From Climacium dendroides (lineage: Eukaryota > Streptophyta > Bryopsida > Hypnales > Climaciaceae), in contig OX467082.1 in assembly GCA_950106755.1 (NCBI GenBank), positions 6,758,001 to 6,822,000 on the forward strand: a stretch of DNA of 64,000 nt, read 5' to 3'. Below the pieces are notes generated by a model. That model had not been told where the DNA came from. It ran no database searches and was given only the letters and a program-made list of their open reading frames with translations. This document shows positions 1-64,000 of the stretch, piece after piece (within the stretch, counting starts at the first letter, position 1; every line of letters starts with the position of its first letter). The translations under genes were made by a program, and so were the position numbers.

Positions 1-3000
1 TCCTACCCTTTCCGCTTGTGCTGGGAACTGTCTCCACCATTTCAGCTGGTTGATCATCATCTTGGTCACCAGGTAATCCCTCAGGTGTGAATCTGAATGT
101 TGACATCTTTGACTGCGCCAAACACCACATTAGCTCAGTTAGCAAGCCCTCAACAATCACTCCTCTGTATCTGTATCTACATGTCTGAAACAGCACAAAG
201 ACCATAAAAATATACTTTGCACTGAAAAGCACTGAACATATCGGATAAACGTACATTTTTCTGGTTGATCTCATCCTCAATCTCCTGTTTCTCACGCTCT
301 TCCTTGGCTTCCTGACTGTAAGCTATAGCGTTATCCAAGAGGCGGATCCGCAGGGCTACAGCAGCTGTCGTTGGAGGCACCCAAAAAGGCAACACTGACC
401 CCTGGTTCACCAAATGGCCAGCTCCAGCAGCTGCACTCGCAATTTCTTCGGTTGTTTCATACGTAGAGGACAACCAGTCGCGCTCGATTATACTCTCAAG
501 GCTTGTAAGGGCCTGCGTCACCAAAAAATATCAGCTCAGCACCCACAGTCCAATTTCAAAGTTGATCTACGACCTTTAAATTTGAACAGAAACGAATAAA
601 ATAGTCATGGACGAGTCATGTATTCATATACAGTCTCTGACCCTTATACTAGATATATGTGTTCCACAAGTAGAAGATTAGCACCAGAATGTAATGTGTA
701 CCTGTAGAACCTGGTTAGGTTCAGATGCGGATTTCAAAGAAGCAGCCCAAATTTTGCGTTGCTGGTCAGTCCAATCCTTCTTAAGCGCCTTCGCAGGTAT
801 AGCACTCTGCAAACAGACAACTCAACAAAATTGATGAAAGTCGTCGATCAAGAGCCAAGGACATGAATCAACCTCTAAAAGGAAAAGAAGCGAAAAATTC
901 CAATAACTGAGGAATAGAAAGAGTGAAGCATACCTCAATCTTTATAATCTCAATCTTCAAGAATTGAAGGCGGGAGGGCATTGAAACAACAGGTCCGTGC
1001 AACTTCCAATTCGGATCACCTCTCCGTTTCCTCTCTTCACAGTCTTTAGTGTGTTCTGAGAAGAGTCTCGGTGAAGAAGCCTTGTCGAAGGTCGCATGGC
1101 AGTACTGGCAATGCCTATCCTTGTTTGTATACAAGTCATGGCATAAATCACAAACAAGTAAGACACGAGCCTCTCTCCGATGACCAGCCCTAGTTGCCTT
1201 TGGCACAGATCCACCCGTGGAACACTCGGACCAGATCCATTTCTCTGTCGCCTTGTAGCGATCAAGGGCCTGCTTCTGTTCCCTAGATGATCTTCCCAGC
1301 TCCACAGAGATGGCACCCACAACTTCTGGAGTATCACTGTCCGAGCCTGAAAGGCTACTCGCTGGACTTTCTTCCATTCCTTGAATTCACAGGGTCAATG
1401 CAATTGTGATTAGTCTAAGCAAACGACTCTCTGCAACTACACAAAAATACATCTAGAAAGATGGCACAGGTTTTGTACCTTTCGAAGCAGAGCGTTTATC
1501 AAGCGACCCCATGACCGGTGATGATTGCACCGTGCCAGAAGACTTCAACTTCATACATTGCCGTAAAGTGCCTTCTAATCTATTGAGGATGGCAGTTAGT
1601 GCAGCCTCTCTGGCGCCCCTTGGATCCAGTGACGCCAACAGTGCATCGAAAGCCTGAACAAGTTACCAGATGGTGAGCACGACCGTCTAAAAGATAAATT
1701 TAATAATCAGCGACAAACACCAAGCAACAGAGAATTTAGTGAGAGATTGGAGTCTCACCTCTTCTGTATCAACAACTCCCCAATAGCCATCAGAGTTAGA
1801 CTCAAAGAAAAGCCGTCCACATCCTGGATCCTGACCTCCATTACCGGTAACAAATTGCCAGTAACGATTGTGCCTCCTGTCAGAGCCTAAGGGTTGTGAC
1901 CGGAACACATAGAGCTCTTCAGCCCGAAGACCAATGTCTGCCTTCGCCTGTGCGCGTGACTTCTCCGCCAGATGGTTGCCTGGAGCTCCGGCCCCTAAAG
2001 AGGGGCCAGCTTCATGTGCCACCACGCCATTAGAGAGTCCAGCCAGGGATTTCCCATTTCCAATAAAAGCCTCTCCCGGTCCAACACCGTCAGTGTTTGG
2101 CGCATTCATGTCCAACGGTCCCTGATCATAAAGGGCCAACGCTCCGGATGCCATGTTTTCTGGATCAGGGCTTTCACCATCAGTTTTGATGAGAGGAAAA
2201 TGAGACCTGGATAACAGCTCCTCTTTATGACGCCGTTTCTCTAACTGCATTTCTGCCCACATTTGTCTCTTCAGCGCAGTTGCTGCTTCAAGCCGCTCCT
2301 GTGAGCAACACAGTAGAACATCGTTGAGCTTCACGCACATAGGCAAAAAGAGACAAATGATGACTGCAAGGATGAAGAGAAGACGAAGAAAGGAGGAAAA
2401 GCCATCCTGCAACCTCATGAATTAAAAGATAAGGTGGAAGTCAGAATTCACATACCTCCAGTGCAATACGAATAGCATTGCCTTCGTTGACAACCGTAAC
2501 TAATGCCACCAAAGCGTTTAGTCGCTCTTCAACACTAAGATCTGAATATTCCCCTTCCACAAGACCTTGCACCCATGGCTCCCCCACCTGCAAAAAAGAT
2601 ACCCAGGAACGAATCATACATTAACGGAGCTCAAAGATCTGTGCAACTACAGAAAGATCCAACAAGTCAAACAGATGAGGTGGTCATGGCGAGATATGAA
2701 AGTAATGACTGAAAGAAAGTACAAAGTGTTACCACTAACGAAGTATTACCACTAACCCCGAACTAAAAAAAGAAAGTTCACTTGGAAGCTCATAGCCAAT
2801 TATGGTAACTTCTGAAAGTTGTTTTACCATTCAATAATCTACAGAAAGGTTTCTTCGTTTTATTGGCATATTTTGCTACATTCCTTGAAGTTTCCTAAAT
2901 GATTAGTTAAAATCCAATAGAACAGGAAGCAGTCACTTTTGGCCATGTAGGCACTCAGGGGTTAAGATAGCTTCAGTAAAGGTCAATATCACTATGTAAC

Positions 3001-6000
3001 ACCAAAAGGGACTACAGGTTGTTCACAATACCTGGCTCTCGTCAATTTCGGTCTCCTCTTCAAGTTGAATCCCGGCCTTTTGATCCTCCTGCAGACTATC
3101 CCCCTTTACCATAGCGTGTTCCTCTTCCTCGTCTTCCTCATCTTCCTCTTCTTCTTCCTCTTTATTTGCAGGAACAATGACCGCATTGGATTTCGATCCT
3201 CCCTTACTACTTCCAAGGCTGGGTAGATGTTTCTGTTGCGATCCCATCACGCTTTTAATCTCTTTTGCATCAGATACAACCTTCACATGTTCCATCTTTT
3301 CAACAGCCTTTTTCTCAGCTGGATCTGAAACGCCATCCTCCAAATCTTCCTCCATTTCCTAGTGACAATGAAATACCTCAAATTCAGAGAAAAGGTAAAG
3401 ATAGATATATAGATAACATAGAAAGAAGAGCGAGGGTATACTTGACCAAGATACACACACGAAAGAGGCATTCGAATTCCTATGAGTAAGAATCAGCAGT
3501 CTGCTCATACCTCAACATCATCAACGTCCTGCCCTTCAGACTCGTATTCTTCTCGATCTGCTTCATCGCCATCCTTATCAGCTTCTTCTCCATCCACCAA
3601 ACCACTTCGGAAAAGTCGAATCCTCTCTCTTGCAGCACTGAGAATCTCATCAGAATCTTCGGAATCTTTGCGGAATTGAGACCGAACGCAGTACGTCGAG
3701 GGAGCAGTTCTCTCAAACAAAACAGTGTCTCGTGAGAGAGCAGCAGCAATAGATGCCTCTGGAGTCCTACTCGAAGATAGGTCGCGCAATCCAGATGTCT
3801 ATGTCATCAAGCACACGTAAAACATCAGACCGAGCTCCTATAACGAATAATACTTCATCACGCATAAAAAATATTAATCCGGTGGCTACGTTGTGTATCA
3901 TGAGCACCAGGAACAACAATTGAAACGTTTTTGATAAGCAAAATGATTAGGAGCATGTTGGTACCTGAATCCGATCAGCCACCTCAACAATATTTAGGCC
4001 CTTCTCTCCTGCAAGAGATAGCACATGAAAAGCAGCATACTTAACAGTTCCAGGGGTCAGCCTGTATTGAGAGCGGCGTAAATGACCCATCCCTCTGCCT
4101 TGCATGGAGGCAACCGCAGTTGCTGCCGCTGCACCAGATCGGAGATTGGCCACAATATCTTCTCCATCCTCTCCCTGTAAAAACTTGCAAAAACGCATAT
4201 TAATTCTGGTGCATGAGGGAAGTCTAATTTACGAAAGATTATTTATTGACATAGGAACAGGAGTATCATAGACTACCCGACATGCAGACGGGTAGATCAA
4301 GCATTCTGTAGGGTATTGAAGGCCACGAAGTCTTTAAGTATTTCTAAAACCAAAGACCACTGAGATCAATCCCTAGGGGACCCCTTTTTCATAATTTTTT
4401 ATTAGACCCTAAGCGGAATGGCATGACCGTATAGCTTTATCACAAACTCTACATCTTCCACTCCGTAGGATTTGTTATTATTAGGGCATTCGAAGGGTAT
4501 TCGAAGAGCATCCTGACAAGGGGATGGAGGGCCTTCATCTGCAGGGTCTTCAAAGCATCAGGCCTGGAGAAAGGAACCCCTATAGTACGCTGGGTTTCCT
4601 CCTCTGGGTCCTCTATAGTACAAACTAGCCATAGAACATAATTTGAAGATTTACGAATCATTCACCTCAGTTGGTGTTTCTTTCGATCGATCAGGTGTTG
4701 TTATCTTCCGCGTCTTCCACTTGGGTCCAAAACCGGCTGCCAAAGCAAACTGCCGCAGAATTTCTGGCCACGTAAGAGGATTGACATGTTTTCCCCATTC
4801 CCTGATGTCAAAACCCCATGCAAAAGCCTGGAAAGAAACAGACACAGACATATCATACGAGTTAGTGAACACAAAGAGCATGGTTGACAATAAAACAAGC
4901 TCCATATGACAAAATGCAGGTTTAAGACTGAAACAAACTGGGCTGCATGTGAAAAAGACTGTCCTCCGTCATTTATCTGTCCAAATGGGAACACAACAAT
5001 GAGGCATAAACTTACAGCCTCTACAAGTTGAGGATGGCCACCCGCCGCCATAGCAATCGCATCGCGCTGACCAACCATGCCACCCGAAACGGCTTGCGCT
5101 GCTTCCTCAATATCCCTTACTAAAGTTTTAAGAAGCGCCACATGTATCTCCCCAAGTAGTCTAGAATCCTGGAGTGTGAGTACGGCATTAGCAACATTTC
5201 AATATAAATTCCCTTACAGCACGATGGTTTCTTCAAATGGTAAAAGAACTCCAATTTCAACCGTTTTAAGTAACAGTGAGGTTCAGAACAAAACACACTG
5301 CGATAGTAGAAAAGCATTAGCCGTCCATCGCTTTCTTAAATTATTGATCTAAGAGACGGAATGACTGAGGTCCAAACTGTAACATACATAATCATGAAAT
5401 GCTTGCACGAGCTCGTCCAGAGTGAATGGCCAGAGTCCAACGACATCTGCAAATGTTGTCAAAAATCTCCACACCTACACAGAAAGGACCAATTGCATCC
5501 TGAATACAATAGTCAAGCATTCAAGAACTTATTGATAGGGAAAGATAAACGACATGGTCATCATTTGCTCAAAGCATAATCATCGCCTTCATGTAAAGGG
5601 TAGTGAATTGCAATGTTACCAAAAGTAGGCTTCCGACATTCGGATCTGAGTTTGACCAAGGCTGGATAGCCACAACAGGCTTCATCCGCACGGAAGGAGG
5701 TGGGAAGGCCTTGAGCTCAACTGCAAACATGGAATAACAAAGACAACCATATTATTATAGTCCATTTGACGACCATGATCGTTGATGTGAAGATTCTTTA
5801 CCTGTCCCTTTTCCTCTCCTAAATGTGAATGCAAAGACGTCAAAACAGGAATACGATGAATTCACCTTGAGAAGTATCCATCCCATTCTTGCCGAAGGGC
5901 GCAAAGAAAGCAAGATTTAGAGAAGATGCAGCTGCAGCTGCTTCCATGCGCTCCAGTTCCTCATCATCCATGAGATCTGTCATTTCTTTGGCCAGCCTTT

Positions 6001-8568
6001 TCGCAAGCGCCCTCTCATTGGCAGCTTTCATTTTAGCAGCCTGTTTCTCTTTGCGAGCTTCTTCCCGACGGCGCTGCTTTTCCATCTGAAACCAAAAATT
6101 CAATAATCAAGTTCAGATCACAAGCTTCACATTCTTAAAAATGCTGCAACTCCAAATAATGCAATAGCAAACTTCAATGAATTCATTTTTTTTGAAGAAA
6201 CGTCACACTGCAGCAAAGAAACTAACTCCCATCGACGTTATCTACCACTGGATATATCAAACTGAAGAACCCAAGTTCAGTGCCCTATTTACACATACCC
6301 TCTTGCTTTCCTTCTCTAGGCGTTCAGCCTCCTTCTTTTGCTCCCGCTCGATGCGATCCTGCTCTTTCCGACGAATTCGCTCTTCTTCTTTCTTCCTTTG
6401 AAGCTCAAGTCTGTCTTGCTCTTTTCGTATTTGTTCTTCTCGCTGTACAAGAGCACATTTGAAATAAGAAATTAGAGGCTTCATAGTAAAAATACTCTCA
6501 ATCCAATTACAAGAGTTGAGCCAACCCCAGTGGCCACAATTCAAACAAAACCGTACAATAGGACCAGTGGCAATTCACTATTATATGATGCAAGATTTCA
6601 AGAACTTTTCCAAGAGCATCCGTATCACCTTTTTCCTCAGAACCTCCTGTTTTTCAAACTCCTTTCGTATTCTTTTCTCCTGCAGCTCTACCTCCTTCTG
6701 CAACCTGGCCTCTTCCGCCTGTATATAGTACAGGTTGCACGACTCAGCGGCTGTCCTAGACGTAACTATTTGTTTCAAGCAGATGATACAAGTCCTAATC
6801 CTCAGCCAACAAGAAACTTCCCCCCACCAGAGCAAGGCTAAGGGTGAAATAAGTCAAAAGATACAAACCCTGGACTGTTGGAGCAATTCCAAAGTTCTAT
6901 CATTGGTTGGAAATAGATTCAGTGGTGTTGGTCTTTCGTAATACTGAGTTTCTTCCAGACGTTGTGGTTCTGGCTGTTCGGGAAGGAACTGGTACTCTCT
7001 GACAGGAGGACGAGGTTCATAATGAATAGAATGAGGATGAGGAGTAGATGGGGGTCCCATAGATTTCCGCTTTGATCCTCCCGGAATGTGTATAGGAGGC
7101 ATGGCCAGGGGTGCAGACTGCATGCAGTACTTGAGTCAGTCAAAAGCTATGGGCTCACGCAAATTTGAAATAGATGGTGTCAAGAACCAATGCAACCCTC
7201 TCAAACCCACACGCCCTAAACGCATAGAGGTTGAAAGTAGTACCGGCACAGGCGCCCTGTTGTTTTGCAAATCGGGAATCTCATACATTCTGTCAGTTGG
7301 AAAGTGCTCTGGTTCCATGGCAGGTGCGGGCTCCGGTGGTATTTCCTCCGTTACGACTGTAAGAAGATCACTCACAAGATCACTCACAACACAAATATAC
7401 TCCAAACTGCTAATTGACACACGGTACTTCAAGAACGATCCATAGCTTATCTTCGAAAGGAGATTAAGTGTTGCAAATGTGCTCAAGTTGACAAGAAACT
7501 TGTTAAAAGTGTTTTAGACATGGTAAAACTCAATCCAACTAATCAACAAGTATGTAAAAGAATTGATGCGATAGAGTTGTATTTTCGAACCGTTTGTAAT
7601 GAAGGCACCAGGAGGAAGGGGATCAAACTCGACTCCCAGAGGAGGGCCATCCTCTCTGAGGGGCTCTCCCAACTGCGCCTCCACTGCAGCAATTGCAGCC
7701 GCTTCTGCCTTTGCCACTTTGGAAGCAAGGGCCTGATTCCTTCGTTTGCCAGGAAATGTAGTACCCTCTCTAGGACCAGGTTTCCTGGAGCGTGGCTTTG
7801 GTTCCTGTTACCATCCGTGTTTAATATAATTAAGACACGATAAATGACTTCCCAGAAGCTTCAAGTCTCAGAAAAGACATGCCAGCCCAAACTCACAACA
7901 GAAGCGAAATAAAAGGCACTATAAAAGCAAAAACATATGAATAATAGTAACAAGAATAGCTTCGGAACAATCAAGAGAATTGTAGAACTCCCTCACCTCT
8001 GGAGTGAACCTTTCTGCATTCTCGTACATATACTCCTCTGCATACTGCTCACCAGCAGACACCATGGCTGTATCACCAGGCTCAGAGGCAAGCACAGCGT
8101 ACTGTGACTGGCTCTGTTTTTCGGTTCGTGGCTTTTTGCGAGACACATTATTAGCATTCACGTTGATATTGGCAACAGCGGCACTTGGACTGTCTTCGTC
8201 CTTCTCTTTCCTGTCTTTCAAACGTCGGTGGCAGAACCACATCTGCAGCTGCTTGTCGGAGAGGTTCAGCACAGAGGACAATTCTGCTCGGACTGCCTCC
8301 GATGGGTACCGGTCTCCTGTCACACATAGCTACGAATAAGCCCCTCTAAACAACAAGCATGTGTACTACAAAGGAAGAAGTTTTTGTTTTCAAACATGTA
8401 GATTGAACGGACAGACAAACAACAGTGCGAACAACAAGCACTCAGTAGGTTGCATATGTAAAGACCTGCGTACACCCTCTCCAAAGTTTCTAGCTGCATT
8501 GGTGTCTTCATTCTCCTTTTAAAGTTGTTATCCTCAGGAGAGAGACGCCTCCTGTCAACAGACTCCAT
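1..8568 (-). CDS. RLT-type homeobox-DDT chromatin remodelling cofactor, 3' end outside window
   Basis: Plant RLT proteins are partners of ISWI ATPases in the nucleus; that role is known for the family and not shown here. I read 22 coding exons in one frame: 8568-8466, 8316-7997, 7804-7591, 7356-7244, 7117-6869, 6718-6629, 6442-6299, 6085-5866, 5720-5620, 5474-5388, 5168-5016, 4827-4666, 4174-3965, 3798-3511, 3358-3032, 2587-2456, 2298-1759, 1653-1479, 1379-934, 806-702, 512-255 and 112-1. Every junction has GT/AG borders and matching phase, giving at least 1516 codons. Visible in order: homeodomain (residues about 15-75, with WFCHRRLKDRK), a charged coiled coil (exons 6-8), DDT domain (about 515-575, VWRFLTTFADVVGLWPF), HARE-HTH (exon 13, TVKYAAFHVLSL), an acidic linker (exon 15), and WHIM/WSD-like motifs (exons 16-17, RRHNRYWQF). 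No stop is reached, so the C-terminus lies outside. The start is the first ATG before the homeodomain; a CAG about 20 bp upstream suggests a 5' UTR intron. Confidence 0.93.
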
Positions 8569-9375
8569 TGTTCACTTGTCGTAAAGCGGCACCTGCAGCA
8601 ACAATTGCGAGTCAAGGACGAGGAGAGAGGGGGGTTTGTACGCTCGCCAAGATAGCGTAGGAAATTACGAAGACGAAGCGCAGATCTCCACGAGTTAAGT
8701 ACGGTAGCTAACCCTAAATCCCCATCGATTTTCGGGGATATAAATCGAACGGGTGGGTGATATTGGCTGAAATCCAAAGCATTTCAAAAAGTCTAAAAAT
8801 AGAAAAATAAGTATTGATGAATGACAATGCCGTCAAGACTCAGGAAATAAATTAAAAAGTAAATGCAGAGGTAACACTGCAACAAGCCAGGAGGTCTGGC
8901 TTACTCAACAACTCTGTCTCTTACGTCCGGTATCCACTATCACTCTCTTCTTGACTGTAATCAGCAAACATGCACCAATCTGACCCTAATCTATGTAATT
9001 GTAATCAGGACAACCATTATGCTTGTTTTATGTCATCGCTGCAAATTCGAGAAGCAACAATGTAAGACACTTCCAAATCAGTAGCAAGACGCAAGGATTT
9101 CTTTCTTGTGTCAGAGGCTTAAGAGAGTTTCCTCAACTTTTTCTAGCACAGCACACTCCATACACACAGTAGCTAATAATTGACAAGCACGTACCACAAG
9201 CGTACTCAACACAAGCACATGATCACAACGATCAAATCAAATAACATTACCTTGCTCTCTCAAACGATGCACGTTATCATACTTGTCAACCACCACAATG
9301 CATAACATCGCGGAACCACAACAAGTAATCGCACATCCTCACAGACACACAAATGGGGAAACAAAAAAAATCAAC

Positions 9376-9747
9376 ATTTATAAAGCCCTTGCAATCCCCG
9401 GACCCCCGACCCCCGACCCAACACACACACACACACACACATTCCTAACCCTAAATTTGACCCTCCCTTTCGTTCCGTCACGCCTCAGAACGCACCTCCG
9501 ACACAAAAACCTCCACCCAAGCAAGCCACCACCGTCGCAACAAACCCTCACAACCACACTACTACAAAACTCTGGCAAAAAAAAATTATTGAATTTTATT
9601 TAAAGCCCTTGGAATCCCACTCCCCTAAGCCACCCCCACCCCGCCATTCATAACCCTAAATTTGCCCCTCCCTGTCGTCCCAGTGTCAGCCTCCCAGCCG
9701 AACTCCAACACAAAACATCACCACGCTAACTTAGCACCACCATCGCC
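9376..9747. repeat. Diverged tandem duplication in the RLT 5' flank
   Basis: Two copies start about 220 bp apart: roughly 9376-9538 and 9596-9747. Both open with a TTTA..AAAGCCCTTG block, then an AACCCTAAATTTG block, a CCTCCCT block, and an end rich in CCACCACC. They have diverged by substitutions and small indels, and only the first contains the AC microsatellite. Each copy carries one telo-box-like motif. Confidence 0.7.
9421..9440. repeat. (AC)10 microsatellite
   Basis: Ten perfect AC dinucleotides lie within the first copy of the duplicated block upstream of the RLT gene. Confidence 0.95.
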
Positions 9748-10130
9748 CCCTCCTCCCTCGCCCTCCCCACAATCGTCACCTCCCAAACCAGCAACCCAGA
9801 AAAAAAAATCCCACAGAAAACACAATCCCCTCATCCACACCACCAAACCCTCAAACTCCAATTCGGGGTTACAGACCGAGCGCGACCGAGCGGCGAACTC
9901 CACATACCTGACCTAACACATCGCAAAACCGCCTCGGTCACAACAAATCCTCATCAATCCATTTCCGCGCGCACCCCAGAAGCTCGTCGCCACCCAAATC
10001 GACCGGGGCATAGCGCCAAACGAGGACGAAAACCTCAAGCAAGCCCAGCCCAACCAACAAAACAGCAAGCCCACGAGTGGCGCTGCTGCCTTTTAGCATC
10101 CCCCAGCGGTGGTGGTAGTAGTCCACAGTG

Positions 10131-11350
10131 GAATAAAAACCACCGCGTTAATGTTCTTCTTCTTCTTTCTTCTGCTTCGTCTGCTTCTCGTTGGCAGCGT
10201 CCAATGTCCACAGTGGTAATGTAGAATCCTACGAATATAATCTCTCATCTCCTGGAAGAAGTAGAACTACTACTACTGCTACTACTAGTGTTCATTGCGG
10301 CCTTTTGCTTGCGTTGCTTGCAGCCCCAGTTAATTCCAGTTCCAGTCAGTCAGTCCATGATGGTTGTCATTAGTCCAGCCCATCCAACCCAACCCCAAGC
10401 AGGCAAACTCCACCCAATCGTCTACGGTCTTTTTCATACGATCCGATGCTATGACTCTCTGGCTCCCCCCCCCCCTCTCCCCCCCCAAGAAGCATGATTA
10501 AAATCCAAGGAAGGGGGAAGGAACCCAATGGAGCCCATGATCCCGGATTGTTATTTTTTGGGTCTGGTCCCCTTTCCGTCCCTTTTCCTGGCATTCATTC
10601 AACGGCTGACTGGATGGCGTAACGCGGTCGTTCCATTAATCGCGATCGAGGCGGGCGCCGGGCGGGCGGACGGACGGGCGCCCGTGTTGGGTCAGTCACT
10701 TGCATCATACTTGCTGCAGGCAGAGGCAGGCAGGCAGCATCCCTGATTCTGCCACATCGCCTTTGAATGATTCGCGTGGGGAAGCAAGGACGGACTATGA
10801 TACTAACTTACTGTGGCTGGCTACGACTCCTCTTCCGGTCCTGGCGGAGCCTGCCACCCCACTCCGGCTTGCAAAGTGGGTTCGGCTTTGGATTTGCAAC
10901 TCCTCGGACGGATGATTTGGCGGCTTCGATTGGAACGCAGCGGGAGTGGGGTCTAGAGGAAATTAGGAGGCGGGTTTAAATTTAGAGGGGGTGGAGGCAT
11001 TGGGAGGGGACGCCATTTGAAAAAGGCGACATGCGGTTTTGAATTTTGCGAGACAGAGCGAGCCAGCCAGCCAGGGATGAATTTTTTTCGTGAGAGAGGT
11101 TTTGGGCGAGGCGGGGGTGGGGTTTTAGGGGTGGGGTTTGACTTTGGAAGCGAAGGCCAATCATGGGCGTCGCTGGGGAGGAAAGTCGTCGACCGCGCGC
11201 TGTGGGGCCCGTGGAAGAGCGCGGGCCCACGGGTGCGGGCCTACCGGGGGTGTATACCCGGTCTGTACCCGGGGAGGTCCTGCGTAGGGAGTCGGTGACC
11301 GCGGTGCTTATTACAGACGGGACTTGCTAGGGTTGCGGGATTTTTAAATC
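10131..11350. other. GC-rich intergenic stretch, no gene seen
   Basis: This is the most GC-rich part of the window. It begins with CTT-rich and TAC-repeat sequence (10150-10290), followed by GCGG/CGGG-rich and GCAGGCAG-type simple sequence (about 10650-10740) and a CpG-rich block near 11180-11290. Open frames here are short and low-complexity and do not look like proteins. It could be the distal promoter of the RLT gene. Confidence 0.5.
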
Positions 11351-14300
11351 TCGCCAGACTTGGACACCAGACTTCAGTTGGAGGTGACTTGAGTCCAAAT
11401 TAGAACATTGATTTGCATGAGACTTGAAGGTGACTTGGTTTGCATTCAATGTGCATGGATGGTTTTGTGCCACAACACCACAATTATTAAAGTGATTTGA
11501 GTTGTTTGTGAGGACCCAAAATTAGTATAACCACCTCAAAAATATTTGGAAATTAGTATCAATCGATGAGATTTCAACATGCACTAATTTCCAAAATAGT
11601 GCAACTCTTGGTACATATTAACCCCTAAATGTCACAAACCGAACACTAGAAGTGAGGAGCTTTTTTGCATTTGATAAGGAAAAACGGAATAATTTAAAAT
11701 TGCCTTGTTTATTGAGGACTTCATGGTTGAATTTTGGAGCCAACTACCTCATGAATGTGAATGTGCAATTTCTAAGAGAATCCACTGTCCGGATTTTGAG
11801 ATTATAGTTAATTTGATGAAAAGGTGCTTTCAAAATTTTTTGATTCTCAACATCCAAAAAACATTTATTGTGACGTTCAAGGGTTAACCCCCAAAGGACC
11901 AAGTGTCCATTCAACATATACAAGAAATCTCGGGTAGGTTCCAATGAAGTCATTTTTGGTTGGATGTTCATGAAATTTGGACACAATGTATAAAAATGCA
12001 CCTCCTTCGTGAAAAACTATTTTTTTTCGGATTAGTTGCCCAAATCAAAAGTTTTGTTGCCCTAAAAATTTTGGGTAGCTTGGGCAATTTGGAAATCTTT
12101 GAGGAATCTTTTGCAAAAAAGATCATCAACTTTTGAAATTGGGCATGTATGTAATTAATAAAATATGGCATACAATTGTCCAATTAAACAAATTTTAGTC
12201 TTTAAATCACATTCTAAAAGGAGTCAAACTTTGTTACAACTATATTGGAGTGGTTTCAAGAAAAAACATTTTCTTCTAACTTCAAGTCCTATTATCTTTC
12301 AATCAATGTAGTAAAAAAATTTGAAATTTTTTCCGCTTATTCCAAATATTTGTCTCTGATTTTTTACTATTTGGATTTCAAATAAAAAGTTTCCTCATTG
12401 CACAAGAATTCATCAAGAAAATGACTAGTGTATTGCAAATTCACTTAAACTCCTTGCATTGCAAGGTGATTTAGAATAAGCTAGACTTCATATTTGCTTC
12501 TAAAAATTTTCGTGGATGAACCTAATATCATATACTTGTCCATGGTCAAAATTCTCATGTTTGTGTAGAGCAAAAATTTTACTCCAAAAGGGCCCGAAGT
12601 TTGCTGACCCTATTTTGCAAGAATGAATAAAGGATTTTTTTCACTTCAAACATTATAGTTTTTCAATTTGAGTGGTCAAGTGGGCTGAAATTTTTTCCAC
12701 ATTTTGGTGAAAATATTCAACTTTACTTTTGTACAGTTGAAGTTCCAAAAAAAAGTTTCAATTTTTATTTTTGAACAACACACCTAAAAACCGCAATTTT
12801 TGACAATGTCTTTTTGAAAAACTCTCGTGGTCCTTTAGGGATTAATATCATTTAGTGGCATTTCAACATGTATTAATTTAATCTTAAAAAGGATGCCATG
12901 GATGCTAAGTATTTGATGGATGACAAAGAATCCTTCTATTTAGCACAAGAAAATGTTCATCATTGGAATTTTGTGGGAAAAGGGGAGATCTTGCATAGTA
13001 GTTTGACCTCCAATGGGTGCCACTAGATATCTTAAGCAATAAATTCACATGGTACCTAAAAAGATGATTTTCACAGTGACCAACTCATCCTTTGGGGAGT
13101 TAAATAGTGCAACTCTTAGTATATATTTAGTATCAAACACACTAATGGGATAAATTACAGATTTTCCACTTCGATCTACAAACTATTCTCTTGGATTTTG
13201 AAAGTCTACAACAAAGTGAAGGTATTTATTTATTTTCAACTCCTAAATGATCAACATATTGTCATATTCAAAGGATACAAGACTTCTTTGACAATATTTG
13301 CGCAAATTATTGTGATTTACAAGATGCCCAAACTTGTGATAACCTTCTATTATCCCCTAAATGCTTGAGGCACCAAATTTTGGTGTTGACAATACTTTGA
13401 AGTTAAATAATACTCAACTAAGTTGCTATTTTTAATAGTTTATATTTTTGACACAATTTTTGAAGTCTAGTTTTAGCATCAAAAATCCAATTTTAAAAAT
13501 GAATGATTATGATTTTTCTATTCAAGATTTTGTGCAAGGGTGTCCATTGCAATCTTGACTTTCCATAGTGTGGAGGGCTCTTCAAAATGAGCCCTAAATA
13601 CACTAGATTTTGGCAAAAAATTCACATCAGAAATTCATTTAAAAAAATTGTAGAGTAGATTTTGAAAAGTCATAAATTGATTGGGGTTATGCCCTTGAAC
13701 CTCATATTTTTTTGGTAACCAATTTTTTAGATTTGACATGCAAAAAGAAAGCTGAAAGATTTTCATAGTTTTAACACCTTCATGATCAAACATTATAATC
13801 TTTCATTAATAAGTGATGTGGTTGTGTTTTCTTTTCCTAAGTGATCTCTAACATGTTTAGTTTGAATTTGTATAGTTACAATTCAAAAAAATTGATCCAA
13901 CTTATTGAAATTTTGGCTTTTTATTCAGTTTAAAGCAAATTCCAAGAAACTCAAAATATACCTTGAACATTTAGGGGTTAAAGTTGAATAATAATAATAA
14001 TTTTTTTACAAAAAAATAAAAAATTTCAAATTGTTGAATTCATTAGAAGAAGTTCAAGCCTTGAAAAGGGTTGTCAGATCCTTGACAATAGAGTTAACAA
14101 AATAAGGAGAAACAACCCCCCACCCAAAATTCCCCCTTCAACAAACAGAAGGTTTTTAATGGCACAGGACAGGTTTAATAAATACTTTAAAAAAACATTA
14201 AAAATGATTTTCAAATATAATTTTTAAATTAAATCCAAAATTGCAAAACTCTAACAATTTGATGTGGATGAACTTGGTCAAATTGGATTGTGATTATTTT

Positions 14301-14727
14301 ATTTTATTATTAATTTTTTATTCAAAAAATGTATTATTTACTATTATCATTATATTATTTTTATTCAAAAAATTATTGTTTTTATTCTATTTTATTCTAT
14401 TTATTCTATTTTTAATCATTTGTTGTTATTTTCTATTATTTTTTATTTTTTATTTTATTTTTTATTTTTTATTTTTTTAATCTTAAATAATTGAGACAGC
14501 ACTGTGCTTGTTCGTAGCTTGAAAAAACTTTTCTTCATGGCCCTTTCAAGGCTTGAAATTTTTCCTAATGCTATTTCCAACAATCAAGTATTTGATAACA
14601 ATTTTCTCATGTTGTAAAAAAACACAATGAAGTTAATTGCACCTAAATGTGACATGTTTGCAAAAATGTCTTATCTAGTTCCTTGTTTAAAATTAAGTCC
14701 TTTGAATATGAGAACTTAGGATCAATT
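11351..14727. other. AT-rich intergenic DNA, no gene seen
   Basis: Low-GC sequence with frequent poly-A/T runs. Phrases such as ATAGTGCAACTCTT recur (near 11597 and 13106), as do loosely repeated CAACATG..ATTAATTT blocks, which suggests an old degenerate repeat. At 14300-14480 there is a run of TTTTATT low-complexity sequence. No credible coding region. Confidence 0.6.
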
Positions 14728-14941
14728 CACTAGTAGAAATTTGGTCTTCTGCAACTAATCATAAATAACTCTTGCTATCCCCGAAGGCAACTTGTTTTTT
14801 AAAAAACAAGTCATTTTAGACTAGTTATTTTGGATACTATTCAAAAATAACTCAAAATGAGTTATCGTGGACCAAAAAAAAGTTGCTATGGACGAGTTAT
14901 TCCACATAAGAAAGCTATAAAAGACCAAATTTCTACTAGTG
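14728..14941. mobile_element. CACTA-type MITE, 214 bp
   Basis: The ends are CACTAGTAGAAATTTGGTC and its reverse complement, about 21 bp of matching terminal inverted repeat. It is flanked by the 3-bp direct repeat ATT, the expected CACTA target-site size. There is no coding capacity, so it is a non-autonomous derivative. Its termini differ from those of the giant element at 30.6-61.9 kb beyond the first five bases. Confidence 0.88.
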
Positions 14942-16843
14942 ATTCTAGCTACACATATTTTCAACTCTTTGAAAATTCACAGCTTATTCATGTATTGTCC
15001 AAGAAATGCAATTAAAGAAAATGTGAAATCCCAATTTCACTTCTTACAAGATGCAACAATTATTTAGACAATTAAATTATGCTAACCAAATTCAAATGTT
15101 TATTTGATCAATTATAGATGTAATTGTCTTAGGCTAAATTTACAGTAATAGTGAATTTTCAACTACCTACTAGTACAATGAAGATTACTAGCATGTGAAC
15201 CTAGGTACCTATACATTTATATTATACGTATCTATGTTATTGACATCATCCATGGTTATAGGATACCTATGTTATAAATATCTTCAATGGTTGTGGGATC
15301 TACTAATACCTAAGCTCAAGGCTCGTAGGCTCGCATTTTCAAGCTTACACATGTGTGTCATTGCTAGTGCATTGACCAAATTGACATCAATGTGGTTTTC
15401 CTTCCATCCCACCAATCATAATAATTTTGGGTCATGGTTTCATCAATCCTACATAAATCAATGGTAAAAGCATATGAAGACATTTTATAGTTTATGTATA
15501 GAGCAATTGCCAAGTTAGGGGGAATTCTAACAAAAGATAGGTTGACAAAAAAGGCAAAGTTTGACGAGGAATGCAAGCTTTTCTGTCAAAATTCTCAACA
15601 ACAAAAAGATTGTCCAACATAAACGCCTATCCAAAAATGAATGAAATACATGATTCATGAATGAAAAATCTATAATCATCAATTATACAGATTCTATTGA
15701 TCAAGAGAAGATTACAAGAAATAATTTACCCACCTTGTGAACGGAACATTTATTAACAAGGGTTTATGTTTATTATTAAAAAAATAAAAATTTAATTTTA
15801 TTGAACCAAAATTACTCCAAAATTCTTGAATGATTCATATAAAGGTCATATAAAGGTGATGAATGTATCATGCATCACTAGCATCCCTCAAACACTCCAA
15901 TGTCCAATTTCTGAACGACTAACAAATTAAAACCCAAGTTTCATATTCACTGTTGCTTAGATGGAAGTCATTTTAATTTGTGGAGATACTTTGTCAAGTT
16001 GTTGTCCTATCCAATGGTTGGATTTGGTGTTATTAGAGTACAAATTTTTCTAAAATTACAAATGTGGAAGTATGTCAATTGATTGACCAAGCCAAAATTG
16101 CTTTGACTCTAGTTCAAAATTGAATTTGCAAAAATGAGGTTATTGATTTAAAGTATGCAAAAATTTCAAAAATCACCATGTGAAGAGAACCTCATTTGAA
16201 ATCCATTCCAACAAATTTTTACTCAAAAAATGATATGGAGTTATATTTTGCTTGTAATTGAATTTAGCAACAGTGTGTTTTTTTTCCTGGCAATTTGGTG
16301 CAAAATTGCACCAAATTTTTTGGCCTATCACCACGCCTATAGAAAAAAAACACTTGAAAAAAACACTATAAATTGCCAGAAAACTTGAAATTAAAAAAAA
16401 TCTTGGATGAAATTGCCAAATTGTGGATGAAAATAGAATTATGGATATGTGATATGTGCTAATGTGATGTTTTCTATTCATTATGTGGATGAATGTTGAA
16501 ATTTGGAGTACCACTATTACATTTAATATTGCCACTATGGCACTTTATAAAAAATGAAAAAAAAATCTTTTTAGTAGGAATTATTAAATTTCCCTTTCAA
16601 AATTCATAAAAAACATTGGTGATGGCAATGACAAATGTAACTGTGCCAATGGAATCTAAAACTCAAAATCTACAACTTTTATTCTTATATGAATTTCAAA
16701 ATATTCTTCCAAATAGTACTTTATGATGCTTTTTCCCAAATCGTGGAACAGAGCTCATCAACAGAAGTCGATGAATGTCGATGATATCTGTTGGTTATCA
16801 TCCTTTTCATTCGATCGCAAGGTGATCGTTCGGGTTCAGGGTT
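14942..16843. other. AT-rich intergenic DNA
   Basis: No supported gene. A roughly 40-codon open stretch on the plus strand ending near 15621 (lysine-rich, with KFDEECKLFCQ) resembles a broken gene fragment but is too short to name. From about 16740 base composition changes toward the PHF5A promoter and 5' leader. Confidence 0.5.
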
Positions 16844-16852
16844 TTAGGGTTT
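16844..16852 (+). promoter_or_regulatory. Telo-box upstream of PHF5A
   Basis: TTAGGGTTT (the complement of AAACCCTAA) lies 224 bp before the PHF5A start codon. In plants this motif is common in promoters of translation and RNA-processing housekeeping genes. A leader intron ending at about 16989 (TTTCAATAG) is possible. Confidence 0.5.
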
Positions 16853-17075
16853 GAAGTCTGTTGAGGAAGCTGGCGTCGAAGTGTCGGGAATCACTTCCAT
16901 TGCCGTGGGGAAGACGTTGCGCTGCATTTACAGCGTTTTGGTGTCTACTTAACAGTTGCTGGCGAGTTCGATCAAAGTTGTTTCAATAGGATCGCCGTAG
17001 TTCAAGCTTTTGCACTTTAGTTGTTGGACAGGGACGACCTAGGCAGCGTGAGTATCGTTTCATAGGGGGAGCCCA

Positions 17076-17408
17076 ATGGCGAAGCATCATCCGGATTTGA
17101 TTATGTGCAGGAAGCAACCAGGGATTGCCATCGGTCGCCTGTGCGAGAAATGCGACGGGAAGTGTGTGATTTGCGATTCCTACGTGAGACCGTGCACCCT
17201 GGTGCGAGTTTGCGACGAGTGTAACTACGGCTCCTACCAAGGCCGGTGCGTGATTTGTGGAGGTCTCGGCATTTCCGACGCCTATTACTGCAAGGAGTGC
17301 ACGCAGCAGGAGAAAGACCGAGATGGCTGTCCGAAGATTGTCAACCTCGGGAGTGCCAAAACTGATCTGTTCTATGAGCGGAAGAAATACGGCTTCAAGA
17401 AAAGATAG
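17076..17408 (+). CDS. PHF5A: PHD finger-like protein 5A (SF3b14b/Rds3 homologue)
   Basis: This is a core subunit of the SF3b complex of the U2 snRNP, acting in the nucleus in branch-site recognition. The 110-residue protein is complete, the family's usual length, and nearly identical to the known plant and animal sequences as I know them. It starts [16 protein letters not shown] and ends [10 protein letters not shown]. The CxxC pairs that build its zinc-bound knot are all present ([31 protein letters not shown]). The coding sequence is a single exon. No neighbour on the same strand is close, so it is probably a stand-alone gene. Confidence 0.97.
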
Positions 17409-18800
17409 TTTCGGGCCGGTGTTGGAGCCCCGGCCTTTTAAGACACATTTCTTTGTAACCGCCTATAATTGAAGCACGGAACAGGAGGCATCAGGTCTGG
17501 CAATCAGAGCTGCAACTTTTTCTGATGAGTGTCTGATTCATCAGAAAGATTGATGGGAAGGCGCCTTATTGAGGTTTTAGGTTGAGGAATCATAATCGTA
17601 GAGCTTCGGGTTTGTCCTGTCAATGCAACAAGAACTCAAGTCCTGTACTACTTGAAATCAGTGTTTCGTTCAATTAAGGACGGCCGTTTGTGCATTCGAG
17701 CCTATCGTAAACTTTATTTCAATGTGGTCAGTGAGTTGACGGATTGCTTCTTTGTGGTACTAGGGTTTGGATGGAAGGTGGTTGAATCACCATTATATTT
17801 TCCTTGTGGTTTCTGATTAGGTTTCCTTCTCCTGGAGGTGACGGTTTTGACCATGTTGTGTTTCTCCAAGATGCATTTGAGGAGATTCAATTACCGACGA
17901 TGATCACCTTCACTTCATATCGGTATTACTTTGAACCCTCTGCAGATGTGATGTCTTGCTGAAATCTTGTTCATTAATGTGGATCTTGAGTAGGTTGAGC
18001 TGGGATTTGTTTGTGACAGTCCTCAATCCTGAATTGCAGTTGTGTTATGAATACTCTGACTCGGGAATTGACATTTTAGTTTCCTTAGTTAATTTCTATT
18101 ACGTTGCAGTTGACAGTGGCTGCAAATACATTGTGATGAAATCCGGACCTTCCTAATTCTCTCAAACATGTGGTGTGTCACACCTCTTGTTGAAAAAGGG
18201 CACACGAGGAGTAATGAAGATAGGAGATTGTCATAGAACCCAACCACCCAATGGTGGCAAACACGGACAAAAGGGCAAACTGAAGTGGTCCACTGGGATT
18301 GGGGGGATTGGGGGAATACACAAACGGAGATTTCCAGTTGTATTCTTTCGAGTAATTCAGAGCACGCTTGCTACGACGAAAAGGCCTGTCAAGTTGTCTC
18401 ACTGTGCTGGTACTGACGGCCATCGAAAATTCCCGGCCCCGCTTCAGCCCAGAGTCCATATGTTCGAAATCCCAAAGTGCACAGGGTAGTGGTAATAATG
18501 TTGATCATAATGCTGACCCAAAGGCCACCGAGAGTTGAGAGTGAGTAGGTTATGGTAAGGTGAAAACACCCGAAACTTGCAAAATAAGCAATTCAGAATA
18601 GTGTGAGGCACCTTTTTCTATTACAACAATAAATTTTTTTAGTATGAACAATTGAAAATCATGAATTTTTAAAAAAAGAATAAGTTTTGGGATAAGCCAT
18701 GTAATAATCAAAGTAGAAGTTTTGTAGACTATTGAAATCATCACATAGACTAAAATTTAGAAATCAACAATCAACTAATTTCAATTAAGTATGGGAATGG
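17409..18800. other. PHF5A 3' flank, no further gene
   Basis: The first several hundred bases are of moderate GC and probably include the PHF5A 3' UTR. Open frames at 18175-18489 on both strands lack start context and recognisable motifs. From about 18540 the DNA becomes AT-rich. Confidence 0.5.
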
Positions 18801-19045
18801 TTTGATTGTATTTTGGGGGACACTTTCAAAAGAAGATTATTTGTCAAAAATGAAGTCTTATCTATCAAAAATGGGTTTATGTAGGTTTGATTGTACTTTG
18901 GAGGACACTTTCAAAAGAAGTCTATTTGTCAAAAATGAAATCTATCAAAAATGGATTTATGTGGATTTGATTGCACTTTGGGGGATACTTTCAAAAGAAG
19001 TCTATTTGTCAAAAATGAAATATATCTATTAAAAATGAGTTTATG
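18801..19045. repeat. Three tandem copies of an 80-85 bp unit
   Basis: Units start at about 18801, 18886 and 18966. Each contains TTTGATTG, CTTTCAAAAGAAG, TTGTCAAAAATGAA and a TTTATGTGG-like end. They differ by small indels. The copies happen to keep an open frame on the plus strand, but the peptide is just the repeat and is not called as a gene. Confidence 0.85.
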
Positions 19046-19163
19046 TGGGTTTACAGAGGATTTTGGATGTTTTCACCTTTGTTTGTTCTCAAACTATCCT
19101 CAATGTTTCATTTGACAGGTAGATTTTCCAAAGATGGTATCAATTATAGGAAATATTCTTGAT

Positions 19164-19300
19164 AATGGTTTCTAATCTTATCCATTAGTAGAAAAAAGAG
19201 TAGTTTAAAGAAGGAATACAACAAAAAAAATTTAAAGTAATGGTTTCTAATTTTATCCATTAGTAGAAATAAGAGTAGCTCAAAAAAGGAATACATGAGA
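19164..19300. repeat. Short direct repeat pair of about 60 bp
   Basis: Two copies (about 19164-19222 and 19241-19300) share GGTTTCTAAT, TTATCCATTAGTAGAAA and AAGGAATACA blocks with a few substitutions. No coding content. Confidence 0.75.
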
Positions 19301-20800
19301 ACTTCTCTAAAGTAATAGGATTGGGATTGGTTTAATACATTACATCAAAAAGTTATTACACTAGAGAGGGGTATGATGTTTGTATGTGGTTCATATTTTT
19401 GGACCAAGACTGGCAATCAATATTTTTTTATAGCTTTTTATTGCCTTAGAGATATAGAAAGTATTGCATTGGAGAAGTTCTATTGTATAATTCCGTTGTA
19501 TGTCTTTTTATGGGCCATTCTCCTATGTTTTTACTACACTAATATGTCCTATTAGCATATGTGACACTAGTTTATCAAAGTCACACTATATTAGTGTATA
19601 TTGAAATATTATTGTATAGTATTCTTTTATTCAAAAATAATAATTTTAAATTGCTTTGATGTTTTAGATGATACTAATTTCCCCCTTTACTATGGGACAA
19701 ACCACTAATGAGTCAAATAAAACCTAATTGAAAGGAATTGTAATAACTTTGAAACTTTAACTTATTCATTAGAAATATCCATGAAGTAGCTTGAACATAG
19801 CATAAAGAAGGTATGAGATTTGAAACTTTGTATTGAATTTTTCAAAGAGCTTGTGATTAGTGAAGACTTTTTTTTAAGTAGTACCGTGTTTTTACAATTG
19901 GACTAATAGTGATTCTCCCAATTTGGGCTTGCCTTTTTGGACCTTGTCATTTCCTGTGTTGTACCAAACTCCACAAAAAACTTGTTTAACCCTGTAAGAA
20001 CGTTGGAGACCTGAAAGGTCAAATGGGTGACTTCACTATTAATCCTTCACCATCCAAGGGGAAAAAATGTATTTTAATAACATTATAGGAGAACAATCCA
20101 ACTACATGATTTCAAATTTAGATATTGCAATTATTATGCAATGATGTTGGTTACTCATCCCAACTATGAAGACGTCAAAGTCTACTACGATTTTTGTGGT
20201 GCACTTGATCACAAGTCAAACAAGCCATGTTGTAAAGGATTAACTATATAAACAAAGAATGCACCTATTGATCTAATAATCAAAATATTTTAGTGGCTAC
20301 CTCGGTAATGAACCTTCTTCACATGGGGTTGCGTCCTAAGGTTATTGAAATATCTCTATTGATTTTAAACTTCACCCTTATTTTCTTATTTTTTTGCATT
20401 TTATTTTTATCTTTTTGTAGTACATTCTTGGCCCGATTTTTCTTTTAAATGGAGGGTGGCAAGCTCTAGTGCACTCTCCAAGCAAATATCATATGACAAA
20501 TCTCATCACCTCACTCTTGATGAATTAAATGTCAATAGGTTTGTGCACCGTGTGCAATATCTAGGAGGTTGCACACCTTGTCGAATAATGTTTAGATGTG
20601 GAATTTTACACCAGGGGGTGACAATAGATAATAAAGTGCAAAATATACAGTAATTTAATATGAGGTGCTCAATATTGAAACTCAGACACTCTGAATATAG
20701 TATTATAACCCTGTGATGAAAGACGACTAATTTCAGCATAAAATTTGCTGAAAACACAAAACAGGTTTTCAAAAATAATGTAACTATTTTGCCAGGAGTA
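19301..20800. other. AT-rich intergenic DNA, no gene seen
   Basis: Low-GC sequence with only short open frames and no recognisable motif. Confidence 0.55.
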
Positions 20801-20850
20801 GAAACTTGAACCCCTAACCTATTATAAGCTCTATCTTTCCTACCGTAACG
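20801..20850 (-). mobile_element. Possible tRNA-derived SINE head
   Basis: On the minus strand a pol III B-box-like GGGGTTCAAGTTTC (20801-20814) lies about 20 bp downstream of an A-box-like TACGGTAGGAAAGATAGAGC (20825-20844). The order and spacing fit a tRNA-related SINE head. I could not define the 3' tail or target duplications, and a chance match is possible. Confidence 0.3.
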
Positions 20851-20859
20851 CAAAATCAA

Positions 20860-21750
20860 GTCGTTTTGCTAGATAAAAGAAAAGAGGTTACAGTTAACAC
20901 TATCAAATAGATAAATATACAGTGCATGGCAAAGTTTGTAAATAGCTGTAAGAAATGGCACTGAAATCTCCACTGATAAGAGCACGAGGCATCACCTAGA
21001 AATTCCTTGACCACAGACCATGCAATGAATTTTGATTCCCAAGTAAAAATCCATCGGCCCTACTCAACACAAAAAAAACAAAGCCTGCCATGAAACAGAT
21101 AAACGGAACCTCCAGAAAACAATAAAATACAAAATACAAGGGTGCTGCAGATCAAAAATCACAGTGGGCACAAATTTTTTTCTGAGCTCAGTCAATCTGA
21201 CCTCTAGAAGATGATAAAAAGTTCGATTAAATCCAAGTTTCTCACTCAATTGAAACACAGCTGCCGCTAACGATCAGGACCGCAAATTGCCTCTTCTACA
21301 AATGTACTGCTTCAGTGAGAAAAGCCCTATTTTGAACCCTAAAACCCTAACCCCTTGATAAAGGTAGGCATAAATAAATGCCTGTGTGCTCATCCGCTCT
21401 TCTCAACACTCTAAAAGTTTCTGAATCCAGTTTCATCCGCTCTATCTCTCACTCTCTCAGATCTCTACCATTCCACTGCCTCGAAATGTGACTTGGCGTA
21501 GATAAGGTGCATAATGTGAAAATAAATTGGAACTGTCCGAGTGCGAGGCACATTGACAGGATAACAATGAATGGGTAAACGTAACGACAGGTTCTAATGC
21601 CTTCAAATCCTTGCCTTTTCGTTGGACATACACTGTAATGGAGTCTCCATTGAAAAAAATAAGAGCAAATTCTACAGTTGAGAACCAAATTCCTGATACC
21701 TGATTTTTTACCTCCCTGAACCAAGCAGGTGCCCTACCCAATACCCACAT
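20860..21750. other. 3' flank of the NAD+ carrier gene
   Basis: No gene recognised. It probably contains the carrier's 3' UTR. A run of telomere-like sequence, AACCCTAAAACCCTAACCCC, lies at 21335-21354. Confidence 0.45.
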
Positions 21751-22737
21751 TCAATTCCCCTTCGGAGGGAAGATACTTTTCAGTTGCCTAAGAATCATTT
21801 CAAACGTAGTGAACGTGATGACTGCCGCCGGTGTGGTTCGCATCAAGTTGGTTGCATATCCACGATAAAACCCTCCCAGCCCTTCCTGCACCGAGATTTT
21901 CTTGATACAATCAAAAACGCCATTATACCGGATCTGCTCCAGCTTCGCTAGGCCTTGCTCTTGAAGCCTGGAGCGCACAACTTCATGGGGGTAAGTGATA
22001 GTGGAGGCAATGACTTTAGCCGCCGAGGTCGCCATCGCCACCTGCCCTACTGGCAGCTTCTCAACTGTCGTGCCTTCTCTTACCGCCAACTGACTCTTCA
22101 AAAACTCAAACAAAGGAAATTGGATGGCCACATGGCTGATTCCCGCTAGAGCAGGCACCACTCCACTGTAAAGTCCGCGAGCCCCTTCCTCCCGAAAAAT
22201 GCGACGAAGCGCAGACACCACTCCTTGGTAAGGGATGAGATCCGGTCTCAAGCTTTGCGTCTGGATCCGCGTTTTCACAACCCATAAAGGGTTGGTCACG
22301 AGTATGGTGGTAGCGCCAGCGCCGGCAGAAGCTAACATGTTGGCGCCCACGGAAAGCCTGGGAGTTGTCATATACTGCCCGGTCCTGCGAGCCTCTTGGG
22401 CTTGCAGCATGGTTTTCAGCTGCTCGTACACGGTGAAATACACCGCCCAGTTCACGAGGAGAGCCACCATGGTGGACGAGAATCCGCAGTACAAACCCTT
22501 GATCCCCTCCTCCTTGAAAATCTTCCCCAAATGACCCAACACCATGGTGCCATTAATATTCTGGTAGCCCATGCGATTCACTTGAAGGCGCGTCTTCACC
22601 ACGTCCAAAGGGCACACGAAAGTGGCCGCCAACATCCCGGCGCCAGCCCCTGCAGCCGCGGTGATGAACTTCGCACGACGGTCGTCGCGAGGGGTGGCCA
22701 CAGCAAGGGCAACGCTGCCGGGGCCCTTCTTGGCCAT
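21751..22737 (-). CDS. NAD+ transporter of the mitochondrial carrier family (NDT-like)
   Basis: Complete single-exon protein of 328 residues. It has the three-fold carrier repeat with one signature per repeat: PLDVVKTRLQ near residue 43, PLWVVKTRIQ near 150 and PHEVVRSRLQ near 250. Family-typical stretches for plant NDT1/NDT2 are clear (NWAVYFTVYEQLK, ALAGISHVAIQFP, TTPAAVITFT). Such carriers exchange NAD+ across the mitochondrial, and in some plants plastid, inner membrane. Six membrane helices are expected from the family fold. The start is the first ATG, giving a short alanine-rich N-terminus (MAKKGPGSVALAVATP). Folate and pyrimidine carriers are the nearest alternatives, but the repeat sequences fit NDT better. 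Confidence 0.93.
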   Translation of the reverse strand: MAKKGPGSVALAVATPRDDRRAKFITAAAGAGAGMLAATFVCPLDVVKTRLQVNRMGYQNINGTMVLGHLGKIFKEEGIKGLYCGFSSTMVALLVNWAVYFTVYEQLKTMLQAQEARRTGQYMTTPRLSVGANMLASAGAGATTILVTNPLWVVKTRIQTQSLRPDLIPYQGVVSALRRIFREEGARGLYSGVVPALAGISHVAIQFPLFEFLKSQLAVREGTTVEKLPVGQVAMATSAAKVIASTITYPHEVVRSRLQEQGLAKLEQIRYNGVFDCIKKISVQEGLGGFYRGYATNLMRTTPAAVITFTTFEMILRQLKSIFPPKGN

Positions 22738-23700
22738 CCTCGGCGTCAGAGGGACACCAAATTATTACAATCCAGAATTTCTTCACTCCCGGACATGGTC
22801 TAAAACCCTCAAAAATCACGCCAACCTCGAATTCCAACCTAAAATGCCCCTACAGCCAAAAAAAGAGGGAAAAAAAAGAAAACATCCAGATACAAATAAC
22901 TTACGCCATCAGAAAGGTCGCATTCGTGACGCTGTGACGCACTTCTGCCAATGAAGCTCCCACCAATCCTCAGATTGCCAGAAGCTCGACAAGAGTCAGG
23001 ATGCGACGCTAATCAGCTCGGAAAGACTAATTTACAAAGAACCCAGTTACGAACCCAGTCACTCCTTCGAATTCTCCCAAGTTAGGGCTTGCGCACATAC
23101 GCAATCCAATGAAGGTGCTGATGATCAATCCACTCCGCCCAGAGAACACTCCCAATACTAAAAGCGAACACACAGCAGAGCAATCTGGGCAATCTGAAAG
23201 CAGAGCAGACAAGGGAGGCAATCTGGGCAATTGGCCTCCCTTGCACGAACCCGCAATTAATAGTGAGTGAGTGCGTGAGTGAGTGAGGCTTTGCGATTTG
23301 ATTGAAAAAGGAGAATAGTAATCTACGCAAGTTGATTGTGGAATCGTAGGAAGAAAACTAAGCCAGATGAAGCACTACGGAAATTTATGAGTGAAAGCTC
23401 ACAAAGGTTTCCTGCAAGTGTTGGCAAGAGGAGGGATCCGAGGCGAAGGAAAGAAGGGCGTGGCACATGGTGCGAGAGGGATGCAGGAGAGCAGAATCTG
23501 CTGAAAACAAGAGGGCTCTGTTTCTGTAGCACTTGGCTCTCTTGGTCCGAGTACCCAGAATAGGAATTTTGGAATTTTGCATGGAAGTGTGTAATAGTTG
23601 GAAGAGGGGAATTCGGATTGTTGGACCGCAAAATTTTGAGGAGACTTTCGTGAACAACAAGGGATCAAGTTTCCGATATTTGGAAAAATGTTTTTGATAT
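22738..23700. other. 5' flank of the NAD+ carrier gene
   Basis: Moderate-GC sequence, probably the promoter and 5' leader of the minus-strand carrier gene. It contains a (TGAG)n-type simple repeat at 23262-23286. Minus-strand open frames at 23323-23839 are not supported by motif or splice evidence. Confidence 0.45.
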
Positions 23701-26049
23701 TAGAATGAATTATAAAGGTTGTCCCCACCATGCAACTTAGCAAATGCAATCCTGACTCCAGAAAACATAGAAATTCATTTTTGATTTTGACATAGCATGG
23801 AAGTTCAAAAGTGTGGGAAACCATATTTGGACAAAACACTGAGCATAGGAAGTGTGTGAATGGAGGTACACAATAGTGACAAAACTTCTATTGAGTTGGA
23901 TCCAATGACACATGACACTTCTATTTTGTTTTTGTTTTTGTATTTGATATAGAAAGCGCATGGATTGAGGGATACAATAGTAATGAAAGTTTGTATTGAT
24001 GTTGAGTCAAATTCAATGACATATGATACTACCAATTTAAATCATTATTGCACCTCTTACTTGCCCCCAAAGATATAAAAAAAGTCATGTATTCTATGCA
24101 CATGTTGATTTATTTGAGCATATATATTTGATAAGGTCTAGATGTTACAACAACATTTAAATGATAATATTGATTAAAAAATTATGAATATGTAGTATCA
24201 AATTTAGTACATAAATTGTATTCTAGGAAGCAAGTACAATATTCTTTGTGACATACTTTTGAAGATTAATTTAAGTTTGTACCATTACTACAGACAAAAG
24301 AATGTTTGATTAATGACTTTCAAGTTTACATTGAAACAAATAATGCACCTATTCATTCAATAATTGGATCATTTGGGAATTGACTACCTCAATGAAAGGT
24401 CCTATTTTTTCAAGTTTAATGTAATTGCATTGATTGTAGCTTTTGTCAAAATGTTGTCAAAACAAAGCTCTTTAGATTCATATTGTACATGTTCATCCTT
24501 ACTCTTAAGGGAATGTGTAATTTAAATACACATTGTAACAACTATGTTTTTGACATTTATAAAGAATTAATTGGTATCATCTTTTGGGAAAGCAAATGAA
24601 ATTTCCTAACTAATTTTAACTTCAAATTCTAATTTTCAAATGACCTTCATGGTTTAAAAGTTATTGTAGGATATTTTTTTAAAACTTGGGCAATTCAAAT
24701 AAATTGACTTTTTTAAGAAATATATTATATATTAATATACTTATGAATACATTAGATTCTTTCAAAACACTACATGTCCAATTTGCAAATCTAGACAATT
24801 AAAAAATTATTGATTTAATGTAATTGAGTATTATTGTTGCAACCCATATTAGGCACTTCACTTTAGTTATTTTGATTAGTGACAATTAATCACTAAAAAC
24901 CTAATCAACCATTTTACAATTGTTGCTTGATTTCAAGGCTTATGCACAAATTTTGAATATAAAAAGTTTTTTTTCAAAAGAAATTTATTTTATGTGTAAA
25001 CTAAATAGGATTTTTTTTTCTTATAAATGGTTGATTGCAAGAAAGGCTGGTCTTATTTTGCGTCACAATTGGAGTCACGAAGTTGCCATTGGCCATAACT
25101 TTGGAAAATTAAGCCAATTTAACTAATTTTTTATACTTTGTAATTTAAAGGTTTTTAGTATTGTGGAGTATCCCAAAATTATGATGTATACTTGAAATTT
25201 TTATGGGCTACTCCCATAGTAGATGGACATTTGCCTACTAAGGGAAATTTTAAAAAAACACTATTTTTTATTCCTTATGTGTGTATGAATAAGGGGTCGT
25301 TGCATGTAACATTCTAATCATTTGGGATGGTTTCTCTTTTAGAAGACTAATGATTTCAAATGACCATTCTATTGAAACATATGACCAATTTTTAGTTTTT
25401 TTTAATTCTCTATTTTTTTAAATAAAAATTGAAAAAAGTCTTTTTCTATTAAAAACCGAGAGGCTAGGTTGCTATAGTAGAGCAAAGTACTAAAGAATAC
25501 TTTGTAGTACTCTCATAGGGGGCCACTTTTGTGAATTCTTATCTATGTGTTCTACAAAGGTCTTGCATTTAAGCTTCTACAATTTACTATTCATTGACTG
25601 ACTGATAATTTTTCATGCTAATTGAAGAGGATCAACAACAAGCTTCCAACTTTGGGAACCTCCGCATTGTGCTAGTTTAGGGTTGAAAGTATGATTTTTA
25701 TAATTTGGAGATAATTGAATATTGATCATACAACTAGCATCTTCTTTTGTGACTCCTTCTATGAAGGCCTTAGTAGTGACTGGCTGTGAGAACCATGTTT
25801 GCTGACACATTAATTGGATGTGACTTGAGTACTAGTTTATGGACAACCTAGGCACACAAAGGTGTCATGAAGGGCACACTACAGAAGTTCAAACAGATCT
25901 ACGTATACAAGCAATAGAAAGGAATGTACAACTAGAAGAACATCATTGTAGAGCTACACAATAATAGCAAAACAATTATGCTTGGTGGAATTTTGTGGCC
26001 TCTTTCAATGACAATGGAATATGCATACAATTAATTGGATATCAACTCT
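23701..26049. other. AT-rich intergenic DNA, no gene seen
   Basis: No recognisable coding region or RNA gene. The part toward 25.8-26.0 kb is less AT-rich and may already belong to the 3' end of the gypsy element. Confidence 0.5.
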
Positions 26050-26404
26050 TTGGAAGATAGTGTCGTGCGCAAACACATTGTGCCAAGATCATATCGAGCC
26101 AACATGGGAGAAAGAGTGCAATAAGTAAATAGTAGACCTTGTAGTTGGCTAGCAACCTAACTACACTAATGTCTAATAGCTTCCAATCAACGATGGACAC
26201 TGTGGTCATAAGGAAAACGCCTCGTGACTTGTAATGTGAGTCATAATAACGGTAAAAGTTTGCAAATAATGATAGCAATGCAAAAAACATCCTATCACCA
26301 TCAGCACTAACACTGACAACATCCATAATATAATAAAGAAATAAAAAATCCCATAGTACTCAGTATACCAGGTGTAGAAAGTGGTTTCACAACCACTCTT
26401 TTAT
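26050..26404. repeat. Direct repeat, copy A (about 350 bp)
   Basis: Matches copy B at 26729-27068 over its whole length, with substitutions and small indels. It ends in GTGTAGAAAGTGGTTTCACA followed by ACCACT. It lies directly downstream of the gypsy coding region, so it may be part of that element's 3' LTR or untranslated region. No second LTR was found near 62.5 kb to confirm this. Confidence 0.8.
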
Positions 26405-26728
26405 TAATAAATGTGAGAAAAAGCTTCTAAAGAAACTGGAAAAAACTCACAAAGAATTACAAAGTCGAGCCAATGCCATTCTTAAAGAATGATAGCATGT
26501 GTAGATGAAGTTCATGAGGCAAAACCTCTCACTCCATCATGTGAGAGAATCAACTTGAGAAAGATGAGTTTCCAAAATTTCCACGTGGAAGTTAAGGGGT
26601 TTGAGGTTTCTAAATGAGATGTCGGAATCCCATTGGCGTCTTGGGCGCTTCAAACCTCCTTTGACACCTCCACGACTTCGCAAATGCCACATGATGCGGA
26701 ATTCAAGCCTACGCGTCTCTCATGACAG

Positions 26729-27068
26729 CTGTCGTGCACAGACACATCGTGCCAAGATTATATTTATCCAACATGGAAGAAAGTGCAATAAGTAAACAAT
26801 AGACCTTGTAATTGGCTAGCAAACTAACCACACCAAGGCCCAATAGCTCTTGACCAATGGTGGACACCGTGGTCATAGGAAAAACGCCTCTTGACTTGTG
26901 ATGTGAGTCACAATCATGGTAAAAGTTTACAAATAATGATAGCAATGCGAAAAACATCCTATCACCATCAGCACTAATACTGACAACATCCATAGTACAA
27001 TAAAGAAATAAAAAAACCCATAGTACTCAGTACACCAGGTGTAGAAAGTGGTTTCACAACCACTCCTT
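26729..27068. repeat. Direct repeat, copy B (about 340 bp)
   Basis: Second copy of the repeat at 26050-26404, separated from it by about 325 bp of unrelated sequence. Both copies share GAAAAACATCCTATCACCAT-type and CAGTA.ACCAGGTGTAG blocks. On the minus strand both keep a similar open frame beginning MDVVS.SADGDRMFFALLSL. Conservation of a peptide between copies is slight evidence only. Confidence 0.8.
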
Positions 27069-27164
27069 TACTTGCTCACTTTGCTAATGCTGAAGCCCCT
27101 TTTACATTGGCAAACTCAATAGGCTTTTTCGAAGCACTAACAAGAATCCAGTGGAAAACCTATA

Positions 27165-27394
27165 TTAAAATGTCGATGCTTGTCCACACCTCGACACACA
27201 CTTGGGACAAACCCAATGGCTTGTTGGGATTTCTTCCAAAGACGGATTCAAACAATTCGTGTGCCACCATGTGGAACAAATATCACATAAAACTATGGTA
27301 GTAGTATGCTTGACGTTGCTACACAACACATATTTTATCCCAGCTAAAATCTGTGAACTACTTGAATCGATCCATTTGTCTATGTGTAGCAAAT
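27165..27394 (-). pseudogene. PHD-finger-like C-terminal tail of the gypsy polyprotein
   Basis: The minus-strand frame reads a zinc-finger pattern: VLC..., VLCDICSTWWHTNCL, then WVCPKC. The spacing fits a Cys4-His-Cys3 PHD finger, a module that usually binds histone H3 tails. The first zinc ligand is Tyr (TAT) where Cys (TGT) is expected, one transition away. It lies after the integrase and is separated from it by the MITE. I infer that it was a targeting module of the retroelement, in the place where chromoviruses carry a chromodomain. A captured fragment of a host PHD gene is the alternative. Confidence 0.7.
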
Positions 27395-27759
27395 CACTAT
27401 AACAAAACATGGTAAAAAAAAACCGTGCAGGAACTTCCAAAGTGGTTTTTTTTGACACGTTTTTGTGCGCAGTTTTCTTTGTGCATTGCGCGTAGTAGAC
27501 AGCCAAGTTTGTCAGCATTTTCCCACTGCAAATTTTGGAATTTTGGAGCGTGTAATATACCATTGGAAAGTTATTTAAAGGACCTTTCCAATGGTATATT
27601 ACACGCCCCAAAATTCCAAAAATTGCAGTGGGAAATTGCTGCCAAAGTTGGCTGTCCACTACGCGCAACGCGCAAAGAAAACTGCGCACAAAAACGTGTC
27701 AAAAAAAACCACTTTGGAAGTTCCTGCGCAGTTTTTTTTTACCATGTTTTGTTATAGTG
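27395..27759. mobile_element. Palindromic CACTA MITE, subfamily A (365 bp)
   Basis: It starts CACTATAACAAAACATGGTA and ends with the reverse complement. The two halves, about 180 bp each, are near-perfect inverted copies, so the single strand folds into one long hairpin. It is flanked by the direct repeat AAT. The termini match the giant element at 30603-61857. It is inserted in the gypsy between the integrase and the PHD-like tail. It closely matches the copy at 38097-38460, which lies in the opposite orientation. Confidence 0.95.
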
Positions 27760-27996
27760 AATGACACGCCGCACAATTGCGTGTGTAATCCTTCCAAACT
27801 TTGCCATCACATTCCTCCAAAAGTAGCATGCCAAACTTGAGTACCTCCGCACTCGTAGAATAATACGCCTTGCAGTCACGTCAAGGGTAGTTGGTGCCGT
27901 TTGCTACAAATAAACATAGTCACCTGATAAGAAACGTCGAACTTGAGGTTTGTAACCACCTCCTCGTATCGTGGCATAATACAAGGTGTCTCTATA

Positions 27997-28730
27997 CTAT
28001 GCAATTGAAAGGTTCTCCAAAGCCATGGGCATCACCCTCTTGTACAGATTCGCCCGTTGCTCGCAAATGCATGTCCACGTGTCTGGATCATCCAAGCCAT
28101 CCAATATTTTGTCTGCATCTTGTTTGATAGCCATGGGTAAAACCGGATGGCGCCCAAACAACAAATAATAAGGTGAAAAAGAAGCTAGAGATGCTTGTTT
28201 ACTAAACTGATAGCCTATTGCTATCCATGGTATTTGTAAGTCCCAATCTCCATGATGACCCTTTTTCAAACTATATTTTTGAAGTCCCCTCTTGACGGTT
28301 TTCACCATGCATTCTACCAATCCATCTGCTTTGGGATGATCTCACGAAGTAGTGCGGTAATCAATCATGGCTTGTTTACACAGGGCTTGAAATTCTCCAA
28401 GGAACGGATGTCCTTGATCAGTCAAAACCTTAGTTGGAACTCCAAAACGACTCAACACCTGGTCCAAGAATGAATAAACTACTTCTTCACTAAACTTGTC
28501 AGACAATGCTACCAACAATACATTTGAAAAAATATTCAATCATCACCAATACATACTGTTGTATTGTAATGTTACCGACAATGGTCCTACAAGATCTAAA
28601 CTACACCTATAGCCCAATCCCATGATTGGTAACGGTTGTAATTGAGGCATTGGGGCATTGAATGATGCTCGCACTATGTCACAAACCATGCATCTAGCTA
28701 CTGACTGTTGGACTTGCGTTTGCATGCCTC
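27997..28730 (-). pseudogene. Gypsy integrase, broken
   Basis: Minus-strand pieces show the end of the integrase zinc-binding region (VARCMVCDIVRAS), the core start (SLDLVGPLS), the central core (FGVPTKVLTDQGHPF) and the post-core helix region (NPA..-like, then FSPYYLLFGRHPVLP). The frame shifts between pieces, at about 28540 and 28340, so no intact enzyme can be made. It lies downstream of RNase H, as expected for Ty3/gypsy. Confidence 0.85.
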
Positions 28731-29123
28731 ACCACCAATAGTGAATTCGCAGCAAATTGTGAGTTCATCGCACTCCAAAGTGTTCCAAGTCCTCATGTGC
28801 ATGCATGATCAACTTTATTCTTTCAAAAGGCGCCGGTACCACCTTTTTGTTGCTGTCTGACCATACTCAAAGTAAATGAGCCCCCTCCTATACAAACCTT
28901 TTTGCTTGTTGTAGGATTCGGTTCTTCTCTTTGACTGACAATATAGTTGCCAATTCGCCATGTTTCAAATACTTCATCACATTTCCATCTTCAAAAATGT
29001 CTTTGGTGCCTCCAAACTTTTCACCATGATGGCTTCCTCGATAACGTCTCCAGTCATCGCCAATAAACTCAAATAGGTAGTAGCATGCCAACTTGGTAAC
29101 AAATCTTCTCCCTCCTCCATGTG

Positions 29124-29480
29124 CTAATGAGCCCTTGTGAAGTCCACTTGGCTAAGACTTGGATTGTGGCTTAAGCCATCAACATCCATATTTACCAAAC
29201 CGGCACGGTGCACAACTTTAAAATCATACTCCATGAACATCAAGGTCCATCGTATAAGCTTGTCAGTGAACTTGTTGGACTCCATGAGCCACTTCAATGG
29301 TTGGTGGTTTATAACCAATAGAAATTTGTTGCCATATAAATAACAACAAAAGTGGACAATGACCCAAATTGTTGCAAAACATTCTCCTTCATATGAGTTG
29401 TACAATGCCTCCGTGTTATTGTTGAAGCAACTAGTATAAGCTATCATAAATTTCTTTCCATTGTCGTCCATTTAAGTCAA
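29124..29480 (-). pseudogene. Gypsy RNase H domain
   Basis: Open on the minus strand. It contains the Ty3-type RNase H order: YTSC.., NSYEGECFATIWVIVHF, GNKFLLVINHQPLKWLM and KLIRWTLMFMEYDFKVVHRAG. It belongs to the same decayed polyprotein as the RT upstream; a frame break lies between 29480 and 29619. Confidence 0.85.
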
Positions 29481-29618
29481 CACTGCGCCAATTCCCAGTG
29501 AACTCCAATCCGTGTGCGATTAATACGTTCTACCAGAAATCAACCTTCTTAATATGGGTATTGATGATAAACGCTCCTTTAATTGTGTGAAGGCGACCTC
29601 TTGCTCATCTCCCCACAT

Positions 29619-30510
29619 TCAAGGTTGATCATTCCTTGTTAGTATAGTTAATGGCTTTGCAATGGCACTAAACGTCTTTACGAACTTCTGATAGTAATTG
29701 CACAATCCCAAAAATATCCGCAATCTACTTACATCCTTCAGTCTTGGTATAAAAATCATTACTTCCACTTTTCTGACTACCACACCCAATCCCCCAGGGT
29801 ATATCGTGTGGCCCAAGTACTCCACATGATCATAATAAAACTTGCATTTGTTTGAATGTAGTTTCAAGCCATGAAGTCTCAGTCTAGCAAAAACTTCCTT
29901 CAAATGAGTTGTGTGTTGATTTTGATTTGTGCTATAGACAATAATGTCATCAATTTAGCATTTCATAAAATCCAAGCCCGAAAAGATACGGTCTATAACC
30001 CTTGAAATTTAGCAAGGGCATTTTTCAAGTCAAAGGGGTAGAAACCTCCATTGATAAAGTCGGTCCTTCCCATCCTCATCGATTCCTCAGAACGCCGTCT
30101 TTCCTTTATCACCTTCTTGAATACCAAGTTGGTGAAAATTCGACTGGAGATTCAAAGTATTGAATATTGTAGCATGGCCGATGGCGTCAGAATTCTCCTT
30201 TGGTGGCGGCATTGCATAATGGTTGGACTTCGTGAATTTATTAATTCTTCGATAATCCCCACACATCTTCTTTCCAGTCCAATTACCAAAAATATCCTTC
30301 TTGGATGGCATGACCGTCACTGATGCATACTTACAATTTGAAGGCACCAATTCCACCAATCCGGCCTCCAACAACTTTTTCGTTTGGTCTTGAATCATCT
30401 TGTGTTCTACCTCACTATACTTGTACGGCTTGCGGTAAATTAGTGCGTCATCTGTCAAGTTAATACGTACCTCTTGTTTCTTAAGAACTTCTAAGTCTTT
30501 CAAATTAAAA
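29619..30510 (-). pseudogene. Gypsy reverse transcriptase, catalytic motif lost
   Basis: The N-terminal fingers (PSKKDIFGNW, MCGDYRRIN) and the thumb/connection region (KCKFYYDHVEYLGHTI, FLGLCNYYQKFV) are typical of Ty3/gypsy RT. At 29955-29963 the active-site box reads Cys-stop-Ile-Asp-Asp: the aromatic residue before the aspartates is replaced by TAA. Further stops lie near 30010-30040. The domain is non-functional. Confidence 0.88.
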
Positions 30511-30602
30511 ACAAAGCAATCTACGTGATTTTTAAGGAATTCTTGTTCCTATTTCTTCTTTGTTTCATCTTCTAGGCCTACTGACGGTTTCTAAGTTTCC
30601 TT

Positions 30603-30691
30603 CACTATAACAAAACATGGTAAAAAAGGCCGCACTCAAACTCAATTTATTGGTCTTTTTACCATGTTTTCGTGGCAGTCAAATCCATTGC
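30603..30691 (+). repeat. Left terminal inverted repeat of the giant CACTA
   Basis: 89 bp matching the reverse complement of 61769-61857 with one mismatch. The TIR itself contains a smaller hairpin: ACATGGTAAAAAAGGCC near 30615-30631 pairs with GGTCTTTTTACCATGT near 30652-30667. After 30691 the two ends diverge. Confidence 0.95.
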
Positions 30692-30954
30692 TAAATAACT
30701 CTGAAACGAACGACTGTCATTTGATTTATTGGATGTCATACGCGTAGTGAATTCAATTGAAGTGAATGCATATATGTTATAGTGATGTCTTGTTCTTGGT
30801 AGGGTGGTTACGTGTGACCAAAATTAATGTTCAAATCACTGATACACGTAACTGTACCTAGGTACACGTACAAATGAAATTGAAATAATTCATATGTACA
30901 TGGCATATTTGTACGTTCATATGCGCACATACATGTTGCGCTCGTAATTAATTA

Positions 30955-31285
30955 CACTATAACAAAACATGGTAAAAAAAACCGCGCGCAGTCGCGACTA
31001 CAGTTTTTTTGGTCATGTTCTTGTGCGCGTGCGCGTAGTGGACTTGAACCTTCTTTTGCAATTTCCTACTTCAATATTATGAATTTGGAGGCGTGCCATA
31101 TATCATTGGAAAGGTATTTAAAATAACTTTCTAATGATATATAGCACGCCTCCAAATTCATAATATTGAAGCGGGAAATTGCAAAAAACCACGGCTGTCC
31201 ACGATTTTGACTGTCACAAAAACGTGACCAAAAAAACCGTAGTTGCGACTGCACGCGTTTTTTTTTACCATGTTTTGTTATAGTG
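30955..31285. mobile_element. Palindromic CACTA MITE, subfamily B (331 bp)
   Basis: It has the same first 24 bp as the giant element's ends and near-perfect inverted halves. It is flanked by the direct repeat TTA. It sits in the left subterminal region of the giant element. Its sister at 60753-61085 lies near the right end in opposite orientation. The different target duplications show independent insertions. Confidence 0.95.
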
Positions 31286-31577
31286 TTAGAGATACACGAA
31301 CGCGCGCACTAGTTGACATTGAAACATAATTGATCGATTACATGTGCATATTGGTGTTTCATATATATTTTGAAATACAATTACATGTGCCATAGGTTCT
31401 AGTGTATGATTTTGAAACACAATTATGTGCGCACACTTCATGTATATATGTATAGGCTGCATAGTGCGTGTGCGCAATCATATACATGCATTCTTATTTT
31501 TACCATATGACGATGCATGTTGTAAACATCTATTTAGATAGAGTCATTCATCTTCAATAACAACTGTACACACGTAA

Positions 31578-31775
31578 GCGCGCTAATTCTTAATTTGCGT
31601 CAATTCTAAAATGTAAATGTCTGCACGCAAACGCCTACACCTTGCCTCAATTCTAAAATACATGCATGTGCGCGTGCAGATGCCTACACCTTGCCTGCAT
31701 TCCAAAATACATGCATGTGGATGCGCAAAGACACTTTGCGGCAATTGTAGAATGTATGCATGCATGTGCGCAAGC
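31578..31775. repeat. Left subterminal tandem repeats of about 50 bp
   Basis: Three to four units carry CCTACACCTTGCCT, AATTCTAAAATACATGCATG and GTGCGC motifs; clear unit starts are near 31633 and 31683. GCACAT, TGTGCGC and CATGCA words are frequent from 30880 to 31780. In En/Spm such subterminal repeats bind TNPA; that role is inferred here. Confidence 0.75.
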
Positions 31776-32452
31776 GCACTACGTCTCTACTCTTCAACCG
31801 ACATTTGCATCCTGCTTACAGTCACCCTTACTTTTGAAAGCATACATAAACATGTGCCACAACTTTTTTCTGTTCAAGTATGCCTGTACAGTTGCAAAAG
31901 CAAATGCAGCAACACATTTTCTGTGTTCAGGTGTGATTATTTTCATGAGCTACTTCTTCCCTAATAAATTTTAAACATGCATGTTCAGAATCAAATGCAC
32001 ATGCACTACAATTAACATGGTCAACAAATGAATACATACTCAGAGGAAATGCACATTCAATCCAGTACAAGTTTATTCCAACATATAATATAGTGAGAAC
32101 TTATATGTCGAAAAACATTATGCAGGTCTTCTGAAAATAAGAATGGCCTATCAATTTTCAGAGTAACTTCCACATGCTACTGTACAGTAGCTGCTACAAA
32201 CTGAAGACTTCCATCTGCACAGATTTCATTTCCTCGGTCTTGTATTTGTATGGAGTTTTGCAAGAACAATGATGCATAAAAAACATCAATAACAACAATG
32301 AGCAATGACGAAACACTATCTAAGAATTCAAAGGCACATTCCAAAAACATTTTCAAGAACACTACACTTCAACTTCGTATGTTTTCCCAGGAGCGGAAAT
32401 AAAAATTAAATCACATAATGCTTTACATTTCAGTACGTATATCGAACTCTTC
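31776..32452. other. Left subterminal non-coding DNA
   Basis: No exon-like sequence was recognised. It probably includes the 3' UTR of the minus-strand gene ending at 32453. Confidence 0.45.
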
Positions 32453-33543
32453 TTAGCCAATTCGACTGAACTGTTCTACAAAGTCTTCCGTGCTCCTGTT
32501 TGATCCACGAAACTGTACCTCATACTGCACAGAAGAAGAGGCGAAACAAATGTTCTTTACATTACCAAGTGATGATTCCAACACTTTACAATCACTATCA
32601 TTATACACTTTTAGTATAATATGAAGTCTGAATCTCCAAAAGTCCTCCCTGCTTTACCATTTCACTTAATTGGGCCTTTTAAGTGGCTACAGAAAGCGCA
32701 CGAAGTCCATTTTTTCTTCCTTCCATCTCTGCACTTTTAAAATAGACATCAATCACTGGCATGCCTACAGAAAACACTACCATCACATCCAACATTACCT
32801 ACTTCTCATAATTACCCAAGGCAAGCCAGGGCCTATAAACTGCATGGTAAATGTTGTCATCATACATGAACAATTCATACCGAATAAGCTTACAATCTCT
32901 TCAATAAGCACTCCATGAGTCCAATAATAAAGAAGGGAAAACAGTGTACCAGATGCTCTCTCCTAGCCTTCCATGCCCCCGGTGCAGTTTGGGATTTGCA
33001 AACAATCTGCTCCGCACTCCACCAAGCGATTACTGCATCCTCCTTCATAGCACAATGAGGAATTCTTCTCCACATCAGTATGACAGGTGACATCGATCAT
33101 CGACTTCCTCATAGACTACACTAAAACATTACACTGCAAGTACAAAACGAGCTTCCCATTTCCACGAAACACATGACTCCCACTATCATTGACAATTCAC
33201 AATTCGCAATTCGCATGGCAGCCCTGTGTTCAAAAATAATGATCCACTAAGTTGTACTAGATAGAATTCTATGCTTGTCCGAGGTATCAGAGGAAAACCA
33301 GATTGTGTATGTCGATCAGTTCCGCAAACTAACTTGGTAACGCTGTAAATGCACAAGCAAAGTGGTGGCACTTGCTGCTATGGAAAGGTAAAATGATGCC
33401 ACAACCTCATGAAGAGCCTCAACGCGTCCGATACCGCCATTCCGAAAACCAACTTCACGGTCCCTCAGCTCATCGCCATCTTTAGCGCCGTGGAATTGGC
33501 TGAGAAAGGTGTTGACGCACTTCCCGGTACATTCATGAACTCT
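32453..33543 (-). CDS. Unrecognised multi-exon gene, Cys-rich central exon
   Basis: Three exon-like blocks: 33543 to about 33410-33310 (includes KDGDELRDREVGFRNGG), about 33105-32950, and 32524-32453, which ends in a TAA stop after FVEQFSRIG. Acceptors TTAG and TGTGCAG and a donor CTG/GTACAC are visible. The middle block is open in two frames. One is rich in Cys (CYEGGCSNRLVECGADC, then NC) and resembles the AWS cysteine cluster of SET proteins, but it carries an in-frame TAG near its end. It could be a separate cargo gene or the 3' continuation of the TNPA-like gene. No function assigned. Confidence 0.35.
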
Positions 33544-34303
33544 CTAATTCCGTGGCTTGCAACCATCATTTTCACTCTTCAACCTCTAATTAAATGGATT
33601 GCAGACGTAATCTTCATTTTACAACTCTCAATTCATATGAATTGCTATCTTCATCTTCACTCCTCAACTCTCAAATTCTATGCATTCTAAATGTAGTCTC
33701 CATTCTCCGACTCCCCAACTTCATGGACTGTAACACTACTATTCACTTCTCCACCCTCAAAACCAAATGCCAACAACCCTATCAATAACATTCTGAGTTC
33801 AAAAACGTAAACCCCATGTGCGCACTTAAGAAATTCCAATTCTTCAAGCCTTACTCACTTGAAATTCACAATCATACAACTATTAATGAACTGACTGCCA
33901 AAGTTGCGTCACTCTAATAAATATCTACCTTTTCAACAATATCAGTAAGAATATGACAAATATTTGGGTTTTTAAAATAGGCGACTACTCTTCATATCTA
34001 CAAAAAAAAGACTCCCACTCTGTATTATGGAAATGAACTTTTACAACAGCCAATTCTCCAGGTATGCACGAATTTCCATCTACTACTAACGTTTTCTCAA
34101 TATCAACAACTTCCACGTTAGTATGTTGACACATACAACAATTTATTTCACCTAAATGAAAACAAGCAACACCTAAACAAACACACGGGTCTACAAGATC
34201 TACATCCTCTCATTTTCAAGCGCATGAGAGTCTTCTCGCATGGTAACTCTATGCCAACCTACGCCAACAGAATGGTCGTGTACCTTTCAGGCTATCGTCC
34301 TCG
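33544..34303. other. Spacer between two minus-strand genes of the giant element
   Basis: Relatively AT-rich with no convincing exon. It would be either the 3' UTR of the TNPA-like gene or an intron if the two genes are one. Confidence 0.4.
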
Positions 34304-37300
34304 TCAATTGTCACTGGATTTGCGCACCATCCTCCAACCTTTAGAACCCTGCGTACCGCTTGTTCCCGTGTTTGAGAAACGGCCCCTCCTCTTCTCTTTC
34401 CCTGCTTCTCTGCTCAAAGGTGCATCCCGTTTCTTCTGGCTATCTTCAAAATCTGAGTCGCTGTTTGTATTGTCTTGAGATAATGGGATAATTACCTCAC
34501 CGAACAACCTCGTTATTTGGTCTATTGGGGGAATCTCAATTACATGCAAAGTGCACCACATGATAGGTGCATTGGGCACACCCTCCACTTGGTCCAGATA
34601 CTGAATATCTGGTGGGAATCGCATTTTCGAATCAAACATTACAGGGGTGTTTTTATAAAAACAACACACCATTGTTATCATTTGTTGACCTTCTCTGCAA
34701 ACCTCATTCATAGAGTCCACGCACCTTGACTTCCGATTCACTCCAGCATGACCTTCTGCCACAACCTTCCCCACATGCTTCGGATGAAGAATCCACACTC
34801 TCGTCCGGGTCTTGATTGGATTTTGCGTATACAAAACCATTTGTGAGCAACTTCCACATAAAAATACCCCTACATTCCACAACAGAATTTCATCTTTAAT
34901 TTAGCCAACATTGAATACATGGAACCCATCGATTTTTTCCAATGTATGCAACTCTCACAACTTGCAGTTTTTTTGTTCATTTTAGCCATACTCATAAAGG
35001 TCTTCACTGCACTCACAGAGTTCTTCGGTCGCTTATATAACACCAACTTCTTCACAACTGAGGCGTCGATTTCAGCTAACCTCTGTTTTCTCTGTACCTC
35101 CTTACCACTGCGGTGGTTCACTTTCTGTCTCGATTTTCTGCCTTCATCAACAGCCACTTTACGTTTCCTGACAACTCTTGGAAGCACAGGAGGTTCTTCA
35201 TCACTCAAAGCATTCACCTCCATCTCAGGTCGGTCGGATTCACCATCACTTTCTTCCGATGCGGTATCTTCGTCTCCCTCCAAATCCACGTCATCATCAA
35301 TGACCAACATTACAGATTTCCTTGTCATTTTCACCTTCTTCGAACTCCTAGACCGTTCAAAATCCACAGCCACTTTCCCTTTTCCGGAGACTGTGCCTTC
35401 TTCTTCTGCTGCAAATGGCATGTCATGTGCATCTTCACGGAAATTCTCTACCTCCTCCATCATGTGAAGTCCAACATCTCTATTGCTCTTAGGCGGTGCA
35501 ACCCCGCTTAATCTTTCTAATCGCGGCAACACTTCCATGTCTTCCACGTATATTACTTTTTTTTTTTCGGCGGCTTTCTGCTTTATGGACGGTGGAAGCT
35601 CTTGAAAATCTCCGTAGTCAGAGAATTCATCGTTTGATGATAGCAACAACGTCTCCTCCTTCATGATGCCAACCGTGAATTCCGAAGTATATTTCAATTT
35701 ACTTGTATCAATGACCTTAGTCATTGCATTCCTCGAAACCATCTTCTGCTTCCCTGATGAACCCGCTGTCGAAACTTTTGCTACAAAATTCTCCTGCCTG
35801 GGAGTCCACTTTTAGAATAGGTTCTCTTTCAAATTCTTCCACCTCCGGACGCTGCAAGCTATTCACGACCTCTGCCGCTGTCTGGCTGCTCTGTCGACGC
35901 TTCACGGCCGTCTGATTTTTATCGACTGCCCCTAAGTCCTCGGGTTCCCCCAAGTCCCCTTTCAAACATGCTCGAGAGCCACAATGCTCAGCATAGAAAG
36001 ACAGAACGGTGTCCACTACGTTGTAGAGTTGGTTGCTGATGTCAGCCATCGGGATCCTCTGTGTAACTGGAAACCCCGCACTAGTCGTTTTGGACACCTC
36101 ACAAGGAAGTCCCAAAGAATCCTACCATGCACATTTCGAAGTTTTGGTGAAAATTTTGCTCTATATCCAATAAATTTCTTTGCATGTCCATTCAAAATGT
36201 GAATTGCATTGACAAGACGAATCATTAAATGTTACAAACTATACCGAGACTGGTGTGAAAGGAACTCCCAATTCTTGCTGCTCAACATTCTCGACGTTGG
36301 GTTCGTCCACAGTCTTTCCTTTCCCAGACGCTCCGTCTCCCTTCTGATACTTACAACCATTCCACAATATAATTGATTTCCAAACAAACTGATATCAACT
36401 CCTGTACACTGCATGATTATATCACAGACATTGTAATTGTAAAGAGTTTTCATTCCCAAACAACGTTGACTTCTAAAATGTCGTGCATCTGAATCCATTT
36501 TCAAATACGAACCGTTTACCCTTAAAACAAGGTCCTCCGAAAATGCAAAAGCAATTTTATTTAATGATCAATAACCATAGGAATACATACTTCGATCAAC
36601 AACCCTGCACTGCTCTTCACATTATACAATTTCCAAAAGGGCTGAACACGCGTTGTTCAATTCCTCATGTCCAACTGATCCATAGGACTGCAAGCACATG
36701 TTCCACTGAATTTCATGACCACTCCTGATTCTCAAGTGCCACATACTCCTAGTTTGCCCATGTACTCACCCTTTCCTCATTTATCTGAATTCTGTTCATA
36801 TATCACATACCTCATAAACTATCATACTGTACGATGAGAATTACACATTATACAGAGAATTTCTACAACTTCCACTAGGATTAGCAATGTACCCAATTTG
36901 TTTTCTCTACAGCTGCATTGCCGTCGATCCGCTTGTGTTCTTTTTGCTCTTGTGCTGACTTCCACTTCTCTACCAATTGCAACCATGCCCTCTGTTTACA
37001 ACCCTCCGGGTTTTTTTTCTCTCCTTCCTTTATCCAAAATTGACGATATTGAGCTCTACTTCTTTTAAAACATCCCTTCAAAAAATTCTCCACAAACCCT
37101 GAAGGCAATGGTCTGAACAATACAAACTGTCTTCCTACCTCCTCCATTACGTCGTTCATTAAATTCTGGTCATGAACGTCTATATATGCATCCTAAACTA
37201 AGGAATAAGCAACCAACTTCACAACATTAAGAAACTGCGACTTAAACCAAACAATGGTGCCGTCCCTGTCTTGCACTAAGTTCACCTGCGGAACCCTGCC

Positions 37301-39581
37301 CTCTGCGATTGCTCTCTTCACTTCTTTTAAGTAAAACTTGTCGTCCTCTCTTAGAGCCTTCCGTTGGTTCACAGAGTCAGGAGTTCTTGACTTACTTGAA
37401 ATTTCCAAATGTCCATGCGAATGGACATTTGATGGCGACGTTGGGGCATCACTTGCTTGGCTCTGCCTCTGTGACAGTTCACTTCGTTCGGCACTGTCCG
37501 CGACATGACCTTCAAATGGTAACTCAGAAGTTTCACCTGACATTGGCGGCGGCGACCTCACCAGCTGCAACGGCTAAGGAACTGCCTTTCCTTTGTTTCT
37601 TGAAGGGTCCACATCAGAAAATGCCTTCTTATTACCGAGAATGTCTACGTCAGCTCCCATACATTTCATAAACTCATCTTCCGTTCTTTCTTGGCCACTA
37701 CAGAATAGTGGAACTGCATTGGTTGTCCCTCCCTTAGTTGAAGAAGGGTGTGCTTCTCGAAATTGCTCTGCACGAGCAACCTGCTGCTGCCTCTCGAGGA
37801 TATCAATCATGCTTTGACGCATGTTCTGCAACACCAACCATCTATCGTTTTCAGTGGCCCACTTTCCGTTTGTTTCTTGGGAGAACATGAAGTTGTCCCA
37901 ACCAGGAGGTACACTTTGAGATGCAGACATTAACAATGCAGACGACATAGGATTCAACATTCCTGCCGCAAATGATGGATACATCGAAGTTCCATACAAC
38001 TGTTGCATAGGGTGCACTCCCGAACCATACCTTGGTACATAATTCGGCCACGCACCCTGATGTCCAAGTGAAATCTGTGACAGAGACGGACATTGGCACT
38101 ATAACAAAACATGGTAAAAAAAAACCGCGCAGGAACTTCCAAAGTGGTTTTTTTTACACGTTTTTGTGCGCAGTTTTCTTTGCGCGTTGCGCGTAGTGGA
38201 CAGCCAACTTTGGCAGCAATTTCCCACTGCAATTTTTGGAATTTTGGGGCGTGTAATATACCATTGGAAAGGTCTTTTAAATAACTTTCCAATGGTATAT
38301 TACACGCCCCAAAATTCCAAAATTTGCAATGGGAAAATGCTGACAAACTTGGTTGTCTACTACGCGCAACGCGCAAAGAAATCTGCGCACAAAAACGTGT
38401 TAAAAAAAACCACTTTGGAAGTTCCTGCGCGGTTTTTTTTTACCATGTTTTGTTATAGTGTGGTTGACCTGCATCACCAACATTTGTAGAACTGTCACAT
38501 CAAAATCTCAAGTACACTACTCTTCACATCCCGCGTGTCTACTACTAACTTCCTCTCTCATATGTTTCCATTCCGTGGTTAGCCCATTCATATCAAAAAC
38601 TCTTGTTCGACCCGTCGGGATTATTTTATTTTTGGTTCAATCTTTCAGTTTCCATGGACACTTCCACGACTCAATTTATTTTTTCTCCCAGCCGATATTT
38701 CACAACCTTCATGTACTCTCCTCAAAATATGGACTCATATTCCTCTCATCACAGACGGAACTGTGGTCTCGACCAATAAACAGGTAAACATGCGGTGTCT
38801 CATTTCCTTTCATTGCTTGGACAACTACCATACTTGAGGAAACCTCTAAACTCGCAAACGTTATTTCTATTTCACTCCTTATCAAAACGGATCACAGAAT
38901 ACCTCCAAGTTCATTATTCATCCGGTAACATTATTAATCTATTCTGATAATTCAAGGCCACAACAACCCACCTCCTGCATTGACTTACGGAAATGCAAAG
39001 CCACAAATGAACTACACAAAATGTCGCCGTCACTTAAATCATATAGCAATCACTGTATACCACTTCTCATTCATAAAAATGAAGGCTCGGCATTCATGAG
39101 TCACCTACACGTTATTTAATTGAGGCGGTCGCATCGGCACCTGAGACACTTCCTGCGAAACAACAAACACTAAGCAGTTAACATTTTCTTGTCTTCCACA
39201 CAACTTCCCTCACAATTTTCCTTCCATTTTCTTCAATTGCTTAGGTCGACATCATTTAAACAACTTCGTGATTTTACTTACTGTAAATACACACTAACTT
39301 ACCACAGGTGGAATGGCAGAGCTTGCCTGTGCCGAAACAAACGTTGGCTAAACCTATAAAATTAATATACATCATTTATTAGGAAAGCATGAAGTGACGC
39401 TAACATTTCCGAAATTTCATTCCAGTCACATTTCGTTAAGAAAACCCTTCATACATTCTATATTGTGTCTTACCTGCACGTTCAACGGAAGCTGAGAGCC
39501 GCTGCAATCTTCAGAGAAGAATTGCGTACTTTTGATGACCTCGTCGTCAACAGTATTTACGGACTCTACGTGACTGTCCAT
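34304..39581 (-). pseudogene. TNPA-like gene (Ptta/En/Spm Transposase_24 and TNP1-type domains)
   Basis: The accessory protein of CACTA elements binds subterminal repeats. Exons read: 39581-39474 (ATG start, donor CAG/GTAAGA), 39347-39303, 39152-39105, then from 38468 to about 37200 (interrupted by a MITE at 38097-38460), 37165-36893, about 36345-36245, about 36117-35720, 35700-34870 (acidic and basic linker), and about 34880-34304. The 37165-36893 exon resembles Transposase_24 (SRAQYRQFW, WLQLVEKWKS). The last exon resembles the TNP1 domain (RVWILHPKHVGKVVAEGH, then an APIMW-type end). Defects: the MITE in an exon, an in-frame TAG at 37574-37576, and a TAG at the end of exon 3. Junctions in the 36.4-34.8 kb part are uncertain. 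Confidence 0.7.
38097..38460. mobile_element. Palindromic CACTA MITE, subfamily A (364 bp), inside the TNPA-like gene
   Basis: Ends as in the giant element, near-perfect inverted halves, flanked by TGG. It is the inverted-orientation sister of 27395-27759. It lies 8 nt into a coding exon of the TNPA-like gene. Removing it with one target copy restores a frame that is open for the next 172 codons. Confidence 0.95.
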
Positions 39582-39942
39582 GTTTCTTCAGACGGATTTG
39601 AAAGTACAAAGGAAATTCACTTACAACAAACGAAACGTGCAACCCAATCTCTCCTATTCACATGCACGACCACTCATGCATTACGAATACCTCTCTTTCC
39701 CTCAACGAACTCCATCCACAACTGTATACATGAGCATCAATAATGCGTGGTTGAAGACACCTGAACCCACATCCAACCTCCGTCCACATAGTCAGGCGCA
39801 TATTCCGGATCTCCGTCGCCATGTGCCTATACAGTCCATGCCCTCACGTTCCACCTCCCCTAACACAGACAACTTTACTTCTAAATAAGAAAGAGGCCAT
39901 TCAATGCTGCCGCAATTTCCACTGTCAGCGAAAATGTCGTAC

Positions 39943-42900
39943 CTAACTTCCCATCAACAACATCTCCACCTCAAAAAGATTTAACCCTTCATTTTCTACA
40001 TGAGTGACTACTCGACGCACAAAACCAAAGCCACGTCTCCATTCCAAAAAGAGATCTCCACGAAGCACCTTCCGTAGTCTGAAGTCACGGAAACTGGCAC
40101 TGACCTGAATTTGTAAAACACTTCCGCCAAGCCATGGATGAGTAATGCTTGTCAAGTGTTACCCGAGTCTGCAAGTTCCTCTGCGGAAAAAACTCAAGTA
40201 CAGAAATTACGAGTACCTACCGAAAACTATATCTTAGCCCACAAAACTCCTCACACTTTCAACGAATTCATCTTTGTTGCCAATGTCACTCTACAATTGT
40301 AGTGAAACAGTACTAACAGTAAATTGTTCCTGTTCCACTGTAAACTACTTAATTGAATATTACTTTTCATCCACTTCATTGTCACTTATCCTCGAAGAGG
40401 AAAAACCAGTTATTTTTCACATTGCCTCTGTTTGTTTCCCCATAACTCTACTAATCAAACTTACATGAGACAACAACTTCTAAATTTTTCACGTGGAAAG
40501 AAAAACTGAAATGCACAAACTTGTTAGTACGAGGAAAAATATGAGAGTGTTTCCCATTCTCTCATTTTCCATGAAATTCCAAAAAGACATTCAACAATAC
40601 AAGAGTACAGGACAGGTTGATTTCGCCCGTCATTTCGTACCGTTCCATGGGTATATGCAAAAAAAACTTGATTCTGTATACCACATATTATATTGATGAA
40701 TTTTGTAATTATTCCTAAGAATGTTCTTAAATTATTGAAATACATACACTTGTCACTGAAGAATTTGCATATATGAAGTCTGTGCTGGGTCAATTACTTT
40801 CATTCATTTCTTAAAAACATCAAGAAAATCACGATAAAAAAAATTCTTCTCTATACACTGAAGTCATACCAAAACTTAAAGAAGTACAGACCAAGCACTC
40901 CTGCAGGTGCTCATGGAATCCTACCTCGTATACTTTACATTGTATGCTGCTTTAGGGCTTCCAACATTCCCAGCATGTTAGTAATTGTTTCCTACCGTGC
41001 GGTTGTACATCATAACTACTGTTCATACATTTCTATGAGCACAACTTCTAGAACAGGTCCACTCTTCTTTCTTCAACACTAATAACTAAGTAGTAACAGA
41101 TAAGAAATTTGAAGAATCCTCATACTCCGTCTCCACAGTCATCTACTAGTAACATCGCTACCCTCACACTTCCTCATTACAAACACAAACAAATTTTGTC
41201 TACACTATGATATCTAGAGAATAGAGCCACTTACTTCACAAAATAGTGAAGTGAACACTTGGTCACATTCGTCCTCCCTCTTCACAGTGTTCTTGTCCAT
41301 GACTTTGACGTGGGCAAGAGTCTTTCCTACGATTTCGCCAAGTCTTTTCCTTTTCTTACCCGCTCATTGCGGCGGATCCTCTGTCGACGTCCTCTACCTC
41401 CACTGAATACTACCGAGGACTCCACAAGACGGTCCAACTTCGATCCCATTCTCTTCAACTTCATTCGCATTTCATCGAAGATATTCATGCTCTGAATTTT
41501 CAGAGTCAGGGACTGCCTGTACAGGCCTTCGGTTCCATGCTCGTCCTCCTATTAGCACAAACAGGTACTTCACTTCAACGAAAATGTGTAAGGTGTTTTC
41601 ACATATTGAGGTCTCCATTCCAGCATTCCAAATCTCAATTATTGTTTACAAGATTTATCTCCATAATCTAAAAATAGTTAGTAGAAGACATAGACGTCTG
41701 ACCCGCACGTATGCTACAACAAATATTTGACTTACATTAATTAGAGAACGTTATTCTTTGGAGGCTACTTGACTATTTCAGTCAGAACTTGAAGAAGTAT
41801 TATGAACTTTAACTTTTTCTCATAATGAATTGCATTTTCTCTTTCTCTAATACAATTTGCCCAAATTCGGTGTCCAATGTAGAGAAAAAGGGCTCTCCCT
41901 CCTTCACATCGACTAGTTGTAGTAGCAACCGGCCATTCTCAGACGCTGATAGAAGCTTCACATCATCGAATTCTTCCATTAGAGCTCTGCATTTTCCATT
42001 TCAAATAATCAAATTTGCATATACCATGTACTCTAACTCACGATTCCTAAACGTCACCTCTGTTTCATAGTGAGGTACTATTGAACACATCTCAAATTCT
42101 GTGAAAATTTCTGCACCTAATCCCTTTCACAGACATCATGAATACATTCACCCGGGCCACACTACTTTTTAACACGTAAAGGCCTTCCATACTCAATCGA
42201 CTTGTCACCATCTACCTTCGACAAACCATCCACTCATCCTATGAATTACAAGATTCACCCCTAAACAAGGGGCAATCGTTTCTGTTATTCAAATTCTGTT
42301 TCACAAACTCTTGTCCTAAAGGTAAAACAACTCTCTCATTGATATCATGTGATACCATATACAGGAATCCAAAACTTTAAAAAATGCACAACTGAGACGA
42401 AGCAAAGATGTTTCATACGACCTTCACATTCTTCAGTGCAATGAACATTCTGTGTAGGACTTCAAATATACCATATGCACATCACACACTAATGCACGAA
42501 GCGACACGTCACTTTTCTACAGAAATGGCAGAACATACCGCAGATTCTTTCAGTTCGCGCCATGCTGCACCTCACCGTACTCCTCCATCATCGCCCACAC
42601 CTCTCTAACTTTTCCATCAAAAGAAGGTCCCCACTTCACATGCTCTTCTCCATGCAATAGTGCAACGACACGCCCTGATACACAAAAAACCTAACTCACG
42701 ACTACACTTTGCATAAGTTCAGCAGATTTAGAGCTATCCAGAACAACATCTACTTAGCCAGTCCACTCTAATCTGCAATGAGGGTCTTCAACCATTGCAA
42801 TGAAATTTTATTCTCCAACTTCCCCTTCCTTCCATAAATGACAAAAAAAAATGAAAAATACTACAGAGATTGTGTCGCTGTATTCCCACCCATTTTGCTT

Positions 42901-43442
42901 GACAAAAACTATCTTCTCGACAGTCTGCAATGCGAATAACTTCCAAAGCAGTAAAGCTTATAGCCTTCCCAGAAGTCGCCGGACCTTGTACGCCGAAATC
43001 AGTTCAGAACAACAAGTTAACAATTTTCCCATGTGAACAACATAGTTCTCTGACCTTGAACAGAAGCTGTACAGTGCTCTAGTGCTCCAATTAGTAAGGC
43101 ACACTGTCACCATAATTTAGACAAAGAACACAGAAATACCTGAATTGCTCTTCGTCCAATACTTCTTTCCCCCTATTCGTCAAAATTCTCCTCTTACCGC
43201 TTACCGCCTCCTTGCTGTTTTGACGCAATGCTACTGCCTCTGCAATAAAAAACGTTTTCTCATTGCAAAAAAAAAGAGCACTTCACAGGTGGAACCTCCA
43301 CTACACCGTATTTACCTAAAACATTTCCAAAATAAACCTCACGGTGGGAAGAAACACAGAGGGTGTTCCCACCGCAGTGCAAACTCAAAAGATAGGGTCA
43401 TGGACGATGTTACTCACCTACCGAGAGGACAGACTTATCCAT
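39943..43442 (-). CDS. Unrecognised multi-exon gene carried by the giant CACTA
   Basis: A chain of exons with good splice sites and matching phases on the minus strand: 43442-43418 (ATG), 43239-43140 (KEAVSGKRRILTNRGKEVL), about 42995-42862 (EVIRIADCREDSFCQAKWVG), 42674-42576 (ALLHGEEHVKWGPSFDG), a block near 42036-41770 (LLSASENGRLLLLQL), 41491-41360 (MKLKRMGSKLDRLVESS, coiled-coil-like), 41321-41235 (ending in donor GAA/GTAAGT), and a last block about 40150-39943 ending in TAG. Three phase joins are exact, and the join at the LLSAS block is unresolved. I do not recognise the protein. It lies just upstream of the TNPA-like gene on the same strand. A diverged TNPA relative is possible. Confidence 0.45.
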
Positions 43443-43791
43443 TGTTTGAGAGGAGACGTCTCACACATTCACAGAAGAACGTCCATGACCTCTAAGCCCG
43501 ACTTCCAACAAGTTCACTCTCACAAACATTCCTTATGACTTTCAGGAGACTCTTGGTGCCCACTAGTCGTCACATATGTCTCCACGCTTCCTCGGGCGTC
43601 TAAAAAGTGCATGAAGCAATCCCACCCTCAGTCCAAAAACTTGTTCTAGCACCTTCCTAAACTTTTGTTTCCCTTAGTTTTCCACGCCGCACCCACAATA
43701 TTACGGTATACAATGCTCAGCGTAACGCCTTTTCCCAGCAAGAACAAGGATGTGGCACTAACATTACTATGAGAAATTGGTGAAGCTTTTG

Positions 43792-43800
43792 AAACCCTAA
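43792..43800 (-). promoter_or_regulatory. Telo-box upstream of the 39.9-43.4 kb gene
   Basis: The minus strand reads TTAGGGTTT about 350 bp before the ATG at 43442. Its position and orientation fit a promoter element for the minus-strand gene. Confidence 0.35.
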
Positions 43801-43809
43801 AACCGTAAC

Positions 43810-46101
43810 GGACTTCACTGTTTGATCCACTGCCTACAAGACGTCTGACGCTCAGTTGAAGAAGTCTACGAACCATACCAATTCAAACTAGACATGTTAG
43901 AAATGTCATAGGAAAAGAAAACAACACAATATCACTTGTACAGTGATAGATTATAATGTTTAACCGAGTGTTAAAAGTACAGAATACTTTCAACCCTGTT
44001 TTCAAAATATGAATTAAAAAAAAAGGTGACCAAAAACATATGAGGTTAAAGAGCCTAACTTGTATAACTAGAAACAAATTATGATATGACTTAAAATATA
44101 TTCTATTAGTTTTTAAAATACATTTTCAATGTCATTTTTGATAAAATATCTACAAGTATTTCAGAACATTTTCCAAGAGTTCTCCACAATATAGGAAGTC
44201 AAGATTGTAATGGGTATCGTTGCACAAAATCTGCTATAGAAAAATCACTAAAAATTGGTTTCAACAAGGCATTTTCAAACTAAAATTAGACTTCACATAG
44301 TACCGTTTGAGAACATTAAAATTCTGAAAATAGAAACTTCATTGAGTTCTGTTTGACTTCAAAGTTTTCCGAAGACAAGATTCTAGTGCCTCTGGTTTTG
44401 AAGGGTTCATAAAATACTACAGATCGTTGAATGTGGTAACTGTAGTAATCTCAATACACAAATTATTGCATTTCAATTACATCTTCAACGTATTAATTCT
44501 TTAGAAATTACTTAAAACTTGCACGTTTTCCTAACTAATAACATTTTTAAATAATAGAAATGAACTTGTTCCTATTTGAAGCTTTTTCTTTCAAACTTCT
44601 AATAGAAGTCCTAAATGTAAACATTTTTACACTACAGCTACACTTAAAACCTCCACATTTGTATGAAAGAAAGTCCTCCTAATTAATTTAGGCACGTGAA
44701 GTACATGTTTGGGAATTTCCAAATTATATGGAATCCTAAAACATGTATGAAAAAAGGAATAAGTACAAAGAAGTAGAGAATGATTCAAAATACTAAATTG
44801 CTTACAATTTCAACATGTAATTGAAAAAGGTCAATCCCTGCGGTTCTAATGTTGTAATAAACAAAGTACATTCTATTTTTAAAAAAAATTCCCTCAAATG
44901 TTGCAAAATGAGTTAAATAAACGGCTTCACTATTCATTTCATTCCAAAAAGAATCTATAATTGCCTACAAACTCGAACTCCCTATAACTTTCATTTCACT
45001 ATTCATAATGTTATGATTCCAAACTTTCTTAAAAATGGATTTTAAATTCAAATTTTGATTAACATAATGTACAAGGACTACCCAATTACGGAAGTAAACT
45101 AAATATCACATGATAATGTTTCAACCATTTGATCCAAAGTGATCACAATAATTAAGCCTTCAAGAAGAAGTTTGTTCTGTGGTTGTTTAAAAATGGAAAA
45201 GAATAAAACTTAAAGATTTCATTTGTAATGAGCAGTCCCGAATTTCTATGTTGTTGAAAAACTTAACTTAGTCCCTTTGTGGTATGATCTTCAAATGTCC
45301 CCTTATCTTAAACCGTCTAATACTTAACAATTTTGTGTAGAATTAAAATTCCGTGTTCTTTTTAAGAAGAATTCAAATTCTGTTTTATATTTCAATCTAT
45401 GAATAGTTTACATTTGAGGAGGTGGTCACTTTGAGCCTTGTAAATAATTCTTTCTAAACTGAAGTATACCAGTCTCCAATCGGAATGGTTAAAAAGTTGA
45501 ATTCACGTGAAATGAGTTGAAAAAAAATTGTGGTCTTAGTGTATTAGAACGATACGGTGGTGTACAGCAGAAGCCCGAACATTTAGGGAATCTTAGCTTT
45601 CAGGGTTTAGATTTTTTAGTGTTATTCATTATTAAACATAACAAGGAAGCAGATCCTGAACTGTGAATGTAGTCTTCAATGTGAACATACAAGGCGAACA
45701 ACAATACATGGAGTTCCTCATTGAAATGCACTGCCTTAAAGGAAAAATATGTCAGCCAAACAATTGCAGTGCGAGTTCACTGCTGATGAACACTTCAAAT
45801 GAAGCGAACGATTTAAATGTCTACGTCCTTCTGTCTACTAGAAGCGCTTTAGCATTCAAAAGAAATTGCAATTTACAGGGAAAGTACGAGAACTTCGCAA
45901 CTGAGGAGAAACTGTATTCAGTCACGGAGCAACTTAGAACATTGCCGAAAACATGTACAGACCAAAGAAAATGCCGCTTCCATGTACCCAAAAAATGTCC
46001 AACGCATTTCGCAGATGGACTCCATGTTCTGTACTTCACTATTGCGAGTGCATTCGTAGCATGCCAACCACCATAAGTGGAGTGCACCTGTGTTTGGGCT
46101 C
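43810..46101. other. AT-rich interior of the giant element, no gene seen
   Basis: Very AT-rich sequence with no exon-like blocks until about 45.7 kb. A plus-strand open frame at 45663-46076 overlaps the 3' flank of the B3 gene and has no recognisable motif. Confidence 0.5.
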
Positions 46102-46812
46102 TCAACTTTCCTCCATGTGTTCCACGACGAAGTGGTTCTGGGAAACGAGGGAGAACTTGATTTGCTGCCCTCTGCGGATCTGATGGAACTCGGCAAACTC
46201 CCTCCAGTCCGCTCCGAAAGCTGCATGAGGACTCCCACTTGTGTTCCATATTGTCACAGTGACGCTCCACAGGAGTTCTCCACCAACATAAGAGATTTGG
46301 GTGCGTTCTTTGAATTCTTCCGCATAGGCTTGAACAAAACTCACAGGAATACCCTAGCAGTAACAAACAAATAGTCAATTCTCTTTCGTTCACATCTTCA
46401 TATGTTCTTCATAGTGAACAGAAGAAGGTGATAGTGTCATTTTTCTGGAATTCATCTATGGGACTTTTAAAAACATTCAAGTCGCTAGCAGGTACGCATA
46501 TCAGAAGAAGCATCAAAGCAGATTCAAAGGAAGGAAAATGAACATATGCGAGAATAAGTGTTTGCACAATATCGTAGCGGAGTTTGAGTAAAAGGACACG
46601 CGCAGTGCCCATATATTGCAGAGGTGACTGTGGAGCTCCAACATTTCGGAAGAAACAACTACGCAGTGAACAGTTTCATGAGGTAAGCAAATGCCACAAG
46701 TTGAAGGAACTAACCATTGACTTTTCGCCATGACCTTCTCGAAGCTCTTGTCGGTGGAGTACGTACGCACTCCACTGAAGACCGTTGCCACAGCTACTCT
46801 CCGTCGCGGCAT
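46102..46812 (-). CDS. Stand-alone B3 DNA-binding-domain protein (REM-like)
   Basis: Two exons in phase: 46812-46711 and 46353-46102 (acceptor CTGCTAG), giving 117 residues. The protein is little more than one B3 domain: SFEKVMAKSQWL, GIPVSFVQAYAEEF, LLWSVTV, FGADWREFAEFHQI, RRGQQIKFSLVSQNHFVV. These are the B3 features in order: the F.KVM..S strand, the IP..F turn, W.V, W.EF, the G..ikF strand and hF.V. B3 proteins are plant transcription regulators that contact the DNA major groove. The frame is intact, unlike the transposase genes. The donor after TTA is inferred from phase and alignment. It could be captured host cargo or a working DNA-binding part of the element. Confidence 0.7.
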
Positions 46813-49800
46813 AGTCTCCGGCTTGTTTCGCTGGAAGGAAGAGAAGCAGACGTCACGTTGAGAGGAGCAGTCAGTGGAGGAAAGCGGAAGTGCAAGTGTT
46901 TCGCTGTGAGGAAAGAATGAGGACTATAGGCACAACGACAACTCACTGCACTACATGAAGTGCAAAGTGATGATTTCAGTCAGATTTACAGCATTAATTT
47001 AATGGATTTGGAAGTAATCATGACATGGCCATCATTTTTAAGAAAAAATATCGACTGGAGAAAACTCAGCGAAGATTTCGTTGTGCTCTTGAAGCTTCTT
47101 TTGTTTTCATATGAAATGATTCGCAAAATCCGAAGAGCGTAACAGAAAGATACGACACTTCAAAAGTGACTCGTTTCTAGGATGTCACATCTTCACTCTG
47201 CGAAGTGTAATATCATTCACAAGAGGAACTGCCAGACGTAGGGAGTATGTCGAAAAGCACGTTTGCCAACAATGTTTCTTCCATCAAAGAAACTATTTTG
47301 TAGAACAGGAGTGTGTTAAAGGGAGCTTGGCAGTTCCCGAAAATTATGTCTTCAACTTGGATCCGTAGTTAAAGGGAGTTTGAATCTCCGACTATCAACC
47401 CTCGGGGTTATACATTGAATTCCAAGATGTAGTCTCAGTCTTTAGTGTTGATGTCTTCAATATGTGGACGGACCAAAGGACCGTCAAGTCCTCCCCTTTT
47501 TTTTTCCCAACTTGCACATATGTTTTTCCATTTACTTTCAGTCATTCAGGTACTTGTTTTTTTCGTGAAATTTCAGTGGACATGTTGCACTATATTGTAT
47601 GACCAGTGAGACCTTCAGTTCTCGTGACATTGACTTGGGGATATGCACAGTTGCACACACACTACTAGAAAATTTCATATTTTTGTTGTTTTGGTCACGT
47701 TGATCCGGTCAAAATCTGACAGAAATCTGTTGAAATCAACAGATTTCTGTCAGATTTTGACCGGATCAACGTGACCAAAACAACAAAAATATGAAATTTT
47801 CTAGTAGTGACAATGTTGATGTCATCAGGATTTCCCGACACAGTGTAACATAAAAGTAGTTTGAACTCAATGGGGAATTCACACAATGTTTATAGTGTGA
47901 ATAGAGTTCTACAAAAGTAGGTTTCCATTCAACCGCGAAGGGAAAAAGATTCTCACTTACTATTATGGTGGAAAAATTGTTTTTCCCCAAACTGACGGAG
48001 TGTTTGCTGTCGTCATGCTTGTCCTGTCATTTTCCGAGCATGGAACATGTAGATGACGTCATAAGTTCTACTCAGAAATTTCCGTCCATGAGGTGAAATT
48101 GAACTCAGAAGCACAAGCGACAGTAGGAGCGAAAGGAAAAAATGCAAAGTTCGGAGCACCTTCACGAAAGATTGAAATCTCAGTAATGGTATGTACGTAC
48201 TCATTTTTTACCTCAAAGTATGGAACTTGAGGAAACGAACTTCAGCAATTGCATGTGGGTTTCGAAAAGTTAGCGGTCCCATATGTTCTAAACAAAATGA
48301 TGTCTGACAGAAGCCTTATCCTTATTCAAAGAATATGGACATAATGACGTATAATGTTTTGAAAAATATGGAAATATTTCAATGTTGGAATGCATTTGAT
48401 TTTGTAATTTTTAAAAAACTGTAATATTCAATAATTGTTTGAAGTTGCCTTATTAGTTCGCTAAAGAGTAAAAATGACATATTACACAATAACTTCTTGA
48501 CAATGTAGTCACAAGCTCAGAAAACCATTCAGCCTTCAAGGTATTCCTTGGGCAAATATTGTGTAAGAAATTGAAAGAAAAGGAATTAAAAATTCATTTG
48601 TATTGAGCTACCTTAAATTACTATGTTGAGAGAAAACGTTTCTTTCTGTTCTAGACATTAAATCCTATATGCCTTAGGGAAAGTAACTAAAGATTGAACT
48701 GCTATGTTATATTATTTTTGAAACTTTTGTACAATTTGGTTTAGTATTCAAAGAGAATGAGAAGCATCGTGCTTACAGTTGCAATTCAGCATGTTCACAT
48801 AACATTCTCTGGGATCCATAAAGAAATCACATCATACAAAAATAATATAACATCCATGTAATCATATGTGAATGTTACCCTCGAAAATTAAATTTCTATT
48901 TAAAATTTAAAATAATTCAGAATAGAATGTCTATCTCCTTCAAATTACGGAATAGCAAAAAGAACTGTAGGAATTAATGCAATGTCTAGCACTTTCTATG
49001 ATTAGGACTATTTTTTACCAATTTCAATTTTGGACATCTCAAACAAAAACTTCCATGCATTTTTTCCTCTTCATACATACGTACTAGACAGAATGCTTTT
49101 GCTACATTTGTATCTTGTTGACTTAATTTCATAAAACATTTGAAGAGCAAAAGAAGTTGTCCATATGATGCTTTCTTTTCCTCCCTTTCATCTTCCATCA
49201 TTATTGAGACACTTTAAACCCATTCTTTTCCATGAGAAGATGGTGTTGCACATGTAAACATTGGAATGTCTCCATATTTCAAACTTTGTCTTCGACATAG
49301 AGCTACAAATCTATAAGATTGCAATACCTCATAAGATAAAAATGTTAAGATATGAATTGTTTTCAATACATTACAAGACTAGGTTTCTTGACTGTGAACA
49401 TGTTTAACTAAAACTTTTAGGAACATAGAGTTTTGAGATTTACATGTTCTTAATGGAGAATTAATGTAAGAGTTCAGGAAAAGAATAAGAAATTGAAGAA
49501 ATTGAAATTTCATTCTTAGAAAATACTTAAGCAGAAGCAGGTAGAAGGTAGAAGGAAAATTAGAATATTTGACACGTTTTACATGGAATTAAAATGCATG
49601 AATCCAAATGGCGACATTGTTATGAAAAGCTAACTCAGCCATGCAAAGAAAATGGAGACGTTGAAAAAATTGCATTCATAAATGAATAATACAAGATATA
49701 TTTTTCAAATACATTATTGAGTTGTTTGAGAAATAGGAATGTCTATAGCTTTCTCATAACAAATCCAAATTCAATAATCAAAGATTCTTACATAGACAGA

Positions 49801-52574
49801 AATTAAAAAAAAAAAATTAAGCACCATTTTTTCAGATTTAATTTATGAAATTGTAATACTTTTAATTAAAAGATATTATGTTTGAAACATTCAAAACATC
49901 TCATGTTCTAAACGTATGAATATGATTTAGTACATGTTAGGCCCTATAATCTTATATTGTATTGGTGACCCACTTTTTAGATTGTGCATGCGAAAAGAAG
50001 TGTGCATGACTTCAAATGACTTTGGCCTATTCAACATCCTCATAGGGAAACATTCTAATCTTCCAATCCACAAATAATATTGTTGTGTTCTATTGTATTC
50101 AATTGTTTTCAACAATTGAAGTTTTTATTTGTGTAATTAAAAGGCATGCTTCTGCTATTTGAGGATTTTTTGGCTTTCCACTTTGGAAATTCATGGTAAT
50201 TCCAAAAATTCTCTAATAATTGAAAGAAGAGGTTTTAAATGCAGTTAAGCTCTAAAATTAACCAACTCCTTCAATGTCCACTAATTGTACATTTCTCTTT
50301 ATATTAGGTTGTAGCCATGTAATTATACACAATGCAAATTTGGAGAGGTGACCCATTTGAAAGCCCTATTCCTTTTCAACATCAAATTTTATATCACCAA
50401 TTTCATAGAACTGTAGAAAATGTAGACGAAGTTAGGTTACATGTCAATTCTCACTGTGTTCCAAAGAAAATTAATGAAAAATATTTCAAGATTTATCGTC
50501 TCTTTGAATTTAATGTTTAACCCTTATAATAGGCGTCTCTAATCGTGACCCTATTGTTCAAACCGTCTTGTACATAGTTGTAGAATGGATACTAAGTGAT
50601 CCTTGAATGGTCTTCTTTGATTCGGTAATAAATTGGAGAAAAATTATTGTTATTTATTGTAAGAACCCAAGACATTCTCAAATTATGGCACATTTCTCTA
50701 TGAGTCACAAGGGGATGGATATTAGACCACATATGGTATACAAACTATAAGAAGAAATTGGTGATAGCATTGGTACATGTAAGCCTATGGATGGAATGTA
50801 CAAGTTAAGTTTTACAACTTTCATTTGTTCATCAATTCTTGAATACTCTTTAGCATAGCACTTTATAATGATTTTTCAGAAATTGGCAATTCTAGTGAAG
50901 GATCTTGACATTTCAGGATTAACTTCTATTCGTTCATCGTTTTCGAAAGTGTTTTACAAAATGAAGTTTATAATGACTTCTCAAAAGCACTCAATTTCGG
51001 AGGTGAATCTTGAAGTTCAACGATTCCGTGATTTGGGAAAAAATATGAATACAAAAAAATAAGCCTATAGGTAGAAATATGAGGGTCATGCTTGTCCATA
51101 GTCGCCTGTAATGACAGCAACATTCAGTGCAAGAAGAGCGGTCACCATCCCTTTTTTTGGTTTTAAAAAAAAAAAAAGTGTGGTATTCAGCGTAAATTTG
51201 GTGAATCATTTTTTTCCTTTATACATCCGTCTTTTGTACCGTAGAACAGTTTTCAATGAAATCAATACAGTTTTTCATCCGAATTTGACAATGTCATCCA
51301 TATTATAAGTTGGATTGAAACTTCTTTGGTGAAGGAAGATTACTTTGTGTGTGCGAAAAAATTCAAACATTTTATCTGTGAAATGCTGCTTTCTGGCTCC
51401 ATGTCAACACCCAAAAATAGGTGGTGGTAACAGTGTAGTCTCTTAGACTTCGATCAGTACAAAGTTTCGAAATTGAAGTCCAATGTCTCGCTTTCCAGTG
51501 GATTTATGTCTGTTATTGTGTACATTCCCAAATCGAATACAAGGGTTGGCCACTTTGATGGGCAGTGTGGTATGCTACCTCACTGCTCGTGAACAAGTAT
51601 CGGAGCGTGTTTTTGACATGTCTAAGGTCCCCTTTTTGTCGAGGGGAATAGGCGAACCTCTCGGCACGAGAAGTAGCAGGTGAAAAGGAGTTAAAATTAT
51701 TTTACCCTCACCTGCGGTAGACCGAAGATTAAATTCGCAGAGGAGACCTACGCCATGGCCACAGGCATAACCGCGAAGACTACCATCGATAGCCACATAA
51801 AGTAACCATGTAAGCGGAATCATAATCGGGGTGACAGGAGTGTCTTCAAAATTCAGGTGACGTTGCGAAATCGGCAAGCGATTTTTAGGCAATTTTCATA
51901 GGAGAGTGGAAAAAGGATTTGACGAAGTGCAGCGCAGTAAGGATCCACTAGCAATCTTCGGCAAGTTTGACGGTCATTGTTGCTCAAAGACTTGGGTCGT
52001 ATTAATGTCTTTGTCTGTTGTATTTCCAATTGTGGAATGCATTCTTCCTGTGGCGCTTCTTTAGAGGAATCCTGAAATGTAGGAAGGAAAACGTACAGTA
52101 CGTTCTATTGGAAGGCCAGCATTACCCGTGAAGTCGGCGCAATTAATTACGCAGTCTTGGACTTTATTTAGAATTGAGGAGTGTAGAAGACGTTGTGGAA
52201 ACTAATTTTTAGTGGGAGGTATGGCTTGTGGGACAGCCTAATTTTTTTTAGAAAGACGACCTCTGGGACTATTTATTTTAATGTGCCTGAGCTTTTGGCG
52301 TTGGAAATAATGGGCAGCGTTGCAGCAGTGGACATCGCCATGGTAGATGCCAACTGAAGCCTTTGTGATGTTTTTGGATGTCTGCAGCAAGTCGGGTGAC
52401 ATTGCGGTGTATTTGTAGGAGTTTAAACAATAGCGTCTCTTTGGTGTCGTTCCAGACTCTCTTTTTCCATTGTCCAGAGATTGGAAGTTCTGTTTCCATT
52501 GAATTTTATGTCATTGATTCATTATGAGGAGCAGTGACACTTAGTTTTCAATGACGGTAGAATGACGAAGAGGC
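46813..52574. other. AT-rich core of the giant element, no confident gene
   Basis: Mostly AT-rich. A less AT-rich island at about 51.4-52.5 kb has open minus-strand frames (51892-51575, and 52499-52278 with GQWKKRVWNDTKETLL) that may be relics of a gene, but no splice chain or motif was found. One MITE lies at 47660-47809. The region separates the outward-facing minus and plus transcription units. Confidence 0.45.
47660..47809. mobile_element. Perfect-palindrome CACTA-type MITE, 150 bp
   Basis: It starts CACTACTAGAAAATTTCATA and ends with the reverse complement. The two 74-bp arms match throughout with only 2 bp in the middle. It is flanked by the direct repeat ACA. It is a family distinct from the CACTATAAC MITEs. 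The perfect arms suggest a recent insertion into the giant element. Confidence 0.93.
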
Positions 52575-52585
52575 TTAGGGTTTAG
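52575..52585 (+). promoter_or_regulatory. Telo-box upstream of the plus-strand unit
   Basis: TTAGGGTTTAG lies 545 bp before the ATG of the acidic ORF at 53130 and 1.25 kb before the transposase gene, oriented toward both. It mirrors the telo-box that faces the minus-strand unit at 43.8 kb. Confidence 0.35.
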
Positions 52586-53129
52586 CAAGATCGGACATTG
52601 AGGGTTTCGACGGAAACTACATTATTGCGAAAACATTGATGAAAGTGTCTTGATGTACTGGAGCATGAAGTGTTCTGTCACCTGTACTTGGTAAGCATGA
52701 CGAAGACTTTGAATTCTAGGAACTATGATGGATTCAAATGTATGGCCGATAAAGCAGGTTCGAAATATGTTGTATGCCAATTTGTTTCTGAAGTTGTATT
52801 AGAGTGAAGCTTGTCAGTAATGAGTGCTGCAATGAAATAGGGATAGTCAGGTGGAAACGAAGTATGAATTGAAGAGGAGGATGAATGTGTTACTGCAGTG
52901 TTGATTTAAATTGTGCACTTACTTATTGTCTTTTTTGCATTATTTGTTCTCGACTTCTCGTAGTGGGTAGAGCATGCATTTCTACATGCTTAGGAATGGA
53001 AGTACCACTATGAAGAAGAGAGGAGGTGTTTGAGGCTGGTGGTGTTCTCTGACTATTGGAAGTTATAGAAACGTCAGCGCAAGGGCAGAAGGCTTCCGAC
53101 CATGAGGGGATAATTCTCACCTATTTGCC

Positions 53130-53516
53130 ATGAGTCAGGACTCTGAGGTCGAGAGCAATTCAGTTGTTGGTTCAAGCGAAGCATGTGTCGTTGAAAACAA
53201 TTCAGTTTTTGAAAAAGAAGCAGACAGTCTTGAAAGTGTGGTCACCTTGGGTGCAGAAGAATTTGGCAGGGCCGAGGAAGAATACCTCGAGCACCTAACT
53301 TTCCAATATGCAGAGCATATGGAGCTACTGAGTGAAGGATTTGTGCGGGGAAAAATATTTTGGTGGCGGACGGTAGAGGATCTTTACTATGAAAATATGT
53401 ATAGTATGTTATGTTTTTATCACGGTGAAATGGCAATCGATACCTGGGAGGAAGAGTATGACAATTACCTCTATCAACTAGTCTGTGAAGCGCAGGAGAA
53501 CGAGAGGCTGAAGTGA
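53130..53516 (+). CDS. Acidic 128-residue protein of unknown function
   Basis: Complete ATG-to-TGA frame. The N-terminal third is Ser/Val/Glu-rich (SQDSEVESNSVVGSSEACVV). The rest is acidic and aromatic, with repeated Tyr/Trp-Glu pairs (AEEEYLEHLTFQYAEHM, TWEEEYDNYLYQLV), and probably helical. There is no membrane segment, signal peptide or known motif. It lies 320 bp before the transposase start on the same strand. It could be a separate small protein or the 5' exon of the transposase transcript. Its intact frame beside broken transposase exons is notable. Confidence 0.45.
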   Translation: MSQDSEVESNSVVGSSEACVVENNSVFEKEADSLESVVTLGAEEFGRAEEEYLEHLTFQYAEHMELLSEGFVRGKIFWWRTVEDLYYENMYSMLCFYHGEMAIDTWEEEYDNYLYQLVCEAQENERLK

Positions 53517-53837
53517 AAATGGGAAGAGCAATTTTTGTATTGTTTCATCACATTGATGCAGCCAAATTCCATACGGAAAGGTATGTGAAAACTTCTGGAG
53601 TTTTGCAAATATCGGGGATGTCGTCAATGAATGTGGAATGTCGCGATAAAAAAAGTGAAAGTATATGAGAGTGCAATGCGGTTTTCAGTTACGAGACATC
53701 AGTCGTTCGTGTCGTTAGATCATGTGAATCTGAAAACAAAAAAGCATAAGTCGTTTTAAAAATTTAGCATGTATTTGATGGAAATGTGTATGAGAGTAGG
53801 AGAAGACTGAGTTGGACCGGAATTGAAGAAGTACAGC

Positions 53838-56800
53838 ATGGAAGTTCAGAATCGAGGGAGACTGCCGCTCAATCATATAGAGCGAAACCGAGCAAGGGAT
53901 TTGAAACTATTCAGACGAGACAAAGAGAGAGCTGCGAGATTTGGTAATGACATGTACAGATGCCCGTGTAATCTGTGTGGTGGCCGAAGGCGACCTGTGA
54001 GTAGGGGGACGGTTTTGAAGCACTATAAATCAAGAGGAAGGCACGGGGCTCTCAGAGGATGGACAGAGGTGCATATTGTTTCATACAATGCAATTGTTTT
54101 TGTATGTCATGAAACTCAATATGTAATGAACCATAACCGGAGGTGATCTTGGAACTCATAATGTTGTTTTGCATTGTACAGGGAGATGTATATGATTCCT
54201 CAGATGGCGAGTGGGAAGCCCACATCGGTTAGAATGCAAGAGCTTTCCTAGGATTGCAGGAACCCATACAAGAAATTCCTCTTGATGGCGGGCTTGCAGT
54301 TGACGAAATGGTTCAAGATGTTTTGCGGAGAGCCGAAGATGTTCATCATGCAGCGAGGGATGCAGGAGACAATAGTTCTTCGAGCGAGGACAGGGACAAG
54401 GAAGAATTAGTGGGTACACAGTCATTAGAGTTAAAAGAGGGAACGGAGGATTCGGATAATTCTACAGCAAAGGACGCGCAAGGCCAAAACGACGACGTCG
54501 CTAACGAGGCGGACATGTATTTCTCTCCCATTGATGTAGATGAAAGGGCATTTGAACGACGTGGATCGCAAGGGGGGCAAGATTCTGAAATTGAAGAGGA
54601 TAATTTGGAGGAGTTTCTGAGGCATGTCCCGAATGGGCAAATAGGTGAGAATGCAGCGGTGGACATTGCTGCCATGCTTCCGCTATTTGAGGGAGCGAGT
54701 ATGTCAATGCTGGATGCAACTCTGTTGATCTTAAACTGTTGCCGTATCCATGGTGTGTCCAATGCATTCATGAATGAGTTGCTGCTATTGCTGGCCATAA
54801 GCATTCTACCAATGGGTAACGTGATGCCAAAATCAGAGTACGAAGCAACTAAGATGTTGAAGCAGTTCGGACTGGCGTATGACATTATTCATGCTTGTCC
54901 GAAGGGTTGCATTCTTTTTCGCGGAGCTTTGGAAGCAGAAAATAGTTGTCCGAACTGTGGTAGTTCCAGGTACAAGTAGTGTGGTCAGTCAAGAGTACCT
55001 GCGTTGATTTTGCGGCATTTTTCGTTGATTCCAAGATTGTAGAGAATGTTCAGTTCTAGGAAGTTATTAGAACTGAACGTATGGCACTATGACAACCGTA
55101 GTACAGATGGCAAGGTACGGCATACAGCAGATTCGCTTCATTGGAAATTTGTGGACAATGAACTGGAACTTGAGACAACAGTGAATAGGTTTGGTTCAGA
55201 TCCGAGGCACATTCACTTAGGTATGGCAACGGATGGCTTTAACCCGTGGTCAGAGAAACGTAGTACAGATAGTATTTGGCCCGTAATGTTTTTCAATTAC
55301 AATCTTCCCCCGTGGCTAGTAACGAAGAGGTATTTCATAATGTTGTGTTTACTTATCCCTTCGAAATTGTCAGTCACTGGAGAAGTGTTTGATGTTTTTA
55401 TCCAACCTGCAATCGACGAACTACAGGAGCTGTGGAAAAGTGCGGATGTGCGAACAAGAGACGCAAGGGCTCCTGGAGGCATTGAACATTTTAATTTGAG
55501 AGCTTGTCTAATGTGGACCCTACACGACTTGCCAAGATATGGAGTGGTATCTGGTTTAACAACGAAGGGCTTCAAAGGCTGTCCAGTGTGCGGTCCACAT
55601 ACAGTATCTCGTTATTCGAAGGTGCTTCGGAAGATTGTGTATTGTAATTGCCATAGACGATTCCTTCGAGGTAATCACTATTTTAGAGGAGACTTTGCAG
55701 CCTTTGACTATGGAGCGAAATTGGAGATGGAACGGGATCCTTTGTCGGGGAATGAGACTATTCGGAAGGGAAGAGAAAGCGAGCGTTACCTTGAACATAT
55801 TGGAAGAGCTAGGGATGCTGCTTTTCTAGCTAAGGAGCATGGAGTGAAACGAGTGTGTTCTTTATACCAACTGGCGTATTGGCGTATAAGTGTTGAAAAC
55901 AAATTTTTTGAATACTTATTCTGAGAGAAGTATTCTTTATTAAGCTAGGAAGAATTCTTTGAGTAGTGTGAAGTAGCATGTTCCATAGTGTCTGCGAGTG
56001 GGAATTTCAATAAGTTAAAAAAAGTAATAATATTGTTTCATGTTATGACATTTGATGACAGAAACTTCCTCACCGTCATTTATTAGATGTCATGCACATC
56101 GAGAAGAATATATGCGAGAGTTTGTTGAAGGTATTGTCGGGAATCACAGATACAGCTGCTAGTCGCAGAGATATGGAGGAGGAGCAAATTAGACCCCATT
56201 TGTGGGTACGGCAGAATGACCAAGCGCAAGGGAATTTCGTGAAGCCACCAGCTCCTTACGTACTGACGAAGGACGAGCAAAGAATTTTCTTCCAGCAAAT
56301 TGCTGGCATCAGTGTTCCAACAGGCTACTGTGCAGACCTGAAAAAACATATACTGAAGAATAAGCTCGGGAATATGAAGTCCCATGACTTCCATATTCTT
56401 CTTCAGTTCATAATACCTGTGTGCTTAAGACACCTAATGCACCCCGGACCAAGGACAGCCATTATACGATTGGGCCGTCTTTTCACGATGTTATGCAAGA
56501 AGGTACTCACAATATCCGAACTTGAAGCATTGGAAGAGTATGCAGCAGAAACAATTTGCTTGTTAGAGGTATGGTTTCCCCCTTCAGTTTTTGATATCAT
56601 GTGGCATTTGCCGGTCCATTTACCAAAGCAAGTGAAAGAATGTGGACCACTTGCAAACTCATGGTGTTATCCCATCGAGAGGCACATGGGTTTTTTCAAG
56701 AGGTACATTCGTAAGAGATCAAGGCCTGAGGCGTGTATAGCAAATGCCTATATGTATGAAGAGGCGTTAGGTTTTTGTACTAAGTATTTTAAGTTACACA

Positions 56801-58542
56801 CGCATACAAAAAGACGGGTGTGGGACGAAGATGAAGAGCCTGGTGATTGTGGGGAAGCATTGATGGGAAGTGCTGAGGAGAAAATGTTGTCCCCTGTTGA
56901 GCGTAGAGCGATTCATTCCTGGATCATACGGAATTCTTCGGCAATATCAGAACCTTGGAGGTGACTGCCTTTGTATCATGCACTGTACATGTTGTTTGTG
57001 ACATTAGTAGTAGTAAAGAATGGCCACTGCAAATTAATCAAATGTGATGACATATGTACTTTTAGTAAATTCGCGAAAGTTATTTTGAAGGCAGAAATTA
57101 GTGATGCATGTGCCGCATGCTGTCTTTGCATTGTGAACTTGTTTGTTTTAAAAGTTGGAAGGTGAAGCAGTTAGGATCCTTTGTAATTGAAAATTACTTG
57201 TACTGAAGGTTTTATGATGTATTGTAGTGAATGGGTAGTTACTATCCAGTTTCGCCATATTGTAAGATGAAATTGCGATTGATTCAGGTTGTACTGTGAA
57301 GAGAAAGAGACATGTGAAAGAGAGCGGAAATTATATCGAAGGGAAGCTGCAGCGCAGGGGATGTCAAGAAGGGAACAAGTTCTTTACGCAACTGACCATC
57401 GGGAAGATCTGCCAGATTTTGTGGACTGGCTTAGTGATTACACGGCTACTCTAGTTCACAATGTAGGAGTCCGGAGTGTGGATGTAGAACTACGTAGACT
57501 ATCCAAACTGCCAAGTGAGAATGCGGAAAGTTACAAGCACATGTGGGCATATGGGAATCATTACAGGGTGCATGAAGAAAATGGGCAGTATGGGTATGTG
57601 ACACAAGATTATGGGATTTCTTGTGTGTTTGGAGCTGAGGAGGGATGGAACGCTGGTGTTAGCATGGTTGGAGTTCTGAAGGACATAATAGTTGTTCGTT
57701 ATTCAGCGAGAAGAAGAATCGTTATGCAAGGATCGTGGATTCGAGGCAATGGTGGCGAGCGCCCCTCTACAGTGGTGGATGATTACGGATTTACGACAGT
57801 GCGATTTAACGATAGAATTGCAGCTGCTCGTGAACCGTACGTTATGCCCGCAACGGTGCGTCAGGTGAGTTTTGAGGGTAGTTAAGGTCACAATGATTTC
57901 TGAACCGAATCCGAAATGGAAATAGGTGGGTAATTACAGTATTGCTCGTTCATATGTAGGTATCTTGTAATTTGTTCATATGCACTATGGAGTAGGTAGT
58001 ACAGCACAAACGAGTGGTTGAAGCAAGGTTAATATAATACAGTTACTGGAGGTGAATGGATGTGCACTTCATCTTATTTATTTTATAGAGCATGTTTTCC
58101 TCACAAGGGGTAAGCTTTTGGATTGGGTAATGGAAGAGTAGAAGGGGGTGAGGACGTGACAAAAATAATTTGGTGTTCATGTTGTAAAAAACCCCTTCGA
58201 AACAGTCAATATCTTAGAATATGATGATTATTGTAGGTATTTTTCATAGGTGACTGGATGCACTTGGGCTGGAAGGTGGTCTTACCGAAGGAACCAAGAT
58301 CGAGGCGGGTGGTGGACTTGGAGGACGAGTAGATCTTGGGAATCTCAGATGACTATGAGGGGTTGCAGTTGCCGCGTGATCTCAATGGCCAGGAGTATAG
58401 ACCTGTGATTCGATTTGATGGAGATGCAGTGCCAGATGTTGAAATTGCTCGGCTGAACGCATTGGTGAATAGAGAGCGATTACCGAACTTGGCACAGCAC
58501 CGTCGTCGTAGGCGTGATCAACGACATCAGGGTGTTCAATGA
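53838..58542 (+). pseudogene. TNP2/TNPD-like CACTA transposase, three in-frame TAG stops
   Basis: Exons in one phase chain: 53838-54068, 54182-54227, 54252-55891, 56062-56960, 57288-57864, 58237-58542. Domains in order: transposase-associated Cys domain (MYRCPCNLCGG), acidic linker, Cys motif (HACPKGCILF, CPNCGSSRYK), TNP2 core (LGMATDGFNPW, YNLPPWL, HFNLRACLMWTLHDLPRYG, CHRRFL), DUF4218-like part (DVMHIEKNICES, FPPSVFDIMWHLPVHLP, RPEACIANAYMYEEAL) and DUF4216-like part (VGVLKDIIVVRY, VDDYGFTTVRF). This is the full architecture of plant CACTA transposases. TAG codons interrupt it at 54977-54979, 55040-55042 and 58330-58332, with the frame conserved beyond each. The 55892/56062 junction was chosen by phase and homology. 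Confidence 0.9.
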
Positions 58543-60752
58543 GCATGTTGCTCATACATGAGCAGGTGAGTGTATTTTTCATGTCACTAAGTGTTAGTTT
58601 GCCTAGTTCATAATTCTCCAGGTATGTTTAGATTTGTTTCCACGCTGAAGTTTTATCGATGTCTCCTTGTATAAATCTTTAGGAATAATTAGCTCTGCTT
58701 TTTGTAGACAGTAATGTAGGCTAAAAGTGACCATTAATTTCAACTGCGATTGTGCTATGCCATTGATTTTTCCATCACCAGTTGCACTAGGAGAATGATA
58801 AATAGTTAAATACGTAAGTCTTAAACCGAATTTGTTATGAAGGAATTAGAAATAATACGATGTGGAACCTTATTGACTGGGAATTATTTTGTGAGGTTGT
58901 GAGTACCCGTGTGCTATAACGTGATTCCAAATGGTAGGAATCGTTTGCATGTTTCTGGCTGGGGAAGTGGAAGAAACTTCTCGTCCGCTTCGAGAAGTTA
59001 TGAAGCTGTCTTTAGAGATTTGGTTGAAAAAAGATGCTGGGACTGTGCACAAAATCTGACAAAAGGTAATCCTTCCAGTTGGCATTATTCTTCATACAGA
59101 TGGGAGCCATTCTTCATACAGTCGGGAGTACTACCATCACCATTATTTGCACCACAGGTATGAAGTTCCTTGTGCACATTAATGTTTTTTCTTAATTCCG
59201 TCTTTCTCCCCTCAAGGATATAGTGTTTGTAGTGCACCCCTGAAATTAATTTTGTGGTCTTCTACTCATTACTCGTTGTGAGGGATTCCTATTATTAGAT
59301 GGGGAATTTTGAGGGGGATGTCGTCCACATTTTTAAGAGGATTCAATCACACTAGAATACGTATGATTTGAATATTCTATGAATAAGTTATGAGTTGTTG
59401 GAGTCTGAAGTCAGATAGTGCCAATCGAAAGCCTTGACTACCCTTGAACTGTGAGTTGCATCTACAGTATATGTCATGGGAACATGAGAACATCTTTGAC
59501 TATTGTGGAACCTAGAAGTATGTCATTTATCACGGGCCACGTACTTGGATGTCACTTGTATTGTACATGGATGACGTTTCAAAGTGTGGAAGAAGTCACC
59601 ACAATGGCTTTCCAGAACCATACTCTGATTCATCTTAGAGAATTTGTGTTCAAATTTTCTACTAATTTTAGTTGCAAGTGATTAGTGGCAATTTCTACCA
59701 AAGTTTTCAATTCCTGATTTAGTTTCATTTTTGCTCTGTAATTGAAGGGTGTTACTCTGCTGGGAACTCTGTGTTATTGTTATTTGGGGAATGTGTTTTA
59801 GTTTACGGATGTATTTCATCCCTTGTGGCAGGTACGACCTTGCAGATGTTGAAAGGGATCGTCACCGAGGTGGTCACTGAGATCGGGATTGGTCTGACCG
59901 TGATGAAAAGAAGCCTCGTCATGAGTGAGACAGTACTTGCTGCCTGGACGTGTGGGATCCGGTATTGCAGAAAGAATGTGCCACAAATGTACTACTTCAA
60001 TTGTTTTGTTGTTTATGTCTTTCAGTATGAGCATTATTAGTGGAGCTTATTTCTTACACATTTATATCCCCATTTAATCTCTCTCATGGTAGGGAAGTGT
60101 GTACTTTGAACCCCTTTGCTACTCATTTTGTTGTTTGTAGATGTAATGCAGCTCTCGCCCTGTTAGTAGGAGGTGCTGTGGATGCTAGGGAATGAAAGGT
60201 ATATATTTTGAAATACAAGTTTCTATGCACGACTTGCAAGAGGGGAAAAAAGTGTGCTTCGGGATGAGGCTAGAGATTTTGATGTTAGAATGTACAATGT
60301 AGAGTGCATGTGAAGTAGTAGTGCAAGATATGTTGTCAGTGGATACCGTTTCATTGTAGTTGGTGTCCAAGACGCACTTAGGAATCCTCTTGAAGTGCAA
60401 GAAGTGACTACAAGTAGGAGCTAGTGTGGGTATTCCAACAGGCAGGAAGCATCGGGCAGCCGTGAATTTCATGGCTTCACTTATTTTTGATCACGGTCCT
60501 TTTAAGTTGAGATGTACTTAATAAAACAGGATGTGTGGTGCATCTTCGGAAATTACGTTTCTGGTACTTAGGTTTGAGAGCACTCTTGTCTCCTACTCGT
60601 CCTGCCATGCAGTGATTTGTAATTCAGTTTTAAGCTATCAGATTCTTCAGTGGACTCTGTGTCATTGTTTTGGCTTCTGGGTTTTTCATGAGTTGTAACA
60701 GAACAATGGAGAGTCTTCAGTTTCATAATTTTGTGTACAGCAGGGTTTCTAT
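58543..60752. other. 3' part of the giant element, possible relic exons
   Basis: Short plus-strand blocks with splice-like borders occur, such as about 58940-59060 (acceptor AAATGGTAG, donor AAAAG/GTAATC), but two frames are equally open and neither is recognised. The transposase 3' UTR should lie here. Nothing firm can be called. Confidence 0.35.
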
Positions 60753-61085
60753 CACTATAACAAAACATGGTAAAAAAAAACCGCGCGCAGTCGCGACTAC
60801 GGGTTTTTTGGTCACGTTTTTGTGACAGTCAAAATCGTGGACAGCCGTGGTTTTTTGCAATTTCCCGCTTCAATATTATGAATTTAGAGGCGTGCTATAT
60901 ATCATTAGAAAGTTATTTTAAATACCTTTTCAATGATATATGGCACGCCCCCAAATTCATAATATTGTAGTGGGAAATTGCAAAAGAAGGTTCAAGTCCA
61001 CTACGCGCACGCGTACAAAAACATGACCAAAAAAACCGTAGTCGCGACTCCGTGCGGGTTTTTTTTACCATGTTTTGTTATAGTG
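60753..61085. mobile_element. Palindromic CACTA MITE, subfamily B (333 bp)
   Basis: Same termini as the giant element and near-perfect inverted halves, flanked by TAT. Sister of 30955-31285 in opposite orientation. Confidence 0.95.
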
Positions 61086-61379
61086 TATGTTATTGTTGAC
61101 TTTGTAGTTGGTGTACACAGGTGCGAATGAAATGTGGAACGCATTTTCTGTTGGTTTCATGTACGTGTATGTCTTCGTAGCATTCAGATTATGGGACATG
61201 TGTACATCATGTAGTTTTTGTGAGTCATTTTAATTTTTGTTCATCTTTAGAGTGATAGATGTACTGAGTTTGGCAAGTGGAAGTTCCACAACTGCTAAAG
61301 ACTTGCACTTATACCATGAGCACTAGTTGCATGAATGCCAATTCAATTTCTAGTAATGATGTCTTTGACCTCATAGATT

Positions 61380-61620
61380 TATGGCTATGTGCATGTGAGT
61401 GCTCATAAGTCTATGGCTGGAACAAGTATGTTGTAGCTGCACATATATCCACCATGCCCACTTGTTGCACGTAGGCACAGAGCTTGCACACACATAATTC
61501 TGCCCGTGCTCTTCTATATGCACATGTTGCATGTGCACTTGCACATGAATGAAGGACTTTTTTTCACACATGATGCATGCGCAAGCATTTAATTCTACGT
61601 GCCCATTGGATGTACTGCAT
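61380..61620. repeat. Right subterminal repeat cluster
   Basis: Frequent GCACAT/ATGTGC and TGCATG words (for example ATGCACATGTTGCATGTGCA near 61529) mirror the left subterminal cluster in inverse orientation. This fits TNPA-type binding-site arrays; the function is inferred. Confidence 0.55.
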
Positions 61621-61768
61621 ACATGTGGTACAAAATCATAGTGCATTAATTAATTAGGTACATGGATTAGGCGCATAGACAATTACATTTCTTGTGCATA
61701 CAAAAATTAAATGATTGCGAAAAAAATGAGTGACAGTCAATCATTCCTTCCAAGATCAATAGAACAAC

Positions 61769-61857
61769 GCAATGGATTTGACTGCCACGAAAACATGGTA
61801 AAAAGGCCAATAAATTGAGTTTGAGTGCGGCCTTTTTTACCATGTTTTGTTATAGTG
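61769..61857 (-). repeat. Right terminal inverted repeat of the giant CACTA
   Basis: 89 bp, the reverse complement of 30603-30691 with one mismatch. Followed directly by the CTT target duplicate. Confidence 0.95.
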
Positions 61858-62520
61858 CTTGGTCACCGTTTCCTTCCGTTCTTCTCTTGAAACAAATTTC
61901 TCCACCTTTGGTTGCTATTGCACACCAGTTGGAACAACTTCATCTTGCTCCACACCCGCTATACTATATCGTTCTTCAACTTTGCTTAAGTGCCATAGTT
62001 CTTCTGTTTGATCCGATATGTACTCCTCAACAAACAACATCTGCACGTCTTCCTCCAATTCCATCTTTGACTTGGCCAATTGATCCCAACTAATTAAGCT
62101 TGTCTATGGAATTGTGAAAAATGCATTATTTTTCTACATGTCCCATGGGTGAGTTGTAAAGGTGTCTTCGCCTCCAACCATCAAGTGTGATGTCCTAGAA
62201 TTTGATGATTTCATAGCCGCTTGCAGCTCGTAGAACCCCAAGTGGCCATTCAACATCGAAAGTAAACGCTTCTGCTTGGCCGTTACAAGTGATATAATCC
62301 ATGAGAGGCAATTTAAATCTATAGCCTGGCCAATGAGATATCGCTGGGTAGAATATAGCAGTGATGACCTCAGCCATGGCGCCCTCCAAATCCCCGGGCG
62401 ACCTTGCAACGAGAGACAGATTTCGTCAGGGTTTGTAGATGTCCTTGAAGCCCTATCTGTCACAGTGTCGAGATTGTCCATCGCGGTGCGGAGACTGTCC
62501 ATCGCGGCAGGGACATTTCA
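61858..62520 (-). mobile_element. Ty3/gypsy retroelement, upstream part cut off by the giant CACTA
   Basis: On the minus strand a charged frame (EELWHLSKVEERYSI, then KVEKFVSREERKE) runs into the CACTA border and continues in the same phase at 30602. It contains TAG stops. Upstream of it, 62502-62134 has open frames that may be gag or protease remnants, but no DSG or CCHC motif was seen. Confidence 0.65.
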
Positions 62521-63042
62521 TTCTAACTTTTGAATAGGCCCTTGGCCATCTTTCTTTAATTGTGCCTGCAATCCTGCTTTATTTATGTCTGCCATCCTTC
62601 TTTTTAAAGCAACTACCGTCTTCCTTATTAACTTTTGACATTCGAATTTCTTTGCTTGTTGGCATTCTGATACACATTATTGACTTTTCTTCTTATTTTT
62701 TTTCTTCTAATTTTCATGCCCTTTGACAATTATTGTTTTTGCTTTTTTAGTTTTGTTCCTTTTAAACCCATGGACAATTTTCAAGTAGCTTCTATTGATA
62801 TTCCTCTAATTTAACATTTTTTAATTTATTCTTAATCACTCAAAATAGAAGGGAAAAGAGAAATGTATAATGTAGGTCTAAACTCCAAAGGACCAAGGTT
62901 GTTCTTCCATCCAATAAATTTTCTTCCATCCAAAAAATTGAAGAATTATTTGCTTATGCACATTTCATTATGGGGTTTTATACCAAACTAAGGTAGACGT
63001 ACCCAATACCAACTACTAACCTAATACCACCCAAAAATAGCG
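62521..63042. other. AT-rich DNA, no gene seen
   Basis: May contain the 5' end of the gypsy element. No LTR match to the 26-27 kb region was found by eye. Confidence 0.4.
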
Positions 63043-63592
63043 TGTAGGGTTAATAATATAAATGCAATTTTTATAATTTTCTAAGAAAAATTATTAGACA
63101 AATTTAGATTTCTTAGCTACAATAATCTCACCAATAGGATCATTGTAATTCAATTTCATCTTAGAATTATTAAAAATTTAGTTTATCCTTCAATCTTAAC
63201 TCTACTTGTATTTAACTAATTATTAAAAATCATATTCAATTGTACAAAAAATTTAAGTGAAAAATAAGATAGGCCTATCCAAGGTAGGTGTATCTAATAC
63301 CATCGCTAACCTAATACCACCCAAATGTATGGTTGCTTGTTGATTTTAGTTTTCTTACACCTTCTTTGGATATTTTTCACTTAAATTTTTTGTACAATTG
63401 ATTATGATTTTTAAAAATGAGTTAAATTCAAGTAAAATCAAGATTGAAGGAAAAACTAAATTGTTAATAACTCTAAGATGAAATTGAATTATAATGATCT
63501 ATTGGTGAGATTATTGTAGCAAAGAACTCTAAATTTGTCTAATAAATTTTCTTAAAAATTATAGAAATTACATTTAAATATTAATCCTACAA
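62990..63592. repeat. Foldback repeat with arms of about 225 bp
   Basis: The left arm 63043-63267 is the inverse of the right arm 63371-63592 with scattered substitutions and indels. A 45-bp block just before the left arm (62990-63034, AAGGTAG...CTAACCTAATACCACCC) is repeated directly in the spacer (63281-63325). There is no CACTA terminus or clear target duplication, so the family is unknown. Confidence 0.8.
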
Positions 63593-64000
63593 GTTGTATT
63601 TTCTTGACATTTGTTTTTCTATTGTACATTTCATTTCTTTTATTTCTGTTCCTTCCATTTCTCTTCTTTCTTTTTTTCATTTTTTTCATTTTTTTCCTTG
63701 CCTTTTTATTCACTTTCATTTTTGTCTTTCAATTTTTCTTTCATCTTCTTTTAATCTTCGTTTTTCTCATCTTCTTTTTTTTTTTTTATATATTTTCATT
63801 CTTTTTTCATGTTTTCATTTAGGGTTTAGGGTTGAATTTCTTCTTCAATTTTTATTTTTTATTTTCTATTTATTTTTTAGGAATTTATACAAAATAATAA
63901 AATTAGGTTGCCCACAATAATTACTCAACATTTGATACTCCATTAATATTTTTTCATATTGTACATGATTGCAAGACTTTTTGAAGACTATGAGTACTAA
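63593..64000. other. T-rich low-complexity DNA
   Basis: Long TTTTTC/TTTCATT runs at about 63600-63800. Open frames here translate to Phe-rich low complexity and are not genes. Confidence 0.6.

Follow-up and report, generated by a model that had tools for sequence, protein, structure and literature searches.

The window analysed here, a stretch of 64,000 nucleotides of Climacium dendroides contig OX467082.1, contains a member of a cut-and-paste CACTA (En/Spm) transposon lineage that most probably (we put this reading at about 0.8) derives from an ancestral unit of ~30.2 kb, with two outward-directed modules and a central B3 gene that was acquired once and retained. In the likely layout, the middle of the element is AT-rich and contains the B3 gene, and the modules on either side of it are read outward: TNP2 to the right and a TNPA-like gene to the left.

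The window's element (copy A; 31,255 bp, 30603-61857), as delimited by its terminal inverted repeats (TIRs), target-site duplication, sister copies and empty sites, is confirmed to be one CACTA element that was inserted as a single unit into an older retrotransposon. The 89-bp TIRs (30603-30691, plus strand; 61769-61857, minus strand), defined by comparison of the ends with each other and with genome matches, are identical at 88 of 89 positions and carry the tips CACTA...TAGTG, as in the CACTA/En-Spm superfamily. Re-reading of the ends thus bears out the single mismatch and the perfect CTT duplication (30600-30602 and 61858-61860) reported in the first-pass annotation. The empty sites that this annotation suggested looking for are present: when the flanks are joined into a 201-nt query, 27 of the 31 genome matches run through the junction uninterrupted, the best 17 of these at 83-89% identity over 198-202 bases. 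Two of the remaining matches are the window's own halves (query positions 1-103 and 101-201), which overlap by the 3-base CTT, and two stop short of the junction. The flanks had also been described as gypsy coding sequence that joins in phase. Indeed, a single minus-strand frame is kept across the junction once the element is removed, and sequence matching reverse transcriptase and RNase H is found on the element's left side; however, stop codons occur close by, and the open frame at 62137-62517, the only upstream frame scanned, has no Pfam match, so that the empty sites are the stronger proof of insertion. No Rfam family matches within the window at gathering thresholds.

A genome search with the TIR yields 16 more matches (97-99% identity over 87-89 bp) beyond the two in the window, and seven inward-facing TIR pairs (copies A-G, hereafter group 1) with spans of 30.4-51.6 kb. 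The six copies that were read whole are collinear in content and have ~30.2 kb in common at 93.8-98.2% identity, with 30,256 alignment columns occupied in at least five of the six. Thus, instead of much shorter copies devoid of the genes, the search recovered the large CACTA lineage with travelling content that had been proposed. A 3-bp duplication flanks all eight elements for which both ends were read (A-G, and H from a second subfamily); copy D has an altered end, TAGGG. Given that the six whole copies have the same 30-kb body and that H has the same plan, large size looks like a heritable state of a transposase-bearing lineage. CACTA elements of at least 30 kb are easily attributed to captured or nested DNA. 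The Pack-TYPE (Pack-CACTA) class, non-autonomous carriers of host fragments that are defined by the lack of a transposase gene of their own, does not accommodate this family, in which TNP2 sequence is present in all seven group-1 copies, in some with stops. Internal substitutions in group 1 are predominantly C>T and G>A, so that selection is poorly readable within the group; within-group codon tests were set aside for claims of selection because of this bias and because low ratios likewise come out of many frames that are unrelated.

The TNP2 genes of the second subfamily (group 2) are 63-74% identical to those of group 1, and H, the one group-2 member that was measured end to end, is 38.2 kb long. 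GC skew is opposite in the two arms of A, G, F and H. Between A and H, purifying selection is apparent in TNP2, the DUF4218 exon, the TNPA-like gene and three left-arm exons, and is not seen when the strand is read in either of its alternative frames.

The TNP2-like gene noticed in the first pass is borne out by strong Pfam matches, to Transposase_21 (E=2.1e-56) and DUF4218 (E=2.2e-33). On the plus strand, its putative exon structure comprises a 5' block recognized by conservation (53256-53513), a Cys-containing block recognized through homologues (53838-54137; weak Transpos_assoc match, E=0.044), the main transposase exon (54140-55921), the DUF4218 exon (56059-56961), a C-terminal block with a weak DUF4216 match (57283-57882; E=0.021) and a last conserved block (58237-58491) in which 55 of 85 residues are identical to H. 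The A-H comparison gives dN 0.20 and dS 1.8 for 54566-55894, dN 0.13 with saturated dS for 56212-56961, and dN 0.28 with saturated dS for the last block. The main exon contains three TAG stops in copy A and none in copies E and F; with these stops, and with a MITE inserted in the left gene, the window's copy is dead.

The left gene is encoded on the minus strand and includes a 3' coding block (34307-34900) that is open in copies A, B and C, with the minus frame slightly ahead of the plus frame in the A-H alignment of 34311-35202; an acidic/basic coding block (34873-35811); and a conserved TNPA-like domain (36866-38096, core 36890-37400) with 55 homologues (dN 0.29, dS 2.2 against H). The assignment as a TNPA-like gene is tentative and depends on weak Transposase_24 matches in relatives: a scan of 20 proteins, comprising that of the family itself plus 19 from the 55 relatives, gave ten matches with a best E-value of 0.0085, and none of these is in the family's own left-gene protein. 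The TNPA-like protein has no PDB match at E < 0.001, and its predicted structure (mean pLDDT 54.6) was set aside.

The 39.9-43.4 kb stretch, initially taken for separate cargo genes, looks more like a series of short, mostly minus-strand exons that probably form a candidate 5' part of the left gene. This is the simplest reading because the blocks are common to H and those tested show purifying selection on the minus strand; capture of host genes by the left arm is, for the same reason of blocks common to H, not the simplest. Among the four blocks in this stretch that are common to H, the minus frame is better in two, tied in one and inferior to the plus frame in one. The three that were tested as minus-strand exons all show purifying selection: 41906-41989 (dN 0.20, dS 1.2 over 27 codons in the minus frame; the plus frame ties on identity), 42532-42641 (dN 0.34, dS 1.5 over 35 codons) and 42887-42986 (dN 0.18 with saturated dS, and identity to H at 24 of 32 residues). 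The block at 41415-41550, common to A and H, is a possible exon of uncertain strand, given that the plus frame scores higher and the minus frame is stop-free. Alignment suggests a possible further 5' exon on the minus strand at 43140-43239, with boundaries set by eye and a following GT common to H. The separate Cys-rich and acidic genes of the first-pass annotation were not identified; such stretches lie inside TNP2 (53838-54137 and 54140-55921) and the left gene (34873-35811).

Copy A also harbors three nested CACTA MITEs, each missing from the other five whole copies: at 30955-31285 (duplication TTA), at 38097-38460 (duplication TGG), inside the long open frame of the left gene, and at 60753-61085 (duplication TAT). 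These MITEs are 330-365 bp long and have a 24-bp tip in common with the element; four short elements with this tip are found in and around it. Two of them, 30955-31285 and 60753-61085, account for the long CACTA repeats near the ends, which are thus MITEs with duplications of their own, and what remains of the subterminal repeats are the short words of the left end. There, word counts delimit a subterminal region (30692-32102) in which CATGCA and TGTGCGC abound, and the left 1.5 kb contains 12 CATGCA words versus 3.8 expected, a count reached in none of 300 shuffles.

The B3 gene is apparently vertically retained and is the unusual part of this lineage. Its DNA-binding domain exon (46105-46353, minus strand; Pfam B3, E=5.2e-6) is present in all seven group-1 copies, in agreement with the proposal that a B3 gene travels with the element. 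The window's copy scores 26.7 bits, under the Pfam cut-off of 30.1, and the relative in H 30.4 bits, above it; the exon of H has no PDB sequence match at E up to 1. A probable upstream exon (46516-46923, minus strand) has a KSFEK motif in common with H and no Pfam B3 match.

One alternative, which we consider unlikely, is that this is an ordinary large CACTA in which the B3 sequence is a passively captured host fragment in the Pack-TYPE style, without a role. Gene-fragment capture by CACTA elements is documented (PMC8978399, PMC8195511), the B3 exon is stopped in three of the seven group-1 copies, and, of the genes compared between A and H, B3 shows the lowest conservation (32 of 77 residues identical), with a dN of 0.54, above that of the transposition genes. 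However, B3 lies within 25 kb of TNP2 at 17 of 21 TNP2 loci across both subfamilies (7/7 in group 1 and 10/14 in group 2, the other four group-2 loci having no B3 match), synonymous change exceeds replacement in its frame, an excess that disappears when the frame is shifted either way, and the exon is stop-free at 8 of the 10 group-2 loci.

It also appears improbable, to much the same degree, that the two subfamilies captured B3 independently, each from a related gene of the host. Such capture would fit the orientation of B3 relative to TNP2 (opposite in 7/7 group-1 loci, the same in 9/10 group-2 loci) and its identity between the groups, 39-44% as against 63-74% for TNP2. In a genome search from the B3 of H, the ten group-2 loci come first and the seven group-1 loci (63.5-69.2 bits) next, the last of these tied with a C37 locus; three unplaced C37 matches score about equally high (62.5-63.5 bits), and further unplaced ones reach 45-56 bits. 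When the search starts from the window's B3, the tenth group-2 locus (C15, 35%) ranks under six loci outside both groups. Against independent capture, the clustered open B3 frames at C2:40.74 Mb and C35:3.4 Mb, which we take for putative host genes, reach 33-44 bits in the comparison with H, less than the group-1 loci do, and the distances between B3 and TNP2 agree between the groups (7.7-13.7 kb). A composite or assembly artefact, with two small CACTA ends around 31 kb of unrelated DNA, could be imagined given the short elements, four in number, that have the element's tip but is ruled out by the empty sites and the collinear sister copies. Apart from the window's own, there are six TIR pairs, which represent five independent insertions because B and C have common flanks; all six contain TNP2, and the five that were read whole have an interior like that of copy A.

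Single acquisition thus remains the preferred reading: the B3 gene would have been gained once, before the subfamily split, and kept as an accessory on the element, as opposed to a fresh host-gene capture. Under this scheme, TNP2 from some putative intact copy, together with the TNPA-like protein, would cut at the CACTA tips, so that the whole 30 kb would move, and the same proteins may drive the 330-365 bp MITEs via the common 24-bp tip.

Large size as such is not new, because the literature already contains CACTA elements in the 30-40 kb range, and the usual size given for plants in the first pass, a few kb to ~20 kb, was too strong a claim: wheat CACTAs reach 30 kb (PMC4290129) and the Tpn1 element of Ipomoea is 40,619 bp long (cited in PMC8195511). 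These belong to the same size class as the present element, a comparison by size alone; the passages concerned describe neither a conserved 30-kb core nor a B3 gene. The 20.5-kb soybean element Tgmt/Tgm9 (PMC2613891) is similar in its CACTA tips, 3-bp duplication, TNP2 and TNPA-like coding and large size. In Tgmt/Tgm9, however, the TNP2 and TNPA-like products are spliced from one gene, whereas the present element encodes the two on opposite strands and has a B3 gene in addition. The En/Spm families of Chondrus crispus (16-20 kb, 4-5 ORFs; PMC6431247) are likewise enlarged by extra ORFs but are smaller and come from a red alga. Among the titles and abstract openings listed, which mostly exclude subscription journals, no CACTA element with a B3 gene is described; one paper, on rice cis-regulatory elements (PMC8385297), contains both words.

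A plant transcription-factor domain retained as a resident DNA-transposon gene would make it possible to ask directly whether such elements recruit regulators of the host for control of their own expression, silencing or excision. We favour a putative accessory role of B3 that acts on the element itself. VANDAL elements are MULE-type, and VANC is not known to be a B3 protein. The VANDAL/VANC anti-silencing system of Arabidopsis (PMC10398659) would be an analogue, with a transposon-encoded, sequence-specific DNA-binding protein that acts on the element's own repeats. A more specific and rather doubtful idea is that B3 supplies this CACTA lineage with a third factor for transposition, or with one for anti-silencing, and is predicted to bind the CATGCA (RY-like) words of the element's own left subterminal region. 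It builds on the left-end enrichment of CATGCA and on binding of the Sph/RY element by the B3 domains of ABI3, FUS3, LEC2 and VAL1 (PMC8136769). If true, the element would carry its own transcription factor along with the binding sites, and both subfamilies would have retained them. An excess of CATGCA at the left end is seen in H as well as in the five group-1 copies tested. Counting against CATGCA binding, it is not the only word in excess there, the same words show no enrichment at the right end of the group-1 copies tested, and the element's B3 is presumably REM-like, a class for which we know of no established RY binding.

Relatives of TNP2 and of the left gene have nine contig sizes in common, one of which is 7,459 bases, so that some relatives may be small.

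The giant CACTA lineage is real. The first-pass annotation was right about the ends of the element in the window (copy A, 30603-61857, 31,255 bp): 89-bp inverted repeats (30603-30691 and 61769-61857) with one mismatch are bounded by CTT on either side. Its claim that the flanks join in phase also stands, in that their minus-strand frame runs on across the join once the element and one CTT are deleted, with stop codons close by. All genome searches covered the 412.6-Mb assembly (123 contigs, with the window at C1:6758001-6822000), whose TNP2, B3, and host gene types suggest a plant genome. The predicted empty sites were found: of the 31 genome matches to the joined flanks (201-nt query), 27 span the junction, the best 17 of them at 83-89% identity over 198-202 bases; two others are the window's own halves (query 1-103 and 101-201, overlapping by the 3-base duplication), and two stop before the junction. 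The join is proven by these paralogues and, since they cross the joined flanks, the insertion target of copy A is a gypsy-type repeat; RT and RNase H matches lie left of the element.

A search with the terminal inverted repeat, in which the best 40 of 95 candidates were scored, so that copy counts are lower bounds, yielded at least 18 matches at 97-100% identity. These form seven inward pairs 30.4 to 51.6 kb long (copies A-G, hereafter group 1) and four single ends, all of the left-end type, with no right-end partner among the best 40 of the 95 candidates. Perfect 3-bp duplications bound all seven copies (A, CTT; B, ATT; C, ATT; D, CTT; E, ATA; F, TTT; G, TGA), and the repeats of each copy differ at 0-4 of 89 positions. 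The flanks of copies B (C37:320577-354269) and C (C34:34451559-34498210) are alike over the 100 bases read per side, which suggests that the two are probably one insertion, the segment holding the whole element having been duplicated between contigs. Counted in this way, group 1 comprises six independent insertions.

Six copies (A, B, C, D, F, and G) were read whole, and E at its two ends only. The whole copies are 93.8-98.2% identical pairwise over the aligned element, and 30,256 alignment columns are occupied in five or all six of them. Their size differences are mainly due to later insertions, namely, three CACTA MITEs in copy A (30955-31285, 38097-38460, and 60753-61085), 1.1 kb of CACTA-like sequence inserted in D, three inserts of 617 bp each in F, and about 3.4 kb extra common to B and C. 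Copy C additionally contains about 12.9 kb of nested DNA (L013:8894 to L015:1777) that has the ends CACTATAAGAA/TTCTTATAGTG and comes from a different CACTA-like family, and a 161-bp insert (47649-47809), of which 150 bp form a 98.7% palindrome, is found in copy A only among the six. Substitutions within group 1 are chiefly C>T and G>A, an excess that marks methylated, decaying DNA.

The main TNP2 exon contains no stop codons in copies E and F and one to three in the other five. No group-1 copy is shown to be intact because F, which lacks a stop in this exon, is frameshifted in the block at 53838-54137. Among the best 74 of 911 candidates scored in a genome search with the TNP2 exon of copy F, the seven group-1 copies match at 93-100%, 14 loci, a second subfamily (group 2), at 63-74%, and 53 loci at 43-47%. 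One group-2 member, element H (C40:3894587-3932817, 38,231 bp), was read end to end; it shares the 19-bp tip with group 1, and its duplication is AAA. Copies A and H share collinear short coding-like blocks in both arms. By NG86 estimates comparing the coding frame with the two other same-strand frames, dN is well below dS in the A-H coding frames but not in the others: dN is 0.20 and dS 1.8 for TNP2 (54566-55894), 0.13 and saturated for its DUF4218 exon, and 0.29 and 2.2 for the TNPA-like gene. Three left-arm exons of 27-35 codons each give dN of 0.18-0.34 and dS from 1.2 to saturation, with splice sites judged by eye from the A-H alignment. Leaving aside MITE and end matches, seven left-arm blocks (34.3-43.0 kb) are common to A and H; the minus strand reads best in five, the strands tie at 41906-41989, and the plus strand reads better at 41415-41550. 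In A, G, F, and H, the GC skew changes sign between the left and right arms. Taken together, block strands and skew suggest that the left arm holds a single long gene, or two, read leftward, and that TNP2 runs rightward.

Between the arms lies a B3 exon (46105-46353, minus strand), which matches the Pfam B3 model below the curated cut-off (E=5.2e-6); its relative in H is just above the cut-off (E=3.8e-7). A genome search with the exon of copy A gave 29 matches, led by the seven group-1 copies (88-100%) and nine group-2 loci (39-43%); six loci outside both groups (29-36%) rank above the tenth group-2 locus (C15, 35%). Seventeen of the 29 lie within 25 kb of TNP2, at 7 of 7 group-1 and 10 of 14 group-2 loci. 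With the H exon, 45 matches were obtained: ten group-2 loci lead, followed by the seven group-1 copies (63.5-69.2 bits), three C37 loci (62.5-63.5 bits), and a further four loci, likewise unplaced (45-56 bits). Clustered loci at C2:40.74 Mb and C35:3.4 Mb score 33-44 bits and are taken for host genes. The C37 matches (24569402, 25974950, and 27319782), with two internal TGA stops each, may represent a third transposon group. Over 77 codons of the A-H B3 frame, 38.7% of replacement versus 76.5% of synonymous sites differ, and no such synonymous excess is seen in the two shifted frames.

What stands out in this lineage is the B3 gene, which both subfamilies appear to have kept. Three findings argue against a working B3 gene of single origin: the exon carries stops in 3 of 7 group-1 and 2 of 10 group-2 loci; its strand is opposite to that of TNP2 in 7 of 7 group-1 but the same in 9 of 10 group-2 loci; and its dN is the highest among the A-H genes tested. 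Taken as a whole, a CACTA lineage with outward TNP2 and TNPA-like modules and a central B3 gene is the best explanation, to which we assign a probability of about 0.8; this value allows for the less certain strand of two left-arm blocks and for the rank of the tenth group-2 B3 match below six loci outside both groups.

In En/Spm, the TNP2 and TNPA proteins mobilize the element; by analogy, TNP2 and the TNPA-like protein would move the giant element. The 330-365 bp MITEs have the same 24-bp tip as the giant element and would be carried along by it as non-autonomous passengers. Another CACTA MITE with this tip and an AAT duplication lies outside copy A (27395-27759) and is 97% identical, in inverted orientation, to that at 38097-38460. 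For the B3 protein, we favor a predicted accessory role on the element itself, toward which CATGCA enrichment would be a lead. In a subterminal word test that covered A, B, D, F, G, and H, the left 1.5 kb contains 12-15 CATGCA words in the five group-1 copies and 13 in H (3.6-4.8 expected), counts reached by 0 or 1 of 300 shuffles. The right end shows no enrichment in these group-1 copies (32-205 of 300 shuffles reach the count) and a mild one in H (6 of 300). Words of the GCGCAC type are likewise enriched.

Wheat CACTAs of up to 30 kb (PMC4290129) and the 40,619-bp Ipomoea Tpn1 element (cited in PMC8195511) are in print, which means that size by itself is no novelty; soybean Tgmt reaches 20.5 kb (PMC2613891), enlarged En/Spm elements are reported in Chondrus (PMC6431247), and captured genes in CACTAs, with Transposase_24 in ORF2, are described as well (PMC8978399). 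No CACTA with a B3 gene appears in the titles and opening parts of abstracts of the literature searched. Protein searches returned 207 TNP2 relatives and 55 relatives of the left protein; with 120 of the 207 listed, at least nine longest-contig sizes are common to both sets. From these matching sizes, the two genes probably share contigs in other organisms; one common size, 7,459 bases, would imply that some of the relatives are not giant.

Elsewhere in the window, WSD and PHD-finger matches about 25 kb apart (1690-2421 and 27168-27698, both minus) are possibly, by sequence similarity, pieces of a chromatin-type host gene. An unbroken 336-aa mitochondrial carrier frame (21754-22761, minus; E=1.1e-70) has ADP/ATP carriers as its best PDB matches. 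An 80-bp tandem repeat (18801-19026) spans 2.8 copies with 89% matches, and a palindrome of about 550 bp (63043-63591) is 82% self-complementary.
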